Assembly (NCBI RefSeq): GCF_009668025.1
Contig: NZ_WJXZ01000013.1
Coordinates: 124,001 to 188,000 of the forward strand
Length of the DNA: 64,000 bases
Reading direction: 5' to 3'
DNA from: Larkinella terrae
GTDB lineage: Bacteria > Bacteroidota > Bacteroidia > Cytophagales > Spirosomataceae
A program made the position numbers and the translations under genes. Each line of letters starts with the position of its first letter. Position 1 is the stretch's first letter. This document shows, one piece after another, positions 1 through 64,000 of this stretch. The notes beneath the pieces are model-generated. The model was not told where the DNA came from. It made no database searches and saw nothing but the letters and a program-made list of their open reading frames with translations.

Positions 1-1757
1 ATGGATTCAGGCGGAGTTAGCCAATGGGCAGGTTGTTCAGAAACCGCCGGATCCATTTGATCGGCCAGCAGCCGGAGTTGCAGAATGGTCTGAAACTGTT
101 CGGCGTTTTGCCCCCACCGAAATGGCCCGTGCGTCACTTTATCGGTTTCGGAATCATCCTGAATGCTGAATACGTATAGTTTGCTGTATTCTTCGTTGGC
201 ACCCCGCTGCCCATGAAGGTTTCTGACTTCAAAGCCCAACCCAACGTAGCTCGGTAAGTCATTTAAAAACAAAGCTATAAAGTAGCGGGCTATGTTGCCG
301 GTTCGGTAAAAACCGTCGAATCGGGGGTCGTCTTTGTCCGCCGTCATTACGGTAAAGTTCGGTTTAAACCGGCGGTTTTCGGCAAGATGCAGGTATTCCC
401 GGAAACGAGTCAGAAACTCGGACGAGTTGAAAACCGTAGACTGTAAATCCCCCAGGGTCGTCTCGGCTTCAATGGCTTCCAGATGGGCAACTTCATCGCC
501 GTAGCCCATCGTATCGGGAGGAGCCAGAAACGTCTCGGCAAAAAAGCCAAAATACAGAACGCCCTGCGTCTGAATATACCGCTTGATCGTCCTTAGCGGA
601 TCATAAAAATCGACAACCTGAGCCGGAACTCCACCGGGCCGCATTTGAACGTGCGCCATATCGCCCCGCATGAAATCGAAATGATACTGCTGCTGGCAGT
701 CGAAATAGTGGTGGCAAACATATGCCCAAGCTTCCGAATTGGGTTCATCGAAATCCAGCTCGCCGTTATGATCGTCATGCTTGGAATGAAAAAATTTATA
801 CCGCGCCAACGGCCCGAAAACCCGCGACATGGGCTGCGGCTCCCGAAAACCGTATTCGTACCATTTCTGGCCATACTCATCGACCACAAACCCATCCGGT
901 TTGCTGTACAAACCCCTATAAGGCGGTGCCATAGTCATCGGTACGGTTTCAAAACCGCGTTCCACCAGGTACTTGATAAGCGACAAGCGTCGTTCCAACC
1001 GACCGTGGTAATCACGAACTTCGCCGAAAAGCGCTTCCGGGGTAAACGGGACATCGCCGGTAAAATACCAGTGTTTGGTCCCCCACTCTTTGATCGCCAG
1101 TTTTACCTGCTGGCAAACCGATTCGGACGTGTCGATCAGAACCGGGCCGTCCCGCCGGACCCATTCAAAAAGCTCGGGTTCACAGAGCACCATTTCCGAA
1201 AACCGGTCGGTATGCGGAATCACGTCCATGCCCACCGTCCGGCCCATCAGATGCAGCAGATTAACTACCACTTTCAACTGCTTTTCCGGCGAATCCAGGT
1301 GATTGAAAATCTGAAACAGATCGTCGCTGAAGAACTCCGGGTTCAGGTTCCAGCTAATCATGCCGTACAAGCTCCCCACCACGCCCGGCTCCCAAATCGG
1401 CAGAAAATGAATGCTGTCGTGACGGGCCGGCAACGTCAGAGTGTAGTTAACGACATTCCAGAAGGTTCCGATGGTTCGAACATTTACGCCCACCATCTTA
1501 CTGGATTTCAACCAGTTCGCATCAATCTCTTTTCCAACCGGACTCGGGACGGTGTACTCCGGATTCAGTGCCAGTTGAATAGCGGCAAACCCAAACCGCT
1601 TCGCCAGAATGTCCAGCGTCTGATACACCGGAAACTGAACGGCATCTTCCGGCAATAAATGAGGTATGAATGACTGCCGACCGGTTTGGTAAGCGTCGAT
1701 GTAGGCGGCAAAATTTTGCAGCCAGTCGCTTCGGAAGTTTTGAAACGTCGTCGACAT
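1..1757 (-). CDS. GH13-like (alpha-amylase superfamily) protein, 3' end outside window
   Basis: The gene starts at an ATG at 1757, and 585 codons are visible without a stop, so the C-terminus lies beyond the window. No signal peptide is seen. The segment at residues 115-145 (HFLPIWEPG, then YGMISWNLNP) followed by residues 174-186 (VGMDVIPHTDRF) resembles beta-strand 2-3 and conserved region I (DVxxNH) of alpha-amylase-family TIM barrels. I could not place the catalytic Asp/Glu/Asp triad with confidence. It may be a carbohydrate-active or inactive amylase-fold protein. It is divergent from the FAD oxidoreductase at 1884. The family call is an inference from local motifs; that a coding frame is present is much surer. 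Confidence 0.6.
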   Translation of the reverse strand, partial: MSTTFQNFRSDWLQNFAAYIDAYQTGRQSFIPHLLPEDAVQFPVYQTLDILAKRFGFAAIQLALNPEYTVPSPVGKEIDANWLKSSKMVGVNVRTIGTFWNVVNYTLTLPARHDSIHFLPIWEPGVVGSLYGMISWNLNPEFFSDDLFQIFNHLDSPEKQLKVVVNLLHLMGRTVGMDVIPHTDRFSEMVLCEPELFEWVRRDGPVLIDTSESVCQQVKLAIKEWGTKHWYFTGDVPFTPEALFGEVRDYHGRLERRLSLIKYLVERGFETVPMTMAPPYRGLYSKPDGFVVDEYGQKWYEYGFREPQPMSRVFGPLARYKFFHSKHDDHNGELDFDEPNSEAWAYVCHHYFDCQQQYHFDFMRGDMAHVQMRPGGVPAQVVDFYDPLRTIKRYIQTQGVLYFGFFAETFLAPPDTMGYGDEVAHLEAIEAETTLGDLQSTVFNSSEFLTRFREYLHLAENRRFKPNFTVMTADKDDPRFDGFYRTGNIARYFIALFLNDLPSYVGLGFEVRNLHGQRGANEEYSKLYVFSIQDDSETDKVTHGPFRWGQNAEQFQTILQLRLLADQMDPAVSEQPAHWLTPPES

Positions 1758-1883
1758 ACCGCAAATGTAGGACGGTTTTTCAAACTCTCCACCGTTAAAT
1801 GGATTTAGTTTAACAGGCTATTTTGTTTATATATATTTACCAAATCCAATTAAAAATAAGCGACTTACAAATTGAACGGCGGC

Positions 1884-3002
1884 ATGGGGGTGATCATTAT
1901 TGGGGGAGGTTTGGCGGGTTTGGTCAGCGGCCTGGAGCTGGCCCGGGCTGGTCATCCGGTGACGATCATTGAGCGAAAAACCTACCCGTTTCACAAGGTC
2001 TGTGGAGAGTACGTTTCGAACGAAGTCCGGCCTTACATCGAATCGCTGGGCGTTGATTTACGCAATCTCGGGGCCACGCACATCGACCGGTTTCAGTTCA
2101 CCTCGCCATCGGGCCGTCTGTTAGAAACTCCGTTGGATATGGGTGGTTTTGGCCTCAGTCGCTACCGCTTCGATTACACCCTTTATCAGTTAGCCCAATC
2201 GGCAGGAGTGCGGTTTTTATTGGGTAAACAGGCTGAAAACGTGACCTTCCAGTCGGATCAATTTTCGGTAGAACTAAATGACGGCCAGGCTCTTACCAGT
2301 TGTCTGGTCATCGGAGCATTTGGCAAACGATCGAAAATCGACAAACAGCTAAACCGAACGTTCATGCAAAAACCGTCGCCGTACCTCGGCGTTAAGTACC
2401 ACATCCGAATCAACGCGCCCGCTGACACGATTGCGCTGCACAATTTCCGGAATGGCTATTGTGGCTTGTCTTCCATTGAAGACGGGAAATTTTGCCTGTG
2501 CTATTTAACTACACGTGAAAATCTCCGTCCATATGGTAACATTCCGGCGATGGAACAGGCCGTTTTGTTCCAGAATCCGCATTTGAAGCACATTTACGAA
2601 AACGCGGAGTTCCTCTACGAAAAACCGGAAGTGATCAACGAGTTTTCCTTTGCTCCCAAACGTGCCGTCGAGCAGCATGTGCTGATGGCCGGGGATTCGG
2701 CGGGATTGATTACGCCCCTTTGTGGCAACGGCATGGCGCTGGCAATTCACAGCGGAAAACTGGTTAGCGAACTGGCTTCGAGCTTTTTAACCGGAAAAAT
2801 AACCCGCGAGCAATTAGAAACCCGTTATGAAAAAGAATGGAAAAACCGGTTTGCCCGGCGGCTTTGGGTGGGCCGAACCGTACAACGGCTTTTTGGCGAC
2901 AAGTGGCTGTCCGAAATAACGGTCTCAGCTTTTGGTGCTTTCAAACCGTTGTTGCGTGGAGTAATCCGGCAGACACACGGCGAGATAGTGGACGTTCACT
3001 AA
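1884..3002 (+). CDS. FAD-dependent oxidoreductase, geranylgeranyl-reductase/FixC-like
   Basis: Protein of 372 residues. The N-terminal dinucleotide-binding motif IIIGGGLAGL lies at residues 4-13, followed by an acidic strand end (IIERK) and the KVCGEYVSNEV segment typical of the geranylgeranyl reductase/FixC group of flavoproteins. The second FAD motif AGDSAGLITP lies near residues 269-278. Family members reduce double bonds of isoprenoids or act on lipid or pigment precursors; the substrate here is unknown. I chose the ATG at 1884 because the glycine motif follows directly; a TTG 12 bases upstream is in frame. The gene stands alone, convergent with the Lrp gene (12-bp gap). Confidence 0.85.
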   Translation: MGVIIIGGGLAGLVSGLELARAGHPVTIIERKTYPFHKVCGEYVSNEVRPYIESLGVDLRNLGATHIDRFQFTSPSGRLLETPLDMGGFGLSRYRFDYTLYQLAQSAGVRFLLGKQAENVTFQSDQFSVELNDGQALTSCLVIGAFGKRSKIDKQLNRTFMQKPSPYLGVKYHIRINAPADTIALHNFRNGYCGLSSIEDGKFCLCYLTTRENLRPYGNIPAMEQAVLFQNPHLKHIYENAEFLYEKPEVINEFSFAPKRAVEQHVLMAGDSAGLITPLCGNGMALAIHSGKLVSELASSFLTGKITREQLETRYEKEWKNRFARRLWVGRTVQRLFGDKWLSEITVSAFGAFKPLLRGVIRQTHGEIVDVH

Positions 3003-3013
3003 GGGAGATTGGA

Positions 3014-3475
3014 TTAGACCGGAATCACGGTTGTGTTCTTGACTTCCGACATTACAAAAAAGCTACTGATATTCAGAATTCCCGGAATAACCGAAAGTCG
3101 TTCCTGATAAAACCGGTTGTAGTTCTCCATGTCGTTTACGATAATCTTGAGTAAATAATCGAACGAGCCCGACACTAGATTACACTCCATAATTTCCGGC
3201 AGTTGAGCAATGGCTTTGTCGAATTCCACGAACGTATCGCGCGTCTGTTTATCGAGCGTAACGTGACAGAAAACCACCAGCAGATTACCCAGTTTTTTCT
3301 TGTTCAGCAAGGTCACGTACTTCTCAATAATGCCTTCACGTTCAAGGCGCTTGATCCGTTCGTGAATGGGTGATTTGGAGAGGTGAATGCGCTGGCCGAT
3401 CTCCTGAATCGTGAGCTGCGCATCGTCCTGAAGCAGGGACAAAATCTGCCGGTCAATCTTGTCAACCAAAGTCAT
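3014..3475 (-). CDS. Lrp/AsnC family transcriptional regulator
   Basis: Protein of 153 residues, the usual Lrp length. Residues 1-60 form an AsnC-type winged helix (KIDRQILSLLQDDAQ, then IGQRIHLSKSPIHERIKRLE). Residues 65-150 are the RAM/effector domain that binds amino acids and builds dimers and octamers. It is transcribed away from alanine dehydrogenase across a 172-bp gap. Lrp-type proteins often control a divergent ald gene in response to alanine or leucine, so control of ald and of itself is inferred from position. No clear operator was recognised in the gap. Confidence 0.92.
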   Translation of the reverse strand: MTLVDKIDRQILSLLQDDAQLTIQEIGQRIHLSKSPIHERIKRLEREGIIEKYVTLLNKKKLGNLLVVFCHVTLDKQTRDTFVEFDKAIAQLPEIMECNLVSGSFDYLLKIIVNDMENYNRFYQERLSVIPGILNISSFFVMSEVKNTTVIPV

Positions 3476-3601
3476 AACGGAATTTTTTCTTTACAAAGCC
3501 ATTCGGAAGGCATGTTACCAAAATATTTCCTTCTATCCTACGATAATTAAACAGTATTTCCCAAAACGAGTTATAGAATCAGAAATATATTTGGCTATTT
3601 G

Positions 3602-3609
3602 TACCTTTG
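3602..3609 (+). promoter_or_regulatory. Bacteroidetes-type -7 element for ald
   Basis: TACCTTTG matches the TAnnTTTG -7 consensus of the primary sigma factor of Bacteroidetes and sits 38 bp before the ald ATG. A TTTG at the expected -33 distance is not seen, so a regulator such as the divergent Lrp may help recruit polymerase. Confidence 0.5.
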
Positions 3610-3647
3610 TGCGCTCTATTCGCTGCCATTCATAACCACACAAAACC

Positions 3648-4790
3648 ATGGTAATCGGGGTTCCAAAAGAAATTAAAAATAACGAAAACCGGGTCGCGTT
3701 AACGCCTGCGGGTGTTGCCGAGTTTCGCCGGTTTGGCCATACGGTTTATGTCCAGGTCAATGCGGGTTTGGAAAGTGGATTTGAGGACGAGGAATACATT
3801 GACGCGGGCGCCGTTATGCTGCCAACCATCGAGGACATCTACGGAATTGCCGAGATGATCATGAAGGTAAAAGAACCGATTGCTTCTGAATATGAGCTAA
3901 TTAAGGAAGATCAACTGCTCTTTACCTATTTCCACTTTGCATCGTCCGAGGCTCTGACCCACGCGATGATCGACCGGAAAGCCGTTTGCCTGGCGTACGA
4001 AACGGTGGAAAAAGCCGATCGGAGTCTGCCTCTGCTCATTCCAATGTCGGAAGTAGCGGGTCGGATGGCCATTCAGGAAGGCGCGAAATACCTGGAAAAA
4101 CCGCAGAAGGGTCGCGGTATTTTGTTGGGCGGAGTACCGGGCGTTAAACCGGCAAACGTACTTATTCTGGGCGGTGGCATTGTGGGAACGCAGGCCGCTA
4201 AAATGGCCGCCGGTTTGGGGGCACACGTCACGATTATGGACATCAGCCTGAATCGTTTGCGGTATTTGTCGGACATTATGCCGCCCAATGTCGACACCAT
4301 TATGTCGAACGAGTACGCGATTCGGGAAGCCGTGAAAACATCCGATCTGATTGTTGGAGCGGTTTTGATTCCCGGCGCCAAAGCTCCTCACCTGATCACC
4401 CGCGATATGCTGGCGCTGATGCGGGAGGGAACGGTTTTGGTGGATGTTGCCGTGGATCAGGGTGGCTGTATCGAAACCTGTACGCCGACTACCCACGAAA
4501 ATCCAACGTATATTATCGACGACGTTGTGCATTACTGCGTGGCCAACATGCCCGGAGCCGTTCCGTACACCTCGACTGTCGCGCTGACGAACGCAACTCT
4601 CTCATACGCATTGCAATTGGCTAATAAAGGCTGGCAGAAAGCGTGTCGGGAAAATGATGAACTGAAGCGCGGCTTGAATGTCGTCAACGGAAAAATCGTT
4701 TACAAAGGCGTTGCGGATGCGTTTGGCCTGCCCTTGGACGATGTGACGGAGTTACTCCAGCGGGAAGAGGAAGAAGAAGTCAATTTTTAA
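3648..4790 (+). CDS. ald: alanine dehydrogenase
   Basis: Oxidises L-alanine to pyruvate and ammonia with NAD+ (and the reverse) in the cytoplasm. The 380-residue protein has the family N-terminus VIGVPKEIKNNENRVALTP with substrate-binding Arg near 15, MKVKEPI with Lys near 74, and TYFHFAS with catalytic His near 96. The NAD Rossmann motif ILGGGIVGTQAA is near 171-182, and VDVAVDQGG carries the catalytic Asp near 268-270. Length is normal for the family (about 370). It is divergent from an Lrp gene, which likely regulates it. A terminator hairpin follows at 4899. Confidence 0.96.
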   Translation: MVIGVPKEIKNNENRVALTPAGVAEFRRFGHTVYVQVNAGLESGFEDEEYIDAGAVMLPTIEDIYGIAEMIMKVKEPIASEYELIKEDQLLFTYFHFASSEALTHAMIDRKAVCLAYETVEKADRSLPLLIPMSEVAGRMAIQEGAKYLEKPQKGRGILLGGVPGVKPANVLILGGGIVGTQAAKMAAGLGAHVTIMDISLNRLRYLSDIMPPNVDTIMSNEYAIREAVKTSDLIVGAVLIPGAKAPHLITRDMLALMREGTVLVDVAVDQGGCIETCTPTTHENPTYIIDDVVHYCVANMPGAVPYTSTVALTNATLSYALQLANKGWQKACRENDELKRGLNVVNGKIVYKGVADAFGLPLDDVTELLQREEEEEVNF

Positions 4791-4898
4791 ATTAAAACCA
4801 TTATATTCCGGTTTCGTTAAGATTACACTTCATCAATTTTAAAGAATTACTACTTCATCAACACAATTTTAATTAAGGGTTTAGGAATAGTAACAACA

Positions 4899-4931
4899 AA
4901 GACACGGCCGGTTGAGTCGTGTCTTTTTTTT
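4899..4931 (+). terminator. rho-independent terminator after ald
   Basis: AAGACACG (4899-4906) pairs with CGTGTCTT (4918-4925) around an 11-nt loop and runs into a run of nine T (4923-4931). It lies about 110 bp downstream of the ald stop codon. Confidence 0.8.
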
Positions 4932-4972
4932 GGTTGAATTTTTATGGCAAAAGCTGAAGATCGGGCAGTCGC

Positions 4973-5003
4973 AAAAAAACAAAACCCGGCAAATCTTGCC
5001 GGG
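4973..5003 (-). terminator. terminator hairpin for the LytTR operon (minus strand)
   Basis: CCCGGCAA (4985-4992) and TTGCCGGG (4996-5003) form a perfect 8-bp stem with a 3-nt loop. On the minus strand it is followed by TTTTGTTTTTTT, so it fits termination of transcripts from the response regulator gene whose stop codon is at 5273. Confidence 0.65.
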
Positions 5004-5272
5004 ACTGTATTTACTTTCTCGATTATTAAAAAGATGGTAAAAGCCTATCGAAAAGCTTGTCAATTTTCGTTTGACGGAGTAACGTTTCGTCAATACTAAC
5101 AAGCTCAAACAACATCCAGACCCCGTTTTGAGGCCAATTTTTGCGTTGTTTTCAATTAAAATTGAGAAGAATTGCCAAGCCTGCCAACCTGAAACGGCTG
5201 AAAGCGGGTTTTGATCGGCTGAATGTCAAATTTTGAAGGTCGAATGTGTACGCGTTGGCAAGCATTCGTTGT

Positions 5273-6055
5273 TTATTTTCCCAGCCAGGTTTTAAAATCG
5301 CTCAGCCGATCGGGGCTGACGAATACCTCCTGGCGGGAAGCAGGTTGAAGATCCAGCTTAAATTTACTTCCTGAATACATGTGGATCGACTCGATTGCGG
5401 CCAACGAAACCAGGTGGGCGCGGTTCACCCGGAAGAACTCGCGGGGATTCAATAAGCTGGCAATCTTATCCAGACTGTATTCAATAACCAGATTCTGGCC
5501 GTCTTTTGTGGTGAGGTAGGTGGTTTTGTCTTCGTAGAAAAAGTAGGAAATCTGGGCCACTTCGATACTTTTTACCTTCGGCCCGATTGTAACCATAAAC
5601 CGGTCTTTAATCTGCGCTTTAGCAGCTCCCTCCCGCCAGTTCAGCAAAGCAGACCATTTCGATGGTTCGACGGTGACCGGCTCCGGTTTTTGCTGCGTCC
5701 ATTTATACTTTTCAATGGCGGCTGCTAATTCTTCTTCATCGACAGGTTTAAGCAAATAGTCAATGCTGTTGGCCTTGAAGGCCTGAATGGCGTAGGAATT
5801 ATAAGCTGTCGTGAAAATGATCGGAATTCGGAGATTGACTTTTTCAATGATGCGAAACGCACTGCCATCCTCCAAATGAATGTCCATAAATACCAAATCC
5901 GGCAATTGAGTCGGCGGTTGCTCCTGAAACCACTGGATTGCTCCGGCTACGGAAGGAATCAGGGCAGTTATCTGAATGGAAGGATCATATTCAATTAAAA
6001 GTTTTTTGAGCCGTTGGACCGAGAGAGATTCGTCTTCAACGATAACTACGTTCAT
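5273..6055 (-). CDS. LytTR-family response regulator
   Basis: Protein of 260 residues. The receiver domain spans residues 1-120 (VIVEDESLS acidic pocket, phospho-acceptor Asp near 57 in LVFMDIHLED, TTAYNSYAIQAF, and Lys in YLLKPVD). A linker is followed by a C-terminal LytTR DNA-binding domain (about 155-258, with REFFRVNRAHLVS). LytTR proteins bind direct repeats in promoters. Its ATG overlaps the stop of the upstream kinase gene (ATGA, 6052-6055), so the two are translationally coupled and form a two-component pair. The target is unknown; no secreted signal or transporter gene lies next to it. Confidence 0.93.
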   Translation of the reverse strand: MNVVIVEDESLSVQRLKKLLIEYDPSIQITALIPSVAGAIQWFQEQPPTQLPDLVFMDIHLEDGSAFRIIEKVNLRIPIIFTTAYNSYAIQAFKANSIDYLLKPVDEEELAAAIEKYKWTQQKPEPVTVEPSKWSALLNWREGAAKAQIKDRFMVTIGPKVKSIEVAQISYFFYEDKTTYLTTKDGQNLVIEYSLDKIASLLNPREFFRVNRAHLVSLAAIESIHMYSGSKFKLDLQPASRQEVFVSPDRLSDFKTWLGK

Positions 6056-7203
6056 GATAATAAGGGTATGCTAACGACAAAGCTATGATCCGATTGATCG
6101 ATCTGGACCTTTCGGTCCGTGAGCAATCGGTAGCGGTTGATAATATTTTCCAGCCCAACGCCGGTAGACGGTTCGGTAAACACTTCATCCGCCAGGCGCA
6201 GCTTGATCGGGTTGCTGACCAGCAGGTAATCGTCCTGGATGGAAAGCGAAACCACCAGCGGTCGCTCGCCCGACATCTGATTGTGTTTTACCGCGTTTTC
6301 CACCAGCAACTGGAGGGTTAACGGAGCAATGTTGAACTGAGTCGTTTCTTCCTTTAAAAGCGTGTTGACAATCTGCAGTTTGCCGTCGAACCGGATATTC
6401 AGCAGAAAGCAGTAGGCTTCCAGAAATTCCAGTTCCGTTTTCAGATTGACCTGTTCGTGATCGCGCTGGTCCAGAATGTACCGGTATGCTTTCGAAAGAT
6501 AATTGATAAACCGAATGGATAATTTCGGATTTACCTCCACCAGAGCCGTCAGGATGCTCAGGCTGTTGAACAGAAAGTGGGGATTCACCTGGTTTTTTAA
6601 GGCGGCAAACTGCGCCTGCGACGCTTCCGATTTCAACTGCTCGGCATTTACCCGTAATTCGGCAACTACCTGATCACCACGGCGGTTGGCGGCTAAATAG
6701 AACGCCATAAGCAAGGCTATAACCGTCAACGCGGTCGTTGCCTTTCGCCTTCGCTGTCGTTCATAGATCGTTCGGTTAACAGGCTCTCCATTGGTTCGGT
6801 CAAAACCGGGATGCACAGTTGTCACCCGGTTTTCTGTTTTGTCGAAGCGGCCCCGCACCTGACGCAACACTCCGAAAAAAGCCCAGTCAAATCCGAATGA
6901 CAACGTACCGGCAATCAGCAGGGTGACCAGTTGAACGGGAAGTTTGCTATCCAGTCGAAAAAGCCGCCCCGGATGATTGTATATTCGGTTTTCTAACCAC
7001 TCGGTGATGCTCAGCCAGAAAGTAAAAAGCCCAATCGTAATCGGAATTTCCATTAACCAGATAAACCACATAATCCGGAGGAGTTCCCAGGTTGGGTTGT
7101 ATAAATTAATATAAAAGCGAAGAGGCCAGTAAATGGCAAACACACTGGCCGCCAATCGGACTTTCTGAGGAAGGGTGAGATTTACGTTTTCGGTTGCCTC
7201 CAT
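6052..7203 (-). CDS. LytS-like sensor histidine kinase
   Basis: Membrane histidine kinase of 383 residues. Hydrophobic segments near residues 15-32, 43-66, 90-112 and 156-172 suggest four membrane passes, with a basic, Arg-rich stretch between the last two. The His_kinase (PF06580 type) domain has the phospho-acceptor His near 209 in NQVNPHFLFNSL, the N-box LLVENAVKHN near 299-308 and the G-box TGVGLENIINRY. It lacks a large extracytoplasmic sensor, so it may sense membrane state or a small ligand. It is the first gene of the two-gene operon with the LytTR regulator. Confidence 0.93.
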   Translation of the reverse strand: MEATENVNLTLPQKVRLAASVFAIYWPLRFYINLYNPTWELLRIMWFIWLMEIPITIGLFTFWLSITEWLENRIYNHPGRLFRLDSKLPVQLVTLLIAGTLSFGFDWAFFGVLRQVRGRFDKTENRVTTVHPGFDRTNGEPVNRTIYERQRRRKATTALTVIALLMAFYLAANRRGDQVVAELRVNAEQLKSEASQAQFAALKNQVNPHFLFNSLSILTALVEVNPKLSIRFINYLSKAYRYILDQRDHEQVNLKTELEFLEAYCFLLNIRFDGKLQIVNTLLKEETTQFNIAPLTLQLLVENAVKHNQMSGERPLVVSLSIQDDYLLVSNPIKLRLADEVFTEPSTGVGLENIINRYRLLTDRKVQIDQSDHSFVVSIPLLS

Positions 7204-7307
7204 AAAACATGCTCACGGGTAAACGTCAAATGGCCGGGTTATCCAGAGCAAAGACTCAAGATACGTATTAAACCGAATTAAACGAAGTCAACGGTTGAGG
7301 ATCTTGC

Positions 7308-7649
7308 TTATCGCGGATTTATTCGATCAGGCGTTACCCGACTTTCCTGCACCGATTGCTCGAATTCCGCAGGAGACAATTCAGAAAGTTCAGTTACGAA
7401 TAAGATGGGAACCTGCCCTTTTTCGCCGTATTCGGTGCCCATGCGGAGCCACAGATTATAAATCGGAGCCTGTAAATGCGATTTGTTACCGACCACATCG
7501 AGGTGTTCGGGTCGTTGGGGATATAACCAGGAATAATGGGCAACCAGCCCCGGTAATTGCCCGGTAAAAGCATTCTGCACCTCCTGCGGAAGCCGGTCGA
7601 AGGTTTGGCGGGCTTCCTCGGCCCAATGAATTTCAAACGGTGGGTTCAT
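7308..7649 (-). CDS. small protein, weakly RelE/ParE-like
   Basis: Protein of 113 residues. The start (FEIHWAEEARQTFDRLPQEV) resembles the first strand and helix of RelE/ParE-fold toxins (typically V.WS..A...L..LP), but the rest does not show the usual Arg-rich C-terminal strand pattern clearly, and no antitoxin-like gene abuts it. It lies 51 bp downstream of another small gene, 7701-7994, on the same strand. Function unknown; the toxin-fold idea is an inference only. Confidence 0.6.
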   Translation of the reverse strand: MNPPFEIHWAEEARQTFDRLPQEVQNAFTGQLPGLVAHYSWLYPQRPEHLDVVGNKSHLQAPIYNLWLRMGTEYGEKGQVPILFVTELSELSPAEFEQSVQESRVTPDRINPR

Positions 7650-7700
7650 GTTTCCGGATACTCAATAAATTCTTACTAAAATGAGTTCGCTCATTTGTTT

Positions 7701-7994
7701 TCACTTCGCCAGAAAAGTCCGGATTAGCTCGCTCCACTCCTCTTCCAGCGATCCGGCAAAAACCGCTGCTCCGGCCCGGCGATACCAGTAGCCCGCGTTC
7801 CATTCGTCGCCCTCCCTGCGGTGTAAATACGCGTGCAAACGGTCGTAATCGCGGGTGCCTTCCCGGCTTTGCGCAATGTTGTGAGCCTGTTCCCAATTGC
7901 CTTTGGCGTCGTACCAGAGCGCTTCGGCAACCGGGTGCAAACCGGCGGCTGGTTTGTCGTTTTTCAGCGTAGCATTAAATTCAGTCAGCGTCAT
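7701..7994 (-). CDS. conserved small hypothetical protein
   Basis: Protein of 97 residues with no signal or membrane segment and many Trp, Tyr and His residues (ALWYDAKGNWEQAHNIAQ, YLHRREGDEWNAGYWYRRAG). The helix-turn-helix pattern WEQAHNIAQ ... GDEWNAGYWYRRAG resembles TPR-like pairs. I recall similar short proteins in Bacteroidetes but know no function. It starts 6 bp after the stop of the helicase gene, so it is probably co-transcribed with it. Confidence 0.75.
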   Translation of the reverse strand: MTLTEFNATLKNDKPAAGLHPVAEALWYDAKGNWEQAHNIAQSREGTRDYDRLHAYLHRREGDEWNAGYWYRRAGAAVFAGSLEEEWSELIRTFLAK

Positions 7995-7999
7995 TTCGT

Positions 8000-9424
8000 C
8001 TATTGCTCAAAAAACTGTGGCATAAAATTCATCAGAAACGCTTCGTCGGTCGCGCGCGTGATGGCCGTATACAACCAGCGGACAAAATCCTGATTGACCT
8101 GCCCATCCGGCAAATACCCCTGATCGACAAAAACCGCCGGCCACTGCCCGCCCTGCGCCTTGTGGCAGGTCAGGGCGTAGGCAAATTTCACCTGAAGCGC
8201 ACTCAGATACGGATCGCGCCGGATGGCCTCCGAACGTTCTTTTTTCGACTTGATGTAGAAATAATCCTGCTGCACGCTCTCGTACAGGTGCTTATTTTCC
8301 TCCCGACCGAGCGACGGCTGGGGCGAATAAAGCGTGTCGAGAATAATTTTGCTCTCAAATTCAGGTTGCTCCTCCAGATCGACCAGCCGCAAGGTAACGG
8401 TCGCAAATTTCAGTCCGTGCTGCTCTTCACGCTTGCGGATTTTCATAACCTCCACAAAATCACCATTGGCCAGAAAACCGGCCGGTGAATCGTCGTCCAG
8501 AACCGTGTAATTATTTTTGACGATCATCAGCATGTCGCCCGTATCCAGCTCTTCCTCACACTGATTAATGGCCCGCCGGATGTACTGGTTATACTGCACA
8601 GCCATTTTGTTCGAGCGGGTAATGATAATGGTATTTTCCCGGCCGTATTTATCGTAACAATACCGGATGCCGTCTTCCAGCTTTTCACCAGTCATTTTAT
8701 AAATATCGCGGTACTTCCTGACGTTCAGGCTAATACGCGGATTTGGCTCGTTCAGGACGTCCCGTAAAGTGGTTGCATTCAGCAGAATACCCGAATTTTC
8801 GTCCTGCCGCATGACTTCCATCAGCTCCTGCTCGACCACCACCATATCGAAATGCCGCTCGAGATATCCTTTGTCCAGCGCCGGGCTCAGTTCCTTGCCA
8901 ACGGGCGGCAACTGCGCCACATCGCCCACCAGCATCAGGCGGTTTCCGGGATTTTCGAAAATGAAATCGACCAGATCGGCCAGCAAACCGTTCATGCCGA
9001 TTTCGGAATCGTCGCTGATCATCGAGGCTTCGTCGACGATGAAAACCGTATCTTCGTGGTAATTTTTCTGCCGCTGAAAAACCAGGTTTCCGGAATGGGC
9101 ATCGGCCACCTGGCGGTAAATTTTCCGGTGAATGGTCTGGGCCATGCGCTTCGAATAATTCGACATGACCTTGGCAGCCCGACCTGTCGGCGCCAGCAAA
9201 ACCGATTTAAATCCGAATTTGGGAAGCACTTTAATCAGCGTGCTGATCAAGGTCGTTTTGCCCGTACCCGCGTAGCCTTTCAGTAGAAAACAGTCCCGGT
9301 AATTCTCGTGTTCAGTCCGAATCATGAACGGGTTCATCTGCTCAAAGAACTGCTGTTGTCCGGACGTGGGCTTAAAAGGGAAGCGTTTCGCCAGCAATTG
9401 GGCGGGCGTCAGAGTTTCATTCAT
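8000..9424 (-). CDS. RecD-like ATP-dependent DNA helicase (AAA, SF1B)
   Basis: Protein of 474 residues. Walker A GYAGTGKTT lies at about residues 50-58, Walker B is VFIVDEASMISD, and motif LVGDVAQLPPVG is typical of RecD/Dda superfamily 1B helicases. The C-terminal UvrD_C_2 part has FAYALTCHKAQGGQW near the end, with motif VI VRWLYTAITRATD. It likely unwinds DNA 5'-3' in repair or replication restart. I chose the ATG at 9424 (MNETLTP), because the in-frame extension to 9496 overlaps the neighbouring gene and is not helicase-like. It is followed at 6 bp by the gene 7701-7994. Confidence 0.92.
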   Translation of the reverse strand: MNETLTPAQLLAKRFPFKPTSGQQQFFEQMNPFMIRTEHENYRDCFLLKGYAGTGKTTLISTLIKVLPKFGFKSVLLAPTGRAAKVMSNYSKRMAQTIHRKIYRQVADAHSGNLVFQRQKNYHEDTVFIVDEASMISDDSEIGMNGLLADLVDFIFENPGNRLMLVGDVAQLPPVGKELSPALDKGYLERHFDMVVVEQELMEVMRQDENSGILLNATTLRDVLNEPNPRISLNVRKYRDIYKMTGEKLEDGIRYCYDKYGRENTIIITRSNKMAVQYNQYIRRAINQCEEELDTGDMLMIVKNNYTVLDDDSPAGFLANGDFVEVMKIRKREEQHGLKFATVTLRLVDLEEQPEFESKIILDTLYSPQPSLGREENKHLYESVQQDYFYIKSKKERSEAIRRDPYLSALQVKFAYALTCHKAQGGQWPAVFVDQGYLPDGQVNQDFVRWLYTAITRATDEAFLMNFMPQFFEQ

Positions 9425-9468
9425 TGGACGAATATACGGAAAACCGGTCGGTTTTTCAACGCTCGGCC

Positions 9469-9873
9469 CTACATCCGGCGATACGGAAAAACACAACCCT
9501 GATCGTCCTCAAACGTAACAATTTCCTTACTGATAACAAACCGATACGCTTTCGTGATATCTTTCGCATTGGAAATTTTCACGATCAGCCGATCCACTTC
9601 GAACGTCCCCGAATCCCAGACCTGCAACACGGCGGTCGCTTCCGATTGCGTTTGGTAAATACCGTTCGCGGAAAACTCGATCACATCCGGATAAATATTG
9701 CTGCACTCCGCCGGATTGATTTTCTCCCAGGTCCCGATTAATTCCGGTTTGCTGCCCTCAGCTTCCTGAACCGGTTGCCGGCGACAGGCAACCTCAACCG
9801 GAATCACCAAGGTCAGACCGATTGCCAATCTGATTACGACCCGTTTAATCATTTGCATACCACTTTTTCTCAA
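9469..9873 (-). CDS. small lipoprotein (lipocalin-like)
   Basis: Protein of 134 residues. The N-terminus is basic then hydrophobic and ends in a lipobox-like VEVAC near residue 30, so export and lipidation are likely. The mature part (LIGTWEKINPAECSN, IEFSANGIYQT, GTFEVDRLIVKI) has the strand pattern of small lipocalin-like proteins of Bacteroidetes. Possible later starts are Met6 or Met8. Function unknown. It lies 44 bp upstream of the helicase start on the same strand and may share its promoter. Confidence 0.75.
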   Translation of the reverse strand: MRKSGMQMIKRVVIRLAIGLTLVIPVEVACRRQPVQEAEGSKPELIGTWEKINPAECSNIYPDVIEFSANGIYQTQSEATAVLQVWDSGTFEVDRLIVKISNAKDITKAYRFVISKEIVTFEDDQGCVFPYRRM

Positions 9874-9942
9874 ACGTAGATAAACCGTATCTCAAACGCA
9901 ACGGCAATTGAAAAGTGAGCCGATGCAACCATTCGTTCTGTC

Positions 9943-10165
9943 CTAAACCATCATCAGATCAATCAGAGGCAAAAGGGTCTTGCCGTACGCGGTGAGCGAA
10001 TGGTTGACCCGGAACTAACCTGATTAACAACGTATTGAATCCGGGGAGAAATTCCATACGCTGTTTATTGGTGAACGGGCGGTGGTCGTTTTGCCGAAAG
10101 CCCGACTTGTAAAATATTCTTTCACTATTTAAAGAAATTACGCCAGTTCGAATACGTGAATACAA
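9943..10165 (-). pseudogene. relic of an HxlR-type regulator
   Basis: On the minus strand, 9943-10011 encodes FRVNHSLTAYGKTLLPLIDL followed by MMV and a stop. This matches the C-terminal winged-helix signature of HxlR regulators (Y.LT..G..L.P.l..l). Just upstream, in a different frame, is MEFLPGFNTLLIRL, like the family's LPGI...L..RL segment. A stop codon and a frame change separate the two pieces, and most of the recognition domain is missing. I therefore call it a degraded fragment. Confidence 0.45.
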
Positions 10166-10171
10166 TTATGA

Positions 10172-10202
10172 ATTGCTTTTATTATACGGATTTTGTATTT
10201 TG
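10172..10202 (+). promoter_or_regulatory. possible promoter of the CBS gene
   Basis: ATTG (10172-10175), 20 bp, then TATTTTG (10196-10202), one base short of the TAnnTTTG consensus. It ends 34 bp before the ATG at 10237. Confidence 0.35.
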
Positions 10203-10236
10203 AACCCAACCCAACTACCAAAACCTCTCAAAACTC

Positions 10237-10674
10237 ATGAAAATCCGTCATATTCTCCAAGGCAAAACCATCAACACCATCTATTCCGTCACCTCCGATT
10301 CAACGGTGTACGAAGCATTGGAAGCGATGGCGAACAAAAACATCGGTGCCGTGCTGGTAATCGACGAAGGACACCTGTCCGGAATCTTCTCGGAACGCGA
10401 TTACGCCCGCAAGGGGATTCTGAAAGGCCGGACGTCGAAAGATACCCTGATTAAAGAGGTAATGACCGCCAACCTGATCACAATTAGCTCCGATCAACGG
10501 CTGGAGGATGCCATGGTAATCATGTCCGACAAACACATCCGCCACCTGCCCGTTGTCGATCAGGGCAAACTGATCGGAATTATCTCCATCAACGACGTCG
10601 TTTCGGCCATCATCCACGACCAGAAAGCCCGGATCGATTCCCTGGAAAGCTACATCTCCGGAAGCCCTTATTAA
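10237..10674 (+). CDS. tandem CBS-domain protein
   Basis: Protein of 145 residues made of two CBS motifs (about residues 8-65 and 75-138), each with the typical V...... AL..M...NIGAVLVID and GIFSERDYARK pattern. Stand-alone CBS pairs bind adenosyl ligands such as AMP, ATP or NAD and serve as energy sensors or partners of other proteins. The SERDYARK segment is characteristic of the IMPDH-like CBS pair subgroup. No partner gene is linked. The following 10681-10762 palindrome starts just after its stop codon. Confidence 0.9.
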   Translation: MKIRHILQGKTINTIYSVTSDSTVYEALEAMANKNIGAVLVIDEGHLSGIFSERDYARKGILKGRTSKDTLIKEVMTANLITISSDQRLEDAMVIMSDKHIRHLPVVDQGKLIGIISINDVVSAIIHDQKARIDSLESYISGSPY

Positions 10675-10680
10675 ATTAAA

Positions 10681-10762
10681 ATGAACAATGAATAATGAAC
10701 AATGAAGGGCGCAACAACTGGCGCTTCGTGTATTCATTGTCAATTGTTCATTGTTCATTTTT
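10681..10762. repeat. intergenic palindrome A (AATGAACAATGA units)
   Basis: Left arm 10681-10706 and right arm 10731-10760 are built of repeated ATGAACAATGA and its complement and pair imperfectly over about 26 nt around a GC-rich centre (GGGCGC...GGCGC). It starts 7 bases after the CBS stop codon. Its right arm carries a TTG (10751-10753) placed 19 bp before the -7 element of the next gene. Confidence 0.85.
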
Positions 10763-10780
10763 TATTAATCTTTACCTTTG
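10751..10780 (+). promoter_or_regulatory. promoter of the NUDIX gene 10829
   Basis: TACCTTTG at 10773-10780 matches TAnnTTTG. A TTG at 10751-10753, inside the right arm of palindrome A, sits 19 bp upstream as a -33 element. The resulting transcript would start near 10787, which supports the ATG at 10829 over the upstream TTG. Confidence 0.5.
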
Positions 10781-10828
10781 CGCTGCCAAAAACTATTGAA
10801 ACCATTGGATATTGCACGCGAAGAAGTA

Positions 10829-11293
10829 ATGCGGCTGTACGGCAATCGCCTGCGATTGCGGGTATGCGGTTTGTGCCTGATCGACGAAAAATTGCTGATG
10901 GTTCGGCACCGGGGTATCGGTCCGACCGACACATTCTGGTGCCCGCCGGGTGGAGGGCCTCAATACGGAGAAACCGCCTACGAGGCCCTCGTTCGGGAAT
11001 TTCACGAAGAAACCGGCCTTTCTATTGAAGTTGGCGAGTTGCAGTTCGTCAACGAATTCATGCAGACTCCCCTGCATGCCATGGAACTGTTTTTCGATGT
11101 TCAGATCGTGGGCGGTCAACTCCGGCAGGGTTTCGATCCGGAAATGAGTGCCGACCGGCAGATTATTACTGAAGTTCGGCTAATGACCTTTGACGAAATC
11201 AAAAGTTTCCCCGAAAATGAAGTTCACCAGTTATTTCGGAAGTGTCGATCCATGGACGATGTTTTCCATTTAAAAGGTTATTTGAAACAATAG
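10829..11293 (+). CDS. NUDIX hydrolase
   Basis: Protein of 154 residues. The NUDIX box reads G-x5-E-x7-REFHEETGL (from GGPQYGE to EETGL, about residues 46-66), complete with the metal-binding glutamates. The preceding FWCPPGGG motif is also typical. Such enzymes cleave nucleoside diphosphates linked to another group; the exact substrate cannot be told. I chose the ATG at 10829, because the TTG at 10778 overlaps the predicted -7 element. It is monocistronic as far as can be seen. Confidence 0.85.
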   Translation: MRLYGNRLRLRVCGLCLIDEKLLMVRHRGIGPTDTFWCPPGGGPQYGETAYEALVREFHEETGLSIEVGELQFVNEFMQTPLHAMELFFDVQIVGGQLRQGFDPEMSADRQIITEVRLMTFDEIKSFPENEVHQLFRKCRSMDDVFHLKGYLKQ

Positions 11294-11394
11294 CGACGGT
11301 CTGTCGGGTATTTTTGTACTTTTAATCCATGATATGTTACCGAATCTGGTAAACGTGTCACTTCCCACTGTACACAATCCTTAATTAACTTTTT

Positions 11395-12291
11395 GTGCGT
11401 ATCGACACCATTGCTACCGTGACCCCAACCGTTGCCATTCGGGAAGATTCGTTTGATGTTTCGATGACCGACGCCCACCAGCTTTGTCTGGAAATGGGTA
11501 AAGAACGTTTTCGGTTTTGCATCGTGGAACCCGTGAAGCGGCAATGTGTCTGGCTCGAGGACTACACATTTCCTACCCTGCTGACCGAAAGCCCGTTATT
11601 GCCTTCGTTACGGACCATTTACCAAAACCACCCGATCCTTCAGTCTTCTTACTGGAAGAATATTCATGTGTCGGTTAATTCGCCGTCGTTTACACTCATA
11701 CCTTCCGGTCTGTTTCGGAAAGAATACGCGGCTCAATACCTTCAGTTGATGCGGGGCAATCCGCTTTCGCTGTCGGAACACGCGCTGGCTTACGCGCACA
11801 AAAAAGAAGAATTTCACGCGGTTTTCAGCATCGAAAACGCATTGACCGATTGGTTATCAGCCACGTATCCCCTTCAGCAAATAACCCTCGTTCACCAGTC
11901 CAGCGCCCTGATTCAGGCAACATCAGCGACGGATTCGGTTCTGAGTTCCGCCCAGAAATTATCCCTGAATTTCGAGGATGACTCGGTAACGATCATTTTC
12001 CGAAAAGGGGGTGAATTCCGGTTCTGCAACCGGTTTTCGTACAAAAACGCCACCGATCTGCTCTATTATATTCTGTACGTCATTAATGAACTAAAAACCG
12101 AACCGAAAGAATTGCAGGTGGTTTTGTTCGGGGAAATCACGCCGTTTGCCGAAATTTATGCGTCCCTGGAATCGTTTTTGCCCCACATTCACTTTGGTTC
12201 GACACCAGCCGAATTACAACTAATTTCCGCATTTGACGATTTACCCGAGCATCGGTATTTTAGTTTGTACGGAAACACCCTCATCGATTGA
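11395..12291 (+). CDS. DUF3822 family protein
   Basis: Protein of 298 residues with the two-lobed, strand-rich pattern of DUF3822, a family restricted to Bacteroidetes (DAHQLCLEMGKERFRFCI, then in the second half QKLSLNFEDDSVTIIF and LLYYILYVINEL). The fold recalls the actin-like/ASKHA shape but no function is established. It starts with GTG at 11395; the first ATG (11464) would remove the conserved first strand. It lies 36 bp upstream of coaD; in Bacteroidetes this gene is commonly found with rsmD and coaD, but rsmD is not present here. Confidence 0.85.
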   Translation: MRIDTIATVTPTVAIREDSFDVSMTDAHQLCLEMGKERFRFCIVEPVKRQCVWLEDYTFPTLLTESPLLPSLRTIYQNHPILQSSYWKNIHVSVNSPSFTLIPSGLFRKEYAAQYLQLMRGNPLSLSEHALAYAHKKEEFHAVFSIENALTDWLSATYPLQQITLVHQSSALIQATSATDSVLSSAQKLSLNFEDDSVTIIFRKGGEFRFCNRFSYKNATDLLYYILYVINELKTEPKELQVVLFGEITPFAEIYASLESFLPHIHFGSTPAELQLISAFDDLPEHRYFSLYGNTLID

Positions 12292-12327
12292 TGAAGCGAA
12301 ACCTTCCTTTCCTTCTTCCCTAACTTT

Positions 12328-12795
12328 ATGAAACGAATTGCGCTTTTTCCCGGCTCCTTCGACCCGTTTACGAAGGGACACGAAGACATTGTTTTGCGGG
12401 GCCTGAAACTGTTCGACGAAATTTTTATCGGCATAGGCCGAAACACTTCGAAACAGCGGTATTTTCCACTGGAAGTGATGTCCACCCTGATTGAAAAGAC
12501 GTTTGAAGCTTACTCATCGGTGAAAGTGGTTACGTACGACGACCTGACGGCCAATGTCGCCCGGGATTTGGGCGCCCGGTTTTTACTGCGGGGTTTGCGC
12601 AATACGACGGATTTTGAATACGAAAACAGCATTTCGCAAGTTAACCGGTACGTGTACGAAGACGTTGAAACCGTCTTCCTGATCACCTCACCCCACCTCG
12701 CTCCCATTAGTTCCAGCATCATCCGCGAGCTCCACCGCTATTCCAAAAACATCGACGAGTTTTTGCCTTATCAGTTAATTAACAATGAAAAATGA
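12328..12795 (+). CDS. coaD: pantetheine-phosphate adenylyltransferase
   Basis: Transfers AMP from ATP to 4'-phosphopantetheine, the penultimate step of coenzyme A synthesis. The 155-residue protein has the nucleotidyltransferase motif FPGSFDPFTKGHEDI at residues 6-20 and the C-terminal ISSSIIREL motif. LRGLRNTTDFEYE is the substrate-binding segment. The last codons (LINNEK and stop TGA at 12793-12795) are written by the left arm of the palindrome at 12775-12861, so the C-terminal tail is probably repeat-derived. It follows the DUF3822 gene. Confidence 0.96.
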   Translation: MKRIALFPGSFDPFTKGHEDIVLRGLKLFDEIFIGIGRNTSKQRYFPLEVMSTLIEKTFEAYSSVKVVTYDDLTANVARDLGARFLLRGLRNTTDFEYENSISQVNRYVYEDVETVFLITSPHLAPISSSIIRELHRYSKNIDEFLPYQLINNEK

Positions 12796-12861
12796 ACAAT
12801 TAATAATGAAAAGACAATTGCAAGGTTCATTATTAATTGTTCATTTTTCATTGTTAATTAA
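12775..12861. repeat. intergenic palindrome B, perfect 36-nt arms
   Basis: The arms 12775-12810 and 12826-12861 are exact reverse complements over 36 nt with a 15-nt loop. They are AT-rich and made of AATGAACAAT/AATGAA units as in palindrome A. The coaD stop (12793-12795) lies in the left arm and the stop of the convergent NUDIX gene (12858-12860) in the right arm. There is no T-run typical of a terminator beyond the arms. Confidence 0.95.
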
Positions 12862-13556
12862 TTATTTACATTCTCCTTCACCGTATCAATTACGTACCGG
12901 ATGGAGCTGAAGGAGTTGGTGAGGGCCAGGGCGGTTTTCTTTTGATCCATCCATTCGAGCCGCTCGATGTCTTCGTCAACTTGAGGTTGCATCCGGGAGT
13001 CGTCAATGCAGCTCATCTGGTACCATTTCGTCCGTTTCAGGATGCGGTTTCCGTTCAGCGTATAGGTGTGCCAGGTCGTGCAGATGCGGTTTTCGAGAGC
13101 GGCTATTACTCCGGTTTCTTCCTCTACCTCGCGCAGGGCCGCCACCCGAGAAGATTCGTCGCCATCCAGCTTTCCTTTTGGCAAATCCCATTTGCCCCGG
13201 CGAAACATCAGCAGCATTTTATCTTCCTTGAACACAACGCCCCCGGCAGCTTTCACAATCCGGAACAGGCTTTTGAATTTCTCTTCAACGGCTTTTTTCT
13301 CGGCCGCCACCAGTGTAACGGAGCTCAGGTCGCCCATTTCGTAATTGTTGAGCAGATTGACCAGCTTTTCGATCGTCATCGGGGTTGTGTTGAGCACCAG
13401 CAAATGCCCTTTCAGCATGCCCAGCTTCAGGCCATCGAGTCGGGCGTCGATGATCCGGTCATAATCCACATGATTCGCCAGCGAGGTATCCTGTAGTTTT
13501 TCGGCCTTTTTCGCACTCTTCAAATGAATAGGCCGGTCGTCAATAAAAATGGTCAT
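12858..13556 (-). CDS. NUDIX hydrolase with N-terminal extension
   Basis: Protein of 232 residues. Residues 1-105 form an N-terminal domain with no recognised family (MTIFIDDRPIHL at the start; MLKGHLLVLNTTP; VEKLVNLLNNY-like helices). Residues 108-220 form a NUDIX domain (GGVVFKEDKMLLMFRRGKWDLPKG; box GKLDGDE-x7-REVEEETGV). The DLPKGK motif suggests a diadenosine/diphosphoinositol-type hydrolase subgroup; this is an inference. It is convergent with coaD, sharing palindrome B at the 3' end. Confidence 0.88.
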   Translation of the reverse strand: MTIFIDDRPIHLKSAKKAEKLQDTSLANHVDYDRIIDARLDGLKLGMLKGHLLVLNTTPMTIEKLVNLLNNYEMGDLSSVTLVAAEKKAVEEKFKSLFRIVKAAGGVVFKEDKMLLMFRRGKWDLPKGKLDGDESSRVAALREVEEETGVIAALENRICTTWHTYTLNGNRILKRTKWYQMSCIDDSRMQPQVDEDIERLEWMDQKKTALALTNSFSSIRYVIDTVKENVNN

Positions 13557-13649
13557 GTGCGTAGTTGTACTGCTGGGTGAATGAACCGCCGAATCGTCGA
13601 CGTACCGAATACCGTGAACCAGAAAACAAATTTAGATAAACCATTCATC

Positions 13650-13679
13650 TTTGAAGAGAAACTAAAACCACTATTTTTG
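13650..13679 (+). promoter_or_regulatory. Bacteroidetes promoter of the CNNM-type gene
   Basis: TTTG at 13650-13653, an 18-bp spacer, and TATTTTTG at 13672-13679 give a full -33/-7 pair. Transcription would start near 13686, a few bases before the GTG start codon at 13702, so the leader is very short. Confidence 0.6.
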
Positions 13680-13701
13680 CAAAACGCCAACTTTCCCCCG
13701 T

Positions 13702-14985
13702 GTGGAACTTGCAATAATTCTCTTTTTAGTCATTCTGAACGGTGTTTTCTCCCTCTCGGAGATCGCGCTCGTGTCCTCCCGCAAAGCCCGACTCGAAACC
13801 GACGCCCGAAACGGCGACCGCCGGGCCGAAGAAGCTCTCAAACTGGCCGAATCGCCCAACCGGTTTCTGGCGACCGTTCAAATCGGAATCACCCTGATCG
13901 GCATCCTGACCGGTATTTTCAGTGGCGACAGCCTCACCGATCAGATTTCGGCCTTTGTTTCCCGGTTTCCGTTGCTACAACCCTACGCCAACAGCATCGC
14001 CGTTACGCTGACCGTTATCCTGATTACCTACCTGTCGCTGGTGCTGGGGGAGCTGGTTCCGAAACGAATCGGTCTGTCGAACCCCGAAGGCATTGCCAAA
14101 TTTATGGCGGGGCCGATGAATATGCTGTCTAAAATTACGGCTCCATTCATCAGCCTGCTTGCTTTTTCCAGTGATTTGATCATCAAAATCCTGAACATCA
14201 AACCCAACGCCAGTGCGGTTACGGAAGAGGAAATCAAGAGCCTGATTCAGGAAGGTACGTCGGGCGGGGTTATTGAAGAGATCGAGCAGGAGATTGTCCA
14301 GAACGTTTTTCAGCTTGGCGACCGCCGGATTACGTCCCTAATGACGAACCGGCAGGAAATGGTTTTTTTGGATCTGGAGGCCACCGTCGAGGAAAACCGC
14401 CAATACATTATTGAACATCGGCATTCGCACTATCCGTTGTGCAAAGGGGGAGTGGACGAAATGATTGGGCTTATTCACAGCAAGGATTTTCTGGGAAAAG
14501 ACCTGGACGACCAACTGACCCGCCTGGAAGAACTCAAGCGCGATATTCTGTATATTCCAGAAAGCAACATGGCTTACCAGGTGCTGGAACGATTTCGGGA
14601 GCGTCGGCAATACGTCGGCATCATCGTCGATGAATACGGCGGTGTCTTGGGCATGGTCACGCTCAACGACATTGTGGACGCGCTGGTGGGTGACATTTCC
14701 GACACCAATGAATTTGAATTTGAAATTGTGGACCGGCAGGACGGCAGTTACCTCGTCGACGCCCAGATTCCGTTCGACGATTTTCTGGATTACTTTAACA
14801 TCGTTATCCAGAACCGGCGCGACCTGACCGGTTTTGATACCTTAGGCGGCTTTGCGTTGCAGATTATTAAAGACATTCCCAAAACCGGCGAAACCTTTAC
14901 CTGGCAGGATTACCAGTTCGAAATCATCGACATGGACAAAAGCCGCATCGACAAAATTCTGGTGACGAAGCGGGCGGAAGAGTAG
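13702..14985 (+). CDS. CNNM/CorC-type membrane protein with CBS pair (hemolysin family)
   Basis: Protein of 427 residues. The N-terminal DUF21/CNNM domain (about 1-185) has hydrophobic segments near 1-20, 58-80, 95-120 and 145-165, with ALVSSRKARLE after the first. Two CBS domains (about 205-335) include RRQYVGIIVDEYGG VLGMVTLNDIV. The C-terminal CorC_HlyC domain follows (about 345-425, with LGGFALQ). Members take part in Mg2+/Co2+ homeostasis; the Bacteroidetes gliding protein GldE is a paralogous type. The start is GTG, chosen because of the promoter just upstream. Palindrome C follows. Confidence 0.9.
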   Translation: MELAIILFLVILNGVFSLSEIALVSSRKARLETDARNGDRRAEEALKLAESPNRFLATVQIGITLIGILTGIFSGDSLTDQISAFVSRFPLLQPYANSIAVTLTVILITYLSLVLGELVPKRIGLSNPEGIAKFMAGPMNMLSKITAPFISLLAFSSDLIIKILNIKPNASAVTEEEIKSLIQEGTSGGVIEEIEQEIVQNVFQLGDRRITSLMTNRQEMVFLDLEATVEENRQYIIEHRHSHYPLCKGGVDEMIGLIHSKDFLGKDLDDQLTRLEELKRDILYIPESNMAYQVLERFRERRQYVGIIVDEYGGVLGMVTLNDIVDALVGDISDTNEFEFEIVDRQDGSYLVDAQIPFDDFLDYFNIVIQNRRDLTGFDTLGGFALQIIKDIPKTGETFTWQDYQFEIIDMDKSRIDKILVTKRAEE

Positions 14986-14994
14986 TTTTTTAAA

Positions 14995-15075
14995 TGACCA
15001 TTGACCATGGACAACCGACCATCGTCGGATGCCTTCCAACAGCGATGGTCAATGGTCAATCGACAATGGTCAATT
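14995..15075. repeat. intergenic palindrome C (TGACCATTGACC units)
   Basis: Left arm 14995-15024 (units TGACCAT) and right arm 15043-15075 (units ATGGTCA) pair imperfectly, with a GTCGG-rich centre. It lies between the stop of the CNNM-type gene (14985) and the pyrE start (15087). The same unit type is used in palindrome F at 57247-57330. Confidence 0.8.
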
Positions 15076-15086
15076 CCCAATCATCT

Positions 15087-15713
15087 ATGAGTGCAACAAA
15101 CATTGCCCGATTGCTACTGGAAGTGAAAGCGGTCCGGTTACGGCCGGAAGAGCCCTTTACCTGGAGTTCAGGCTGGAAATCACCGATTTATTGCGACAAC
15201 CGGATTGCCCTGTCGTACCCGGATGCCCGGACGTATATTCGGAATGAGTTAGCCGCGGCCATTCAGCGTGAATTTCCGGATGTTCAGGCCATCGCGGGTG
15301 TGGCTACCGCCGGAATCGCCCAGGGCGCACTCGTCGCGGATGCCTTGAATCTTCCCTTTCTTTACGTTCGGCCCGAACCCAAAAAGCACGGCATGGGCAA
15401 CCAGATCGAAGGGCGTCTGGAAGCCGGACAGCGAATCGTGGTCATTGAAGATTTGATTTCGACCGGTGGCAGCTCGCTCAAGGTGGTCGATGTATTGCGC
15501 CAGACCGGGGCCGAAGTGCTCGGCATGGCGGCCATATTCACGTACGGTTTTCCGATTGCAGACCAGAATTTTACGGATAAAAACGTAAAACTCGTCTGTT
15601 TGAGCAATTACGAAGTCCTGGTAAAGGAAGCCGAAGCGCTGAATTATATTGCCGCCGATGCCACCGATTCATTAGCCGCCTGGCGACAAAATCCGGCGGA
15701 ATGGAACAACTAG
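15087..15713 (+). CDS. pyrE: orotate phosphoribosyltransferase
   Basis: Couples orotate to PRPP to give orotidine 5'-phosphate in pyrimidine synthesis. The 208-residue protein has the N-terminal SGWKSPIYCDNR substrate segment and the PRPP-binding motif VVIEDLISTGGSS (about 122-134). RPEPKKHGMGNQIEG is the flexible catalytic loop. I chose the ATG at 15087 (MSATNIA), because the open frame upstream is written by palindrome C and is not part of the family. The Wzi gene begins 11 bp after its stop. Confidence 0.96.
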   Translation: MSATNIARLLLEVKAVRLRPEEPFTWSSGWKSPIYCDNRIALSYPDARTYIRNELAAAIQREFPDVQAIAGVATAGIAQGALVADALNLPFLYVRPEPKKHGMGNQIEGRLEAGQRIVVIEDLISTGGSSLKVVDVLRQTGAEVLGMAAIFTYGFPIADQNFTDKNVKLVCLSNYEVLVKEAEALNYIAADATDSLAAWRQNPAEWNN

Positions 15714-15724
15714 CCTGAGGGCCG

Positions 15725-17191
15725 ATGAGATGGCTATCCATTTGGGCGGTAAGCGGACTGCTGACGACCTCCGTTTGGGCCCAGACAAACCGGGCTTCCA
15801 ATCCGATTCATTCCGAACTAGAGCTCGGGGGACTGGGTGGTTCTGCGAGCCAGCCGCCCTTCTGGTTGCGAACCAATCAATACGGTATTGTACCCCTGCA
15901 AAGCCCGTTCGGCACCTTGCGGGGAAGTATAAAACGTGACTACCGAACGGTTTCCGACTCCGTCAAACAGAGTCGGTTCGATTGGGGATTCGGGGGGTAC
16001 GGCGTTGTCAATGTAGGCAAAACCAACCAGTTTCTTTTGCCGGAACTGTACGCAAAAGTGCGATTCGGGCAGTTGGAACTCTGGGGCGGTCGTCGCCGGG
16101 AAGTTTACGGCATTGGCGACACGACCCTGACCTCCGGTTTTGTGGCCTGGTCGGGGAATGCAATGCCGATCCCGAAAATTCAACTGCATACGCCGGATTA
16201 CGTTCCGCTCAACTTTCTCAAAAAAATTCTGGCTTTTCGACTGGGGTACGCCCACGGCTGGTTCAACGCGCCTTACATCAAAGGAGCCTTTCTGCACCAG
16301 AAATACCTCTACGGACGTTTCGGAAAACCGCACTGGAAAGTAAAGGTCTATGCCGGAATGAACCACCAGGTGCAGTGGGGCGGACACGCCGACTACCTGA
16401 TTGGCAGTTCGGTGGCCGTCAATGGCCATCTGCCTTCCAGCTTTCAGGATTATCTGTCGTTAATTTTTGGTCTTTATCCGAAGGCGAGTAACCAGCAAAC
16501 CGGTTTCGACGGTGAAAACCGCATTGGCAACCACATTGGCTCCATCGATTACGGGGTTGAATGGACCACTTCCAGCCTGAATACGTTACTCTATTACCAG
16601 CATTTTTACGAAGACGTCAGCGGAATCGTCCACCTCAATTTCCCCGACGGTTTGTGGGGCCTGCGGATTCGCAACCGATCGGCCAGCACCAATGCCCGGT
16701 TTCGCTGGAATGGGGCGGTGGTGGAGTGGTTGCCGATGACCAACCAGAGCGGACCAATTTTCGACCAAACCGCTCAGTATCAGGGCGCAGACAATTACTT
16801 TAACCACGGGCAATACCGGGAAGGCTGGTCGTATTTTGGCCGAACCATCGGTACGCCGTTCATCGCGCCCCGCGCCGACTATTCCGCCAAAGTCCAGGAA
16901 TCGATCGGTGGTGGTTTTTTCCCGAACAACCGGGTCAATGTCTGGTATCTGGGGCTGGAAGGAATTCTGTATCGGGTCCAACTCACTGCCCGGGCGTCCT
17001 ACAGTCGCAATTACGGTACGTATATCCAACCTTATCATCCCCGTTTTGAGCAGTTTTCTGCCTCTCTGGCGGCTCAGATCTCAATACCTCGTCTGGCTCA
17101 TACGATTTTATCAGCGAATCTGGCGCTCGACAAAGGCGGTTTATACGCCAACCAAACCGGCGCGTTCGTGTCTGTTAAAAAAAGCTGGTAA
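15725..17191 (+). CDS. capsule assembly Wzi family outer membrane protein (copy 1)
   Basis: Protein of 488 residues with a Sec signal peptide (about 1-20, ending SVWAQ). The mature part begins with PPFWLRTNQYGIVP, the Wzi N-terminal signature, and is rich in aromatic amphipathic strands consistent with an 18-strand barrel. It shows GGRRREVYGIGDTTLTSG and GMNHQVQWGGHADYL motifs. Wzi binds exopolysaccharide at the cell surface. A paralog lies at 24253-25767, and the two align throughout. It directly follows pyrE, with no capsule gene nearby. Confidence 0.9.
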   Translation: MRWLSIWAVSGLLTTSVWAQTNRASNPIHSELELGGLGGSASQPPFWLRTNQYGIVPLQSPFGTLRGSIKRDYRTVSDSVKQSRFDWGFGGYGVVNVGKTNQFLLPELYAKVRFGQLELWGGRRREVYGIGDTTLTSGFVAWSGNAMPIPKIQLHTPDYVPLNFLKKILAFRLGYAHGWFNAPYIKGAFLHQKYLYGRFGKPHWKVKVYAGMNHQVQWGGHADYLIGSSVAVNGHLPSSFQDYLSLIFGLYPKASNQQTGFDGENRIGNHIGSIDYGVEWTTSSLNTLLYYQHFYEDVSGIVHLNFPDGLWGLRIRNRSASTNARFRWNGAVVEWLPMTNQSGPIFDQTAQYQGADNYFNHGQYREGWSYFGRTIGTPFIAPRADYSAKVQESIGGGFFPNNRVNVWYLGLEGILYRVQLTARASYSRNYGTYIQPYHPRFEQFSASLAAQISIPRLAHTILSANLALDKGGLYANQTGAFVSVKKSW

Positions 17192-17389
17192 TTTTTCTCT
17201 TCGGTTTTTTCCCTCTATTATCTTTTCTCTTCCAGTTTCCTCATAACTAATTCACAATCAATTAGTAAACCACTCAGGATTGTACCATACCCTAATATTC
17301 CCAATTGCTGCCAATCCAAAAGCTACTCATCATTCGTAAGACTGTCAATTATCCTATCTACAGTTAACCATTCTAAAACAATTTGAAAG

Positions 17390-18961
17390 ATGAGTACTTT
17401 TCAACTCCGCCTAACCGCGCGTGCCGGACTGATCGCACTCCTGGTCGGCCTGAACGCATGTACGGACTCCGAAAAACCGCTGAATCCGGACATCAGTAAA
17501 CACAGCAGCGGTCGCGAGGCCGCTTCCGACCTCCAGTTTTTCGTCCTGACCGACGACAACCGGCTTCAAAAGAGAAGTCTTGCCATGCCGGAGTCGGTCC
17601 TGGCCGACAGCCCCATTTCGGGTTTGAAAGACGATGAGAAAATTCTGGCGATTGACTTCCGGCCCGCAACGGGTCAGTTGTATGGTTTGGGTAGTAGCAG
17701 TCGCATTTACGTAATCAATCAGGAAAGCGGTGCGGCTCGGGCCGTAAGTGTAGACTCCTTTTCTCCTGCCCTGAGTGGAGACGTGGCCGGTTTTGATTTT
17801 AATCCCACCGTTGACCTGATTCGGGTAGTGACCAGCAACGGTCAGAACCTGCGTCTGAATCCCAATACCGGATTGCTGCAAACCGGGGGTCAGGACGGAA
17901 ACATCAACGGCGGAACAAGCCCGGCGATTTCGGCGGTTGCTTACACCAACAGTCGGGGCGTTGCCAGCAGTACGACGCTGTATGACATTGACCCGGCATC
18001 GGACCGGCTTTACATTCAAAACCCGCCAAACAACGGTACGCTGGTCGATGTTGGCCCTCTGGGAAAAGACATTTCGGGCAGTGCCGGATTCGATATTTCT
18101 TCCGACAACAGTCAGGCTTTGCTGGCGTACTGGGTCGGTGGCAAATCGGAATTAGGCCAGATTGACCTGGCCACCGGAAGCATTCAGAAACTGGGCAATC
18201 TGGGAGCCAAAACCATCATTGGGCTTGCCATTCCAACCGATCCCGTAGCGTATGCTGTGAGTGGCAATAACCTGTTGATTTTCAATCCCTGGGATATTGC
18301 TCCGAACCTGCGAACCATTACGGGTCTACAGCCCGGGGAAACGATTCGGGGTATCGACATGCGCCCGGCTACGGGTCAATTGTATGCGCTGGGTTCCTCG
18401 AGCCGCATGTACGCCATTACCTATCCGGCTGGCACGACGAATGCGCAGGCCAACCTGATCGGTTCCGGTGCGTTCACACCCGCATTGACCGGCAGTGACT
18501 ACGGTTTTGATTTCAACCCCACCGTCGACCGGATTCGGGTGGTCAGTAATTCGGGGCAGAATCTGCGCATCAATCCGGTGACCGGGGAAGTAGCGGTAGA
18601 TGGCCCGCTTAATTTTGGTCCGGCAGCCACCGACAAACCATCGGTTCGCGCAGTTGCTTACTCGAATAATTTTCAAGGAGCGACTTCAACCGTCTTGTAC
18701 GATCTCGATGACCTCAACAATCGGCTGTACCGCCAGATACCGCCCAATGACGGAACGGTCGTTGGCGGCAGTCCGCTAGGCCTCGATATTACGGCCACCA
18801 ACGGATTTGATATTGGCGGTCGCAGTAATAAAGCGTACGCCCTGCTGACGTCCGGAAGTTCTACCAATCTCTACAACATCGATTTATCCACGGGTGCGCT
18901 GACCAATTTAGGTGCATTCCCGACCACGGTTCGCGGTTTTGCAATTGGATTAGGATTTTAA
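17390..18961 (+). CDS. lipoprotein with two DUF4394 domains
   Basis: Protein of 523 residues. It is exported: basic start, hydrophobic segment and lipobox LNAC at Cys24. Two DUF4394 domains follow (about 50-275 and 285-520) that repeat the same segments, e.g. FRPATGQLYGLGSSSRIY and MRPATGQLYALGSSSRMY, and GFDFNPTVDLIRVV and GFDFNPTVDRIRVV. The strand-rich repeats suggest a beta-propeller formed from both halves. Role unknown; it is probably surface exposed. A strong hairpin follows at 18977-19018. Confidence 0.9.
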   Translation: MSTFQLRLTARAGLIALLVGLNACTDSEKPLNPDISKHSSGREAASDLQFFVLTDDNRLQKRSLAMPESVLADSPISGLKDDEKILAIDFRPATGQLYGLGSSSRIYVINQESGAARAVSVDSFSPALSGDVAGFDFNPTVDLIRVVTSNGQNLRLNPNTGLLQTGGQDGNINGGTSPAISAVAYTNSRGVASSTTLYDIDPASDRLYIQNPPNNGTLVDVGPLGKDISGSAGFDISSDNSQALLAYWVGGKSELGQIDLATGSIQKLGNLGAKTIIGLAIPTDPVAYAVSGNNLLIFNPWDIAPNLRTITGLQPGETIRGIDMRPATGQLYALGSSSRMYAITYPAGTTNAQANLIGSGAFTPALTGSDYGFDFNPTVDRIRVVSNSGQNLRINPVTGEVAVDGPLNFGPAATDKPSVRAVAYSNNFQGATSTVLYDLDDLNNRLYRQIPPNDGTVVGGSPLGLDITATNGFDIGGRSNKAYALLTSGSSTNLYNIDLSTGALTNLGAFPTTVRGFAIGLGF

Positions 18962-18976
18962 ACGTGCCTGCGGTTT

Positions 18977-19018
18977 TAGTCCGTGAAATTCAGGTGATTA
19001 TCCGGATTTCACGGACTA
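18977..19018. terminator. bidirectional hairpin between DUF4394 gene and dprA
   Basis: TAGTCCGTGAAAT (18977-18989) is perfectly complementary to ATTTCACGGACTA (19006-19018), a 13-bp stem with a 16-nt loop, between convergent genes. There is no T-run, so termination is inferred from position and stem strength only. Confidence 0.55.
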
Positions 19019-19031
19019 GACCGTAGGTGCA

Positions 19032-20138
19032 TTAATGCAACTGGTATTTTTTTCCCGGCAACGTCCGCACCAGCCCCTTAAATTCCAGATTCAGCATCAG
19101 TGACGCCAGCTTACCCATGTGAATCTGCGTTCGCCAGCTGAGTTCGTCGATGTGCCATTCCGATTGTTGCCGAAACAGGGACAGAATCTGGCTTTCCTCT
19201 TCCGTAAACTCCAGCGCCAGCGCGGTTTTATCAATCAGAGCGGTTTTTCCAACGGGCTGATCCCAATTCAGACATTCGATCAAATCTTCGGGTCTGGTAT
19301 AAATCTGCGCTTTATTGTCGCGAATCAGTTTGTTACAACCCTGCGAAAACGTCTGGTTCAGGTGCCCTGGCACGGCAAAAACCTCCCGGTGGTAATTGTT
19401 CGCGTATTCCGCCGTAATCAGCGCCCCGCCCTTGGCGGCCGCTTCCACCACCACAATGGCGTCGCTCAACCCAGCAATGATGCGGTTTCGGGCCGGAAAC
19501 AGCCGGGCATCCGGTTTGACGCCGGGGCGGTTTTCGGTCAGTAAGCCTCCGAGCAGCAACATTTCCTGCGCGGTTTTCCTGTGAACGTACGGATAGATAA
19601 TATCCACTCCGCTGGCCATTACGGCAATGGTCGGCAGGCCACACGCCAGACTGGCCCGATGGGCTGCGATATCGATTCCGTAGGCCAATCCACTGATTAT
19701 CAAAGGGCGAAACGGCTGTAAAGCATGAATAATTTCTTCGGTGATCCGGCGGCCGTAATCGGTTGCCTGCCGGGTCCCGACAATGCCGATCGTGCGAACC
19801 GCGTTAAGATCCGCCCCGCCCTGAAAGTAAAGCATCGCAGGCGCGTCATAAAACGATTTGAGACGGGCCGGGTAGTTTTTTTCCGTATAAAACAGTTGCT
19901 GAACGCCGAGTTTCTCGCATTGCTGCTGGGTTACCTCGGCGGCCCGCAGCACGTCGGGATGCAGGATGGCGCGAGCCGTCACCTCTCCTACACCCGGCGT
20001 TTTTCGTAATTTTGACAGTGTCGATCGAAAGACCTCGGAAGCGGAGCCGCAATAACTGATCAATTGACGAATTAGAACGTCGCCAACGCCTGGCACGGAA
20101 GTTAAGGCCGATTGATAAAATAATTCGGATGGGGTCAC
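19032..20138 (-). CDS. dprA: DNA processing protein DprA
   Basis: Binds incoming single-stranded DNA and loads RecA during natural transformation. The protein has about 368 residues: an N-terminal helix-hairpin-helix part (ALTSVPGVGDVLIRQLI), a Rossmann-like DprA domain (IVGTRQATDYGRR, SGLAYGIDIAAH, ENRPGVKPDARLFPARNR, EAAAKGGALITAEYA), and a C-terminal winged helix (about 305-368). I chose GTG at 20138 because it places the family motif right at the N-terminus; a TTG at 20201 would add 21 residues. It is divergent from the PhoX-like gene. Confidence 0.94.
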   Translation of the reverse strand: MTPSELFYQSALTSVPGVGDVLIRQLISYCGSASEVFRSTLSKLRKTPGVGEVTARAILHPDVLRAAEVTQQQCEKLGVQQLFYTEKNYPARLKSFYDAPAMLYFQGGADLNAVRTIGIVGTRQATDYGRRITEEIIHALQPFRPLIISGLAYGIDIAAHRASLACGLPTIAVMASGVDIIYPYVHRKTAQEMLLLGGLLTENRPGVKPDARLFPARNRIIAGLSDAIVVVEAAAKGGALITAEYANNYHREVFAVPGHLNQTFSQGCNKLIRDNKAQIYTRPEDLIECLNWDQPVGKTALIDKTALALEFTEEESQILSLFRQQSEWHIDELSWRTQIHMGKLASLMLNLEFKGLVRTLPGKKYQLH

Positions 20139-20214
20139 ACGATGCTGGATGAGGTTTCTATCATGACGTACGCAGAACGCCGGAGTAACGGTGATGGTCA
20201 AAATAAAAATTAAT

Positions 20215-20222
20215 TACCTTTG
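20215..20222 (+). promoter_or_regulatory. -7 element of the PhoX-like operon
   Basis: TACCTTTG fits TAnnTTTG and lies 18 bp before the ATG at 20241, which implies a short leader. No TTTG is seen at the -33 distance. Confidence 0.5.
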
Positions 20223-20240
20223 CCAAATACCCTGTTCCCG

Positions 20241-21725
20241 ATGTCAAAATTGTCCAGCTATTCCGGTTTCCGTCCCAAATTCCTGTTTTTCGCAGCACTG
20301 GCTCTGGCAGGCTGTCATAAGGAAGAAAAAGGAGGTTCGGCTCCCACACAAACCGATGTGGTTCTGAAAACCCATTCGATCACGCCCCCGCTGGTAAAAA
20401 AACTGCCCGGTTTTGAAAGCCTGGAAATTTTTCCGCTGGTCAGCAGTGAAGACAAGCTGGAACAGTCTCCGAATTTTGTGTTGGGCGGGCAACCCGACGG
20501 AGCTGGTATCCTGAAAAATCCGACAGGCGATGGGTATGTCCTCATTACGAATCACGAAATGATCCGGTCAGTTTCAAGGGTTTACCTGGATAAAACCTTT
20601 AAGCCCGTCAAAGGCGAATACATTCTCGACGCCGAAGGCGGTATCTGGCGATTGTGTTCCGCGACGCTGGCCACGACCGCCGAACACGGTTTCGGACCGC
20701 TTTACCTGACGGCGGGCGAAAGCGATGCCGAGGGACGGGTTCACGGGATTGACCCGCTTGGTGCTGCTGACAAAAAGAACGGAAACCGCACGCTTCCGGC
20801 TCTGGGGAAAGCGTCGTTCGAAAATGCGGTTCCGCTGCCCAAAGACTCCTACCCCAACAAAACCGTCATTTTGTTGACCGAAGATGAAGGCAATGGACAG
20901 GTAACCATGTACGTTTCCAACACCGTCGGCGACCTGCAAAACGGCAAACTTTACACCCTGCGCCGAACCAACAGTGACCCGGTCGAACTGAACATGAAAG
21001 CCGACCAGAGCTACGACGTGGAATTTGTGGAGATCGAGAATGCCAAAACTGCTACGGGTGCGCAGATTGCCGCGCAGCAACTGGAGAAAAATGCGATTCA
21101 GTTTGCCCGCGTCGAAGACATCGATTACCGCAAAGGCAGCGCGGCCAACGGGCGGGAATTGTATTTTGCCGTGACCGGTTCGTTCGCCAGCGACCGGGTG
21201 CAATGGGGCCGCGTGTACCGGCTGGAACTCGACTCGGCCAATCCGTTGAAAGGCAAACTGTCGTTTGTGGCTGAGGGGTACAGCAATCCCGGCAAGAGCC
21301 TCGTCAATCCGGATAACATCTGCGTGACCGAGAATTACGTGTACATCGGAGAAGATGGCGACGCACCCATTTCGGTGCCGGACCACGACGGCCGCATCTG
21401 GCAGTATGGCATCACAACCAAGCAACTGAAACCGTTCTTGGAAATGGACCACCACCGCAGCGATCCCGAATTCCAGAAGAAATACAACCTCATTGGCCAT
21501 CAAGGAATTAGCACCTGGGAATACGGCGCAATGACCGATATCTCGGACATCATCGGTGTGCCGAATACGTTTCTGATCAATCTGCAATCGCACACTTGGC
21601 GCGACACGAAGTTCATTAATGCCGACGGCAGCGCGATCACGAAGGACGTCAATATCTACGACAGTGCCATTGGGAATATGGGAGAAGGTGGTCAGATTGT
21701 CATCGTGCGAGGTGTTCCGAAATAA
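20241..21725 (+). CDS. PhoX-like (DUF839) lipoprotein
   Basis: Protein of 494 residues. It is a lipoprotein: signal (MSKLSSYSGFRPKFLFFAA) with lipobox LAGC, Cys25. The mature part resembles the PhoX/DUF839 family: beta-propeller strands with LITNHEM, GGIWRLCSATL, ILLTEDEGNGQ and a late NPDNICVTENYVYIGEDGD. PhoX enzymes are Ca2+/Fe3+ phosphatases; the metal ligands need a structural alignment to confirm. I chose the ATG at 20241; upstream is a TTG in the promoter. The diheme peroxidase gene overlaps its 3' end by 14 bases, so the two are coupled. Confidence 0.82.
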   Translation: MSKLSSYSGFRPKFLFFAALALAGCHKEEKGGSAPTQTDVVLKTHSITPPLVKKLPGFESLEIFPLVSSEDKLEQSPNFVLGGQPDGAGILKNPTGDGYVLITNHEMIRSVSRVYLDKTFKPVKGEYILDAEGGIWRLCSATLATTAEHGFGPLYLTAGESDAEGRVHGIDPLGAADKKNGNRTLPALGKASFENAVPLPKDSYPNKTVILLTEDEGNGQVTMYVSNTVGDLQNGKLYTLRRTNSDPVELNMKADQSYDVEFVEIENAKTATGAQIAAQQLEKNAIQFARVEDIDYRKGSAANGRELYFAVTGSFASDRVQWGRVYRLELDSANPLKGKLSFVAEGYSNPGKSLVNPDNICVTENYVYIGEDGDAPISVPDHDGRIWQYGITTKQLKPFLEMDHHRSDPEFQKKYNLIGHQGISTWEYGAMTDISDIIGVPNTFLINLQSHTWRDTKFINADGSAITKDVNIYDSAIGNMGEGGQIVIVRGVPK

Positions 21726-23604
21726 CTTGAAACTCCTGCCTTCCCTGTTTTTTTTTCTGGGAACAACCGCCTTTTTCGTGATTGTTTTCGGCTTACTGGA
21801 ACCCAAATCTGCGGGAGAAAAAAACGCCGTCCGGCGCGTAAAACAAACATTTTCCCGGAATTTGGCCGCCTATCAATCGTTGATTCACGACCGGTTTTTA
21901 CCCCTGGCCGAAAAGAGCAACTCGCCCGATTCGCTAAAAACCGTATTTCTGGCGGCCCGACGGGAATATAAACAACTGGAACCATTCACGGCATATTACT
22001 TTCCGGCCAGCACCCGTTTGGTGAATGGCCCGCCCCTGCCCGAAGTGGAATCCGAAGACGGGGCGGTTTTTGAACCGGGTGGTTTGCAGGTTATCGAAGA
22101 ACTGATCTACCCGAAATTCGATCCGAAACGACGACCGGATCTGGTCCGCGAACTCAAAAAACTCCGGCGGGAACTGATCCGTTACGCGGATTTCTGGCGG
22201 GATACCGAATTGACCGACGCGCACGTTTTTGACGCGCTCCGCTTGCAGATTTTCCGTATGATCACGCTCGGAATCAGCGGCTTCGATACCCCGCTTTGCC
22301 AAACCGCCATTCCCGAAGCAGCGGTTTCGCTGGAAACCATTCGAACGTATCTTTCCTTTTACGAAAATCCGGAAACCGGCGGTTTTGAATCCCTGAACCG
22401 GATGCTGCAGCAATCCGAAAATTACCTGCACACGCATACCGGTTTTGACTCCTTCGACCGGGCGCATTTTATCACCACCTTTGGCAATCCGTTATCGGCG
22501 AACCTGCTGGCTTATCAGCAACAAATTAACATTCAGCCGTTTAACGAAGTCCGGGCGCTCCGAGCAGATGCCAAAACCCTGTTCGACCGCAACGCCTTCA
22601 ATCCGGATTTCTATGCGCCGAACGTGAGCCTGCGATCGAACCCGGCAAAGGTGATCCTGGGTAAAAAACTGTTTTCCGACCCCATTTTATCCGCCAGCGA
22701 TGATCCGGCCGGGGGCAAGCGTTCGTGCGCCAGTTGCCACCAGCCCGATAAAGCCTTTACCGACGGTTTGCCCAAAAACGCCACTCTGAATGGCCGCAAT
22801 TTCGTCCGACGCAACACGCCGACGCTGTGGAATGTAGGCCTTCAAAGTGGTCAATTTTACGATTTGCGATCGAAAACGCTCGAAAACCAGTCGTCCGACG
22901 TGATTCACAACAAGGAAGAAATGCACGGTTCGCTCGAGCGGGTGGCTTTGTTGTTGCCGAAAAATAACGAATACCGGGAGGCATTTAAAAAGGCGTTTCC
23001 GAATCTGACCGATCGGATTGAACCCATTCACATTCAGAATGCGCTGGCGGCCTACGAACGCTCGCTGACCAGCCTGAACTCCCGGTTCGACCGGTACATG
23101 CGGAATGAGCGAAATTCGTCGGGAAAACCGGTTTTAACGGCTGAGGAACTAGCCGGTTTTAATCTGTTCATGGGAAAAGCCAGGTGCGGCACCTGCCACT
23201 TTCTACCCTTGTTCAACGGAACGGTTCCGCCGGTTTTTACCCAAACCGAGTCGGAGGTCATCGGCGTTCCCGTTCGGCCCGGTCAGAAAACGATCGATCC
23301 CGACCGGGGTCGCTACGACCGTTTCGCGCTCGAACCCTTGAAGTACGCTTTCAAGACGCCAACCGTTCGGAACATTGCAATGACCGCTCCGTATATGCAC
23401 AACGGCTCGTTTCGAACGCTGGAAGAAGTCGTTGAATTTTACAACGAAGGGGGTGGCAAAGGATTAGGGATCGTTCTCAACAATCAAACTTTATCCGCTG
23501 AGAAATTAAATTTATCTCCCCAGGAAAAAACCGCCCTGATCGCTTTCCTGAAATCTTTGTCGGAATCCGGGCCATCAGCCTCTATCTCTTCATTTGGCAA
23601 CTAG
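21712..23604 (+). CDS. diheme cytochrome c peroxidase with N-terminal imelysin-like region
   Basis: About 630 residues. GTG at 21712 gives an N-terminal membrane anchor/signal (LLPSLFFFLGTTAFFVIVF), and the gene overlaps the previous one by 14 bases. Residues about 45-330 are helical with GGLQVIEELIYP, similar to the GXHXXE-type helix of imelysin/EfeO proteins, but this is only a resemblance. Two c-type heme sites follow: CASCH at residue 339 and CGTCH at residue 492, with the MauG/CcpA pattern PTVRNIAMTAPYMHNG near the end. Family members reduce H2O2 in the periplasm. The pairing with a PhoX-like protein is noteworthy. Confidence 0.88.
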   Translation: MFRNNLKLLPSLFFFLGTTAFFVIVFGLLEPKSAGEKNAVRRVKQTFSRNLAAYQSLIHDRFLPLAEKSNSPDSLKTVFLAARREYKQLEPFTAYYFPASTRLVNGPPLPEVESEDGAVFEPGGLQVIEELIYPKFDPKRRPDLVRELKKLRRELIRYADFWRDTELTDAHVFDALRLQIFRMITLGISGFDTPLCQTAIPEAAVSLETIRTYLSFYENPETGGFESLNRMLQQSENYLHTHTGFDSFDRAHFITTFGNPLSANLLAYQQQINIQPFNEVRALRADAKTLFDRNAFNPDFYAPNVSLRSNPAKVILGKKLFSDPILSASDDPAGGKRSCASCHQPDKAFTDGLPKNATLNGRNFVRRNTPTLWNVGLQSGQFYDLRSKTLENQSSDVIHNKEEMHGSLERVALLLPKNNEYREAFKKAFPNLTDRIEPIHIQNALAAYERSLTSLNSRFDRYMRNERNSSGKPVLTAEELAGFNLFMGKARCGTCHFLPLFNGTVPPVFTQTESEVIGVPVRPGQKTIDPDRGRYDRFALEPLKYAFKTPTVRNIAMTAPYMHNGSFRTLEEVVEFYNEGGGKGLGIVLNNQTLSAEKLNLSPQEKTALIAFLKSLSESGPSASISSFGN

Positions 23605-24043
23605 CCGAATCATTCCCATTCAAATGAGCGTATATGCCCTCCGTTTGTGACAGGTAAGTTTTACTCAATTTTTAAATTCAGCGGGATTTTAATTGAAAAC
23701 TCAACTATTTATAAGCTTTACAAATAGCTCTCATACTCTCTTAGTTAAGCCTAATTACAAGACAACTTTTCAGACCGGCAAAAATAATTTCATATTATAT
23801 TACATCTAGACTGCTTATAAATTACTCAATTTTAGGCACTTAACTAAACATATTTTATAACCGAAAGTTAAGAATAGGAAACTTAATAGAAGCAGCCAAA
23901 GTGAGGTTGTTGTTGCTCTTTTCCAACCATTTTCTGGAAAGGGTAGCCAGCTAAATTTTCGCCGTTCTGTTTCGCCCCACAATACACACGTCCAGGTAGA
24001 CCATCGATCGTTTTTTGATGTTCAATCTTTCTTAACCAAAGTT
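23605..24043. other. 440-bp AT-rich intergenic region, no gene seen
   Basis: No open frame of note on either strand. The first half is very AT-rich; the second half (about 23890-24030) is more mixed. No clear terminator hairpin, repeat or promoter consensus could be assigned. It must contain the promoter of the 24044 operon. Confidence 0.5.
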
Positions 24044-24256
24044 ATGATGCCCAAGTCAAGTTTTGAAAACCGCCCTTTAAGTTATTGGTGTGCGTTAATT
24101 GTTCTGGTACTGGTTAGCGGCTTTATGGCCCTGGCCAGCGGTTTTATGGCGTATGAAGTTACCCGCGAAAGCTCCATTACCGTCGGATCGGCGGGTATCG
24201 GTTTTTATGTGATGTTTTATTTAGGCAGCTCATTTTTTCTAATCCGGACCAAATGA
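24044..24256 (+). CDS. small two-helix membrane protein
   Basis: Protein of 70 residues with two hydrophobic segments (about 14-37, with a repeated SGFMALASGFMA, and 46-65). Its stop overlaps the start codon of the second Wzi gene (ATGA, 24253-24256), so it is translated as part of that operon, which supports it being real. Met1 and Met2 are both possible starts. No family recognised. Confidence 0.65.
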   Translation: MMPKSSFENRPLSYWCALIVLVLVSGFMALASGFMAYEVTRESSITVGSAGIGFYVMFYLGSSFFLIRTK

Positions 24257-25767
24257 GAAAACTTTTACTGCTACTTTTCCTGTGTCCTGCCATTGGACTT
24301 TGCCAGAGCCAGATCGAAATAAAGTCCGTCCAGCTCTTTACGGAAGTCGGCGGTTTTTACGGAACTGCCAAACAAACGCCATTCTGGCTACGATCGAACC
24401 AGTACGGCATTGTGCCGACCACTTTGCCTTTAGCGACCATCCGCGCCGGACTTTACCGGGATTTCCGTTTCAGCCCCGTCGACGATCGCGTTGCCAGCAA
24501 ACGGCACGATCGATTCGGATTTGGCTACGGCGCCGAATTCGTGGGCAACACCGGCTCGGGCGGAAAAACCGCACTGATTATACCGGAACTCTACGCCAAG
24601 GTTCGGGCGGGGGCTTTCGAGTTGGTCGCCGGGCGTCGGCGGGAAGTTCACGGACTGGTGGATTCGACCCTCAGTTCGGGTTCATACAGTTGGTCGGGCA
24701 ATGCACTGCCCATTCCCAAAATCCAGATCGGCCTGTCCCGCTTCACACCTATCCCGTTTACCCACGGTCTGATTTCCGTGAACGGTTTTTATGCGCACGG
24801 ATGGTTTAACAATCAGGGAATCATTCACCATTCTTACCTGCATCAGAAGGCGCTTTACGTTCGAATTGGCAAATCAAACTGGCCAGTTAAAGTCTGCGGC
24901 GGTTTCAATCATCAGGTGCAATGGGGTGGTACGAGCAATGAGCTTTCCGACGGACTGATTAAAAATAATCGATTACCGGCCAGTTTTCAGGCCTATTCGT
25001 ATCTGGTAACCGGTAGCAGCCTGGGGTATAATCCCAACGTCGATACGACGTATTACAGCCGGTTTGACCGCGAAAACCGGGTTGGCAACCATCTGGGCAG
25101 CATTGACATTGGGTTGGAAATCAGCACTAAAAAGCTGTCCATTCTTTTGTATCGCCAGAGCATTTATGAAGACGGCTCACTCTATTACGGCACAAATATC
25201 GAAGATGGTCTGCATGGAATTCGGTTCCGAAACTTAAATCCGGCTACTTCCGGCTTCCGAATCACGGGTGCCGTAGCGGAGTTTCTGTATACGAAAAGTC
25301 AGGGGGGAGTTCAATTTGAACCTGATGACAAGCTGCGGGGCCGGGACAATTATTTTAACCACACGCAATACCGGAACGGCTGGTCGTATTTCGGGAATTC
25401 CATCGGCACGCCGTTTATCACGCCCATGGATGATACACGGCCGGAACTGCCGCGCTACGGTTTTTTTGCCAACAACCGGGTTCGGGCGTTCCACACCGGT
25501 TTGCAGGGCGGTTTCGCCCGGAATTGCACCTTTCAGTTGAAGGTATCGTACAGCCAGAATTACGGCACCTACGAAATGCCGTTTCCCAATACTGTCGAGC
25601 AGTTTTCATCGATGCTGCAACTGGGCTTGCCGTTGAACCAAACTGGTTTGCTCCTGACCGTTGCGGCCGCATCGGATCAGGGCGGTTTATTCTCCAACAG
25701 CAACGGCGTCTATGCCGGTGTCCGAAAAACGTGGGATTATTACAAGTACCGCGCCCGGAAAATCTAG
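24253..25767 (+). CDS. capsule assembly Wzi family outer membrane protein (copy 2)
   Basis: Protein of 504 residues with a signal peptide (MRKLLLLLFLCPAIGLCQS). It shows the same landmarks as copy 1 at 15725: TPFWLRSNQYGIVP, AGRRREVHGLVDSTLSSG, GGFNHQVQWGG and DNYFNHTQYRNGWSYFG. It is predicted to be an outer membrane barrel that holds exopolysaccharide. The two copies lie about 7 kb apart on the same strand and differ widely in sequence, pointing to an old duplication. It is coupled to the upstream small membrane protein gene. Confidence 0.9.
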   Translation: MRKLLLLLFLCPAIGLCQSQIEIKSVQLFTEVGGFYGTAKQTPFWLRSNQYGIVPTTLPLATIRAGLYRDFRFSPVDDRVASKRHDRFGFGYGAEFVGNTGSGGKTALIIPELYAKVRAGAFELVAGRRREVHGLVDSTLSSGSYSWSGNALPIPKIQIGLSRFTPIPFTHGLISVNGFYAHGWFNNQGIIHHSYLHQKALYVRIGKSNWPVKVCGGFNHQVQWGGTSNELSDGLIKNNRLPASFQAYSYLVTGSSLGYNPNVDTTYYSRFDRENRVGNHLGSIDIGLEISTKKLSILLYRQSIYEDGSLYYGTNIEDGLHGIRFRNLNPATSGFRITGAVAEFLYTKSQGGVQFEPDDKLRGRDNYFNHTQYRNGWSYFGNSIGTPFITPMDDTRPELPRYGFFANNRVRAFHTGLQGGFARNCTFQLKVSYSQNYGTYEMPFPNTVEQFSSMLQLGLPLNQTGLLLTVAAASDQGGLFSNSNGVYAGVRKTWDYYKYRARKI

Positions 25768-25794
25768 CGTATTGATTGCCTAACTCTCCTAAAC

Positions 25795-25880
25795 TTCATT
25801 ATTCGTTATTCAATATTCGCTATTCGATATTAATGGTCTAAATATCGAATAATGAATATTGAATAGCGAATAACGAAATA
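25795..25880. repeat. intergenic palindrome D (TATTCGCTATTCAATATTC units)
   Basis: The central stem TATTCGATATT (25821-25831) pairs exactly with AATATCGAATA (25841-25851). The outer parts are 8-9-nt units (ATTCGTT, ATTCAAT, ATTCGCT) that pair with their complements in a partly shuffled order. It lies between the second Wzi gene and the convergent MerR gene. Confidence 0.85.
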
Positions 25881-25896
25881 ATTGGTTGTCAACATA

Positions 25897-26226
25897 TTAT
25901 GCTTCGAGTTGATCCCTTGTCGCCACCAAAAACTTCCGGATTTCCTGGAGCCGACTGATCATCTGCTTGATTTCATTTTGCCGCGATGTGCTGCCTTTCA
26001 GGTGCTGTCTTGCCCCTTCCAGCGTCAGTTTCTTTTCTTCGACCAATTCCAGGATTCCCCGCAGGTGACTGATATCATCTTTGGTATAAATCCGGTCGCC
26101 CGCGCGGTTTTTGCGGGGTTTTAGCGTCGGAAATTCTTTTTCGTAAAACCGCAGTTTCGAAATATTCACCCCCAGCATATCGGCTACTTCCCGAATGCCA
26201 TAATAGCGTTTGGTTAACTCCTCCAT
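25897..26226 (-). CDS. MerR-family transcriptional regulator
   Basis: Protein of 109 residues. A winged helix at residues 5-72 (YYGIREVADMLGV, KLRFYEKEFPTLKPRKNRAGDRIYT, DDISHLRGI) is followed by a helix that would form the antiparallel dimer coiled coil. There is no C-terminal effector domain and no metal Cys pattern. The short, effector-less MerR type is common in Bacteroidetes and of unknown target. It is divergent from alaS with a 139-bp gap. Confidence 0.9.
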   Translation of the reverse strand: MEELTKRYYGIREVADMLGVNISKLRFYEKEFPTLKPRKNRAGDRIYTKDDISHLRGILELVEEKKLTLEGARQHLKGSTSRQNEIKQMISRLQEIRKFLVATRDQLEA

Positions 26227-26292
26227 GTCTTATTCCTCGCGAATGAGCGAATTAGTACCTGCGTGAATAGAATGTAACCGGCGAAAATAGCT

Positions 26293-26300
26293 TAAATTTG
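26293..26300 (+). promoter_or_regulatory. -7 element of alaS
   Basis: TAAATTTG fits TAnnTTTG and lies 65 bp before the alaS ATG at 26366. No TTTG stands at the -33 distance. Confidence 0.45.
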
Positions 26301-26365
26301 CAAAAAAATTGGACGTTTGCGATCGGGCAACAGTTAACGAACACAAACGTCAAACGGAAAGCAAC

Positions 26366-29020
26366 ATGACTTCAAGTGAAATTCGCCAGCATTTTCTAGA
26401 CTTTTTTCGCAGTAAAAACCACCTGATTGTTCAATCAGCGCCCCTGGTTGCCAAAAACGACCCTACCCTGATGTTCAACAATTCGGGGATGGCTCAATTT
26501 AAAGATTTTTTTCTGGGCAACGGAACGCCACCGGCCAAACGGGTCGCGGATACGCAAAAATGTCTGCGGGTTTCGGGAAAACACAACGACCTGGAAGATG
26601 TGGGTTTCGACACCTACCACCACACCATGTTCGAGATGCTCGGCAACTGGTCGTTCGGTGATTACTTCAAGAAAGAAGCCATCACCTGGGCCTGGGAACT
26701 GCTGACGGACATCTATAAACTTCCGAAAGATCGGCTGTATGTATCTGTATTTGAAGGTGATACTAAAGACAATGTCCCTTTCGATCAGGAAGCCTGGGAT
26801 TTGTGGAAACCGATCGTCGGCGAAGACCGCATCATTCTCGGCAACAAAAAAGACAATTTCTGGGAAATGGGCGATACGGGTCCCTGCGGTCCCTGCTCCG
26901 AAATCCACGTCGATTTGCGGCCCCAGTCGGAGGTTAATCTGAAACCGGGCAAGGAACTGGTGAACGCCGATCACCCGCAGGTGGTCGAAATCTGGAACCT
27001 GGTTTTCATGCAGTTCAACCGCAAGGCCGACGGTTCGCTCGACCCGCTGCCTGCCCGGCACGTCGATACCGGAATGGGTTTTGAGCGGCTTTGTATGGCA
27101 ATTCAGGGCAAAATGTCGAACTACGACACCGACGTTTTCACCCATACCATCAAGGTCATTGAAGAATTATCGGGAATCACTTACACCGGTTCGCAGCGCG
27201 AATACCCCGACGTGGCCATGCGCGTCATTGCCGACCACATCCGGGCGGTTTCGTTCGCCATTGCCGACGGCCTAGTTCCGTCAAACGCGCGGGCGGGCTA
27301 CGTCATTCGCCGGATTCTGCGCCGGGCGGTTCGCTACGGCTATTCGTACCTCGGTTTTACTGAACCGTTCCTGACTAAGCTTGTGCCAACGCTGGCGCTG
27401 CAATTTGCCGACGTTTTCCCGGAACTGAACGCCCAGCGCGACTTTGTGGCGACGGTGATTCGGGAGGAAGAAGCGGCTTTTCTGCGGACGCTGGAAAACG
27501 GCCTGAAACTACTGGATAAAATTACCGTCGATCTGGAAAAAACCGGCAAAACCGTTATCGATGGCGAAACCGTTTTCGAACTGAACGACACCTTTGGTTT
27601 CCCGGTCGATTTAACAGCGTTAATTGCCCGGGAAAAGGGCTTTTCAATTGATGAAAGCGGTTTTCAGAAATCCCTACAACTCCAGAAAGAACGCTCGAGA
27701 AAAGATGCTTCTTCGGCCACCGGCGACTGGACCGAACTGCACGACATCGATGGCGTTGAGTTTTTAGGATACGACCAGACGGAAGCCGAAGCTCGGATTG
27801 CCAAATACCGGAAGGTTCAGAACAAACAGGGAACGCAATACCAGATCGTTCTGGATCGGACACCTTTCTATGCCGAATCCGGTGGTCAGATTGGCGATAC
27901 GGGGGTGCTGGAATTACAGTCGGGCGACCAAATCGCCGTGATTCACATTGCCGATACTAAAAAAGAAAACGACCTGATTATTCATATTTCCAACGATAAG
28001 AATCTGGAAGAACTATTGGATGGTCACGCCCCGGTTCTGGCAAAAATCGATAGCGCGCGCCGGATAGCGATTGAAGACAACCACTCGGCTACCCACCTGT
28101 TGCACGCTGCGTTGCGCGAGGTTTTAGGGAAACATGTTGGCCAGAAAGGTTCGTATGTCGGGCCGGATGCGCTGCGGTTCGACTTCTCACACTTTACTAA
28201 AGTTACCGACGCTGAACTTGCTGAAGTTGAGCGCATTGTCAATGAAAAAATCCGCGAAAATATTCCATTAAACGAACGCCGGAACGTGCCGATCGACGAA
28301 GCCCGGAAACTGGGTGCGATGGCGTTGTTCGGTGAAAAATACGGCGATTTTGTCCGGGTCATTACCTTCGATCCGAACTATTCCGTCGAGCTTTGCGGAG
28401 GGACCCACGTTCCGGCCACCGGCCAGATCGGGTTATTCAAATTCACTTCGGAAGGCTCCGTTTCAACGGGCGTCCGCCGGATTGAAGCCGTTACCGCCGA
28501 GAAAGCCCTAGCGCTTCTGAACGAACAGCAGGCAACGCTGGATCAGTTGAAAGAACTGCTGAAAGCACCAAAAGATGTTGTGAAAGCGGTTCAAAGTCTG
28601 CTTGACGAACGCAGTCAGTTGCAGAAAAAAATCGATGCGCTGGAGTCGGAAAAATTACAGCAGGTCAAAACCGGTTTGCTGACCAAAGTGCAGTCGAGCA
28701 ATGGGCACTCGGTGATTGTTGAGCGTGTGGAGGTACCTTCGGCGGATGCGTTGAAACAACTGGCGTACGATCTGAAAGCGAAAATCGATAACTTGGCGCT
28801 GGTGTTGGGTTCGGATATCAACGGAAAACCGCAACTGGCGGTGATGCTGCCGGACAATCTGATCAAGGATAAAAACTTGCACGCCGGAAATCTGGTGAAA
28901 GAACTCGCGAAAGAAATCCGTGGGGGCGGTGGTGGTCAGCCGTTCTTTGCCACGGCGGGCGGCACCGACGCCAATGGCCTCGATCGGGCGCTGGAAAAAG
29001 GTCGGGAAATCTTGGGGTAA
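26366..29020 (+). CDS. alaS: alanyl-tRNA synthetase
   Basis: Charges tRNA-Ala. The 884-residue protein is full length: class II core with motif 2 HHTMFEMLGNWSFGDYF, motif 3-like GFERL, the editing domain with the metal-binding HSATHLLHAALREVLG and CGGTHVPATG, and the C-terminal C-Ala domain with GGGGGQPFFATAGG. I chose the ATG at 26366 (MTSSEIRQHFLDFF); upstream in-frame sequence is not part of the family. A perfect inverted repeat follows 6 bp after the stop codon. Confidence 0.98.
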   Translation: MTSSEIRQHFLDFFRSKNHLIVQSAPLVAKNDPTLMFNNSGMAQFKDFFLGNGTPPAKRVADTQKCLRVSGKHNDLEDVGFDTYHHTMFEMLGNWSFGDYFKKEAITWAWELLTDIYKLPKDRLYVSVFEGDTKDNVPFDQEAWDLWKPIVGEDRIILGNKKDNFWEMGDTGPCGPCSEIHVDLRPQSEVNLKPGKELVNADHPQVVEIWNLVFMQFNRKADGSLDPLPARHVDTGMGFERLCMAIQGKMSNYDTDVFTHTIKVIEELSGITYTGSQREYPDVAMRVIADHIRAVSFAIADGLVPSNARAGYVIRRILRRAVRYGYSYLGFTEPFLTKLVPTLALQFADVFPELNAQRDFVATVIREEEAAFLRTLENGLKLLDKITVDLEKTGKTVIDGETVFELNDTFGFPVDLTALIAREKGFSIDESGFQKSLQLQKERSRKDASSATGDWTELHDIDGVEFLGYDQTEAEARIAKYRKVQNKQGTQYQIVLDRTPFYAESGGQIGDTGVLELQSGDQIAVIHIADTKKENDLIIHISNDKNLEELLDGHAPVLAKIDSARRIAIEDNHSATHLLHAALREVLGKHVGQKGSYVGPDALRFDFSHFTKVTDAELAEVERIVNEKIRENIPLNERRNVPIDEARKLGAMALFGEKYGDFVRVITFDPNYSVELCGGTHVPATGQIGLFKFTSEGSVSTGVRRIEAVTAEKALALLNEQQATLDQLKELLKAPKDVVKAVQSLLDERSQLQKKIDALESEKLQQVKTGLLTKVQSSNGHSVIVERVEVPSADALKQLAYDLKAKIDNLALVLGSDINGKPQLAVMLPDNLIKDKNLHAGNLVKELAKEIRGGGGGQPFFATAGGTDANGLDRALEKGREILG

Positions 29021-29026
29021 AAGGGA

Positions 29027-29121
29027 AATGAAAAATATCAAATGATGAATGTCGAATGTAAACTGGCTAAGCGCTCTCAAGAACTTTTACATTCGACATT
29101 CATCATTTGATATTTTTCATT
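29027..29121. repeat. intergenic palindrome E, perfect 36-nt arms
   Basis: The arms 29027-29062 and 29086-29121 are exact reverse complements over 36 nt with a 23-nt loop. Units are AATGATGAATGTCGAATG. It starts 6 bp after the alaS stop and ends 7 bp before the stop codon of the convergent small gene (29129). Arm length equals that of palindrome B though the sequence differs. Confidence 0.95.
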
Positions 29122-29128
29122 CATAATT

Positions 29129-29401
29129 TTATTCATCGCGTTTTTCCTCCGGTTCATTCACCTGGTGTTCCGAACCGAAAACCGAACCGAGGTAGGAATG
29201 CTGCCAGTCTTCGACCTGACCGGGCGTTTTTAATTCTTCTATTTCGATCACCCGGTGTTTCAGGTGCGGGTATTGCGCGTCCAAATCCTGTTCAATAATT
29301 TCAACTTCTGGTTTTTCGGCCAGTTTCATTGGAATTGTGGTGGGGGTTTCAACTCCGAGTTCATCGACCCCTACGGCCCGAACTACAAACATCTTTTCCA
29401 T
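29129..29401 (-). CDS. small conserved hypothetical protein
   Basis: Protein of 90 residues, acidic, no signal or membrane segment (VVRAVGVDELGVETP, EDWQHSYLGSVFGSEHQVNEPEE). It is convergent with alaS, separated by palindrome E. No family is known to me; it is likely a real gene because it has good codon use and a defined start with a 175-bp upstream gap. Confidence 0.65.
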   Translation of the reverse strand: MEKMFVVRAVGVDELGVETPTTIPMKLAEKPEVEIIEQDLDAQYPHLKHRVIEIEELKTPGQVEDWQHSYLGSVFGSEHQVNEPEEKRDE

Positions 29402-29576
29402 ACAAGTTTTGGTTTTTTCTATATTAACTCGCGGCAGTTCTAAAAGTTGCTGAATTGATCTCCTTTGTTTCGCAAATCCCCATTTAGCGAACGGTTAACC
29501 GTTTAGCCCGGAAATTTCTATATTTACGTAACTACGGCCGGCCAATGCCGCCCCGTTTAGTCCGCAGGTAGATGCT

Positions 29577-31271
29577 ATGAAACGACTCTATACATACTCG
29601 CTCCTTCCCGTACTGCTGGCTGCCTTGCTGGTTAGTGAACTCTGGTCTGGAAAAACACAAACCGCACCGGCTGAAATCGTGACCATCAACGAAATACCGC
29701 AAGCGCCCATATGCGGGATGGCCCACATCGGCGGCATACCGTATTCGCTGCTTCAACAATCCGTGGCGCTGCGCCCCAATGTGGGGCAATACCCGACGCC
29801 GACTTCCACCAAAAATCCGAAAGCACAGGCTTATTTTGAACAGGGCATGGCCTACCTGCACGGGTATGCGCTGGTGGAAGCCGCCCGGTCGTTTCACGAA
29901 GCCATCAAACTGGACTCTACTTTTGTCATGGCGTATGTGGGTCTGAGCCGCCTGTATATTCAACTGGAAGACAACAAAGCCGCTTTAAAAGCCGCCGAAA
30001 CCGCGAAGTCGTTTTCGAAATACGCTTCAGAGCGCGAAAAGGGGCACATCGAATTGCGGTTTGCGCAATTGAAGGCCGTCGATTCATTGAGTAACCAAAA
30101 ACTGCTGAATGACTACCGGACGAAAGTCAACGGGATTGTCAAGAAATTCCCGACGGATCCGGAATTGTGGTTACTGTCCGGTAACTCCTACGAAAAATTT
30201 GCCACCGGCCGCGGCCAGGGCTCATCGACGGGCAGCATCGCCATTTACGAAAAAATACTCCAGTTTGCCCCCGACCATCCGGCGGCTCACCATTACCTGA
30301 TTCATGCGTACGAGGGCATGGGCGATTATACTGAAGCCTTGAAACACGGCAAAGACTACGCCAGATTGGCACCGAATCTGGCCCACGCGCTGCACATGTA
30401 CGCCCACGACCTGATGAAAACCGGTGACGTAGACAACGCCATTGCGGAAATGAAGCAGACGGACGCCATTGAACGCGGTTTGTATACGAGTGAAAAATAC
30501 GATCCGATGTACGACTGGCACCACATCCACAACATTTCGCTGCTGGCGCTTTGCTACCAGTATCAAGGGCGGATTCAGGAAGCGGAAAAACTGGTGAAAG
30601 AACGGTTTGAAATCAAACGGCCGATCAATCTGGAGCGGACATTCTATAACAAAATGGGCTATCCGACTTTGCTGATTACCCAAAACCGGGATGAAGAAGC
30701 CCGGCCCATTGCCGAAGAAATGACGAAGGGCAAAACGCCGGGTGAGCGTGTGATCGGGCACTACCTGCTCGGGATGATTGCCCTGAAAAAGAATCAGCTC
30801 GAGCAGGCGAAGGCTTCGCTGAAAACCGCCCAAACCGAACTGGTGGAAGCCAAGAAGGAAGCTCAAACCGACTGGCTGAATGCCTGGCTCGATCCGCATC
30901 CGAAATTTTTAGCCAGCCTGATTGCCCTGCACGATCCCGCAGCCCGCGAAAAAGGTTTGGCCGACATTCGGAAGTTTCAGGCCAGCGCCCGGGACCAAAC
31001 CGGTCCGGACCCGTGGATTGAAGCCCTGTTCCAACTGGAGATGATTGCGCAGGTGGCTACGCAGCTGAAGCTGACCGATTTCGCCGAAGAATCCACGAAG
31101 GTGCTGGCCGAACATGATCCGTATTATCCCGGAACACATTTCGTTCTCGCCCGGATTGCCGACCTGAAAGGCGATAAAGCAACGGCCGAAAAAGAGTGTC
31201 AACTGGCTCGGAAAGGCTGGTCGAAAGCCGATGCTGTATTTTTAGCTCAAAATTTCCCTAAAAATAAATAA
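29577..31271 (+). CDS. exported tetratricopeptide repeat protein
   Basis: Protein of 564 residues. The N-terminal hydrophobic segment (SLLPVLLAALLVSELWSG) looks like a signal peptide or anchor. The body is mostly TPR helix pairs (AQAYFEQGMAYLHGYALVEAARSFHEAIKLD; AYVGLSRLYIQLEDNKAALKAAETA; HYLIHAYEGMGDYTEALKH). TPRs mediate protein contacts; the partner is unknown. It ends 21 bp before the SpeD-like gene, so it could head that operon, although a role there is not evident. Confidence 0.88.
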   Translation: MKRLYTYSLLPVLLAALLVSELWSGKTQTAPAEIVTINEIPQAPICGMAHIGGIPYSLLQQSVALRPNVGQYPTPTSTKNPKAQAYFEQGMAYLHGYALVEAARSFHEAIKLDSTFVMAYVGLSRLYIQLEDNKAALKAAETAKSFSKYASEREKGHIELRFAQLKAVDSLSNQKLLNDYRTKVNGIVKKFPTDPELWLLSGNSYEKFATGRGQGSSTGSIAIYEKILQFAPDHPAAHHYLIHAYEGMGDYTEALKHGKDYARLAPNLAHALHMYAHDLMKTGDVDNAIAEMKQTDAIERGLYTSEKYDPMYDWHHIHNISLLALCYQYQGRIQEAEKLVKERFEIKRPINLERTFYNKMGYPTLLITQNRDEEARPIAEEMTKGKTPGERVIGHYLLGMIALKKNQLEQAKASLKTAQTELVEAKKEAQTDWLNAWLDPHPKFLASLIALHDPAAREKGLADIRKFQASARDQTGPDPWIEALFQLEMIAQVATQLKLTDFAEESTKVLAEHDPYYPGTHFVLARIADLKGDKATAEKECQLARKGWSKADAVFLAQNFPKNK

Positions 31272-31292
31272 CGAAATCCTATCTTGCGGGCC

Positions 31293-31649
31293 ATGACATC
31301 CTACCGCCCCGGCCTGCACATTCTGTCAACTTTCGAAGCTCCGGCATCTGCCCTGACGGATGTGGAAAGCTGCCGCGCGGGTTTCAACCGGCTTATTCAG
31401 GAACTGGGATTGTCGAAGGTTGGGGAAGTGTATCATTCCTTTCCGAATGGCGGTTTTACGGCGGTGATTTGCCTCACCGAATCCCATGTTTCCGTGCACA
31501 CCTGGCCTGAAAGCGGTTTGGCTACATTCGATGTCTTCCTATCTAATTTTCAACACGATAACACCCTGAAAGTCCGACAGTTTTATGCAGAAGCACTGCG
31601 ACTGTTTGAGGTAACATCGGTCATTCATGAACAGGAAATAACCCGCTGA
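31293..31649 (+). CDS. S-adenosylmethionine decarboxylase-like protein, catalytic Cys replaced
   Basis: Protein of 118 residues, SpeD/SpeH family length. ESHVSVHTWPE (from residue 63) holds the Glu63-Ser64 pair where SpeD proteins cut themselves to make the pyruvoyl group, and His69 needed for processing. In typical SpeD the DVYTCG segment supplies the catalytic Cys; here it reads DVFLSN, with Ser84 at that place. The fold is clear, but the activity as AdoMet decarboxylase is uncertain. It is first of a membrane-protein cluster reaching to 36524. ATG at 31293 chosen; TTG at 31284 is also possible. Confidence 0.8.
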   Translation: MTSYRPGLHILSTFEAPASALTDVESCRAGFNRLIQELGLSKVGEVYHSFPNGGFTAVICLTESHVSVHTWPESGLATFDVFLSNFQHDNTLKVRQFYAEALRLFEVTSVIHEQEITR

Positions 31650-31662
31650 TTGTACCGACATT

Positions 31663-32928
31663 ATGCCTTTCAACGAGTCTTCCGCACCCACCTCATTCGA
31701 CTGCCCGGTTTGCAGCACGTCCATTCCGATCTTCGACCCATCGGAAAGTTGCTATTTCGGCTGCGCCCATTGCCAGAACTATTTTTATTACGGAGAAACC
31801 GGTCCCATTGATCGGAAAACGACGTTTTCAACGCGAATGGAGCCAACTCCCCTATCCGTTGGTTCGGAAGGATACCTCGATGGAAAATGGGTTCGGGTGA
31901 CGGGAATTAGCAGGAAACGGGAAGAAAGATACGATGATCCCTGGCTGGAATATGTTTTGGAGACAAAAGAAAGCGGTTATCAAATGTTGTCCGAATTCAA
32001 CGGCCACTGGATGCTGATTCGCCCGGCAGAGGGGAAATACACCGAAGAAAAAGGCAAGAACGTTACGGACGAAGATCGTGAATACAAGCTGTTTAACCGG
32101 TATAACTGCCGGGTGCTGAACGCCGTTGGGGAATTTTATTGGGACCTCCTGGAGGACTCCAAACTGCAAATCTCCGAATACATTCATCCGCCTTATTTGC
32201 TGAGTCGGGAAGTTGGTCTGAAGGGAACCGAATGGTACAAAGCGGTTTACAAAACTCCTCAGGAAATCGCAACCGCCTTCGGATTGACCAATCAACTGCC
32301 AAAACCGCTGGGTATCGGAGCCATTCAACCGTCGCCCGCGGGTCAGAAACGGCCGACAGTGGCGTGGCTGGCTACTCGCCTGGCGTTGCTGATCGTGGTA
32401 CTTCAAGTGTTTTTTTATATTTTAAAACCGCAAAAAACACTTTTCGATCAATCTTATTCCTGGAATTCGGATTCAACGCGGCCGGGCTGGAACCAGCCCA
32501 TCGTGACGTCTTCGTTTGCCTTTGACGGGCCGTCGGCAATGGCCATTCGGTTGAGTGCCAACGTCGATAACAATTGGGTGGAGTTGCCGATCAGCCTGAT
32601 CAATGAGACCTCCGGCAAGTCGTATGAATTCACGCGAACGGTGGAGTATTACCACGGCGTAGATGGCGGAGAGAGCTGGGAAGAGGGCGCTCAGAAGGAC
32701 GAAGCCATACTGTCACGCATTCCGTCCGGGCAGTATCACCTCAATTTGTATCCGAATTCCGAAGGCAAAAACCGGTTTTACGTGCACGTCACCGTCGTCC
32801 AGAACCCGATTCTGTATTCCAATCTGTTTCTGATGCTGATTCTCATTGCCATTTACCCAATCGTCCTGTTCATTCAGCAAAACGTATTCGAGCAAAAACG
32901 CTGGGCCGATAGTGATTTTGGACCGTAA
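31663..32928 (+). CDS. DUF4178 domain membrane protein
   Basis: Protein of 421 residues. It begins with a zinc-ribbon-like CPVCSTSI ... CYFGCAHC pattern (residues 11-37), followed by a DUF4178-like region (WVRVTGISRKREE, WLEYVLETK, GYQMLSEFNGHW, about 60-190). A membrane helix near 228-248 and a last one near 383-405 flank a strand-rich extracytoplasmic part. DUF4178 is often found with SpeD, SpeE and DUF350 genes. It probably forms part of a membrane-linked complex; the role is unknown. It starts 13 bp after the SpeD-like gene. Confidence 0.85.
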   Translation: MPFNESSAPTSFDCPVCSTSIPIFDPSESCYFGCAHCQNYFYYGETGPIDRKTTFSTRMEPTPLSVGSEGYLDGKWVRVTGISRKREERYDDPWLEYVLETKESGYQMLSEFNGHWMLIRPAEGKYTEEKGKNVTDEDREYKLFNRYNCRVLNAVGEFYWDLLEDSKLQISEYIHPPYLLSREVGLKGTEWYKAVYKTPQEIATAFGLTNQLPKPLGIGAIQPSPAGQKRPTVAWLATRLALLIVVLQVFFYILKPQKTLFDQSYSWNSDSTRPGWNQPIVTSSFAFDGPSAMAIRLSANVDNNWVELPISLINETSGKSYEFTRTVEYYHGVDGGESWEEGAQKDEAILSRIPSGQYHLNLYPNSEGKNRFYVHVTVVQNPILYSNLFLMLILIAIYPIVLFIQQNVFEQKRWADSDFGP

Positions 32929-32950
32929 ACCATAAACCCTAAATGTAATC

Positions 32951-33148
32951 ATGCTTGAGAAGTTGTTCAAAATCAAATACATCGTTTTAGCGGGTGGTTT
33001 GTTAACAGCGGGATTTGTCTGGGCGGGGATGTACGGAAGCCGATTGCTGGGCGATGACCTGGAAAGCGTCGAAAAAATGGATAACAATTCCTTTCAACAC
33101 GGTTCGGGTCGACGTTCGGGCCACCGGACCGGTTTTTACCACAAATAA
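32951..33148 (+). CDS. small single-helix membrane protein
   Basis: Protein of 65 residues: short basic start (MLEKLFKIKY), one hydrophobic helix (about 10-27, IVLAGGLLTAGFVWAG), and a polar, His- and Gly-rich tail (NSFQHGSGRRSGHRTGFYHK). It lies between the DUF4178 and DUF350 genes with 22 and 11 bp gaps, so it is part of the cluster. No family recognised. Confidence 0.65.
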   Translation: MLEKLFKIKYIVLAGGLLTAGFVWAGMYGSRLLGDDLESVEKMDNNSFQHGSGRRSGHRTGFYHK

Positions 33149-33159
33149 ACCCTCTTCCC

Positions 33160-33375
33160 ATGGACTTGTCTACCTTGAAGTACATCGTTCCGTCCGTCGT
33201 TTATTCGCTGGTCGGCATCCTGATTCTGGTCATCAGCTTCGTGATCATCGAAAAAATCGCCCCCGAAAATCTCTGGAAAAAAATCGTCGATGAGGAAAAC
33301 GTCGCACTTTCCATTCTGGCGGCTGCTTTCATGATTGCGGTGGCCATCATCATCAGTTCGGCCATCCATGAGTGA
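33160..33375 (+). CDS. DUF350 membrane protein
   Basis: Protein of 71 residues with two membrane helices (about 11-30, SVVYSLVGILILVISFVII; about 47-67, ALSILAAAFMIAVAIIISSAI). This is one DUF350/YjfL repeat (the family often has several). The acidic ENLWKKIVDEENVALSI link between the helices is typical. DUF350 genes travel with SpeD/SpeE and DUF4178 genes. Its last 8 bases overlap the start of the spermidine-synthase-like gene. Confidence 0.82.
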   Translation: MDLSTLKYIVPSVVYSLVGILILVISFVIIEKIAPENLWKKIVDEENVALSILAAAFMIAVAIIISSAIHE

Positions 33376-34891
33376 TGGGGTAAATCGGCACCGGCATCTG
33401 CTTTTATTGCTGTCGGTTTTTGTCATTGCTACCTGCGGACTCATCTACGAGCTGGTCGCCGGAACGCTGGCGAGTTACCTGCTGGGCGATTCGGTAACGC
33501 AGTTTTCCACTATCATCGGGGTGTATTTGTTCTCGATGGGCATCGGTTCGTGGCTGTCCAAATACCTCGACGGAAATCTGTTGAAGTGGTTTATCCGCAT
33601 TGAAATTCTGGTCGGAATTGTGGGCGGCTGCAGCGCTCCCCTCCTATTCGCGCTGTTCGAATACGCAGCTTCTTTCCGGCTCATTCTCTATACCTTGGTG
33701 AGTTTGACCGGAATGCTGGTCGGGCTCGAAATCCCGCTGCTAATGCGGATTCTCGAAAATCAGCTCACCTTCAAAGATTTGGTTTCCAGGGTCTTCACCT
33801 TCGATTACATCGGTGCCCTGCTGGCGTCGCTGATCTTTCCGCTGGTGCTGGTTCCGTATCTGGGCCTCATCCGGACGGCCTTATTTTTTGGACTGATGAA
33901 CATCGGCGTCGCCGGTTTTCTGCTCCACCAATTTCGCGAAACAAAACCGTATCGACCTTCGCTCATCACCGCTATCGCCTTATCGTCCCTTGCCCTGCTG
34001 AGCGGTTTTGTTTACGCGGAACAGATCATGACCTACACCGAAAACCTGACGTTTCAGGACAAGGTAATCTACAGCAAAAGTACCTCCTACCAGCGCATTG
34101 TCCTGACCGCCAGCAACCGTGAGTTTCGGCTGTTTCTGAACGGCAACCTCCAGTTTAGTTCTGCCGACGAATACCGCTACCACGAAGCCCTCGTCCACCC
34201 CGCCCTGCAGGCAATCCCCAACGCAAACCGGGTGCTGGTTTTGGGCGGAGGAGATGGCCTGGCGGTTCGGGAGATTTTGAAGTACAAGTCGATTCAGTCG
34301 GTAACGCTGGTCGATCTGGACCCGGGTATGACCAATCTTTTCCGGGAAAACGAGCTGCTGCTGAAGCTCAACAATCGCTCTTTACTTTCGCCTAAAGTGC
34401 AGATTATCAATACCGACGCCTACAATTTTATTCGGCAGGACACGACGCAATATGATTTGATTGTTGTTGATTTTCCCGATCCATCGAATTATTCCATTGG
34501 GAAACTGTACAGCCTGTCGTTCTATCAGGAATTAAACCGCCTGCTTCGTCCCGGCGGGTTGGCGGTGGTGCAATCGACTTCGCCCTACATCGCCCGGCAA
34601 TCGTTTTGGTGCATCCAACACACGATCGCGGCTGCCGGTTTTCAAACGATTCCGTATCATGCCTATATTCCCTCGTTTGGCGAGTGGGGTTATGTGCTGC
34701 TTTCGCGCAACAGCCACTGGCGGGGCAATGGGCCGCTACCGTCCGGGCTCCGGTTTGTGACGACGAAAACCATCCACGACATGCTGAATTTTCCGCCCGA
34801 CATGGCCGAGGTTCCGACGGAAGTCAACAAGCTCAACAACCAGGTTCTGGTGCATTATTTCGAAGATGACTGGATGCCCTACGCCCACTGA
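33368..34891 (+). CDS. membrane-anchored spermidine synthase-like protein
   Basis: Protein of 507 residues. The first 220 residues contain about seven hydrophobic segments; the remainder is a SpeE-like aminopropyltransferase domain with LNGNLQFSSADEYRYHE (about 257-273, as LDGxxQxxxxDExxYHE), the AdoMet-binding GGGDG at 293-297 and DLIVVDFPDPSN, which carries the putative catalytic Asp. The membrane part makes it unlike the soluble SpeE enzymes. It may modify a polyamine or other amine at the membrane. ATG at 33368 is chosen over an upstream extension that overlaps DUF350. Confidence 0.85.
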   Translation: MSDGVNRHRHLLLLLSVFVIATCGLIYELVAGTLASYLLGDSVTQFSTIIGVYLFSMGIGSWLSKYLDGNLLKWFIRIEILVGIVGGCSAPLLFALFEYAASFRLILYTLVSLTGMLVGLEIPLLMRILENQLTFKDLVSRVFTFDYIGALLASLIFPLVLVPYLGLIRTALFFGLMNIGVAGFLLHQFRETKPYRPSLITAIALSSLALLSGFVYAEQIMTYTENLTFQDKVIYSKSTSYQRIVLTASNREFRLFLNGNLQFSSADEYRYHEALVHPALQAIPNANRVLVLGGGDGLAVREILKYKSIQSVTLVDLDPGMTNLFRENELLLKLNNRSLLSPKVQIINTDAYNFIRQDTTQYDLIVVDFPDPSNYSIGKLYSLSFYQELNRLLRPGGLAVVQSTSPYIARQSFWCIQHTIAAAGFQTIPYHAYIPSFGEWGYVLLSRNSHWRGNGPLPSGLRFVTTKTIHDMLNFPPDMAEVPTEVNKLNNQVLVHYFEDDWMPYAH

Positions 34892-36524
34892 TTCGCCCGA
34901 AAACCCGGGCCGTCGGCAGTTTCTCGAACAGGCTGCCGGTTTGGGCTTGTCAGCCTTGCTGGCAGGTTCGGCCGGTCTACAGGCTTGCGAATCAACGACT
35001 TCCCATTCACACATTACAGGTGGGATGATCGGCGCCAATCACCAGATCGGTCATTTGCTGCGAAACCCGGGAAAACTCCCGCCACCTACCCAAACGCAGG
35101 AAACGGAGGTGCTGATTGTGGGCGGGGGAATCACCGGATTGTCGGCCCGGCGATGGTTGTGGCAACACGGAATGAAGGATGTGTTGCTGGTTGAAATGGA
35201 TCAACGGCCCGGCGGAAATTCCAGTAGCGGTCAAAACGCGGTTTCGGCTTATCCCTGGGGGGCGCATTACCTTCCCATTCCCGACCTGCGGAACCGCGAA
35301 CTGCTTGATTTTCTGACTGAATGCAAGGCCATTACCGGTTTTGGCCCGAGCGGTTTGCCCAACTATAACGAGTATTTTCTTTGCCACGATCCCGAGGAAC
35401 GACTTTTCATCAACGGTCACTGGCAGGCCGGACTGGTGCCGGAGGTGGGCGTTCCGGAAGACGACAAACAGCAAATCGGGCGGTTTTTCAAACTCATTGA
35501 CGAGCTAAAGCAATCCAAAGGGAGTGACGGAAAAGATGCGTTTGCGATCCCGCTCGACCAATCTTCGGCTGACGAGGCATTTCGAAAATGGGATTCGGTT
35601 TCGTTTGAAGATTTTCTGAACGGGCAACATTTTACTTCGCCGTATCTGCGCTGGTACGTGGAGTACGGCTGCAAGGATGATTACGGTAGCACACTGAAGA
35701 ACACTTCGGCCTGGGCCGGGCTGCATTATTTTGCGGCCCGAAAAGGCGTTGCGGCCAATGCCGAACCGAACGCGGTGTTGACCTGGCCGGAAGGGAATAC
35801 CTTTCTGGTTAGGCAGTTGGAAGGGCAAGCTCAATCGCCGATCCGATCCAATATGCTAACGTTTTCGGTTCAGGAAAACGAGCGTGGTGTTCAGGCTCTC
35901 TGTTATGACTCAGCAAAAAAGGAAACCATCGCTATTCAGGCGCGGAAGGTTTTGCTGGCCACTCCGCAGTTTGTTACCCAAAATCTGCTCAAAAACCGGG
36001 TTTCAACTGATTTTCAATATGCGCCCTGGCTCGTGGCTAACCTGACCGTCAGCGGTTTACCGCAGGGACGCGGTTTGCCGCTGTGCTGGGACAATGTCAT
36101 CTACGGAAGTTCATCAGTTGGTTATGTGACGGCAACGCATCAGCACCTGAACGTCGATGAGCCGCAGAAAGTGATTACGGTTTACTGGCCACTGGTGCAG
36201 GAACCGCCTGCAACTGCCCGGCGGAAAGCCTACGAGACTTCGTATGAAACCTGGGTTCAGCAGCTACTGGCCGAGCTGGAAACTGCCCATCCGGGAGTGA
36301 CGCCATCCATTCACAACGTGGATTGCTGGATTTGGGGGCACGGCATGATTGTGCCCACACCCGGTTTTATCTGGGGAAAAAACTGCTCCAAAGCCGCTGA
36401 ACCGGTTAACGGCAAACTCTTTTTTGCCCATTCGGACCTGAGCGGTATTTCGATTTTTGAGGAAGCCTTTTACCAGGGTATTCGGGCAGCCAAAGAAATT
36501 ATTGGACAAAACCGCTCTGCCTAA
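34866..36524 (+). CDS. Tat-targeted FAD amine oxidoreductase lipoprotein
   Basis: Protein of 552 residues. Twin-arginine motif GRRQFLEQ at residues 15-22, a weakly hydrophobic stretch, and a lipobox GLQAC with Cys41 suggest Tat export as a folded flavoprotein and lipid anchoring. FAD motif EVLIVGGGITGLSARR near 80-95; NAD(P)-binding Rossmann/amine-oxidase type. WGAHYLPIPD follows the FAD-binding segment. Substrate unknown; an amine made or moved by the neighbouring SpeE-like protein is a plausible guess. It overlaps the SpeE-like gene by 26 bases. Confidence 0.82.
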   Translation: MTGCPTPTDSPENPGRRQFLEQAAGLGLSALLAGSAGLQACESTTSHSHITGGMIGANHQIGHLLRNPGKLPPPTQTQETEVLIVGGGITGLSARRWLWQHGMKDVLLVEMDQRPGGNSSSGQNAVSAYPWGAHYLPIPDLRNRELLDFLTECKAITGFGPSGLPNYNEYFLCHDPEERLFINGHWQAGLVPEVGVPEDDKQQIGRFFKLIDELKQSKGSDGKDAFAIPLDQSSADEAFRKWDSVSFEDFLNGQHFTSPYLRWYVEYGCKDDYGSTLKNTSAWAGLHYFAARKGVAANAEPNAVLTWPEGNTFLVRQLEGQAQSPIRSNMLTFSVQENERGVQALCYDSAKKETIAIQARKVLLATPQFVTQNLLKNRVSTDFQYAPWLVANLTVSGLPQGRGLPLCWDNVIYGSSSVGYVTATHQHLNVDEPQKVITVYWPLVQEPPATARRKAYETSYETWVQQLLAELETAHPGVTPSIHNVDCWIWGHGMIVPTPGFIWGKNCSKAAEPVNGKLFFAHSDLSGISIFEEAFYQGIRAAKEIIGQNRSA

Positions 36525-36580
36525 CAATGTATTTTTACGACTCTTCGTTGCTCCAAAAGTAGCGTTCACCGTCATTCTTC

Positions 36581-37048
36581 ATGAAGCAAACCGTACTTGT
36601 TCTGATTTTTTTCCTTGGATTTCTGATTGGTTCCAACGCTCAACTGAACAACCGAAAACCGATCAACCGGGCGGAATTTATCCACCTCATGCAGACCGTG
36701 GCGGCCGGTTTGAACGAAAATAATGGCCGCAAAGCCGCCGATTGTTTTGCGCTGGACGCCATTTATTCCGAACCGCCGAACAAGCAGATTTACCGGGGTC
36801 GCGACCGGATTTTTGAGTTTTTTGGTGGCTGGAAAGGTCGCCCGAAAGTGGTGCAAATGGTTTGGCATCACCTCACCTTCGACGAACAAACGCAGGTGGG
36901 TTCCGGCGAATTTTCGATGACCTACGGAACCACCACGCACGGCATGGTCAGCGTCAAAATCCGGGAAGGGCTCATTGGCAACTGGCGGGAATATTTCTAC
37001 CAGTCTGCCCTCGATTGGAACGGTTTTATTCTCCAGAATCCGTTTTGA
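36581..37048 (+). CDS. secreted NTF2/SnoaL-like protein
   Basis: Protein of 155 residues with a Sec signal peptide (MKQTVLVLIFFLGFLIGSNAQ). The mature part has the NTF2-like pattern: a helix (FIHLMQTVAAGLNENNGRKAADCF), then DAIYSEPPN, a GRDRIFEFF helix, and strands ending NGFILQNPF. Such folds bind small ligands or act as small enzymes; no catalytic residues can be assigned. It follows the amine oxidoreductase gene by 56 bp and may belong to the same operon. Confidence 0.82.
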   Translation: MKQTVLVLIFFLGFLIGSNAQLNNRKPINRAEFIHLMQTVAAGLNENNGRKAADCFALDAIYSEPPNKQIYRGRDRIFEFFGGWKGRPKVVQMVWHHLTFDEQTQVGSGEFSMTYGTTTHGMVSVKIREGLIGNWREYFYQSALDWNGFILQNPF

Positions 37049-37175
37049 GTGGTTTTGCCGAAGTTAGCCATAGACGTTTATCGATCAACAGCCATTTTCC
37101 TGGGCCCTAAATTAAGCAACCAGCAGCCGAAAGTCATCCGTTTAAAAAAGAAAAATCTATTTCGGCTTCCTCCAA

Positions 37176-38636
37176 TTACTTCTCAATCCTCCCCGCCGGA
37201 CGCACATTTTTTCCGGTTCGCTTCTGCAAATCATCGCCCAGATCGGCGCGGGCGTCTTCGGCTAATTTTTCCAAAACCGCAACGATTTCGGGATTTTGTT
37301 CGCGAACGTCATACCGCTCGCCCGGATCACGACGGAGATCGTACAAAGCCTGCGTAAAATCGTGGCTTTCGGTAGTCGGTCCCGGTTTTCCGTCGACCCC
37401 CGGAGCAAAGCCTTCGTAGGTGCGCCCCGGATGCGCAAACACCAGTTTCCAGTCGCCCTTCCGAACCGCTTCCAGGCTGTTTTGCCGGTAGTAATAATAG
37501 AAATGATCGCGGGGATTTAAGGTATCGTCGCCTTTCAGCAACGCCAGCATATCAACACCGTCGATCGATTTTTTCGGCAAACGGGCGCCGGTGAGCTTCG
37601 ATAAGGTCGGCAAAATGTCCATCGTCGTCAGCAGTTTGTTACACACCCGACCCGCCGGAACCACGCCCGGCCAGCGAATGATGCAGGGAACCCGGTGACC
37701 GCCCTCGAACGACGTACCTTTTCCTTCCCGAAAACCGCCCGCCGAACCGGCATGATTGCCGTAATTCAGCCAGGGTCCATTGTCGCTCGTGAAAATAACG
37801 ATCGTGTTTTTGTCCAATCCCTGCTGCTTCAGCTCCTGCAAAATCTGCCCGACCGACCAGTCCAGTTCCAGCATGACATCGCCCAACAGACCGGCCCCGC
37901 TTTTACCCCGAAACCGGCTCGAAGCCGCCAGCGGAACGTGCGGCAGCGGGTGCGGCACGTATAGGAAAAAAGGCTCTTTTTTGTGTTTGCGAATAAAACC
38001 GACGGCCCGTTCGGTAATGGCGGGTGTCAACTGGCTCGCGTCGTCCAGCGTTTTCACTTCTTTCGTGGGCATATTGCCTTCGATTAAATACAAAGGCGGA
38101 TAATTCGCTTTGGCCTGATTGGGGTGCAGCGGCCACATGTCGTGCGAATACGGAACGCCAAAATAGTCGTCAAACCCCTGCTGCTGAGGCAAAAACGCTT
38201 TCTGACTCCCCAAATGCCACTTCCCAAAAATGCCGGTAGCGTATCCTTTTTCTTTCAGTAATTCCGCAATGGTTTCTTCATCGGGATTCAGACCGATCGG
38301 CGAATTGGGGCCGAAAGCGCCGGAAATTCCGAGCCGGTTGGGATAGCAACCCGTCAGCAAAGCCGCCCGCGAAGCACTGCAAACTGCCTGAGCCGCCAGA
38401 AAACTCGTAAACCGGGTGCCTTCGGCGGCCATGCGGTCGAGGTTGGCCGTTGTATAGCCGGAAGCGCCGTTGCAGGACAAATCACCGTAGCCCATGTCAT
38501 CAATAAAAAACAATACAACATTGGGGGGCGAAGCCGCCGGTTTACTTATCCAGCCGCTGAGTGCAAACCCGATCCCGACAAAAAATGCAATTGAAAAGAT
38601 AATTTCTGAGAACGTGCGCGTTCGAAACAAGGTCAT
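37176..38636 (-). CDS. sulfatase (arylsulfatase A-like)
   Basis: Hydrolyses sulfate esters of sugars or aromatics in the periplasm. The 486-residue protein has an N-terminal hydrophobic anchor/signal (about 10-30), metal-binding FFIDDMGYGD, and the sulfatase signature AVCSASRAALLTG with Cys86 to be converted to formylglycine. GIFGKWHLG, HPLPHVPLAA and FTSDNGPW are further active-site motifs. It is the last gene of the galactonate operon, 11 bp after the MFS gene, so it likely removes sulfate from the carbon source handled there. No anaerobic maturase gene is present in the window. Confidence 0.93.
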   Translation of the reverse strand: MTLFRTRTFSEIIFSIAFFVGIGFALSGWISKPAASPPNVVLFFIDDMGYGDLSCNGASGYTTANLDRMAAEGTRFTSFLAAQAVCSASRAALLTGCYPNRLGISGAFGPNSPIGLNPDEETIAELLKEKGYATGIFGKWHLGSQKAFLPQQQGFDDYFGVPYSHDMWPLHPNQAKANYPPLYLIEGNMPTKEVKTLDDASQLTPAITERAVGFIRKHKKEPFFLYVPHPLPHVPLAASSRFRGKSGAGLLGDVMLELDWSVGQILQELKQQGLDKNTIVIFTSDNGPWLNYGNHAGSAGGFREGKGTSFEGGHRVPCIIRWPGVVPAGRVCNKLLTTMDILPTLSKLTGARLPKKSIDGVDMLALLKGDDTLNPRDHFYYYYRQNSLEAVRKGDWKLVFAHPGRTYEGFAPGVDGKPGPTTESHDFTQALYDLRRDPGERYDVREQNPEIVAVLEKLAEDARADLGDDLQKRTGKNVRPAGRIEK

Positions 38637-38647
38637 TCCAGTCTGAA

Positions 38648-39952
38648 TTAGGTCAATTGATTAAGATCGACCAATTTAGACTTTCTGGTTAACAAATGAA
38701 TAAGGGTCCAGACAAATAAATACGTAAAACCGCAAATGGTGAACAGCAGATTATAGCCCCCCGCCAGGTTTCCGGCGGCTTTATAGGTATCCAGTAAATA
38801 GCCTACCAGCATCGGAAAAAAAATACCACCAACCGCACCCGCCATGCCACCAATGCCCACCACCGAGCTAACGGCCTGTTTGGGAAACAAATCGGAAGCA
38901 ATCGTAAACACATTCGTGGCCCAGGCCTGGTGCACGGCAACCGCCAGACTCATCAGCGCAACGACCATCCAGACATTGGAAGCAAACTGCACCAGAATGA
39001 TGGAGACCTCAACTATGGCGAAAGCAAACAGGACGGTTTTTCGTGCTTTTAAAGTTGGCCAGCCGCTTTTAATCAAAAATGAGGACAGATAACCTCCTCC
39101 AATACTTCCCAGCGTAGTGGCAGTATAAATGATCAATAACTCCGGGCTCATTTTTTTTAAATCCAGGTGATAAGTTGAAGAAAAATAAGACGGTAGCCAA
39201 AATAAAAAGAACCAGAAAATTGGATCAATGAACGCTTTTCCGGAAATAAAAGCCCAGGTTTGAGGCAAGGCAAGCAATTTAAACCAGTTGATGGACACGC
39301 TGCTATCGGCTTCATTTTCAGTTTTTTCCTGGCCGCTGGTGATCAGTTCAAATTCTTCCGCCGTAAGCCTCTTTTGTTTCGACGGAACATCGTAAAAAAT
39401 CAGCCAGAATATTAGCCAGACAAAACCAAAACCGCCCGTGATCCAGAACACTTCCTGCCATCCGTAATTCCGTAAAATCCAGGGAACGATCATCAACGCC
39501 ACGACGACTCCCACGCTGGTACCGGAATTAAAAATACCGGTTGCCAGCCCGCGTTCTTTTTTTGGAAACCATTCGGCAACGGTTTTAACGGCGGCCGGGA
39601 AATTGCCCGCTTCGCCCAATCCCAGGCCAAGGCGTGCTAAGCTAAAACCCGTTGCGCTGCGGGCAACCGCGTGCAGCATTCCGGCCACGCTCCAGAATAC
39701 AATAGTAATGGTATAACCTGCTTTCGTTCCCACCCGATCAATAACCCAGCCGGACAGAATTAAACCAAGGGCGTATGCGGCCGTAAATGCCATTACAATC
39801 CGGGCGTAATCGGTTTCAGTCCAGTTAAATTCGAGTTCGAGAATGGGCTTTAACAAACCGATAATCTGGCGATCGAGGTAATTAATGGTCGTCGCAATAA
39901 AAACGAGTGCGACAACAATCCAGCGGTAATTTCTAATTTTAATGGCAGACAC
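38648..39952 (-). CDS. MFS transporter, hexuronate/galactonate family
   Basis: Protein of 434 residues with about 12 membrane helices. It shows the ACS (anion:cation symporter) family start (NYRWIVVALVFIATTINYLDRQIIGLLKP) and a GEAGNFPAAVKTVAEWFPKKERGLATG loop typical of ExuT/DgoT-like permeases, which import sugar acids with protons. Located between KDPGal aldolase and the sulfatase in the operon, so galactonate or its dehydrated product is the likely substrate. Confidence 0.88.
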   Translation of the reverse strand: MSAIKIRNYRWIVVALVFIATTINYLDRQIIGLLKPILELEFNWTETDYARIVMAFTAAYALGLILSGWVIDRVGTKAGYTITIVFWSVAGMLHAVARSATGFSLARLGLGLGEAGNFPAAVKTVAEWFPKKERGLATGIFNSGTSVGVVVALMIVPWILRNYGWQEVFWITGGFGFVWLIFWLIFYDVPSKQKRLTAEEFELITSGQEKTENEADSSVSINWFKLLALPQTWAFISGKAFIDPIFWFFLFWLPSYFSSTYHLDLKKMSPELLIIYTATTLGSIGGGYLSSFLIKSGWPTLKARKTVLFAFAIVEVSIILVQFASNVWMVVALMSLAVAVHQAWATNVFTIASDLFPKQAVSSVVGIGGMAGAVGGIFFPMLVGYLLDTYKAAGNLAGGYNLLFTICGFTYLFVWTLIHLLTRKSKLVDLNQLT

Positions 39953-39993
39953 AAGGGTTGGGTTCTTCAGTGAATACTGTCAATCAACTTAAT

Positions 39994-40638
39994 TCATCCA
40001 GCGGTTTTTAACTGGCTTATAAACTTCTCGAAATGCGATTTAAGACTATCGTCATCTTTTTTCTTAATTAGTTTTGAATCAAACAGTTGTCCGCCAATTC
40101 CCAGGCCATCGGCACCGGCTTTTAAAAAGTCGGCCATGTTGGCAAGACCAACTCCGCCCGTCGGCACCAGTTTCACCTGATTCAGAGGTCCTTTGACCTC
40201 CTTAATGTAATTAACACCCAGCGAAGCCGCCGGAAAAACCTTCACCATCGGGGCGCCGAGCGACCAGGCTCTGTAAATTTCGGAGGGACTAAAAGCACCC
40301 GGAAAAATGGGAATTCCGTGTTCGACGCAGGTTTTGATGACGTTTTCGTTAATGATTGGGGTCACAATAAATTGCGCACCAGCCGCCAGGGCCCGTTCCA
40401 GGTCCTGTTCCGTACAAACGGTTCCGGCACCGATATTAAGCCCGGTTTTTTCCTGTTTTAAACCGAAACGAATTAGCTCTTCAGCACCGGGTGTGTTCAG
40501 GGTTATTTCAATGGTTGTCAGCCCGGCATTCCGATAAATGGGGAAGATTCGCATGACATCTTCGGCACTCAGGTTTCTGACAATTCCAATAATGGGTGTT
40601 TTCTTAAATAACTCCCACGAAAAATGGTTTGGTGACAT
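39994..40638 (-). CDS. 2-dehydro-3-deoxy-6-phosphogalactonate/gluconate aldolase
   Basis: Class I aldolase of 214 residues that splits KDPGal or KDPG to pyruvate and glyceraldehyde 3-phosphate. TTIEITLNT carries Glu44, MVKVFPA carries the Schiff-base Lys133, and GAGTVCTEQDL is a conserved loop. The linked kinase and dehydratase of the galactonate type favour KDPGal (DgoA role) over KDPG (Eda role). It begins 11 bp after the kinase stop, indicating co-transcription. Confidence 0.9.
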   Translation of the reverse strand: MSPNHFSWELFKKTPIIGIVRNLSAEDVMRIFPIYRNAGLTTIEITLNTPGAEELIRFGLKQEKTGLNIGAGTVCTEQDLERALAAGAQFIVTPIINENVIKTCVEHGIPIFPGAFSPSEIYRAWSLGAPMVKVFPAASLGVNYIKEVKGPLNQVKLVPTGGVGLANMADFLKAGADGLGIGGQLFDSKLIKKKDDDSLKSHFEKFISQLKTAG

Positions 40639-40649
40639 TCGCTGAAAAC

Positions 40650-41648
40650 TTAAACTTTTAAATTCTGATTCTGAAAAAGAATTACCTGACCAACTATGGC
40701 GGCTTTATCAATCAATTCAGCCGGAATGACAGTCGTCCGCTCCGACAGATTCAGGTCTTGAATCGCTTGCTGGTAAAAGGGAAATAAATTGGTTCCACTG
40801 CATAAAACCAGCTGCCATTCTTCCTTTTCCTGAAGTGGTTTTAATTCTGAACCGATCAGTAAGCCGCTTAAGAAAAAAGCATTTTGCTGTTTCGTTAAAT
40901 TACCAAACAACTGATTGGTCCGAACTGTAAATAGCCGGTTTAAAAGCGGGTCATTCGCTTCTTTCAACCCCAGATTAAACGCTTTTAAATTATCTTCCGA
41001 AAAATCATTAAACGCACTGATATCCACCGAATCCTTTAAAATACTGGCCGAAGCCATGAGGTTAAAGACTTCGCCCGTCATGTACGTTTCAAAATTCTGC
41101 AGAATCTGATCCCGAACATACATGTGTTTGGAGTGGGTGCCCGGAAAAATAAAAATGGCTTCCTTCGGGCGGTTTCCAAACGAATCGAGGAGGGCGCTCA
41201 ACCCTATCAACTGCGTTTCCTCTCCGCGCATCACATCCTCCTGACTTTTCACCCCGGAGATTAAAATCAACTCGTGGGGAAACGTCTCCCGGGCCTCAAA
41301 ATGGCGGATACTGGCCTGACTACCGTCCATTGCAAACGGCAAAGAGGCATACGGAATTTCTTCCATGCCGATCGACGACGACGCCATGCCGGAAACCGCA
41401 ACAGGAACCTGATCCAGGTTACTCCCGGATTTGTGGGCGATAGCCGCAATCTGTTTGGTAAGCTCGTCCCGAAAGAACTGCTCCCGGGCAATCCCGGCCC
41501 GTTCGCCGGTCGCTTTCCAGGAATTAAAAATACTCGCGATGCCCTGGTGCGAAGTAACTTCTTCAATCAATCGATAATCGGAACTATTGATTAAACGCAA
41601 TCGAAAAAAGGAAGTACCCCAGTCACAGCATAATAGATAGTTACTCAT
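40650..41648 (-). CDS. dgoK: 2-dehydro-3-deoxygalactonokinase
   Basis: Phosphorylates 2-keto-3-deoxygalactonate using ATP. The 332-residue protein starts with YLLCCDWGTSFFRLRLI, the DgoK version of the ATPase-phosphate motif; MASSSIGMEEIPYASLPF and FIFPGTHSKHMYVRD are family motifs. Its length is normal (about 290-330). The 59-bp gap to the upstream dehydratase gene contains two GTATAC half-palindromes (41671-41700). No signal peptide, so it is cytoplasmic. Confidence 0.92.
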   Translation of the reverse strand: MSNYLLCCDWGTSFFRLRLINSSDYRLIEEVTSHQGIASIFNSWKATGERAGIAREQFFRDELTKQIAAIAHKSGSNLDQVPVAVSGMASSSIGMEEIPYASLPFAMDGSQASIRHFEARETFPHELILISGVKSQEDVMRGEETQLIGLSALLDSFGNRPKEAIFIFPGTHSKHMYVRDQILQNFETYMTGEVFNLMASASILKDSVDISAFNDFSEDNLKAFNLGLKEANDPLLNRLFTVRTNQLFGNLTKQQNAFFLSGLLIGSELKPLQEKEEWQLVLCSGTNLFPFYQQAIQDLNLSERTTVIPAELIDKAAIVGQVILFQNQNLKV

Positions 41649-41670
41649 TCACCAATGTGTTTAAGTTTAG

Positions 41671-41700
41671 GTGTATAGTATACGGTTTTTGGTATACCGT
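41671..41700 (-). promoter_or_regulatory. possible GntR-type operator in front of dgoK
   Basis: GTATAGTATACGG and GGTATACCG lie 23-52 nt upstream of the dgoK start codon. The TGGTATACC core resembles sites bound by FCD-type GntR regulators such as UxuR/ExuR relatives. No GntR gene is in the window, so the evidence is the palindrome alone. Confidence 0.3.
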
Positions 41701-41707
41701 CACTCAG

Positions 41708-42940
41708 TTACCAATCAACAACTGAGCCATCCAGCGCGTTGTAGGACTCCGGATTTTTCCAGTCGTGGCCGATTTTATCCTTCATCTGGGCTTCATCCAG
41801 CTCGATGCCAAGTCCGGGCCCGGTCGGAATCAAAACCGTGCCGTCTTTTTCGAGTTTGAATGGTTTTTTGAGGTAGCCTTCGCCCAGCGAAACCTGTTCC
41901 TGCACCAGAAAATTAGGAACGCTGGCGGCCAGGTGCAAGCCCACCGCGAGCGAAATCGGACCCATCGGATTGTGCGGGGCAATCGGCACGTAATAAGCTT
42001 CGGCCATGCCCGCGATGAGTCGCCCTTCCGTGATCCCACCCGCGTGGCACAAATCCGGCTGAATGATGCTGGCGGCCCTTTTTTCGAGGATTTCGCGGAA
42101 ACCCCATTTCGTAAAAATCCGCTCACCGGTAGCAATGGGCAAATGGGTTCCCCGCGCGATGTCAACCAGGACGTCCACGTTCTGCGCCTGCACCGGTTCT
42201 TCCACAAACATGGGTTTATACGGTTCCAACTCCTTGATCAGCAGCTTGGAGGTTTGCGGAGCAATGGCGCCGTGAAAGTCAATGGCAATGTCCATATCGG
42301 GACCACCGGCTTCCCGGAGCGAGGCAAAATTGTCGATGGCGTAATGGATAAACTTCGGATTTTCGACAATGTTGGCCGGGTTCTTTTTGGCAACCCCGGT
42401 TTTGATTACCGTGTAGCCTTCCGCCTTCCGTTTCTTCATATCCTCGGCGTTGCTGGCCCGCCCGTAAATCCGCACGCGGTCGCGGGTTGGCCCACCGAGC
42501 AGTTCATAAACCGGCACGTTCAGCAGCTTGCCTTTGATGTCCCACAACGCGTGATCGATGCCGCTGAGCGCACTCGTTAAAATCGGGCCACCACGATAAA
42601 AAGCGTGCCGGTAAATGGCCTGCCAGTGGTGTACAACCGCGCGGGGGTCTTTGCCAATGAGGTACGGTTCGACTTCCTTAATGGCGGTTTGGATCGTTAA
42701 TGCCCGGCCTTCGAGCAGCGGTTCGCCCAGGCCGACCACACCGACGTCGGTGTGTATTTTCAGGAAAATCCAGCGCGGTTTCACCAGAAAGGTTTCCAGT
42801 TTGGTGATTTTTACTTTGCTGTAATCCCGGAACTGGCCGGGCTTGCTGGCATACGACGATTGCGGGAGAAGGAGCCCGGCACCAGCCATTCCTAAAACCG
42901 ACTGGATGACATTGCGTCGGGAAATTTTCGATGATTTCAT
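41708..42940 (-). CDS. dgoD: galactonate dehydratase, Tat signal
   Basis: Enolase-superfamily enzyme of 410 residues that dehydrates D-galactonate (or a related acid) to 2-keto-3-deoxygalactonate. Metal and acid/base residues can be placed: Asp221 and His223 in IDFHGA, Glu247 in FVEEP, Glu273 in TGERIF, His323 in APHNPMG. The N-terminus has a twin-arginine signal SRRNVIQ with hydrophobic GMAGAGLLL and a likely cut at SYA-S, so the enzyme is probably exported folded. This is unlike the cytoplasmic E. coli DgoD. A palindrome sits between this gene and susD. Confidence 0.9.
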   Translation of the reverse strand: MKSSKISRRNVIQSVLGMAGAGLLLPQSSYASKPGQFRDYSKVKITKLETFLVKPRWIFLKIHTDVGVVGLGEPLLEGRALTIQTAIKEVEPYLIGKDPRAVVHHWQAIYRHAFYRGGPILTSALSGIDHALWDIKGKLLNVPVYELLGGPTRDRVRIYGRASNAEDMKKRKAEGYTVIKTGVAKKNPANIVENPKFIHYAIDNFASLREAGGPDMDIAIDFHGAIAPQTSKLLIKELEPYKPMFVEEPVQAQNVDVLVDIARGTHLPIATGERIFTKWGFREILEKRAASIIQPDLCHAGGITEGRLIAGMAEAYYVPIAPHNPMGPISLAVGLHLAASVPNFLVQEQVSLGEGYLKKPFKLEKDGTVLIPTGPGLGIELDEAQMKDKIGHDWKNPESYNALDGSVVDW

Positions 42941-42970
42941 ATGGATTGGTAATGAGTTTAAGAGGGTTAT

Positions 42971-43063
42971 TTCGCGGAGTTAAGCGGAGTAAAATTGAGT
43001 TACGCAGAGTTTTTTTTATTAATTCTCCGCTTAACTCTTTTTACCTCCGCTAATCTCCGCGAA
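42971..43063. repeat. intergenic palindrome G (CGCGGAGTTAAGCGGAG units)
   Basis: Left arm 42971-43013 and right arm 43021-43063 pair over about 43 nt with few mismatches; loop about 7 nt. It is built of AG/TCCGC-rich 10-nt units (GCGGAGTTAA, GCGGAGTAAA, GCAGAG). It lies 8 bp after the susD stop codon and 30 bp before dgoD, within the operon. Confidence 0.85.
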
Positions 43064-43071
43064 ACTTTTTA

Positions 43072-44619
43072 TTACTTCTTATCCCACCAAACCCGCGTGC
43101 TCAACGTATTGGGGCCTTGCCGGGCGATGGCTTCGTTGACGTTTTGCAGGTTGACGACCTTTTCACTGTCCGGGTACGGCATCCGGCGAATAAAGTCTTC
43201 CGTGATTTCGGAGGCCGGGTATGGGTTTTTGGCTAAGGTCGGAAAACCGCTTCGGCGGAAATTGGCAAATAATTCAGGGCCGTTCAGGAACGACGAAACC
43301 CAATATTGGGTATTGATCAGATCCAGTTCTTTCCCGGCCGTGAGCGGGTGAGCCGCCAGGTAAGCCGCAATGGCATCTTCCTTGATCGCAGCTGCGGGGT
43401 CATAAGCGGCCATTTGTTCCAGATTGGCCCGAACGCCTTTGGTAAAATAATCTGCGGCATTGCCCGTCACCCAGCCCCGAAAAGCCGCTTCGGCCAGCAG
43501 CAGTTGCGTCTGCGAATACGTGACGTGAAATTCCGGTGCATCAAGTTTCAAAACCGTATTGAGGTTAACCTGCGTAAAATCCCAGAGGCTGGCGACGCCA
43601 TTTTGAGCCAAAACCGCTGGCGTCGAAACCGTTACGTTATCGTAGCCCATTGGCATCCCGATCTGCACCTTTGGGTCGGTCGACGCGCGGGAAGCCACCT
43701 GCTCCGGTCCGCCTTTGGCACCAACGTACCTCACCGCAATCGAACCCAAACGCGGGTCATTATTTGATTTAAGGTAGTTGACAAACGGAGCGGTCAGGTA
43801 GAAGTTCGTCTTTTCGCGAGCCTGTAAGTGGTTAGCAATCCAGTTGTTATACAAAGCCGTATGACGCATCACCGAATTATCGTCGTTGGATTGCATGACG
43901 CCACCGGCAACGGCTTTCGTGACGTAATTCTTCGCCGTCGTGGGGTCCACTTTGGTTAACCGCATGGCCGCCCGCAACATCAGCGAATAGCCCAGCCGTT
44001 TCCATTTGGGGATGTTACCGCCGTATAAAATATCGGTGGTTTCGATGGCTTTCGTTGCGTCCAGGGCCGCCGAAGCTTCGTCCAGTTCCTTCAGCAAGTC
44101 CTTGTAAATCACCTCCTGCGAATCGTATTTCGGCGAGGTGATTTCGCTGATGTACCCTTTAGCCGCTTCGCTATACGGAATGTCGCCGTAGGTATCCGTC
44201 AGGATCATGAATGAATACGCTTTCCAGATGCGGGCCGAGTGGTAGAGATTGGTCCGGTTGGCGTCGCTTTTCGTTTTTTCAACTACATCGACAATCTGTT
44301 TCAGGACGTTCCGGTAGAAGTTTTGCCAGACCAGGGGCGTGTTGGCTACGTTATTCTGGTTGTAATTGGCTCCGGCGAGTGAGCTTCCGTACGGCGTAAT
44401 GATCTGCTGCACAATGCCGAACTCGTAACACAGCATTTCGAGGGTCCCAAAACCGTCGAGGTAAGTTGCGTCGATGATCGCTTTGTTCATCACAAACGAA
44501 GGCGCCAGCGAAGTGGGATCCACTTTGTTGGTATTGATTTCGTCAAATTTATCGTCGCAACTGGTTAACAGACTGAAGGTTGTCAGCAAACCGAGGATAT
44601 ATTTCAGTTTTGTTTTCAT
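43072..44619 (-). CDS. susD: SusD/RagB-like outer membrane lipoprotein
   Basis: Protein of 515 residues of the SusD-like_2 type. It has a lipoprotein signal with lipobox LLTSC (Cys about 21). The mature part has TPR-like helices (WQNFYRNVLKQIVDVVE, ARIWKAYSFMILTDTYGDIPYSEA) typical of the superfamily; ATYSQTQLLLAEAAF is the late conserved helix. It forms the lid of the SusC pore and binds the oligosaccharide or uronate substrate. It follows susC by 35 bp. Confidence 0.93.
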   Translation of the reverse strand: MKTKLKYILGLLTTFSLLTSCDDKFDEINTNKVDPTSLAPSFVMNKAIIDATYLDGFGTLEMLCYEFGIVQQIITPYGSSLAGANYNQNNVANTPLVWQNFYRNVLKQIVDVVEKTKSDANRTNLYHSARIWKAYSFMILTDTYGDIPYSEAAKGYISEITSPKYDSQEVIYKDLLKELDEASAALDATKAIETTDILYGGNIPKWKRLGYSLMLRAAMRLTKVDPTTAKNYVTKAVAGGVMQSNDDNSVMRHTALYNNWIANHLQAREKTNFYLTAPFVNYLKSNNDPRLGSIAVRYVGAKGGPEQVASRASTDPKVQIGMPMGYDNVTVSTPAVLAQNGVASLWDFTQVNLNTVLKLDAPEFHVTYSQTQLLLAEAAFRGWVTGNAADYFTKGVRANLEQMAAYDPAAAIKEDAIAAYLAAHPLTAGKELDLINTQYWVSSFLNGPELFANFRRSGFPTLAKNPYPASEITEDFIRRMPYPDSEKVVNLQNVNEAIARQGPNTLSTRVWWDKK

Positions 44620-44654
44620 GGCTGATCGTTGTCTTTTATGGAAAGTTCAACAGA

Positions 44655-47600
44655 CTAAAACTTGATGTTCAGGTTGAAACCGATGCTGCGGGTGGGCGGC
44701 AAACTCGGCCAGAAATCCAGACCGGCGGAATTATCCGACGCATTGTTCACCATTTCCGGGTCCATGTTTTCGGTCCATTTTTTCAAAACCGCCACGTTGT
44801 TGGCAACGGCACTCAGGCGAATGCCCTTGATGAAAAACTTCTGGGGCAACAGCTTCGTAAAATCGTACCCGAGCGTAATCTGGCGCAGTTTCCAGAAACC
44901 GGCATTATAGATAAAGTCCTCGTAAATACCGAGCACGTTAGGCGTTTCATAGAAGGGCTGAACCGCCGAGCGCGTGGTGTTCACCTCTCCGTCGGGGTTC
45001 ACACCTTTGCCGATAACGTATCCTTCAGCCCGGCCGTCCAGCGTCTTTTTGTGCAAACCGTGGCGCAGGTAGTTCATGTTCTGACCGCCGATCATCTTGA
45101 AACCCAGTTTGAAATCGATCAGGGCTGACAACGTAATTCCCCGGTAATTGAAGGTGTTGGTAATACCGCCAAAGTATTTCGGCAGCGCATTGCCAACATT
45201 AACCGGTGTGTCGTTGCGTAGTGGCCGTCCGCTCCCTTTGTCGAATACCTGCCGACCCTGGGCGTCACGTAAGTAATTGAAGGTGAACAACTGCCCGATC
45301 GGCTTTCCGACCACTTGCCGCAGCGTGCTTCCGCCCGAACCGCCGACGGTGATCATCGTATCGGCCACACCCAGACCCAACGTCAACACTTCGGAGGTAT
45401 TGTAGGCGAAATTGGCGCTGACATCCCAGCGGAAATTCGCCGTATTCACCGGGGAACCGGTCAGCAACAACTCGATCCCTTTGTTCATGCTCTTGCCGAC
45501 ATTGATCAGTTTGTTGGTGTACGCCGAAGCATCAGAAACCTGCGTGGCCAGAATCTGGTCTTCCGTGATTTTCCGGTAATACGTAAAATCCAGCCCCAGG
45601 CGGTTATTGAAGAATTTCAGCTCGACGCCCGCTTCGGCTTCCGAAACCCGCAACGGCCGCAGATTGCGGTTAGGCACCGACGACGCATTGATCCCGCCCA
45701 CCGGAACCAACTGGCCCGAAGGCGTCGGGAAGTTGTTGTTATTGACGGCATAAAACAACGCGTTTGAATACGGACTCACGTTGTCGTCGCCCACCTGGGC
45801 ATAAGCCGCGCGGAGCTTGCCGAATGTCAGCCAGGTTGGCAGGTTGCTGAAGGCCTGCGAGAACACGAAACTACCCGTAACGGAGGGATAGAGAATACTA
45901 CGGTTTTCGGGTGAAAGCGTTGAAAACCAGTCATTCCGGGCCGTCGCGTTCAGGTATAAATATTCTTTGTAGGAGATGGTAGCCGCTGCATACAACGAAT
46001 TGATTTTGCGTTCCGACAGGCTGTACAACGGGTTTTTCACCCGGCCGTTCATGACCGTGTACAGGCCTGGCTGCACGAAATCCTGCACCGTCACGCTGTT
46101 GTAATCCATGCGCACAAACCGCTGGTTTCCACCCAATGTTACATCGACGCCAAAGTTGCCGAAGGTGTGATTTCCGCCCAGAATAAAGTCATAATTCCGT
46201 TCGACAAACTTCCGAACGTCCTGCGTATACGACCCGTTTACGTAACCCGCCGGAGCTTTGGCAATCGGCGCGTAGCCGTTCGGAATGTTGTAATCCTGAT
46301 TCCGGGTGTACAGATCCTGCGCCAGTCGGCCCTGCAGATAGAGCCATTTCGTAAACTGGTATTTCAGCGCCACGTTGCCAAATAACCGGTCGCGTTTGAT
46401 GTTCTCGAAGTGGTAATTCACAGAATAATACGGGTTGTTCCGCACAAGAAACCGGGAAAACACAAACTCGTCGCCGTTTGGCAGCACCTGATTTTTTTCC
46501 AGCGCTTCAAACGGCATCGAGTTGGCCAGCGTCATCACTACCGTCGGCGTTGCAAAATCCTGGGTGTTCAGCTGCGTGGGATTGCGGTTATACTCGTTGG
46601 AGTAATTGACGTTCCCCGATGCCACCAGATTTTTGTTGATGTTCTGCGTAAAACCGATGTTGATCGTTTTGCGGTTAAAGTCCGAATTGGGCGTAATGGC
46701 TTTGTTGTCGGTGTTCGAAAACGACAAACTGAACCCGCCGTTGTCGCCGTTGTTGGAAACCGTCAGTGTATTTGTGAAGTTGGTACCGATTTTGTAAAAC
46801 TTGCGAACGCGGTTCCGAACCGGCTCGTACGGATAGGTTTCACCGCCGAACAAAACCTGCGTCATGCCCGGCTGGAATTTCTCCCCGAAGCTCCAGACCC
46901 CCGACGTCGGATTCGGAGCTGTTGGCCGGATACCGCCTTCGCCCTGTCCGTATTCATACTGAAAATCCGTAAAATCCAGGGGCGTGTCGGTCGTGTAGTT
47001 GGTGTTGTATTCCACGCCGAACCCTTTGCCCGCGCCCCGGTTTTTGGTCGTGATCATCACCACACCGTCCTTAGCGCGTGAACCGTATAAGGCGGCTGCC
47101 GTTGCGCCTTTCAAAACCGTCATGGTTTCGATATCGTCGGGGTTGATGCTGGAAAGGCCGTCGCCCCCGTCGGAGTTGTTGGCCGACCGGTTTCCGTAAT
47201 TCCCGCCGATGGCGTAGTTGGAGTTGTCGACCGGCACGCCGTTGATCACGATCAGCGGATTGTTCTGCCCGCTGAACGACGACTGTCCGCGAATCCGGAT
47301 TTTGGAGCTTCCGCCCGGCCCGGTCGACATGGTGGAAATGTTGACCCCGGCCATTTTTCCCTGCAAACCGGTCATCAGGTTCGGACTGCGGTTGGTCGAA
47401 ATCTGGTCGGCATTGACCGTCGCCGTGGCATACCCCAGTGTTTTGGATTCGCGTTTGATCCCAAGCGCCGTCACGACCACTTCGTTCAGGTTCTTCGTAT
47501 CTTCCACCAACTGGACGTTGATCACGGAACGGCCATTGACTGCGACCGTCTGGCTGAGGTAGCTGATGTAGGAAAACACCAGCGAGGCATTGGCGGGGGC

Positions 47601-47789
47601 ATTGATGGCGTAGTTTCCGTCGGCATCTGCCACCGTGCCCAGCGTCGTACCGCTTACCAGTACGTTGACACCGGGCAGGGCTTTGTTGTCGGAACCCGTT
47701 ACTTTACCAGTAATCCGGCTGCTTTGGGCAAAACCGTAGCTTTGGCACAAAAACAGCAGCCATACTAAGACTCTTACAGGTTTTTTCAT
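44655..47789 (-). CDS. susC: SusC/RagA TonB-linked outer membrane transporter
   Basis: Protein of 1044 residues. It has a signal peptide (about 1-22), an N-terminal carboxypeptidase-D-like domain (SSRITGKVTGSDNKALPGVNV ... AINAP), a plug domain (VVVTALGIKRESKTLGY, then GGDGLSSINPDDIETMTVLKGATAAALYGSRAKDGVVMI) and a 22-strand barrel with FKLGFKMIGGQNMNYLRH and the C-terminal GFNLNIKF. It imports the locus substrate across the outer membrane using TonB energy. It follows the second dehydratase by 58 bp. Confidence 0.95.
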   Translation of the reverse strand: MKKPVRVLVWLLFLCQSYGFAQSSRITGKVTGSDNKALPGVNVLVSGTTLGTVADADGNYAINAPANASLVFSYISYLSQTVAVNGRSVINVQLVEDTKNLNEVVVTALGIKRESKTLGYATATVNADQISTNRSPNLMTGLQGKMAGVNISTMSTGPGGSSKIRIRGQSSFSGQNNPLIVINGVPVDNSNYAIGGNYGNRSANNSDGGDGLSSINPDDIETMTVLKGATAAALYGSRAKDGVVMITTKNRGAGKGFGVEYNTNYTTDTPLDFTDFQYEYGQGEGGIRPTAPNPTSGVWSFGEKFQPGMTQVLFGGETYPYEPVRNRVRKFYKIGTNFTNTLTVSNNGDNGGFSLSFSNTDNKAITPNSDFNRKTINIGFTQNINKNLVASGNVNYSNEYNRNPTQLNTQDFATPTVVMTLANSMPFEALEKNQVLPNGDEFVFSRFLVRNNPYYSVNYHFENIKRDRLFGNVALKYQFTKWLYLQGRLAQDLYTRNQDYNIPNGYAPIAKAPAGYVNGSYTQDVRKFVERNYDFILGGNHTFGNFGVDVTLGGNQRFVRMDYNSVTVQDFVQPGLYTVMNGRVKNPLYSLSERKINSLYAAATISYKEYLYLNATARNDWFSTLSPENRSILYPSVTGSFVFSQAFSNLPTWLTFGKLRAAYAQVGDDNVSPYSNALFYAVNNNNFPTPSGQLVPVGGINASSVPNRNLRPLRVSEAEAGVELKFFNNRLGLDFTYYRKITEDQILATQVSDASAYTNKLINVGKSMNKGIELLLTGSPVNTANFRWDVSANFAYNTSEVLTLGLGVADTMITVGGSGGSTLRQVVGKPIGQLFTFNYLRDAQGRQVFDKGSGRPLRNDTPVNVGNALPKYFGGITNTFNYRGITLSALIDFKLGFKMIGGQNMNYLRHGLHKKTLDGRAEGYVIGKGVNPDGEVNTTRSAVQPFYETPNVLGIYEDFIYNAGFWKLRQITLGYDFTKLLPQKFFIKGIRLSAVANNVAVLKKWTENMDPEMVNNASDNSAGLDFWPSLPPTRSIGFNLNIKF

Positions 47790-47847
47790 GTTCGGGAATA
47801 GGATGATTGAGGGTGAGATGGATAATAAAAGGCAGCACTAACCTGAA

Positions 47848-49089
47848 TTACCAGTTATGGATCGAGCCATCCGGCGCTTTCAGTATCGGGTGCGGAAACT
47901 TGGTTTTTTCCGCGACTTCCATGACAAATGTGGCTTTCTTCGGGTCAAATTTGACGCCCAGACCCGGTTCCGGATTGAGATATAATTTGCCGTTTTTGAA
48001 ATTGATATAATCTTCGTTGAAATAAGGAGGCCGCTCAGGCTCTCCCCCACCCAGTTCCATCAAACAGCGCATCGGGCTGCTCGAACCGAGCACGTGAACC
48101 AACGTCGCCGTAGCCAGCGGGCCGGTAAAATGCGGAATCATGCCCACGTAATGCGTTTCGCACATCGACGCCAGTTTCCTGAACTCCGAAATACCGCCGG
48201 TATTCGGAATCGTAAAGCGGGTGTAGTCGATCAGGTGCTGCTCGATGAAGGTATTACTGTCCCAGCGGTCCCCAAACTGCTCGCCCACCGCAATCGGAAC
48301 GTTGGTCATCTGGCGAACGGTTTTGTAGACGTCCGGGTTTTCGGAACGAACAATATCTTCCACGAAATACGGTTCCAGCGATTCGAGTGCCTTGCAGATT
48401 TTGATGCCCTCCGTCGTGTCAAACCGGGTGTGCAGATCGATCGCCCACTTGCCACCACCGCCCACCGCAGCATCGATACGCTTGCACAACTCAATGGTTT
48501 TCTTGGCATTATCGTAAAAATCGAACGGTTCGGGGCCATTGCCGCCGGTGGGTCCGATCCGGTAGGCCCGCAAACCCGCCTTGATGCAATCCTGGGCGCG
48601 ACCCTCTTCCGTGGTTGCTTTCGACGCCCGAAAACCGGTGGCATAACACTCGACGTAATCGCGGGTGGCTCCCCCCAGCAATTCGTATACCGGTACGCCC
48701 ATCGCCTTTCCTTTCAAATCCCAGAGCGCCATATCCAATGCGCCCTGCGCGTGCAGTTTCTCGCGACCGGGCGGGTAGAACATGCCACGGTACAGATTCT
48801 GCCAGATGTGCTCGATCCGGAACGGATTTTCGCCAATCATCATCTGGGCGCACTGCTCGATCATGTCTTTCGAGCCACCCTCACCAACGCCGATAATGCC
48901 GCCGTCGGTTTCAATTTCAACAATACCCCGGGCCTGATTGAACAGCGGTTTGTTGTAACCGGGAGCCGCGTAGTACCGGATTTTGGTAATTTTCAGTTTA
49001 GGAATAGCCGCTTCACTCATCAAAGGAAAACCGGCCAGCACGGCCCCTGAGCCCAGCACAGCAGATTTTAGGAAATTTCTTCGTAACAT
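47848..49089 (-). CDS. enolase-superfamily sugar acid dehydratase (second), Tat signal
   Basis: Protein of 413 residues in the mandelate racemase/galactonate dehydratase group. Catalytic residues: Asp218 and His220 in AIDLHTRFD, Glu244 in FVEDI, Glu270 in AVGEQFG, His320 in GMIPHFTG. N-terminal LRRNFLKSAVLGSGAVLAG is a clear twin-arginine signal with likely cut at SEA-A. It shares plan but not detail with DgoD (41708-42940), so it may act on a different acid or stereoisomer. ATG at 49089 chosen because the signal starts there; an upstream in-frame ATG (49137) would bury it. A LacI-like operator lies 31-46 bp upstream. Confidence 0.88.
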   Translation of the reverse strand: MLRRNFLKSAVLGSGAVLAGFPLMSEAAIPKLKITKIRYYAAPGYNKPLFNQARGIVEIETDGGIIGVGEGGSKDMIEQCAQMMIGENPFRIEHIWQNLYRGMFYPPGREKLHAQGALDMALWDLKGKAMGVPVYELLGGATRDYVECYATGFRASKATTEEGRAQDCIKAGLRAYRIGPTGGNGPEPFDFYDNAKKTIELCKRIDAAVGGGGKWAIDLHTRFDTTEGIKICKALESLEPYFVEDIVRSENPDVYKTVRQMTNVPIAVGEQFGDRWDSNTFIEQHLIDYTRFTIPNTGGISEFRKLASMCETHYVGMIPHFTGPLATATLVHVLGSSSPMRCLMELGGGEPERPPYFNEDYINFKNGKLYLNPEPGLGVKFDPKKATFVMEVAEKTKFPHPILKAPDGSIHNW

Positions 49090-49119
49090 AGAATCCAGGT
49101 TAAAAATGAAAAAGTATTT

Positions 49120-49135
49120 GTTTAAACGATTAAGC
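49120..49135. promoter_or_regulatory. candidate LacI operator in front of the second dehydratase
   Basis: GTTTAAACGATTAAGC matches 14 of 16 bases of the perfect palindrome at 50225-50240, including the central CG. It lies between the LacI gene and the dehydratase gene, where repression of the operon would be effective. Confidence 0.55.
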
Positions 49136-49157
49136 AAGCACCAAAAAAGAATAACGG

Positions 49158-50195
49158 TCAGCGAACCGGCGCTTTGGGTCGGGACGAATCCCGCGCCATC
49201 AGCTTCGCTTCCATCAGGATCTGTTTCTTTTCGCTATCCGGTTTTTTCAGTTTTTGAATGAGAATTTCGACGGCGGTTTTTCCCAATTCATGCATCGGTT
49301 GCAGGACGTACGTAATCGGGCAATAGTATAAATCGAATGCCTCGGCCTGACCAAAACTGACAATTGCCAGATCTTCAGGGACTTTTAATCCCAATGAATT
49401 GATGTATTTCAAGCCCGTAATGGCCAGCCGATAGGTTGCAAAAATCAGGGCGTCAACGGCATATTCGGAAGCCAGCATATCATCAATACCGACTTTGATT
49501 TCCTCTTCAATGGTGTTAAACCCGACTTCTTTCAGCCATTCCGGGCGAAACGGAATCCGGTGATCCTCCAGCGAAAACCGGTATCCCCGGATTCGCTCCT
49601 GCATGTGAAAAAGTTGAGATTGGTACGCAATCAGCCCGATATTTTTATAACCGCCCCGAATCAGGTGTGAACCCGCATCATAGGCCGCTTTGAAACTATT
49701 CAATGACACAAAATCCGTTGGGATTTCGGGAAAATGGCGGTCCAGCAGCACAAAAGGGACATTTCGCTCGATCAAATAGTGAATCTGTTCCTCCGAATTT
49801 TCCGACGAAACGATGATAAAACCGTCAACCTGCCGGTTCAGAAAAACCGTAATCAGATCCCAGGACTTCTCCGCCGTCTCGTCCGAACTGCCGATGATCA
49901 CCGTGTAGCCATTTTTCTTGGCTTCGTCTTCCACGATTCGGGCGATATTGGCAAAAAACGGGTTCGAAATATCGGCAATGATCAACCCGATGGTCTGGGT
50001 TTTTCCGCTCCTTAAACTTTTCGCCAGGTAATTCGGCTGGTAATTAAGCTCCTTGGCAATCTGTTTGATCTTGACGGCAATCTCGTGCCCCACCCGACTT
50101 TCTTTTTCTTTCCCGTTCAGCACATAGGAGACCAGGGCAGTTGAAACCTGGGCTTTTTCGGCGATGTCCTTAAGGGAAACTTTCTTCTTGTTCAT
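49158..50195 (-). CDS. LacI-family transcriptional regulator
   Basis: Protein of 345 residues. The HTH at residues 3-55 (VSLKDIAEKAQVSTALVSYVLNGK, hinge YLAKSLRSGKT) is followed by the periplasmic-binding-protein-like effector domain (TIGLIIADISNPFFANIARIVEDEA ...). It heads or controls the minus-strand galactonate-type operon and is divergent from the molybdenum oxidase genes. It probably binds GTTTAATCGATTAAAC in the shared 184-bp region. The effector is likely a sugar acid of this pathway; that is inferred. Confidence 0.93.
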   Translation of the reverse strand: MNKKKVSLKDIAEKAQVSTALVSYVLNGKEKESRVGHEIAVKIKQIAKELNYQPNYLAKSLRSGKTQTIGLIIADISNPFFANIARIVEDEAKKNGYTVIIGSSDETAEKSWDLITVFLNRQVDGFIIVSSENSEEQIHYLIERNVPFVLLDRHFPEIPTDFVSLNSFKAAYDAGSHLIRGGYKNIGLIAYQSQLFHMQERIRGYRFSLEDHRIPFRPEWLKEVGFNTIEEEIKVGIDDMLASEYAVDALIFATYRLAITGLKYINSLGLKVPEDLAIVSFGQAEAFDLYYCPITYVLQPMHELGKTAVEILIQKLKKPDSEKKQILMEAKLMARDSSRPKAPVR

Positions 50196-50224
50196 GCGTA
50201 CAGTTACGACCGTTTCAAATGTAT

Positions 50225-50240
50225 GTTTAATCGATTAAAC
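50225..50240. promoter_or_regulatory. candidate LacI operator between divergent genes
   Basis: GTTTAATCGATTAAAC is a perfect 16-bp palindrome with the central CG that is standard for LacI-family sites. It lies 30 bp from the LacI start codon and 140 bp from the oxidase operon, so both directions could be controlled. A near copy is at 49120-49135. Confidence 0.65.
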
Positions 50241-50379
50241 AAAAAACAAAATGGTATATTTTTTTTATTTAGTTTTATTATTTGAATTTGAATGAGAACG
50301 ATGCCGGTCGCGTTCCTATCTAAATTTCATTCTTGCTACATTTGAATGACCATTCCGACCCTTAAACCTGAAATCATAA

Positions 50380-51009
50380 ATGGACGAATTTCCAGGCAGT
50401 GAAGCTCATCCCGGCCCCGATCACCAGGAGGACCGTCGGTTGTTTCTGAAACAGTCGCTGGCGCTGGCGGGCCTGACGTTCACTCCTTTCCCGTTCCAGC
50501 AGGCCGACGGAGCAGAACCGCCCCTCGCAGATGCGGACAAAATTCCTCTTTCGTTGTCGATCAACGGCACCAAACGGCGACTTGCCATCGATCCAAGAAG
50601 CACACTTCTTGATTTACTCCGCGAGCAGCTCGGCCTGACGGGCACCAAAAAAGGCTGCGATTTCGGCCAGTGTGGTGCCTGCACGGTTCACGTGGATGGT
50701 CAGCGGGTGTTGTCCTGCCTGAGTTTTGCAATTATGCAGCAGGGTAAAAAAATTATGACCATTGAAGGACTTTCGAATGGCACGCAACTGCATCCCTTGC
50801 AGGAATCGTTCATCAAACACGACGGTTTCCAATGTGGGTATTGCACACCCGGCCAGGTGATGTCGGCGGTTTCGTGCATCCGCGAGGGCCATGCCAACTC
50901 GGAAGCCGAAATTCAGGAATACATGAGCGGTAACCTGTGCCGGTGCGGAGCTTATCCAAACATCGTAAAGGCTATTATGGACGTCAAAACCGGAGGCCAA
51001 GCCGTATGA
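50380..51009 (+). CDS. 2Fe-2S subunit of a periplasmic aldehyde oxidase (PaoA/YagT-like)
   Basis: Protein of 209 residues with a twin-arginine signal (EDRRLFLKQSLALAG, Arg19-Arg20), as in E. coli PaoA, so the complex is likely exported folded. Two 2Fe-2S clusters: CDFGQCGACTVHVDGQRVLSC near 87-107, and CGYCTPGQ plus CRCGAYPN in the C-terminal helical part. It passes electrons from the molybdenum subunit towards FAD. Its stop overlaps the next start (ATGA, 51006-51009). Confidence 0.93.
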   Translation: MDEFPGSEAHPGPDHQEDRRLFLKQSLALAGLTFTPFPFQQADGAEPPLADADKIPLSLSINGTKRRLAIDPRSTLLDLLREQLGLTGTKKGCDFGQCGACTVHVDGQRVLSCLSFAIMQQGKKIMTIEGLSNGTQLHPLQESFIKHDGFQCGYCTPGQVMSAVSCIREGHANSEAEIQEYMSGNLCRCGAYPNIVKAIMDVKTGGQAV

Positions 51010-52004
51010 AACCGTTCCAGTACGTCCGACCTACCCGACTGAAAGACGCCATCGAAGCCGTAGCATCCGACCCCAACGCCCGGTATATTGCCGGTGGTAC
51101 CAACCTCATCGACCTGATGAAACGCGGCATCGACAGCTCCGAAAAACTGGTCGATATCAACGGTTTACCGCTCAAAAAGATTGAGAAAAGGAATGGATTT
51201 CTTCGCATCGGAGCGCTGGCGCTAAACAGTCAAGTGGCTCAACACAAGCTGGTTCTGGAAAATCACCCGCTGCTGGCTCAGGCTTTGAACGCGGGCGCAT
51301 CGGGTCAGTTGCGCAACATGGCCACTGTCGGCGGCAACATTCTCCAGCGCACTCGTTGCCCCTATTTTTACGACCCGGTTTTTCCGTGTAATAAGCGAAA
51401 ACCGGGGGCTGGCTGCGGAGCGCTGGAAGGAATCAACCGAACGCACGCCATTTTTGGAGTCAGCAAAAATGATCCGACGCAAAGCTGCATCGCCGTCCAC
51501 CCAAGCGATTTCTGCGTGGCGTTATCGGCGCTGGATGCGACGGTTGTGGCGGTTGGAATACAGGGTGAACGACGAATTCCTTTTAGTAATTTTCACCGCT
51601 TACCCGAAAACCGTCCTGACCTGGACACGAATCTTGAAAAGGGTGAGTTAATCGTTGCGGTCGAAATACCGGATGCGGTTTTTACGAAGCACATTCATTA
51701 CCTGAAGATCCGCGATCGGGCGTCGTACGCCTTTGCGTTGGTATCCGTTGCAACGGCCCTCGATCTCGAAAACAACCGCATTAAATCCGCGCGACTGGCT
51801 CTGGGCGGAGTAGCTCACAAGCCCTGGCGACTGCTCGAAGTCGAAAAATCGCTGGTTGGCCAGCCGGTTTCCGAAGCAACCTTCCGGAAAGCCGCCGAAC
51901 TTGCCATGCAGGGCGCAAAAGCATTTGAGCACAATACCTATAAATTGACATTAACTCCAAACGCCATCATTCAGGCACTCAAAAACGCTGTGGCTCTGGT
52001 TTAA
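51006..52004 (+). CDS. FAD subunit of the aldehyde oxidase (PaoB/YagS-like)
   Basis: Protein of 332 residues. FAD-binding segments YIAGGTNLIDLMKRGI near 35-50 and GASGQLRNMATVGGNIL near 97-113 are typical of the xanthine dehydrogenase FAD domain. The following stretch (RCPYFYDPVFPCNKRKPGAGCGA) has the extra Cys residues that hold a 4Fe-4S cluster in PaoB. No signal peptide; it would be carried through Tat by the PaoA-like partner. It is 12 bp upstream of the large subunit gene. Confidence 0.92.
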   Translation: MKPFQYVRPTRLKDAIEAVASDPNARYIAGGTNLIDLMKRGIDSSEKLVDINGLPLKKIEKRNGFLRIGALALNSQVAQHKLVLENHPLLAQALNAGASGQLRNMATVGGNILQRTRCPYFYDPVFPCNKRKPGAGCGALEGINRTHAIFGVSKNDPTQSCIAVHPSDFCVALSALDATVVAVGIQGERRIPFSNFHRLPENRPDLDTNLEKGELIVAVEIPDAVFTKHIHYLKIRDRASYAFALVSVATALDLENNRIKSARLALGGVAHKPWRLLEVEKSLVGQPVSEATFRKAAELAMQGAKAFEHNTYKLTLTPNAIIQALKNAVALV

Positions 52005-52016
52005 CCGCGCTTTCCT

Positions 52017-54254
52017 ATGTCAAACGCCAATTTGCCCGAACCCTCTTTAGATCGCGTCGATGGTCGGCTGAAAGTTACGGGGACCGCGACGTACTCGGCT
52101 GAATACCAGTTTAAAAATCTGGCGCATGCGGTTTTGGTCACGAGCAAGATTGCCAAAGGTCGGATTACTGGTTTGGATTCCAAATTAGCTGAAGCGGCAC
52201 CGGGTGTGCTGGCGGTGATCAGTCATCTAAACTCGCCCGGCGTTCCGGGTTATCCGTCCGTCAAGCAACCTGCCGAACGGGCGCCCATCGGAACGGCGTT
52301 TCGGGTCTTTTACGATGACTTCGTTTATTTCAGCGGCCAGCCTGTTGCGGTGGTGGTTGCCCAAACGCTGGAGCAGGCCCGTCATGCGGCTTCGCTGGTC
52401 CAGGTCAATTATCAGACAGAAAAACACGAAACCGATTTCGAAGCGAACCTAGCGAAAGCTGCTGTCGCGCAGAGTGTCCAACGCAATAAAACCTCGCCTT
52501 TTCAGGATTATGACCGGGGCAATCCCGACGCGATAAAAACCGCTGAAGTCAAGCTCGAATCAACCTACGTTTTTCCGACCCAGCATCACCAGCCACTCGA
52601 GCCACACGCCATCATTGCGGTTTGGGAAGCCGACGACAAGCTGACGATTTACGATAAAAATCAGGGCGTTAAATCCGCCCAGGGCAATCTGGCATCGACC
52701 TTTAAACTGCCGCGCGAAAATGTGCAGGTCAACTCGCCCTTTATCGGTGGCGCCTTTGGGTCGGGCATCCGGGTCTGGCCGCATACCATCGCGGCCGTGT
52801 TGGCGGCAAAGAAGGTAAAACGGCCCGTCAAGCTGGTTTTAGGGCGGGAATTGATGCAAACCTCGGTGGGCTCCCGGCCTTTTACGGTGCAAAAGCTGGC
52901 GATTGGAGCGTCCAAAGATGGTTTGTTGACGGCCATTACGCACGAAGGAATCGGGCAAACGTCTACCTACGAAGAACACCTGGAACGCACGATTCTGGCG
53001 ACGCGGGCAATGTATGCCTGCCCCAATGTGTCGACTCGTTACCGCCTGCTCAATCTGGATGTCAATACGCCAACCTGGATGCGCGGCCCCGGCGATGCGA
53101 CGGGCATGTTTGCCCTGGAATCGGCCCTCGACGAAATGGCTCACGAACTTAAAATCGATCCGCTGGAGTTCCGGATTCGGAACCACGCAGACCGAGATCC
53201 CGAGCGAAATTTGCCGTGGTCAGCCAAATCGCTGAAGGAATGTTACCGCATCGGTGCCGACCAATTCGGCTGGAATAAACGAACACTCGAACCGCGCTCA
53301 ATGGAGCGAAACGGCTTGCTGGTCGGTTACGGCATGGCGTCGAGTCTGTACGGTTTTCACCGTCATCCTTCCAAAGCGAAAGCCATCATGCTGGCCGACG
53401 GTTCGGTGGTGGTGCAGAGTGCCACGATGGACATTGGACCCGGCACCGGGACGGCCATGACCCAGATTGCCGCGAAAATGCTGGGCGTGACTCCGCAGAA
53501 AATCCGGTTCGATCTGGGGGATTCCAGCTTGCCCGACGCACCCGGCCAGAACGGTTCGGCGACGATTACGAGCGTTGGCTCCGCCGTTCACGTAGCTTGT
53601 GAGTCCCTGAAAAAGAAGCTACTGGCGCTGGCAGCTGCAATGCCCGGTTCGCCACTCGCCAATAGCCGTTTTGAAGATATCACCGCAAAAACCGGTCGAA
53701 TTTTTCCGATTGCCAATCCGTCAGCAGGCATTTCCTATTCGGAAATTTTAAAATACCATCGGTTACCGCAGGTGGAGGTCACGGAAGAATCAAAACCGGG
53801 GCCGGAGCGCGACCAGTATTCGATGTATTCGTTCGGCTGCCATTTCGTTGAGGTACAGGTCAATCCGCTGACGTTTGAGGTTCGGGTAACGCGGGTGGTC
53901 ACTTGTGCGGATGTCGGAAAAATCATCAATTACAAAACCGCCCGCAGCCAGTCCATCGGCGGCATTGTGGGCGGAATCGGCATGGCATTGATGGAAGAAT
54001 CCGTAATGGATCACCGGTTTGGACGCTACGTGAACACGGATTTTGCTGGTTACCACATCCCCGTTCACGCCGATATTCCGCAGATTGAGGTGTATTATGT
54101 GGATCAGCCGGATGTATACGTAAATCCGATTGGCTCCAAAGGACTGGGCGAAATTGCGATTGTCGGGGTGGCGGCTGCCGTTGCCAATGCGGTTTTTCAC
54201 GCGACAGGAAAACGGGTTCGACAGTTGCCGATTACAGTTGATAAGCTGGTGTAA
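52017..54254 (+). CDS. molybdenum-cofactor subunit of the aldehyde oxidase (PaoC/YagR-like)
   Basis: Protein of 745 residues in the xanthine dehydrogenase/aldehyde oxidase family with the usual Mo-binding segments (PFIGGAFGSGIRVWPH; TWMRGPGDATGMFALES; GSKGLGEIAIVGVAAAVANA, whose KGLGE has the catalytic Glu). No signal peptide, as expected for a partner exported with PaoA. It oxidises aldehydes to carboxylates; in this locus it could turn an aldose or aldehyde to an acid. Moco synthesis and XdhC-type maturation genes are not in the window. Confidence 0.93.
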   Translation: MSNANLPEPSLDRVDGRLKVTGTATYSAEYQFKNLAHAVLVTSKIAKGRITGLDSKLAEAAPGVLAVISHLNSPGVPGYPSVKQPAERAPIGTAFRVFYDDFVYFSGQPVAVVVAQTLEQARHAASLVQVNYQTEKHETDFEANLAKAAVAQSVQRNKTSPFQDYDRGNPDAIKTAEVKLESTYVFPTQHHQPLEPHAIIAVWEADDKLTIYDKNQGVKSAQGNLASTFKLPRENVQVNSPFIGGAFGSGIRVWPHTIAAVLAAKKVKRPVKLVLGRELMQTSVGSRPFTVQKLAIGASKDGLLTAITHEGIGQTSTYEEHLERTILATRAMYACPNVSTRYRLLNLDVNTPTWMRGPGDATGMFALESALDEMAHELKIDPLEFRIRNHADRDPERNLPWSAKSLKECYRIGADQFGWNKRTLEPRSMERNGLLVGYGMASSLYGFHRHPSKAKAIMLADGSVVVQSATMDIGPGTGTAMTQIAAKMLGVTPQKIRFDLGDSSLPDAPGQNGSATITSVGSAVHVACESLKKKLLALAAAMPGSPLANSRFEDITAKTGRIFPIANPSAGISYSEILKYHRLPQVEVTEESKPGPERDQYSMYSFGCHFVEVQVNPLTFEVRVTRVVTCADVGKIINYKTARSQSIGGIVGGIGMALMEESVMDHRFGRYVNTDFAGYHIPVHADIPQIEVYYVDQPDVYVNPIGSKGLGEIAIVGVAAAVANAVFHATGKRVRQLPITVDKLV

Positions 54255-54291
54255 CATCGGCGAATGGCCTGTTCAAATAACGGTTCTGTTC

Positions 54292-54374
54292 ATTCGCATA
54301 AATGGATGCGACCGGCATCCGTGACGGTCCGTAGGTTTGTGGTGACCAACACAAATCACACCATCCATGCGAAT
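54292..54374 (+). promoter_or_regulatory. possible three-way-junction leader that includes the start codon
   Basis: ATTCGCAT (54292-54299) pairs with ATGCGAAT (54367-54374), and GGATG (54304-54308) with CATCC (54362-54366), giving a 13-bp stem with a 4-nt bulge. Inside lie two further hairpins, GACCG/CGGTC (54310-54314 with 54325-54329) and TTTGTG/CACAAA (54336-54341 with 54350-54355). The ATG of the next gene (54367) is in the closing stem. It may control translation, or it may be a DNA repeat. Confidence 0.5.
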
Positions 54375-55206
54375 AAAATCACTAAGAAAAGCGGTCGCCA
54401 GCCTGCTGATTGGCCTTGCGGCACTGAGCGTCACCAACTGCAAAAAATCCGAAATTGATCCGGCTGATTTGGCTGCAACTTGCAAACTATCGGAAGTCGA
54501 CCGGGGCAACGGCACCAGGCAACAATATGAATACAACGCGGACGGTTATGTCAGCAAATGGACGATCAACTTCACAGAATCCGCTGAGAAACACACGTTT
54601 GTTTATCTATTTGGCTACAACAACCGCCATCAGATAACGGGGGCAAAAATTACAATTGACGGGAAATCGCCTGACGAGATAAGTAAATGGTCGATCGGTA
54701 ACAAAATTGAGTGCAGCTGGACGAACGGCAAACTGACGCAGGTTCGGGATATGGTCGATGAGGACGTCTATTTTACTACTTCGCTCACGTACGATGCTTC
54801 GGGACGAATCACCCGCTTACTTTGCGAACCTGCCGACCGGAGTCAGACGTCGTTTGAAAAAACGTACACCTATGATGCTGACGAAAATTTCAAATACTAC
54901 TACCTGGACGATGGCGTAAAACTGGATTATGATGACATTACAGTAGATAAAACCAGTCAAAGTGCGGAATCGCTCCTGGCGAATCGGGGCCTGCCTTTTG
55001 ACTTTTTCAACCTGATTCCCTGGCGGACGTACAATCTCAAAAAATACGATTCCTATTATTTTGACAAAACCGGCAAACCGGTTTTAGCCAGATCCTACCA
55101 GATCACCAACCTCGTTAAAAACAAGCATAATATCGTCACTTCCCAAACAGTGGAAGAAGGTGGTAACAAGCGAGTGAATACTTTTTCGTTGATGGATTGC
55201 GATTAA
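54367..55206 (+). CDS. lipoprotein with YD-repeat-like strands
   Basis: Protein of 279 residues. Signal (MRIKSLRKAVASLLIGLAALS) with lipobox TNC near Cys25. The mature part has loosely repeated strands such as RQQYEYNADGYVSKW, LTYDASGRITRL and KTYTYDADENFKYY that resemble YD/RHS-type repeats, a pattern common in Bacteroidetes surface lipoproteins. Function unknown. Its start codon lies in the stem of a candidate folded leader, and a REP-like composite follows. Confidence 0.85.
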   Translation: MRIKSLRKAVASLLIGLAALSVTNCKKSEIDPADLAATCKLSEVDRGNGTRQQYEYNADGYVSKWTINFTESAEKHTFVYLFGYNNRHQITGAKITIDGKSPDEISKWSIGNKIECSWTNGKLTQVRDMVDEDVYFTTSLTYDASGRITRLLCEPADRSQTSFEKTYTYDADENFKYYYLDDGVKLDYDDITVDKTSQSAESLLANRGLPFDFFNLIPWRTYNLKKYDSYYFDKTGKPVLARSYQITNLVKNKHNIVTSQTVEEGGNKRVNTFSLMDCD

Positions 55207-55231
55207 GATATCTTGTAAAGAATCTTTATTA

Positions 55232-55383
55232 GTCGCGTAGCGACGGAATGTTTGTAGAAAATAAAGCTTGCTTATTTTACCTAGGTCGCGTAGCGACCCA
55301 ACAAAACTTTACATTAAATCGCTACGCGACCCACCTTTGGTATGCATTGGCTATGGGCTACAAACATTCAGTCGCTACGCGAC
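55232..55383. repeat. REP-like composite of nested palindromes (element H)
   Basis: Four copies of the GTCGCGTAGCGAC motif (two direct, 55232-55244 and 55284-55298; two inverted, 55319-55331 and 55371-55383) lie in a nested order. The outer pair is extended: GACGGAATGTTTGTAG (55242-55257) faces CTACAAACATTC (55358-55369). The inner pair forms a second inverted repeat. It resembles REP elements and the doublets known as REPINs; no transposase of the RAYT type is in the window. Confidence 0.85.
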
Positions 55384-55442
55384 TTATAACAGTTAGAGCT
55401 TACTTTTAATGGCAAAAAGAAGCGACTCTATAAAATTTCTCC

Positions 55443-57194
55443 TTAGCGAATAATCCGCACCTCTTTCGGACCTGAAACATCAGTCTGAATTTTGCCGCTG
55501 GCCAGTTTGGTGTGTTTCACTTTGACAATTCCGTAGGGCGTTGGGAATGTGCCTTCGGCAAACGTTAAATCTTCCAGATGCGGCTCAATTTTGATGGCTT
55601 TGCAACCCGGTTCCACCACTTTGATGCCCAGCACGTGCTCCGTCAGCCAGGGTGTCGGGCCGGACGCCCAGCCGTGCGCCAGACTGTGCCGAAAACCGAC
55701 GTAGCAATAGGCTCCGCAATCGCCGTGGATATCTTTCTGACCTTCTTTGACCAGTTCATCGATGCGGCCGGTGTTCTTCACCCAATCCAGGTTAAAGTCC
55801 TCCCAAAACGATGTAGCGCCCAGGTTGAGCATACCGCCCCAGAACTCGCGGATGTTGGCCAGAGCGGTTTTGTAATCCCCCGCCTGGGCCTGCGCCTGAA
55901 GCATGTAATACCCATAAAAGGTTGAGAAATTGTGCGCACCGTTCACGGCCAGAACGTCTTTGTTGGCTTTTTCGGCAGGCACCAAACCGGACAAGGCAAG
56001 CAAAGCCGCGCCCTGCTTGGAGTTGTTTGGATCGGGAACGTACTGCTTCAATCGGGCGACGGCCTCCGTACATTTTTTAGCCGTTGCCGGGTCGTTCAAA
56101 ATGCGACTCAGCTCCCCGGCGGCATTCAGCGAAAGCACCATCATCGACTGCAATCCGGCGTGAATGCCCTTCGGATTCTCGCTCGACGGCCAGTCCAGAA
56201 ACCGTGTTCCGTCCAGTTTTTCACTGTTTTTATCGTCAATTTTCTGAATCAGCAGATTCACCAGTTTGACCAGATACGGTTGCTGCTGTTTCAGGTAATC
56301 GAGCTTGCCATTGTGCAGATACCAGTCTTTCTGAATCAGAATCCACCACATCGAATACGTGCTGATGCCGTTCATCCAGCCGGGCAAGGGCGTGATGTCG
56401 CGCGCCAGATCCAGGCTTTTCGGCACGACTTCGTTGTACCCAAAAACCGCATTGATGGTCGAAACTTCGGGATGCATATCACCCACCCACACCAGCCGGT
56501 CGCGCTTGATGCCGTCCCAGAGGTAGTCCTGCATGTTGAGGTGGACTGTGTAAGCGCCGGTTGCCCAGATTTTATTCAGCAGGTCGTCGCTGCTGTGAAA
56601 CGAGCCGAGGTAGGGAATATCCCGAAAAACAAAAATCGCCCGTATCTCTTTCAGTAACAACTCCGTATCACCGTCCACGAGGTCAATGCGAACGAAGCGA
56701 AAACCGGTATTGCCGATTTCGAGTTTGCCCAGCCACGGCACCTGCACCGTTAGATCCCGGATGGCGTGGTCGTTGGTCGCGTTTTGTTTCGGTTCGATGG
56801 TCGACATGGCCTCACTGGCCGATTCGCCAAACCGGATGCGGACCGTGATCGGCTTGCTTTCTTTCCATTGGCCCGTCACAATCTGCAAACCGCCGTGCAA
56901 TTCCCGCCCAAAATCGAGCAGCAGACTCGGTTTGCCAGTCCCGTCGCTCTTCAGCGAACACATGTCTTTCCCCGACAGATCGGCCTGGCCATTTCCCACT
57001 TTCAGCAGTCGTTCGGCATTCCGAATGGTACCAGTTTGCCATAAAATACGGACGGGCGACAAAAACCGCCGAACCGTGGCTTCCGATTGCGCCTGCTGCG
57101 CGCGGGAGTTTTCAAAAATCGGTGGAAGCTGGGCCTGAGAAACTCCGGTCAGGGCAAGGCAAAAGAAGAAGAGAAGCGAGTACGTTTTTTTCAT
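55443..57194 (-). CDS. glycoside hydrolase, alpha-L-rhamnosidase-like (GH78)
   Basis: Protein of 583 residues with a Sec signal (MKKTYSLLFFFCLALTGVSQAQ). An N-terminal strand domain (about 30-190, including LLDFGRELHGGLQI) precedes a six-hairpin barrel (about 200-500: DDLLNKIWATGAYTVHLNMQDYLWDGIKRDRLVWVGDMHPEV; GATSFWEDFN; YCYVGFRHSLAHGWASGPTPWL). The GH78 acid/base Glu is probably in the WDGIKRDRLVWVGDM or SFWEDF part. It acts in the periplasm on rhamnose-containing glycans or a related sugar. Last of a three-gene minus-strand series with the PHP-like and HAD genes. Confidence 0.85.
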   Translation of the reverse strand: MKKTYSLLFFFCLALTGVSQAQLPPIFENSRAQQAQSEATVRRFLSPVRILWQTGTIRNAERLLKVGNGQADLSGKDMCSLKSDGTGKPSLLLDFGRELHGGLQIVTGQWKESKPITVRIRFGESASEAMSTIEPKQNATNDHAIRDLTVQVPWLGKLEIGNTGFRFVRIDLVDGDTELLLKEIRAIFVFRDIPYLGSFHSSDDLLNKIWATGAYTVHLNMQDYLWDGIKRDRLVWVGDMHPEVSTINAVFGYNEVVPKSLDLARDITPLPGWMNGISTYSMWWILIQKDWYLHNGKLDYLKQQQPYLVKLVNLLIQKIDDKNSEKLDGTRFLDWPSSENPKGIHAGLQSMMVLSLNAAGELSRILNDPATAKKCTEAVARLKQYVPDPNNSKQGAALLALSGLVPAEKANKDVLAVNGAHNFSTFYGYYMLQAQAQAGDYKTALANIREFWGGMLNLGATSFWEDFNLDWVKNTGRIDELVKEGQKDIHGDCGAYCYVGFRHSLAHGWASGPTPWLTEHVLGIKVVEPGCKAIKIEPHLEDLTFAEGTFPTPYGIVKVKHTKLASGKIQTDVSGPKEVRIIR

Positions 57195-57246
57195 AGTAGT
57201 TACTAAAGGGCACTTTTGGATTTAGGGACAAAAGTAATTGGTAAAC

Positions 57247-57330
57247 ATGGACGATTGACCATCGACGGCCGACCGCCGACCATCGTCAATGGTCAATCGT
57301 CAATGGTCAATCGTCAATCGTCAATCGTCA
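57247..57330. repeat. intergenic palindrome F (GGTCAATCGTCAAT units)
   Basis: Left arm from 57247 (units GACCAT/GACGAT) and right arm to 57330 (tandem TCAATGGTCAATCGTCAATCG) pair imperfectly with a GACCGCCGACC-rich centre. It lies immediately before the stop codon of the PHP-like gene (57332-57334) and about 50 bp upstream of the rhamnosidase-like start. Shares units with palindrome C. Confidence 0.85.
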
Positions 57331-57331
57331 T

Positions 57332-59410
57332 TCACTCCAGCCAAACCTGCTGCGTAAATGCTCCATTCACTGCGGCATCCCAGATTTCCACGCGAACCCA
57401 TTTTTTGCCTTTCAGATTCGTGTTGAAGGTAAATTTCTGTTTGCCAAACGGCAGCGTTTTGGTCAGATCGATTCGTTCGCGGAAAACCGCTTTGCCATCG
57501 CCCGAGACGATTTCGGCAAACGTTAGCGGGAACGTCCAGTCCACGTCCAGTACGATGTCGGTTTTTCCATCCGCCGGCAATCTTACGGCTTCACCGGCCC
57601 CTTTTCCGTTCACCGAAAACGCCGGAAACAGCACCTCGCCGGTGGTCACGAAGAACTTGCCCTGCTTCATCGCATCCAGAATCGGCTGCCAGCCCTGACT
57701 GAATTCCGGCAGTTTATCCAGTTGCAAATAGTTGACGTTGAGGTGGGCATAGGTTTCATTTTCCGGTTCCATCGTAAAAATATCCGACTCGGCGATGACG
57801 TGCTTTTTGTGTCCCCAATTCGCCATATCGTCCATCAAATCCAGCACCCGGCGACTCAGGCGTGGTTCCGACAAATCGGCCGGAATGTTTTTCCAGGCGG
57901 CCCCAAAGAAATGATCGGATTTAAAAAACTCCTCTTCCTTGTATTTATCGGGATAACCGGTCGAGCCTTTCGTACGGGCGTGAGCGGTCCAGGCTAAGCC
58001 GTTTTCTAATTGCAGCAGTTTCAGCATGTCGTCTTTATCGGCAATCCGGTACACTTTTCCGTAGGTCGGGTCCTGCGTCATGAACGGCATTTCCGGTTTT
58101 CGCGACATGATCCAGTAAATTGGTTTCGGGAAAAACTCCAGCCAGTGACCGCCGAAAAAGTTGTTGGGTTCTTCGCCCGGAAGCAGCAGAAAGTCTTTGG
58201 TAGACAGCCGTTTACATTGCTCAAATAATGCCTTCAACTCCCGCAGCCGCAAACTATCCGGACCTTTGGGGTGGCCGGGTCCATGAAATTCCGCCAGGTG
58301 GACAATGTCGACCCCCGAGTTTTTGAACACATCCACGAAGGCCGGTTTTTCGGGAATCGGTTTGTTCGCCAGCACCACGCTCATCGTGAATTCATTATGA
58401 AAATGGCTCGACATGGTTTTGTAACCGGCCACCTTCGGGTACTTGTCGTTGTGCGTAAATTTCTTGACTTCGTCCAGCGTTTTGCCCGGATCATCGGTAC
58501 TTAACAGACAGAAAAAATTGAGCCGCTGGCGGGTTTTCGGCGGAGCGTTGACCCACGGAACCCAGCGCCGGTCGCCCATCAGATCCTGTCGAATTCCGAT
58601 CCCGAAATCCGGAACGAGACTGCGGTAGCCGGAACCGTGCCAGGTAAAATCCAGGTTAAACGCTTCGTCCAGCGGATAAAAATACTGATGGGGCGCCGGA
58701 AAAACCGCCAGACTACCCTGATCGCTGACGCCGATGATGGTGCGGTATTTGACCGTCTGCGCTTTGTTGGGTTCTTTCAAATCGGCTGGAATACGTTGTA
58801 ACTTATTTTCAGTATCCGACCACGCGATGTTTTTCCAGACCGGCACTTTCGTAACCAAGCCGGCATCGTACAGAATGGCCGTCGAATCCACCTCCGTCGC
58901 CATCACGGCGGCCACGTTGAACAGCGGGCTGCCGTTGTAAACCGTAATTTCAATATCGCCTTTGAACGTAGCCGCCTGGACTTCGGAAATCCGAACGATG
59001 GTGCGCGTCCCGACGGTTTTGACGCTCGCGCTCCGTTTGTCGAGCGCCACGGCGTACGACTTGTGGGGCAGCCGATTGGTTTTGTCGAAAAAGATGTTCC
59101 AGCCATTTTGGGAGATCAGATCCCGTTTGCCCACGGTCAGTACAAATGCCGGATCGAGCGCTTTGGCAATCTCTTTAAATGCTCCCTGCTGCGAAAGCTG
59201 AATGCTGTTGAAGAGCGGTTTTTCCTTTTCCAGATTAATCACCAGCTTCCCTTTTTCCTTCGCAGTAGCGGGCCAGCTTACCACCAGATTAGTGCCCTGC
59301 CTGACAACGGTGGCGCCGTCATGTTTCTGAAAACCGGTCATATCTACCCGCACCTGGGCCTGCGTAATCAAACCGGACAGGGCGAATAACAAGAAAAGAT
59401 ATTTTTTCAT
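57332..59410 (-). CDS. secreted PHP-like metallohydrolase
   Basis: Protein of about 692 residues with a Sec signal (MKKYLFLLFALSGLITQAQ). The first 300 residues are strand-rich and of unknown type. The middle (about 330-560) has a PHP-like set of metal ligands: SHFHNEF (HxH), VHLAEFHG, LPGEEPNNFFGGHWLEF, AWTAHAR and ESDIF. The last 120 residues form another strand domain with NGKGAGEAVRLPADG. PHP-family enzymes hydrolyse phosphoesters with two or three metals; the substrate is not known. ATG at 59410 chosen at the signal; 34 bp follow the HAD gene. Confidence 0.7.
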   Translation of the reverse strand: MKKYLFLLFALSGLITQAQVRVDMTGFQKHDGATVVRQGTNLVVSWPATAKEKGKLVINLEKEKPLFNSIQLSQQGAFKEIAKALDPAFVLTVGKRDLISQNGWNIFFDKTNRLPHKSYAVALDKRSASVKTVGTRTIVRISEVQAATFKGDIEITVYNGSPLFNVAAVMATEVDSTAILYDAGLVTKVPVWKNIAWSDTENKLQRIPADLKEPNKAQTVKYRTIIGVSDQGSLAVFPAPHQYFYPLDEAFNLDFTWHGSGYRSLVPDFGIGIRQDLMGDRRWVPWVNAPPKTRQRLNFFCLLSTDDPGKTLDEVKKFTHNDKYPKVAGYKTMSSHFHNEFTMSVVLANKPIPEKPAFVDVFKNSGVDIVHLAEFHGPGHPKGPDSLRLRELKALFEQCKRLSTKDFLLLPGEEPNNFFGGHWLEFFPKPIYWIMSRKPEMPFMTQDPTYGKVYRIADKDDMLKLLQLENGLAWTAHARTKGSTGYPDKYKEEEFFKSDHFFGAAWKNIPADLSEPRLSRRVLDLMDDMANWGHKKHVIAESDIFTMEPENETYAHLNVNYLQLDKLPEFSQGWQPILDAMKQGKFFVTTGEVLFPAFSVNGKGAGEAVRLPADGKTDIVLDVDWTFPLTFAEIVSGDGKAVFRERIDLTKTLPFGKQKFTFNTNLKGKKWVRVEIWDAAVNGAFTQQVWLE

Positions 59411-59444
59411 AAACGGAGGTTTAGGATAGTGAAAATCAGACATT

Positions 59445-60059
59445 TTAAACCGTTTCGACCGGAATGCCGTACTCAATCAACTGCGGTTTTAACGCATCGA
59501 CGTGGGTAAAATGAATGGCGTGGATTCCCAGCTGTTCGGCGGCTTTGATATTTCGAAGATTGTCATCGATGAAGAGAGCTTCGTCCGGTTGGATCGAATA
59601 CCGATTCAATAAGGTTTGGTAAAAGGAAGCGAACGGTTTTCGGTCTTTTTCAACGCCGGAAACGACAATTCCGTCAAACCAGCCTAGAAATTCAAACCGC
59701 TCCTGCGCAATCGGAAAGGTCTCGGCCGACCAGTTCGTCAGCGCGTACAATTTATACTTACCGCTGGCTTTAATCGACTGAAGCAGCTCAACCATTCCGG
59801 GAATTTCGCCCTGCAACATTTCCGCCCAGCGATCGTAAAACAGCCGGATATTCGCTTCGTGTTCAGGAAATTGGGCCACCAGCAAATCCGTCGCTTCCTG
59901 CAGTGGCCGCCCGCCATCCTGCTCTTCATTCCAGGCGGGGGTGCAAACGGTTTCCAGAAAAATCCGCATCTCCTCTTCCTGAAAAACCTTACTGTACAGG
60001 TAGTGGGGATTCCAGTCAATTAAAACCGCACCGAGGTCGAAAATAATTGTATTGATCAT
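59445..60059 (-). CDS. HAD-family hydrolase (YihX-type phosphatase)
   Basis: Protein of 204 residues. Motif I is IFDLGAVLIDWNP with nucleophile Asp8; motif II is ALTNWS near 107; motif III is KDRKPFASFY with Lys near 141; motif IV is LFIDDNLRN near 166. HAD-IA phosphatases of this kind release phosphate from sugar phosphates such as glucose 1-phosphate, or act on haloacids; the specific reaction here is not certain. First of the three minus-strand genes. Confidence 0.9.
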   Translation of the reverse strand: MINTIIFDLGAVLIDWNPHYLYSKVFQEEEMRIFLETVCTPAWNEEQDGGRPLQEATDLLVAQFPEHEANIRLFYDRWAEMLQGEIPGMVELLQSIKASGKYKLYALTNWSAETFPIAQERFEFLGWFDGIVVSGVEKDRKPFASFYQTLLNRYSIQPDEALFIDDNLRNIKAAEQLGIHAIHFTHVDALKPQLIEYGIPVETV

Positions 60060-60138
60060 GAAGGTAACGAATGAGTAAACGTCCGATAAAGGTAATGCAC
60101 TTCAAAGGTAGATCAATTTTAGCATCCAAAACCATATT

Positions 60139-60179
60139 TGCAACATAGTTGCATAAATAGAAAAATAGCCATTACTTTG
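60139..60179 (+). promoter_or_regulatory. promoter with palindromic operator for the TrxR-like gene
   Basis: TGCAAC ATA GTTGCA (60139-60153) is a perfect palindrome around three bases. TTG inside it (60149-60151) sits 21 bp before TACTTTG (60173-60179), near the -33/-7 arrangement, so a repressor binding here would block the promoter. MarR- or HxlR-type regulators use such sites; none is next to it, though an HxlR relic lies far away. Confidence 0.4.
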
Positions 60180-60250
60180 CCGAAGAATGCTCCTAAACCA
60201 CAAGGGAAGAAAATAAATTAAGACTTACACCATCATTTGCATCCTCAAAA

Positions 60251-61162
60251 ATGACCCCATCAACTTCTCACTTCGATGTCATCATCATTGGCGGCAGTTA
60301 TGCCGGACTCAGCGCGGCCCTGCTGCTGGGTCGTGCCCTGCGAACGGTTCTGGTGCTCGACAGCGGCCAGCCCGCCAACCGGAAAACACCTCACTCCCAC
60401 AGTTTCCTGACCCGCGACGGCGAAACACCCGCCAAGCTTTCGGCAATTGCCCGCGAACAGGCGCTGGCGTATCCTACGGTGCGGTTTTTAAGCGCGACGG
60501 CAACATCAGCGACTCGGGATGAAACCGGTTTTCGCGTAGCGACTCAGGCTGACGAGACTTTCTTTGCCAAACGCATCATCTTGGCGACGGGTCTGGCCGA
60601 CGGTTTTCCGCCCCTGCCCGGTTTTGCCGAGTGTTGGGGTATTTCGGTCTTGCATTGCCCGTTTTGCCACGGTTACGAGGTGAAAGATCGGGTGGTGGGT
60701 GTGTTGGCAAACGGTGAAACCGGTTTTGAAATGACCAAACTTATTCACCACTGGAGTCCGGGTATGACGTTGTTTACCAACGGACCATCGACCTTGACAG
60801 ACGAGCAGACCGCCAAATTGCAGGAACACACTATCCCAATTATTGAAACGCCCATTTTGGCCCTTCAGCACCAGCAAGGGCAGTTGAAAGCGTTGAAACT
60901 TGCCGACCAGAAAACCGTTCCCATCGACGCGCTTTACAGCCATTCCACGCTCAGTCAGACCAGCGATCTGGCCACGCAGCTGGGTTGTCAACTGGACGAC
61001 AAAGGATTTGTGATCACCGATGGATTGGGCAAAACCAGCGTCAACGGCGTCTACGCGGCTGGTGACACGCAGACGATGATGCGACAGGTCCTGATTGCGG
61101 CTTCCAACGGCATGAAGGCGGCCTTGGGAATTTTTCGGGAACTGCTGAACGAGGAATTCTGA
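60251..61162 (+). CDS. thioredoxin reductase-like NAD(P)/FAD oxidoreductase
   Basis: Protein of 303 residues. FAD motif DVIIIGGSYAGLSAA at residues 9-23, redox pair C136-P-F-C139 in HCPFCHGYE, and the late GVYAAGDTQTMMRQVLIAASNG FAD segment. It belongs to the short TrxR-like group that uses NAD(P)H to reduce a disulfide or a small molecule such as a dithiol antibiotic or nitro compound. The CPFC pair with GYE is like that of the holomycin/gliotoxin-type family. A palindrome in the promoter suggests it is controlled. The gene stands alone. Confidence 0.88.
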   Translation: MTPSTSHFDVIIIGGSYAGLSAALLLGRALRTVLVLDSGQPANRKTPHSHSFLTRDGETPAKLSAIAREQALAYPTVRFLSATATSATRDETGFRVATQADETFFAKRIILATGLADGFPPLPGFAECWGISVLHCPFCHGYEVKDRVVGVLANGETGFEMTKLIHHWSPGMTLFTNGPSTLTDEQTAKLQEHTIPIIETPILALQHQQGQLKALKLADQKTVPIDALYSHSTLSQTSDLATQLGCQLDDKGFVITDGLGKTSVNGVYAAGDTQTMMRQVLIAASNGMKAALGIFRELLNEEF

Positions 61163-61257
61163 TCAAAACCGGCTCATAACCGTATGAAGAAAAATTAATT
61201 TCAGTTTCAGGCCGGACTCAGGACGCGTTTCTAGCTTTGTTTCATAATCAACAGTAA

Positions 61258-62136
61258 ATGACATTGACAATGAAAAACAACGCAAAAATGATGACCAGCC
61301 TCCTGCTGATGGGCAGCCTGATTACGCCCCAACTTCACGCGCAAACCGCTCCGACTCCTCCCCTGAACGCTCCCGATGCCGCTGCGGAAGCGCCAGTTCC
61401 CCCCATCGAATTGCGGGCTGGTCGCGGTCATCGGGGTGGCTACCCGGGCGGACAGTTCCGCGACTCCAGACATTCTTCGGATCGGCGGGAAGAATTGGGG
61501 GATTCACAAGGTCCACGGGGCCCCCGCGAACCGCGTGGTCCGCGCGAACGCGGGGCATTGACCGCCCTGACGACGTTGACCGGAACGGTCGGTGAGTTAA
61601 AAGGAAATGACGATTTTATTCTGGATGGTTTTCTGTTAAAAACCGCGGCAGGTTCCACCACCCTCGTCAAGTTTCCGGCTCATCTCGGGCAATCGATTCA
61701 ACAGGCCGTTAAATCCGGCAATTCGGTGAGTATAAGCGGTATTTCGGAAACGGGCCTTGACGGTGAATCGATCTTCCGGATGACGAGCCTCACGGCCGGG
61801 AAAACGACCATTCTGGACGCTCCGCCAACTCCGCCGACCACTCCTCCGGCCGCTCCGTCGGCAGCAACCGTGACAGGTAAAATAGCTGATTACCAGCTCG
61901 ATCGCGCGGGCCGCGTCAATGGGTTTACGCTAACGGCTTCCGGTGACGCCAAAACGATTATCCGCATTCCGGCCGATGTGGCTTACCAACTGACGAATCT
62001 GGCCACGAAAGGAAGTACGATTACCGTACAGGGATACCCCAAAATCCTGCGGGAAGGGCAGGTTCAACTCGAAAAAGTGAATATCTTGCGCCCTACAATT
62101 CTGACAATCAACGGTCAGCAATACCTGATCCGGTAA
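61258..62136 (+). CDS. secreted protein with Gly-Pro-Arg linker and two repeated domains
   Basis: Protein of 292 residues. Signal peptide (about 1-30; alternative start at 61270). A low-complexity, charged linker (about 60-100) is built of Gly-Pro-Arg (GPRGPREPRGPRERG) and RGHRGGYPGG. Two related strand domains follow (about 105-180 and 200-292; GTVGELKGNDDFILDGFLLKT and GKIADYQLDRAGRVNGFTLTA) separated by a Pro/Ala linker. The pairs resemble OB-fold proteins of the DUF5666 type. Likely periplasmic; it precedes a two-component system, which may sense what it binds. Confidence 0.75.
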   Translation: MTLTMKNNAKMMTSLLLMGSLITPQLHAQTAPTPPLNAPDAAAEAPVPPIELRAGRGHRGGYPGGQFRDSRHSSDRREELGDSQGPRGPREPRGPRERGALTALTTLTGTVGELKGNDDFILDGFLLKTAAGSTTLVKFPAHLGQSIQQAVKSGNSVSISGISETGLDGESIFRMTSLTAGKTTILDAPPTPPTTPPAAPSAATVTGKIADYQLDRAGRVNGFTLTASGDAKTIIRIPADVAYQLTNLATKGSTITVQGYPKILREGQVQLEKVNILRPTILTINGQQYLIR

Positions 62137-62148
62137 TCAACTGCCAGC

Positions 62149-62184
62149 AACCGCTCCGGATTTTGACCGATCCGGAGCGGTTTT
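62149..62184 (+). terminator. rho-independent terminator
   Basis: CCGCTCCGGAT (62151-62161) pairs with ATCCGGAGCGG (62170-62180) with an 8-nt loop, then TTTT. It ends only 12 bases before the ATG of the response regulator gene, leaving no room for a separate promoter downstream. Confidence 0.75.
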
Positions 62185-62195
62185 GTAATTGATAT

Positions 62196-62867
62196 ATGAA
62201 AATTTTAGTGATCGAAGACGAGCGTAAACTGGGCCGGTTTATCAAACAGGGCCTGGAACAACACGGCCATGTCGCCGACCTGACGCATTCCGGCACCGAA
62301 GGACTCGATCAACTCGCCGGTGGCCTTTACGATCTGGTGTTGCTCGATCTGATGCTGCCGGGCCAAACCGGTTTCGACGTCCTGAAAAACCTGCGGGCCT
62401 TCCGGCTGGCGGTTCCGGTCATGATTCTTTCGGCGCTGAGTGATCCGGCCACGGTGGTGCAGGGACTGGATCTGGGCGCCGTGGATTACCTCCGCAAGCC
62501 CTTCGATTTCGATGAACTGCTGGCCCGAATCCGGATTCTGCAACGCCGAACCGCTACCGGCGACAGCGTGGTGTTGCGCGTGGCCGATCTGGAAATGCAT
62601 CTCATTTCGCACGAAGTGATCAAAAGCGGCAAGAGTCTGAGCCTGACCAACCGCGAATTTGCCCTGCTCGAACTGCTGATGCGCCGGACCGGACAACTGG
62701 TTACCAAAAACGAAATCGCGGAAAAAGTCTGGTCGGCGGATTACGACATGGGCAGCAATGTCATTGAAGTCCACATTTATCAACTGCGCAAAAAGCTGGA
62801 TGCCACCGGCCAGACCGGGCTGATTGAAACGCTGGTCGGTCGCGGATACCGGCTGAAAAACCAATGA
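62196..62867 (+). CDS. OmpR/PhoB-family response regulator
   Basis: Protein of 223 residues. Receiver domain (residues 1-118) with IEDERK, phospho-acceptor Asp51 in LVLLDLMLP, SALSD and YLRKPFD Lys; winged-helix trans_reg_C domain (125-220: LTNREFALLELLMRRTGQLVTKNEI, GSNVIEVHIYQLRKKL, GRGYRLK). CusR/QseB-like. Its stop overlaps the kinase start (ATGA, 62864-62867). The terminator just upstream makes its promoter puzzling. Confidence 0.95.
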   Translation: MKILVIEDERKLGRFIKQGLEQHGHVADLTHSGTEGLDQLAGGLYDLVLLDLMLPGQTGFDVLKNLRAFRLAVPVMILSALSDPATVVQGLDLGAVDYLRKPFDFDELLARIRILQRRTATGDSVVLRVADLEMHLISHEVIKSGKSLSLTNREFALLELLMRRTGQLVTKNEIAEKVWSADYDMGSNVIEVHIYQLRKKLDATGQTGLIETLVGRGYRLKNQ

Positions 62868-64000
62868 GTCTGCGCAGTCGGATTGTGCTGGCGGTAATGG
62901 CGGTTTTCGCGGTCGTGAGTGGTTTGGCGGGCTACCTGATGCTGACCAGGGCAGAAACCAGTCTGCAACAGGCGTTCGACCGGGCCACGCAGGTGCGGGC
63001 GGGTTGGTTACTAACCCTCGTCAGCGTCGATCCGGTCATTATTCCTCTCCCAAACGGAACCGAGCGAATGCGCGTGATCTACGAAAGTTATGGTCAAACG
63101 CGCGAGCTTTTCCGCAGCCCCGGTTTTCCCGACCTTACAAGCGATCCGGCACCTTCCTACCGGCCAATTACCGTTCAAGCGTCGCCCGAGCAATACCCGG
63201 CTGGTCGGTTAAGTCTCACGCTGGCGATTCCCGATGAGAGTTTGCGAACGGATATCAAACAGTTGCGCAAGGTGTTCGGGCTGGGTTGGTTACTGAGTCT
63301 CCTGCTTGCTTTTGGCGCGGGGTATGGCATCGCCGGTTGGCTATTGCGGCCCATTCAACTGATTGTCAATCAGGCCGAAGCGATCAAAACCGCCGATCAC
63401 GCCGAGCCGCTTGCCTTACCGAAAACCCGGGACGAATTGTATCGGCTAACCGAAACCCTAAATCGCATGCTGGCGCGAATTCGCGAAAGTGCGGAGGGAC
63501 AACGCCATTTTTTTGGAGCGGCCGCACACGAACTTCGCACCCCGCTGACGGTGATGAAAACCGGTCTTGAGGTAACGCTCCACCGGGGGCAGGTGGACCC
63601 TCAAACGCATCAATTTCTGATGGGGCAACTCGAAGATGTCAGCCGCCTGACCCGATTGATCAACGAGTTTCTAACCCTGAGTCAACCTGATAACCTGGCT
63701 CCGGTTTTGAAAAAAAGTCCGATTACCTTGTCAGATTTGATTGAAAAATGCCTGACGCAACTCGCATCACTCACCATCGATTACAATGTAACGACGACGT
63801 TTGAACGAGCGGTTTTTCCCGAATCACCCCTGACGACCGACGCCCTCAAGCTGGAGCATATACTCCTGAATCTGATCGAAAATGCGGTAAAATACGCCGT
63901 TTCCGGCAGTGTCGTTACCGTCAAACTGCTGCAGGAGGAAAACTGGATCATTCAGATTCAAAACCGCACCCTGCGCGAAAGCGGCCCAACGATCGACCTG
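62864..64000 (+). CDS. sensor histidine kinase, 3' end outside window
   Basis: Visible 379 codons. Membrane helices at about 8-27 and 137-161 enclose a 110-residue periplasmic sensor region. A HAMP-like stretch (LRPIQLIVNQAEAIKT ... DELYRLTETLNRMLARI) is followed by the HisKA domain with His222 in AAAHELRTPLTVMKTG. The ATP-binding N-box (LLNLIENAVKYA) starts near 345; the remainder is cut off. It pairs with the OmpR-type regulator. Confidence 0.93.
   Translation, partial: MSLRSRIVLAVMAVFAVVSGLAGYLMLTRAETSLQQAFDRATQVRAGWLLTLVSVDPVIIPLPNGTERMRVIYESYGQTRELFRSPGFPDLTSDPAPSYRPITVQASPEQYPAGRLSLTLAIPDESLRTDIKQLRKVFGLGWLLSLLLAFGAGYGIAGWLLRPIQLIVNQAEAIKTADHAEPLALPKTRDELYRLTETLNRMLARIRESAEGQRHFFGAAAHELRTPLTVMKTGLEVTLHRGQVDPQTHQFLMGQLEDVSRLTRLINEFLTLSQPDNLAPVLKKSPITLSDLIEKCLTQLASLTIDYNVTTTFERAVFPESPLTTDALKLEHILLNLIENAVKYAVSGSVVTVKLLQEENWIIQIQNRTLRESGPTIDL

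Follow-up and report, generated by a model that had tools for sequence, protein, structure and literature searches.

Seven palindromes at gene ends

The window, that is, the whole stretch of 64,000 nucleotides of Larkinella terrae analysed here, contains seven long inverted repeats in the gaps between genes. All seven had been noted in a preliminary description of this DNA and all were found again, with an arm complementarity of 70-100%; their folding energies, computed with 40-nt flanks, range from -44 to -66 kcal/mol. Based on gene calls made with a custom codon-usage script, three of the gaps are convergent (12775, 25795, and 29027), four are tandem, and none is divergent. The palindromes and one remnant are as follows:

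10670..10769: unit hairpin of AATGAAC/AATGAAT heptamers; arms 10670-10706/10733-10769, 84% complementary, 26-nt loop; tandem gap, behind the gene ending at 10674
12775..12861: unit hairpin of AATKAAN heptamers; arms 12775-12810/12826-12861, 100% complementary (perfect 36-bp arms), 15-nt loop; overlaps the ends of both convergent genes (12328-12795, + strand, and 12858-13556, - strand)
14992..15075: unit hairpin of ATNGACC heptamers; arms 14992-15024/15043-15075, 79% complementary, 18-nt loop; tandem gap, the gene ending at 14985 lying 6 nt before
25795..25877: unit hairpin of TTCNNTA heptamers; arms 25795-25831/25841-25877, 89% complementary, 9-nt loop; convergent gap between the stop at 25767 and gene 25897-26226 (- strand)
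29027..29121: unit hairpin of AATGNNN heptamers; arms 29027-29062/29086-29121, 100% complementary (36 bp without a mismatch) around a 23-nt loop; alaS ends 6 nt before it, and gene 29129-29401 (- strand) converges on it
42970..43064: unit hairpin of about 10-nt units (GCGGAGTTAA); arms 42970-43009/43025-43064, 80% complementary, 15-nt loop; 7 nt behind a SusD-like gene (43072-44619, - strand)
57247..57330: unit hairpin of ATNGACS heptamers; arms 57247-57283/57289-57325, 70% complementary, with more than one pairing register (91% over 57246-57267/57284-57305); behind gene 57332-59410 (- strand)
32923..32945, + strand: three-unit remnant CCGTAAA/CCATAAA/CCCTAAA, read by eye; at this place in L. 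rosea, the hairpin is complete and of the TTTACGG type

The arms had been described as tandems of 8-12-nt words. This length applies to the palindrome at 42970, with its unit of about 10 nt, but not to the other six, in which the unit read from the sequence is 7 nt. At the position of 12775..12861, L. rosea carries a hairpin of the same type and the other congeners carry other types; 25795..25877 is absent from L. rosea. A search of the window with Rfam at gathering thresholds gave no match.

Abundance and unit structure

The seven palindromes are not isolated: 51 strong hairpins (score of at least 18) were found in 464 kb, made up of the window and 20 stretches of 20 kb from the same genome, versus one in a Markov-1 control of the same size. 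This corresponds to about 110 per Mb. In the Bacteroidota alaS loci, where 78 of 80 were long enough for the survey, 41 strong hairpins were detected in 1.50 Mb (27 per Mb; control 0), so the high density seen here is not general. Five of the seven palindromes reach the score of 18, with 14992 and 57247 slightly below. A sixth hit in the window at this score, 55226-55389, is of a different kind, a REP-like element.

As anticipated in the preliminary description, the hairpins share a design and differ in sequence, their arms being built from units of various word types. Within the 51 strong hairpins of this genome, identity at lags of 7, 14, and 21 nt was 0.50, 0.52, and 0.53, compared with 0.30-0.31 after shuffling. 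The word AATGNNNAATGNNNAATGNNNAATG, with at most one mismatch, gave 320 matches in the whole genome versus nine for the reversed pattern. A choice of units that would place stop codons in all six frames received little backing: all six were stopped in 51/88 hairpins versus a fraction of 0.43 with shuffled arms, a weak excess. A rule by which every arm has its best match in the opposite arm, and not in another hairpin, was rejected; it failed for short common words (14/23).

Position relative to stop codons and T-runs

A position next to the stop codon had been proposed for the seven, and it extends to the larger set. Unit hairpins were found in 77 tandem, 25 convergent, and 2 divergent gaps (reference gaps of at least 40 nt: 581, 121, and 174, respectively), placing 102/104 outside divergent gaps. 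Of these 102, the start is no more than 12 nt from the nearest stop codon in 78, and 25 overlap it. Hairpins without periodicity are found in divergent gaps more often (12/78 versus 2/104).

The scarcity of T-runs was also borne out. The next 8 nt contained at least five T at 14 of 139 hairpin ends and at least six at one. The loops are long (median 18 nt). Compared with intrinsic terminators, the unit hairpins have the stem-loop behind the gene but usually not the U-tract after the stem. By the criterion used, 30 T-run terminators were identified in 1.54 Mb, and for only three of them was the distance to a stop codon 12 nt or less. In convergent gaps, they occurred in 0/100 cases beside long hairpins versus 11/134 without (p = 0.003), while in tandem gaps the values were 5/116 versus 14/434 (p = 0.57); requiring at least five T gave 2/100 versus 14/134 and 11/116 versus 23/434, respectively. 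Because the deficit of T-run terminators beside long hairpins is limited to convergent gaps, simple terminator replacement is not general. A mutual exclusion of long hairpins and T-run terminators at all ends, suggested by a first count (1/139 versus 18/340, p = 0.019), was abandoned when the larger set upheld it in convergent gaps only. Both a long hairpin and a T-run are missing at many gene ends, and in three species the long hairpin at site 66 comes after what by eye resembles a classical terminator.

Same gene ends, other sequences in the congeners

Hairpins were shared at the same 3' ends at p < 0.05 in 17 of 36 pairs of Larkinella species; the other 19 pairs, including all eight with the distant G007, had no significant association. 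In 104 of the 169 shared cases, the two hairpins are unrelated in sequence. For the pair G008/G002, a hairpin was present in both species at 16 ends, in one at 10, and in neither at 71, and for G000/G004 these counts were 6, 2, and 19. Mere tolerance of hairpins at transcript ends, and nowhere else, could also produce shared positions. A stem follows alaS in 9/9 Larkinella genomes, with several unrelated sequences, that of the most distant genome being a classical terminator. In other genera, the alaS end has short stems, several of them followed by a T-run (30 loci were inspected, out of 56 genomes that gave a match).

In-place rewriting of the hairpins

DNA-polymerase template switching between the arms of inverted repeats leaves arm homogenisation, spacer inversion, and multi-base two-sided changes as its marks, according to PMC8604942 and PMC8794818. 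Both arm homogenisation and inversion of the spacer between fixed flanks were observed in Larkinella. Loop inversion with fixed flanks was identified among three close species at five sites (13, 22, 56, 66, and 86) and is exact at one. The automatic loop test on this trio gave 18 pairs with the same orientation, 11 inverted, and 4 unclear; seven of the 11 inverted pairs were used (sites 13, 22 twice, 56, 66, and 86 twice) and four were set aside as weak (101 twice, 18, and 26).

Among 934 arm pairs in related hairpins, 35 carried changes in both arms that leave them paired, versus about one expected with independent arms, 26 had changed on one side, and five were broken; these counts are biased, since pairing was a criterion in choosing the hairpins and several sites are counted in more than one species pair. 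The count covers pairs in register, with at least 0.70 identity, from species other than G004; 45 pairs were out of register. At site 35, a symmetric block of 15 nt is present in both arms in one species and in neither arm in another. Comparison of the sequences of close species demonstrates loop flips in place, joint changes of the arms, and a block present in both arms or in neither, which supports the earlier suggestion of repeat expansion with template-switched copying.

Dispersed word types and mobile elements

Each word type is dispersed across the genome and patchy between species, and a loop, or a core on the loop side, is common to some types. The hairpins with AATGTAAAATGATG at two sites have a common loop, and 13 of the 24 occurrences of the core GGCTGACGC in 944 kb lie beside loops of several word types. 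The CCCCTAAATCCCC type has its own conserved loop, is more uniform than the unit hairpins, and is present at new sites; it looks like a dispersed element.

No single element with fixed ends explains the unit hairpins, which are variable in length, in loop, and in the order of their units; the preliminary description had likewise held that they are not copies of one element. They have neither the fixed terminal inverted repeats of a MITE nor the conserved, near-identical palindrome of REP/REPIN elements with a RAYT. Target duplications, which together with a MITE origin or isolation of the seven had been named as grounds for giving up the proposal, were not clear at any of eight sites inspected by eye, some of which are probably deletions. 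Beside the Y1-transposase genes, no unit hairpins (score of at least 13) were found at the ten loci read of 28 hits, leaving a Y1 transposase unsupported as their driver; two of these ten loci carry the GTCGCGTAGCGAC element. A single MITE or RAYT/REP origin of the unit hairpins is not supported.

Proposed function and origin of the hairpins

Judged from the sequences, the data demonstrate that unit hairpins lie against stop codons, are almost missing from divergent gaps, are found again at the same 3' ends in congeners, and go on pairing as their sequence changes. We propose, with a probability of roughly two in three, that they are stem-loops capping the 3' ends of mRNAs and renewed by slippage, template switching, and the occasional insertion of a dispersed palindrome; protection of the mRNA 3' end is the most likely functional reading. 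Replication slippage would create the unit arrays, template switching would copy one arm onto the other, and a dispersed palindromic element may now and then take over the middle of an older hairpin. Transcription would end downstream of the stem, through Rho (whose gene is present in 9/9 genomes) or through weak termination; the transcript would then be trimmed back to the stem by 3'-5' exonucleases and be capped by it. We favour this order of events because the T-run is usually missing and the stem lies in the stop codon or within a few nt of it. Between convergent genes, one palindrome could serve both transcripts. Whether place and pairing are under selection while the sequence is free we regard as nearly an even question. 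Each species would then use a heptamer dialect of its own, arms would be copied and loops flipped by template switching, and unrelated hairpins would take the place of lost or worn ones, so that what is passed on is a shape at a place rather than a sequence.

A close alternative, although an unlikely one, is that the hairpins are non-canonical bidirectional terminators, the long stem releasing RNA polymerase without a U-tract. Their place at transcript ends and in convergent gaps, the short stems and T-runs at alaS in other genera, and the rarity of T-run terminators beside them in convergent gaps all agree with this. The few T-runs, the long loops, and the stems in or by the stop codon, which a terminating ribosome would cover, do not. 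It is improbable that the hairpins are neutral mobile palindromes of several MITE-like or REP-like families, tolerated nowhere but at the ends of transcripts. The patchy dispersal of the word types and the recurrent loops and core described above would be expected of such families, but not hairpins without fixed ends, length, or loop, their absence from the Y1-transposase loci read, or the contrast with non-periodic hairpins in divergent gaps; moreover, transposition differs from loop inversion and arm copying.

We also doubt strongly that slippage and template switching make functionless palindromes wherever nothing forbids them. The mechanism alone would explain the mutational marks, and heptanucleotide repeats are the most abundant class among repeats of 5-11 nt in many genomes, as stated in PMC4679880. 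This leaves unexplained why unit hairpins are nearly absent from divergent gaps, which are longer and also non-coding, and why the same 3' ends carry them in different congeners. Least of all do we expect cruciform or packing sites of the chromosome, a role raised in the preliminary description. The density of strong hairpins and the perfect dyads are compatible with it, and a role in supercoiling has been hypothesised for REP elements (PMC3733652). DNA packing does not require the tie to stop codons and gene orientation, however, and it is unsupported because unit hairpins nearly avoid divergent gaps.

No earlier account of such hairpins was found in a search of open-licence PMC papers. If the capping model is right, they offer hundreds of natural replicates for measuring the origin of long, near-perfect RNA stems and the upkeep of their pairing, with loop flips, arm copying, and replacement countable between sister species. 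They could also reveal how the 3' ends are fixed in genomes with few T-run terminators. They would further warn that RNA family searches based on sequence, such as that with Rfam in the window, overlook structures of which shape and place alone are conserved.

Comparison with known systems

Tandem arrays of degenerate 7-nt units, intergenic or within a stem, are known from the cyanobacterial STRRs and from the P6b stem of the tRNA-Leu intron, and small inversions in chloroplasts have been linked to 3' UTR stem-loops. Intrinsic terminators likewise place a stem-loop at gene ends, and the alaS position is common to both across genera, but the Larkinella hairpins usually lack the T-run, have a long loop, and have their stem in or adjoining the stop codon. 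The TAACTGA heptamer repeats of Beggiatoaceae, cyanobacteria, and some Bacteroidetes are also degenerate 7-nt tandem units between genes; they are direct and mostly upstream of start codons (PMC4679880), whereas the Larkinella units are palindromic and behind stop codons. Many-copy intergenic palindromes are shared with the REP/REPIN elements and their RAYT transposase (PMC3733652), but the sequence of the unit hairpins is not fixed, a tag is apparently lacking, and the REP-like element of this genome (55226-55389) differs from them.

Quasipalindrome correction, template switching between short inverted repeats, has arm homogenisation, spacer inversion, and two-sided changes in common with our hairpins; PMC8604942 and PMC8794818 report it in yeast coding genes and RNA genes, while in Larkinella it concerns intergenic hairpins genome-wide at bacterial 3' ends. 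In the small hairpin-associated inversions of chloroplasts, a short segment also flips between inverted-repeat arms of roughly 11-24 bp or more (PMC12928735); the Larkinella hairpins are bacterial, with arms of degenerate heptamers and several kinds of sequence per site. Transcript ends terminated by Rho, trimmed by exonucleases, and stabilised by stems, e.g. the E. coli REP (PMC13289151), similarly carry a stem without a U-tract, but the Larkinella hairpins lack the conserved REP sequence and their function is inferred only.

Hairpins of the window

The seven palindromes of the preliminary description are all present near the positions assigned to them and give strong predicted folds; three lie in convergent and four in tandem gaps, and none in a divergent gap. 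Their arms are indeed degenerate tandem arrays (unit hairpins hereafter), but the proposed 8-12-nt unit was not retained, the word being 7 nt long in six of the seven and about 10 nt in the other. As read from the sequence, the six carry the heptamers AATGAAC/AATGAAT, AATKAAN, ATNGACC, TTCNNTA, AATGNNN and ATNGACS.

10670 (start): unit hairpin, 7-nt words
12775 (start): unit hairpin, 7-nt words
14992 (start): unit hairpin, 7-nt words
25795 (start): unit hairpin, 7-nt words
29027 (start): unit hairpin behind alaS, 7-nt words
32923-32945: remnant of three units; L. rosea has a full hairpin at the same place
42970 (start): unit hairpin, words of about 10 nt, GCGGAGTTAA-like
55226-55389: large REP-like palindrome with GTCGCGTAGCGAC and CTACAAACATT motifs, distinct from the unit hairpins
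57247 (start): unit hairpin, 7-nt words

The GTCGCGTAGCGAC and CTACAAACATT motifs also lie beside Y1-transposase (RAYT-like) genes in the source genome (L167) and in another Larkinella genome (G005, L173). The source genome (7.85 Mb, 22 contigs) was compared with eight further Larkinella genomes; its alanyl-tRNA synthetase shares 97% identity with the Larkinella rosea enzyme.

Abundance and position

Such palindromes are not isolated. With a finder scoring matches +1 and mismatches -1.2 (loops of at most 60 nt, minimum score 18), 51 hairpins were detected in 464 kb of the source genome (the window plus 20 stretches of 20 kb), against one in a Markov-1 sequence of equal size. Arm self-identity at lags 7, 14 and 21 was 0.50-0.53 (0.30-0.31 after shuffling), and one word pattern occurs 320 times in the whole source genome, its reversed form nine times. 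Among hairpins of this genome and its congeners, the best arm periods (scan 4-14) were 7, 8, 10 and 14 nt, with no multiple of three.

Position was assessed for hairpins scoring at least 17 in 1.54 Mb from the nine genomes, split by arm periodicity at 7, 8, 10 or 14 nt; genes came from our codon-usage finder, and the counts are partly non-independent since orthologous sites of close species are included. Unit hairpins occupied 77 tandem, 25 convergent and two divergent gaps, the census holding 581, 121 and 174 gaps of at least 40 nt, respectively. The position beside stop codons noted for the seven extends to this set: 78 of the 102 non-divergent unit hairpins start no more than 12 nt from the nearest stop (median 6), and 25 run into the stop codon itself. 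Among non-periodic hairpins (40 tandem, 26 convergent, 12 divergent), 36 of 66 non-divergent cases were within 12 nt (median 10), and among T-run terminators 3/30 (median 24.5 nt); for convergent gaps the shorter distance counted throughout. Hairpins in tandem gaps hug the upstream stop (medians 7.5 and 10 nt), the next gene being distant (64 and 54 nt).

Recurrence at the same gene ends

Stretches of 60-160 kb surrounding alaS were aligned across the eight congeners. A stem stands at the alaS 3' end in 9/9 genomes (score 13 to 36): four genomes build it of AATGTAAAATGATG words and two of TTTACGG words, two others have further stems of unrelated sequence, and in the most distant genome a GC stem of classical form is followed by a T-rich tail. 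The 12775 site bears stems of five or more kinds in eight genomes and no stem in the ninth; at the 42970 position four genomes carry the GCGGAGTTAA kind and three the CACAGGGTTAATCAGAG kind, with none in G005. At site 102, a TTTACGG hairpin is found in G002 and G004 and is absent from G008 and G005, whose gene has a slightly different stop codon.

Considering only 3' ends whose neighbouring gene is also orthologous, hairpin presence was associated between species in 17/36 pairs (p<0.05, uncorrected), for example G008/G002 (both 16, one-sided 10, neither 71; p=1.2e-10) and G000/G004 (6, 2 and 19; p=9.5e-5). Over all pairs, 104/169 shared cases were less than 60% identical in either orientation, as were 18/51 among the three closest species. 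The hairpin could be a shape kept at a place, its sequence free to be rewritten; we put this at slightly under even odds (about 0.48), lowered because association was not significant in 19/36 pairs (few sites each), including all eight with G007.

Beyond the genus, alaS loci were read for 30 of the 56 family genomes with a match (four of them Larkinella): a stem scoring at least 12 lies near the stop in 22/30, a strong one in 6/30, and several short stems carry T-runs.

Changes between close species

G008, G002 and G005 share about 97% protein identity, and 93% DNA identity at gene ends. At five sites (13, 22 = alaS, 56, 66 and 86, the last being the weakest case), the loop in one species looks like the reverse-complemented loop of another, the flanks being unflipped. 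The 12-nt loop of site 56 is exactly reverse-complemented and the arm differences swap along with it; at alaS the two arms have traded places. Among 934 base pairs from 30 related hairpin pairs (45 out-of-register pairs excluded), 868 were unchanged, 35 had changed on both sides with pairing kept, 26 on one side (12 to G.T) and five were broken; if arms changed independently, about one two-sided change would be expected. These counts are biased, the hairpins having been chosen and some sites entering two species pairs. The site 35 hairpins of G002 and G005 are one element with identical loops; they differ in a 15-nt block that both G002 arms contain (one mismatch between copies) and both G005 arms lack. 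Loop inversion, two-sided changes and this block support the earlier suggestion of template-switched copying in place. Arm homogenisation and spacer inversion are known signatures of polymerases switching template from one inverted repeat to the other (PMC8604942), a process proposed to generate and preserve RNA hairpins (PMC8794818).

Word dialects and dispersed elements

Exact-match word counts in whole genomes, both strands (control, reversed pattern)
Word; G000; G001; G002; G003; G004; G005; G006; G007; G008; control
AATGNNN; 101; 0; 91; 0; 4; 108; 48; 0; outside sample; 0 to 5
ATNGACN; 119; 0; 15; 0; 0; 7; 72; 0; 0; 0
GAGTNAN; 19; 69; 93; 20; 18; 107; 8; 0; 80; 0
CGGT words; 24; 0 to 2; 86; 0 to 2; 35; 27; 30; 0 to 2; 40; 0

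The AATGNNN pattern is present in 50/101 sampled family genomes. Another genus of the family has long, almost pure direct arrays of AATGTAG/AATGAAG (G085:C1, G075:C11, G020:C7). An 8-nt-unit hairpin of Hymenobacter sp. M29 (GGTGGATT/GGTGGGTT; L069 19910) begins at a stop codon; the design may therefore extend outside Spirosomataceae.

The core GGCTGACGC adjoins loops of hairpins with very different arm words (L111, L117, L119, L124; 60-kb stretches of G002, G004, G006 and G008). In 944 kb, 13/24 occurrences of GGCTGACGC and 3/10 of GGCTGTCGC lie inside hairpins, a palindromic site being counted on both strands. CCCCTAAATCCCCTAAAGGGGACTT is a dispersed palindromic element with a loop of ~25 nt (G002, G005; L111, L116, L119, L128 and L130 of the source genome); at two G005 sites it lies in the middle of older hairpins. 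In G005, the centre of older arms is occupied at sites 8 and 20 by a CCCCTAAATCCCC element that has a loop of its own.

Possible function and known systems

A role for the stem in the transcript is suggested by its link to stop codons and gene orientation and by its reappearance, with unrelated sequence, at the same ends. As anticipated, the T-run of ordinary terminators is mostly missing (at least six T in 8 nt at 1/139 hairpin ends, at least five at 14/139). With so few T-runs, long loops (median 18 nt) and stems starting in or by the stop codon, classical intrinsic terminators are unlikely. Simple replacement of terminators is opposed by the finding that T-run terminators are rarer next to long hairpins only in convergent gaps (0/100 with a long hairpin, 11/134 others), with no shortage in tandem gaps (5/116 and 14/434), and by site 66, where, by eye, a classical-looking terminator precedes the long hairpin. 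For E. coli, hairpin ends lacking a strong U-tract have been interpreted as products of Rho-dependent termination and subsequent trimming back to a stabilising stem (PMC13289151). Given this precedent, the few T-runs and the Rho gene in 9/9 genomes, we favour a putative mRNA 3'-end cap; termination by the hairpin itself is a close second.

No earlier description of such hairpins was found in the open-licence PMC literature searched. Template switching, heptamer repeats, REP elements and flipping hairpins have all been described separately; it is their combination that looks new. Heptanucleotides are the most abundant repeat class in many genomes, attributed to polymerase slippage (PMC4679880, citing Mrazek et al. 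2007). Perfect inverted repeats, surveyed in 118,019 genomes, are reported to be enriched in bacteria between +50 and +80 bp past stop codons (PMC13155455), a zone farther from the stop than the Larkinella unit hairpins.
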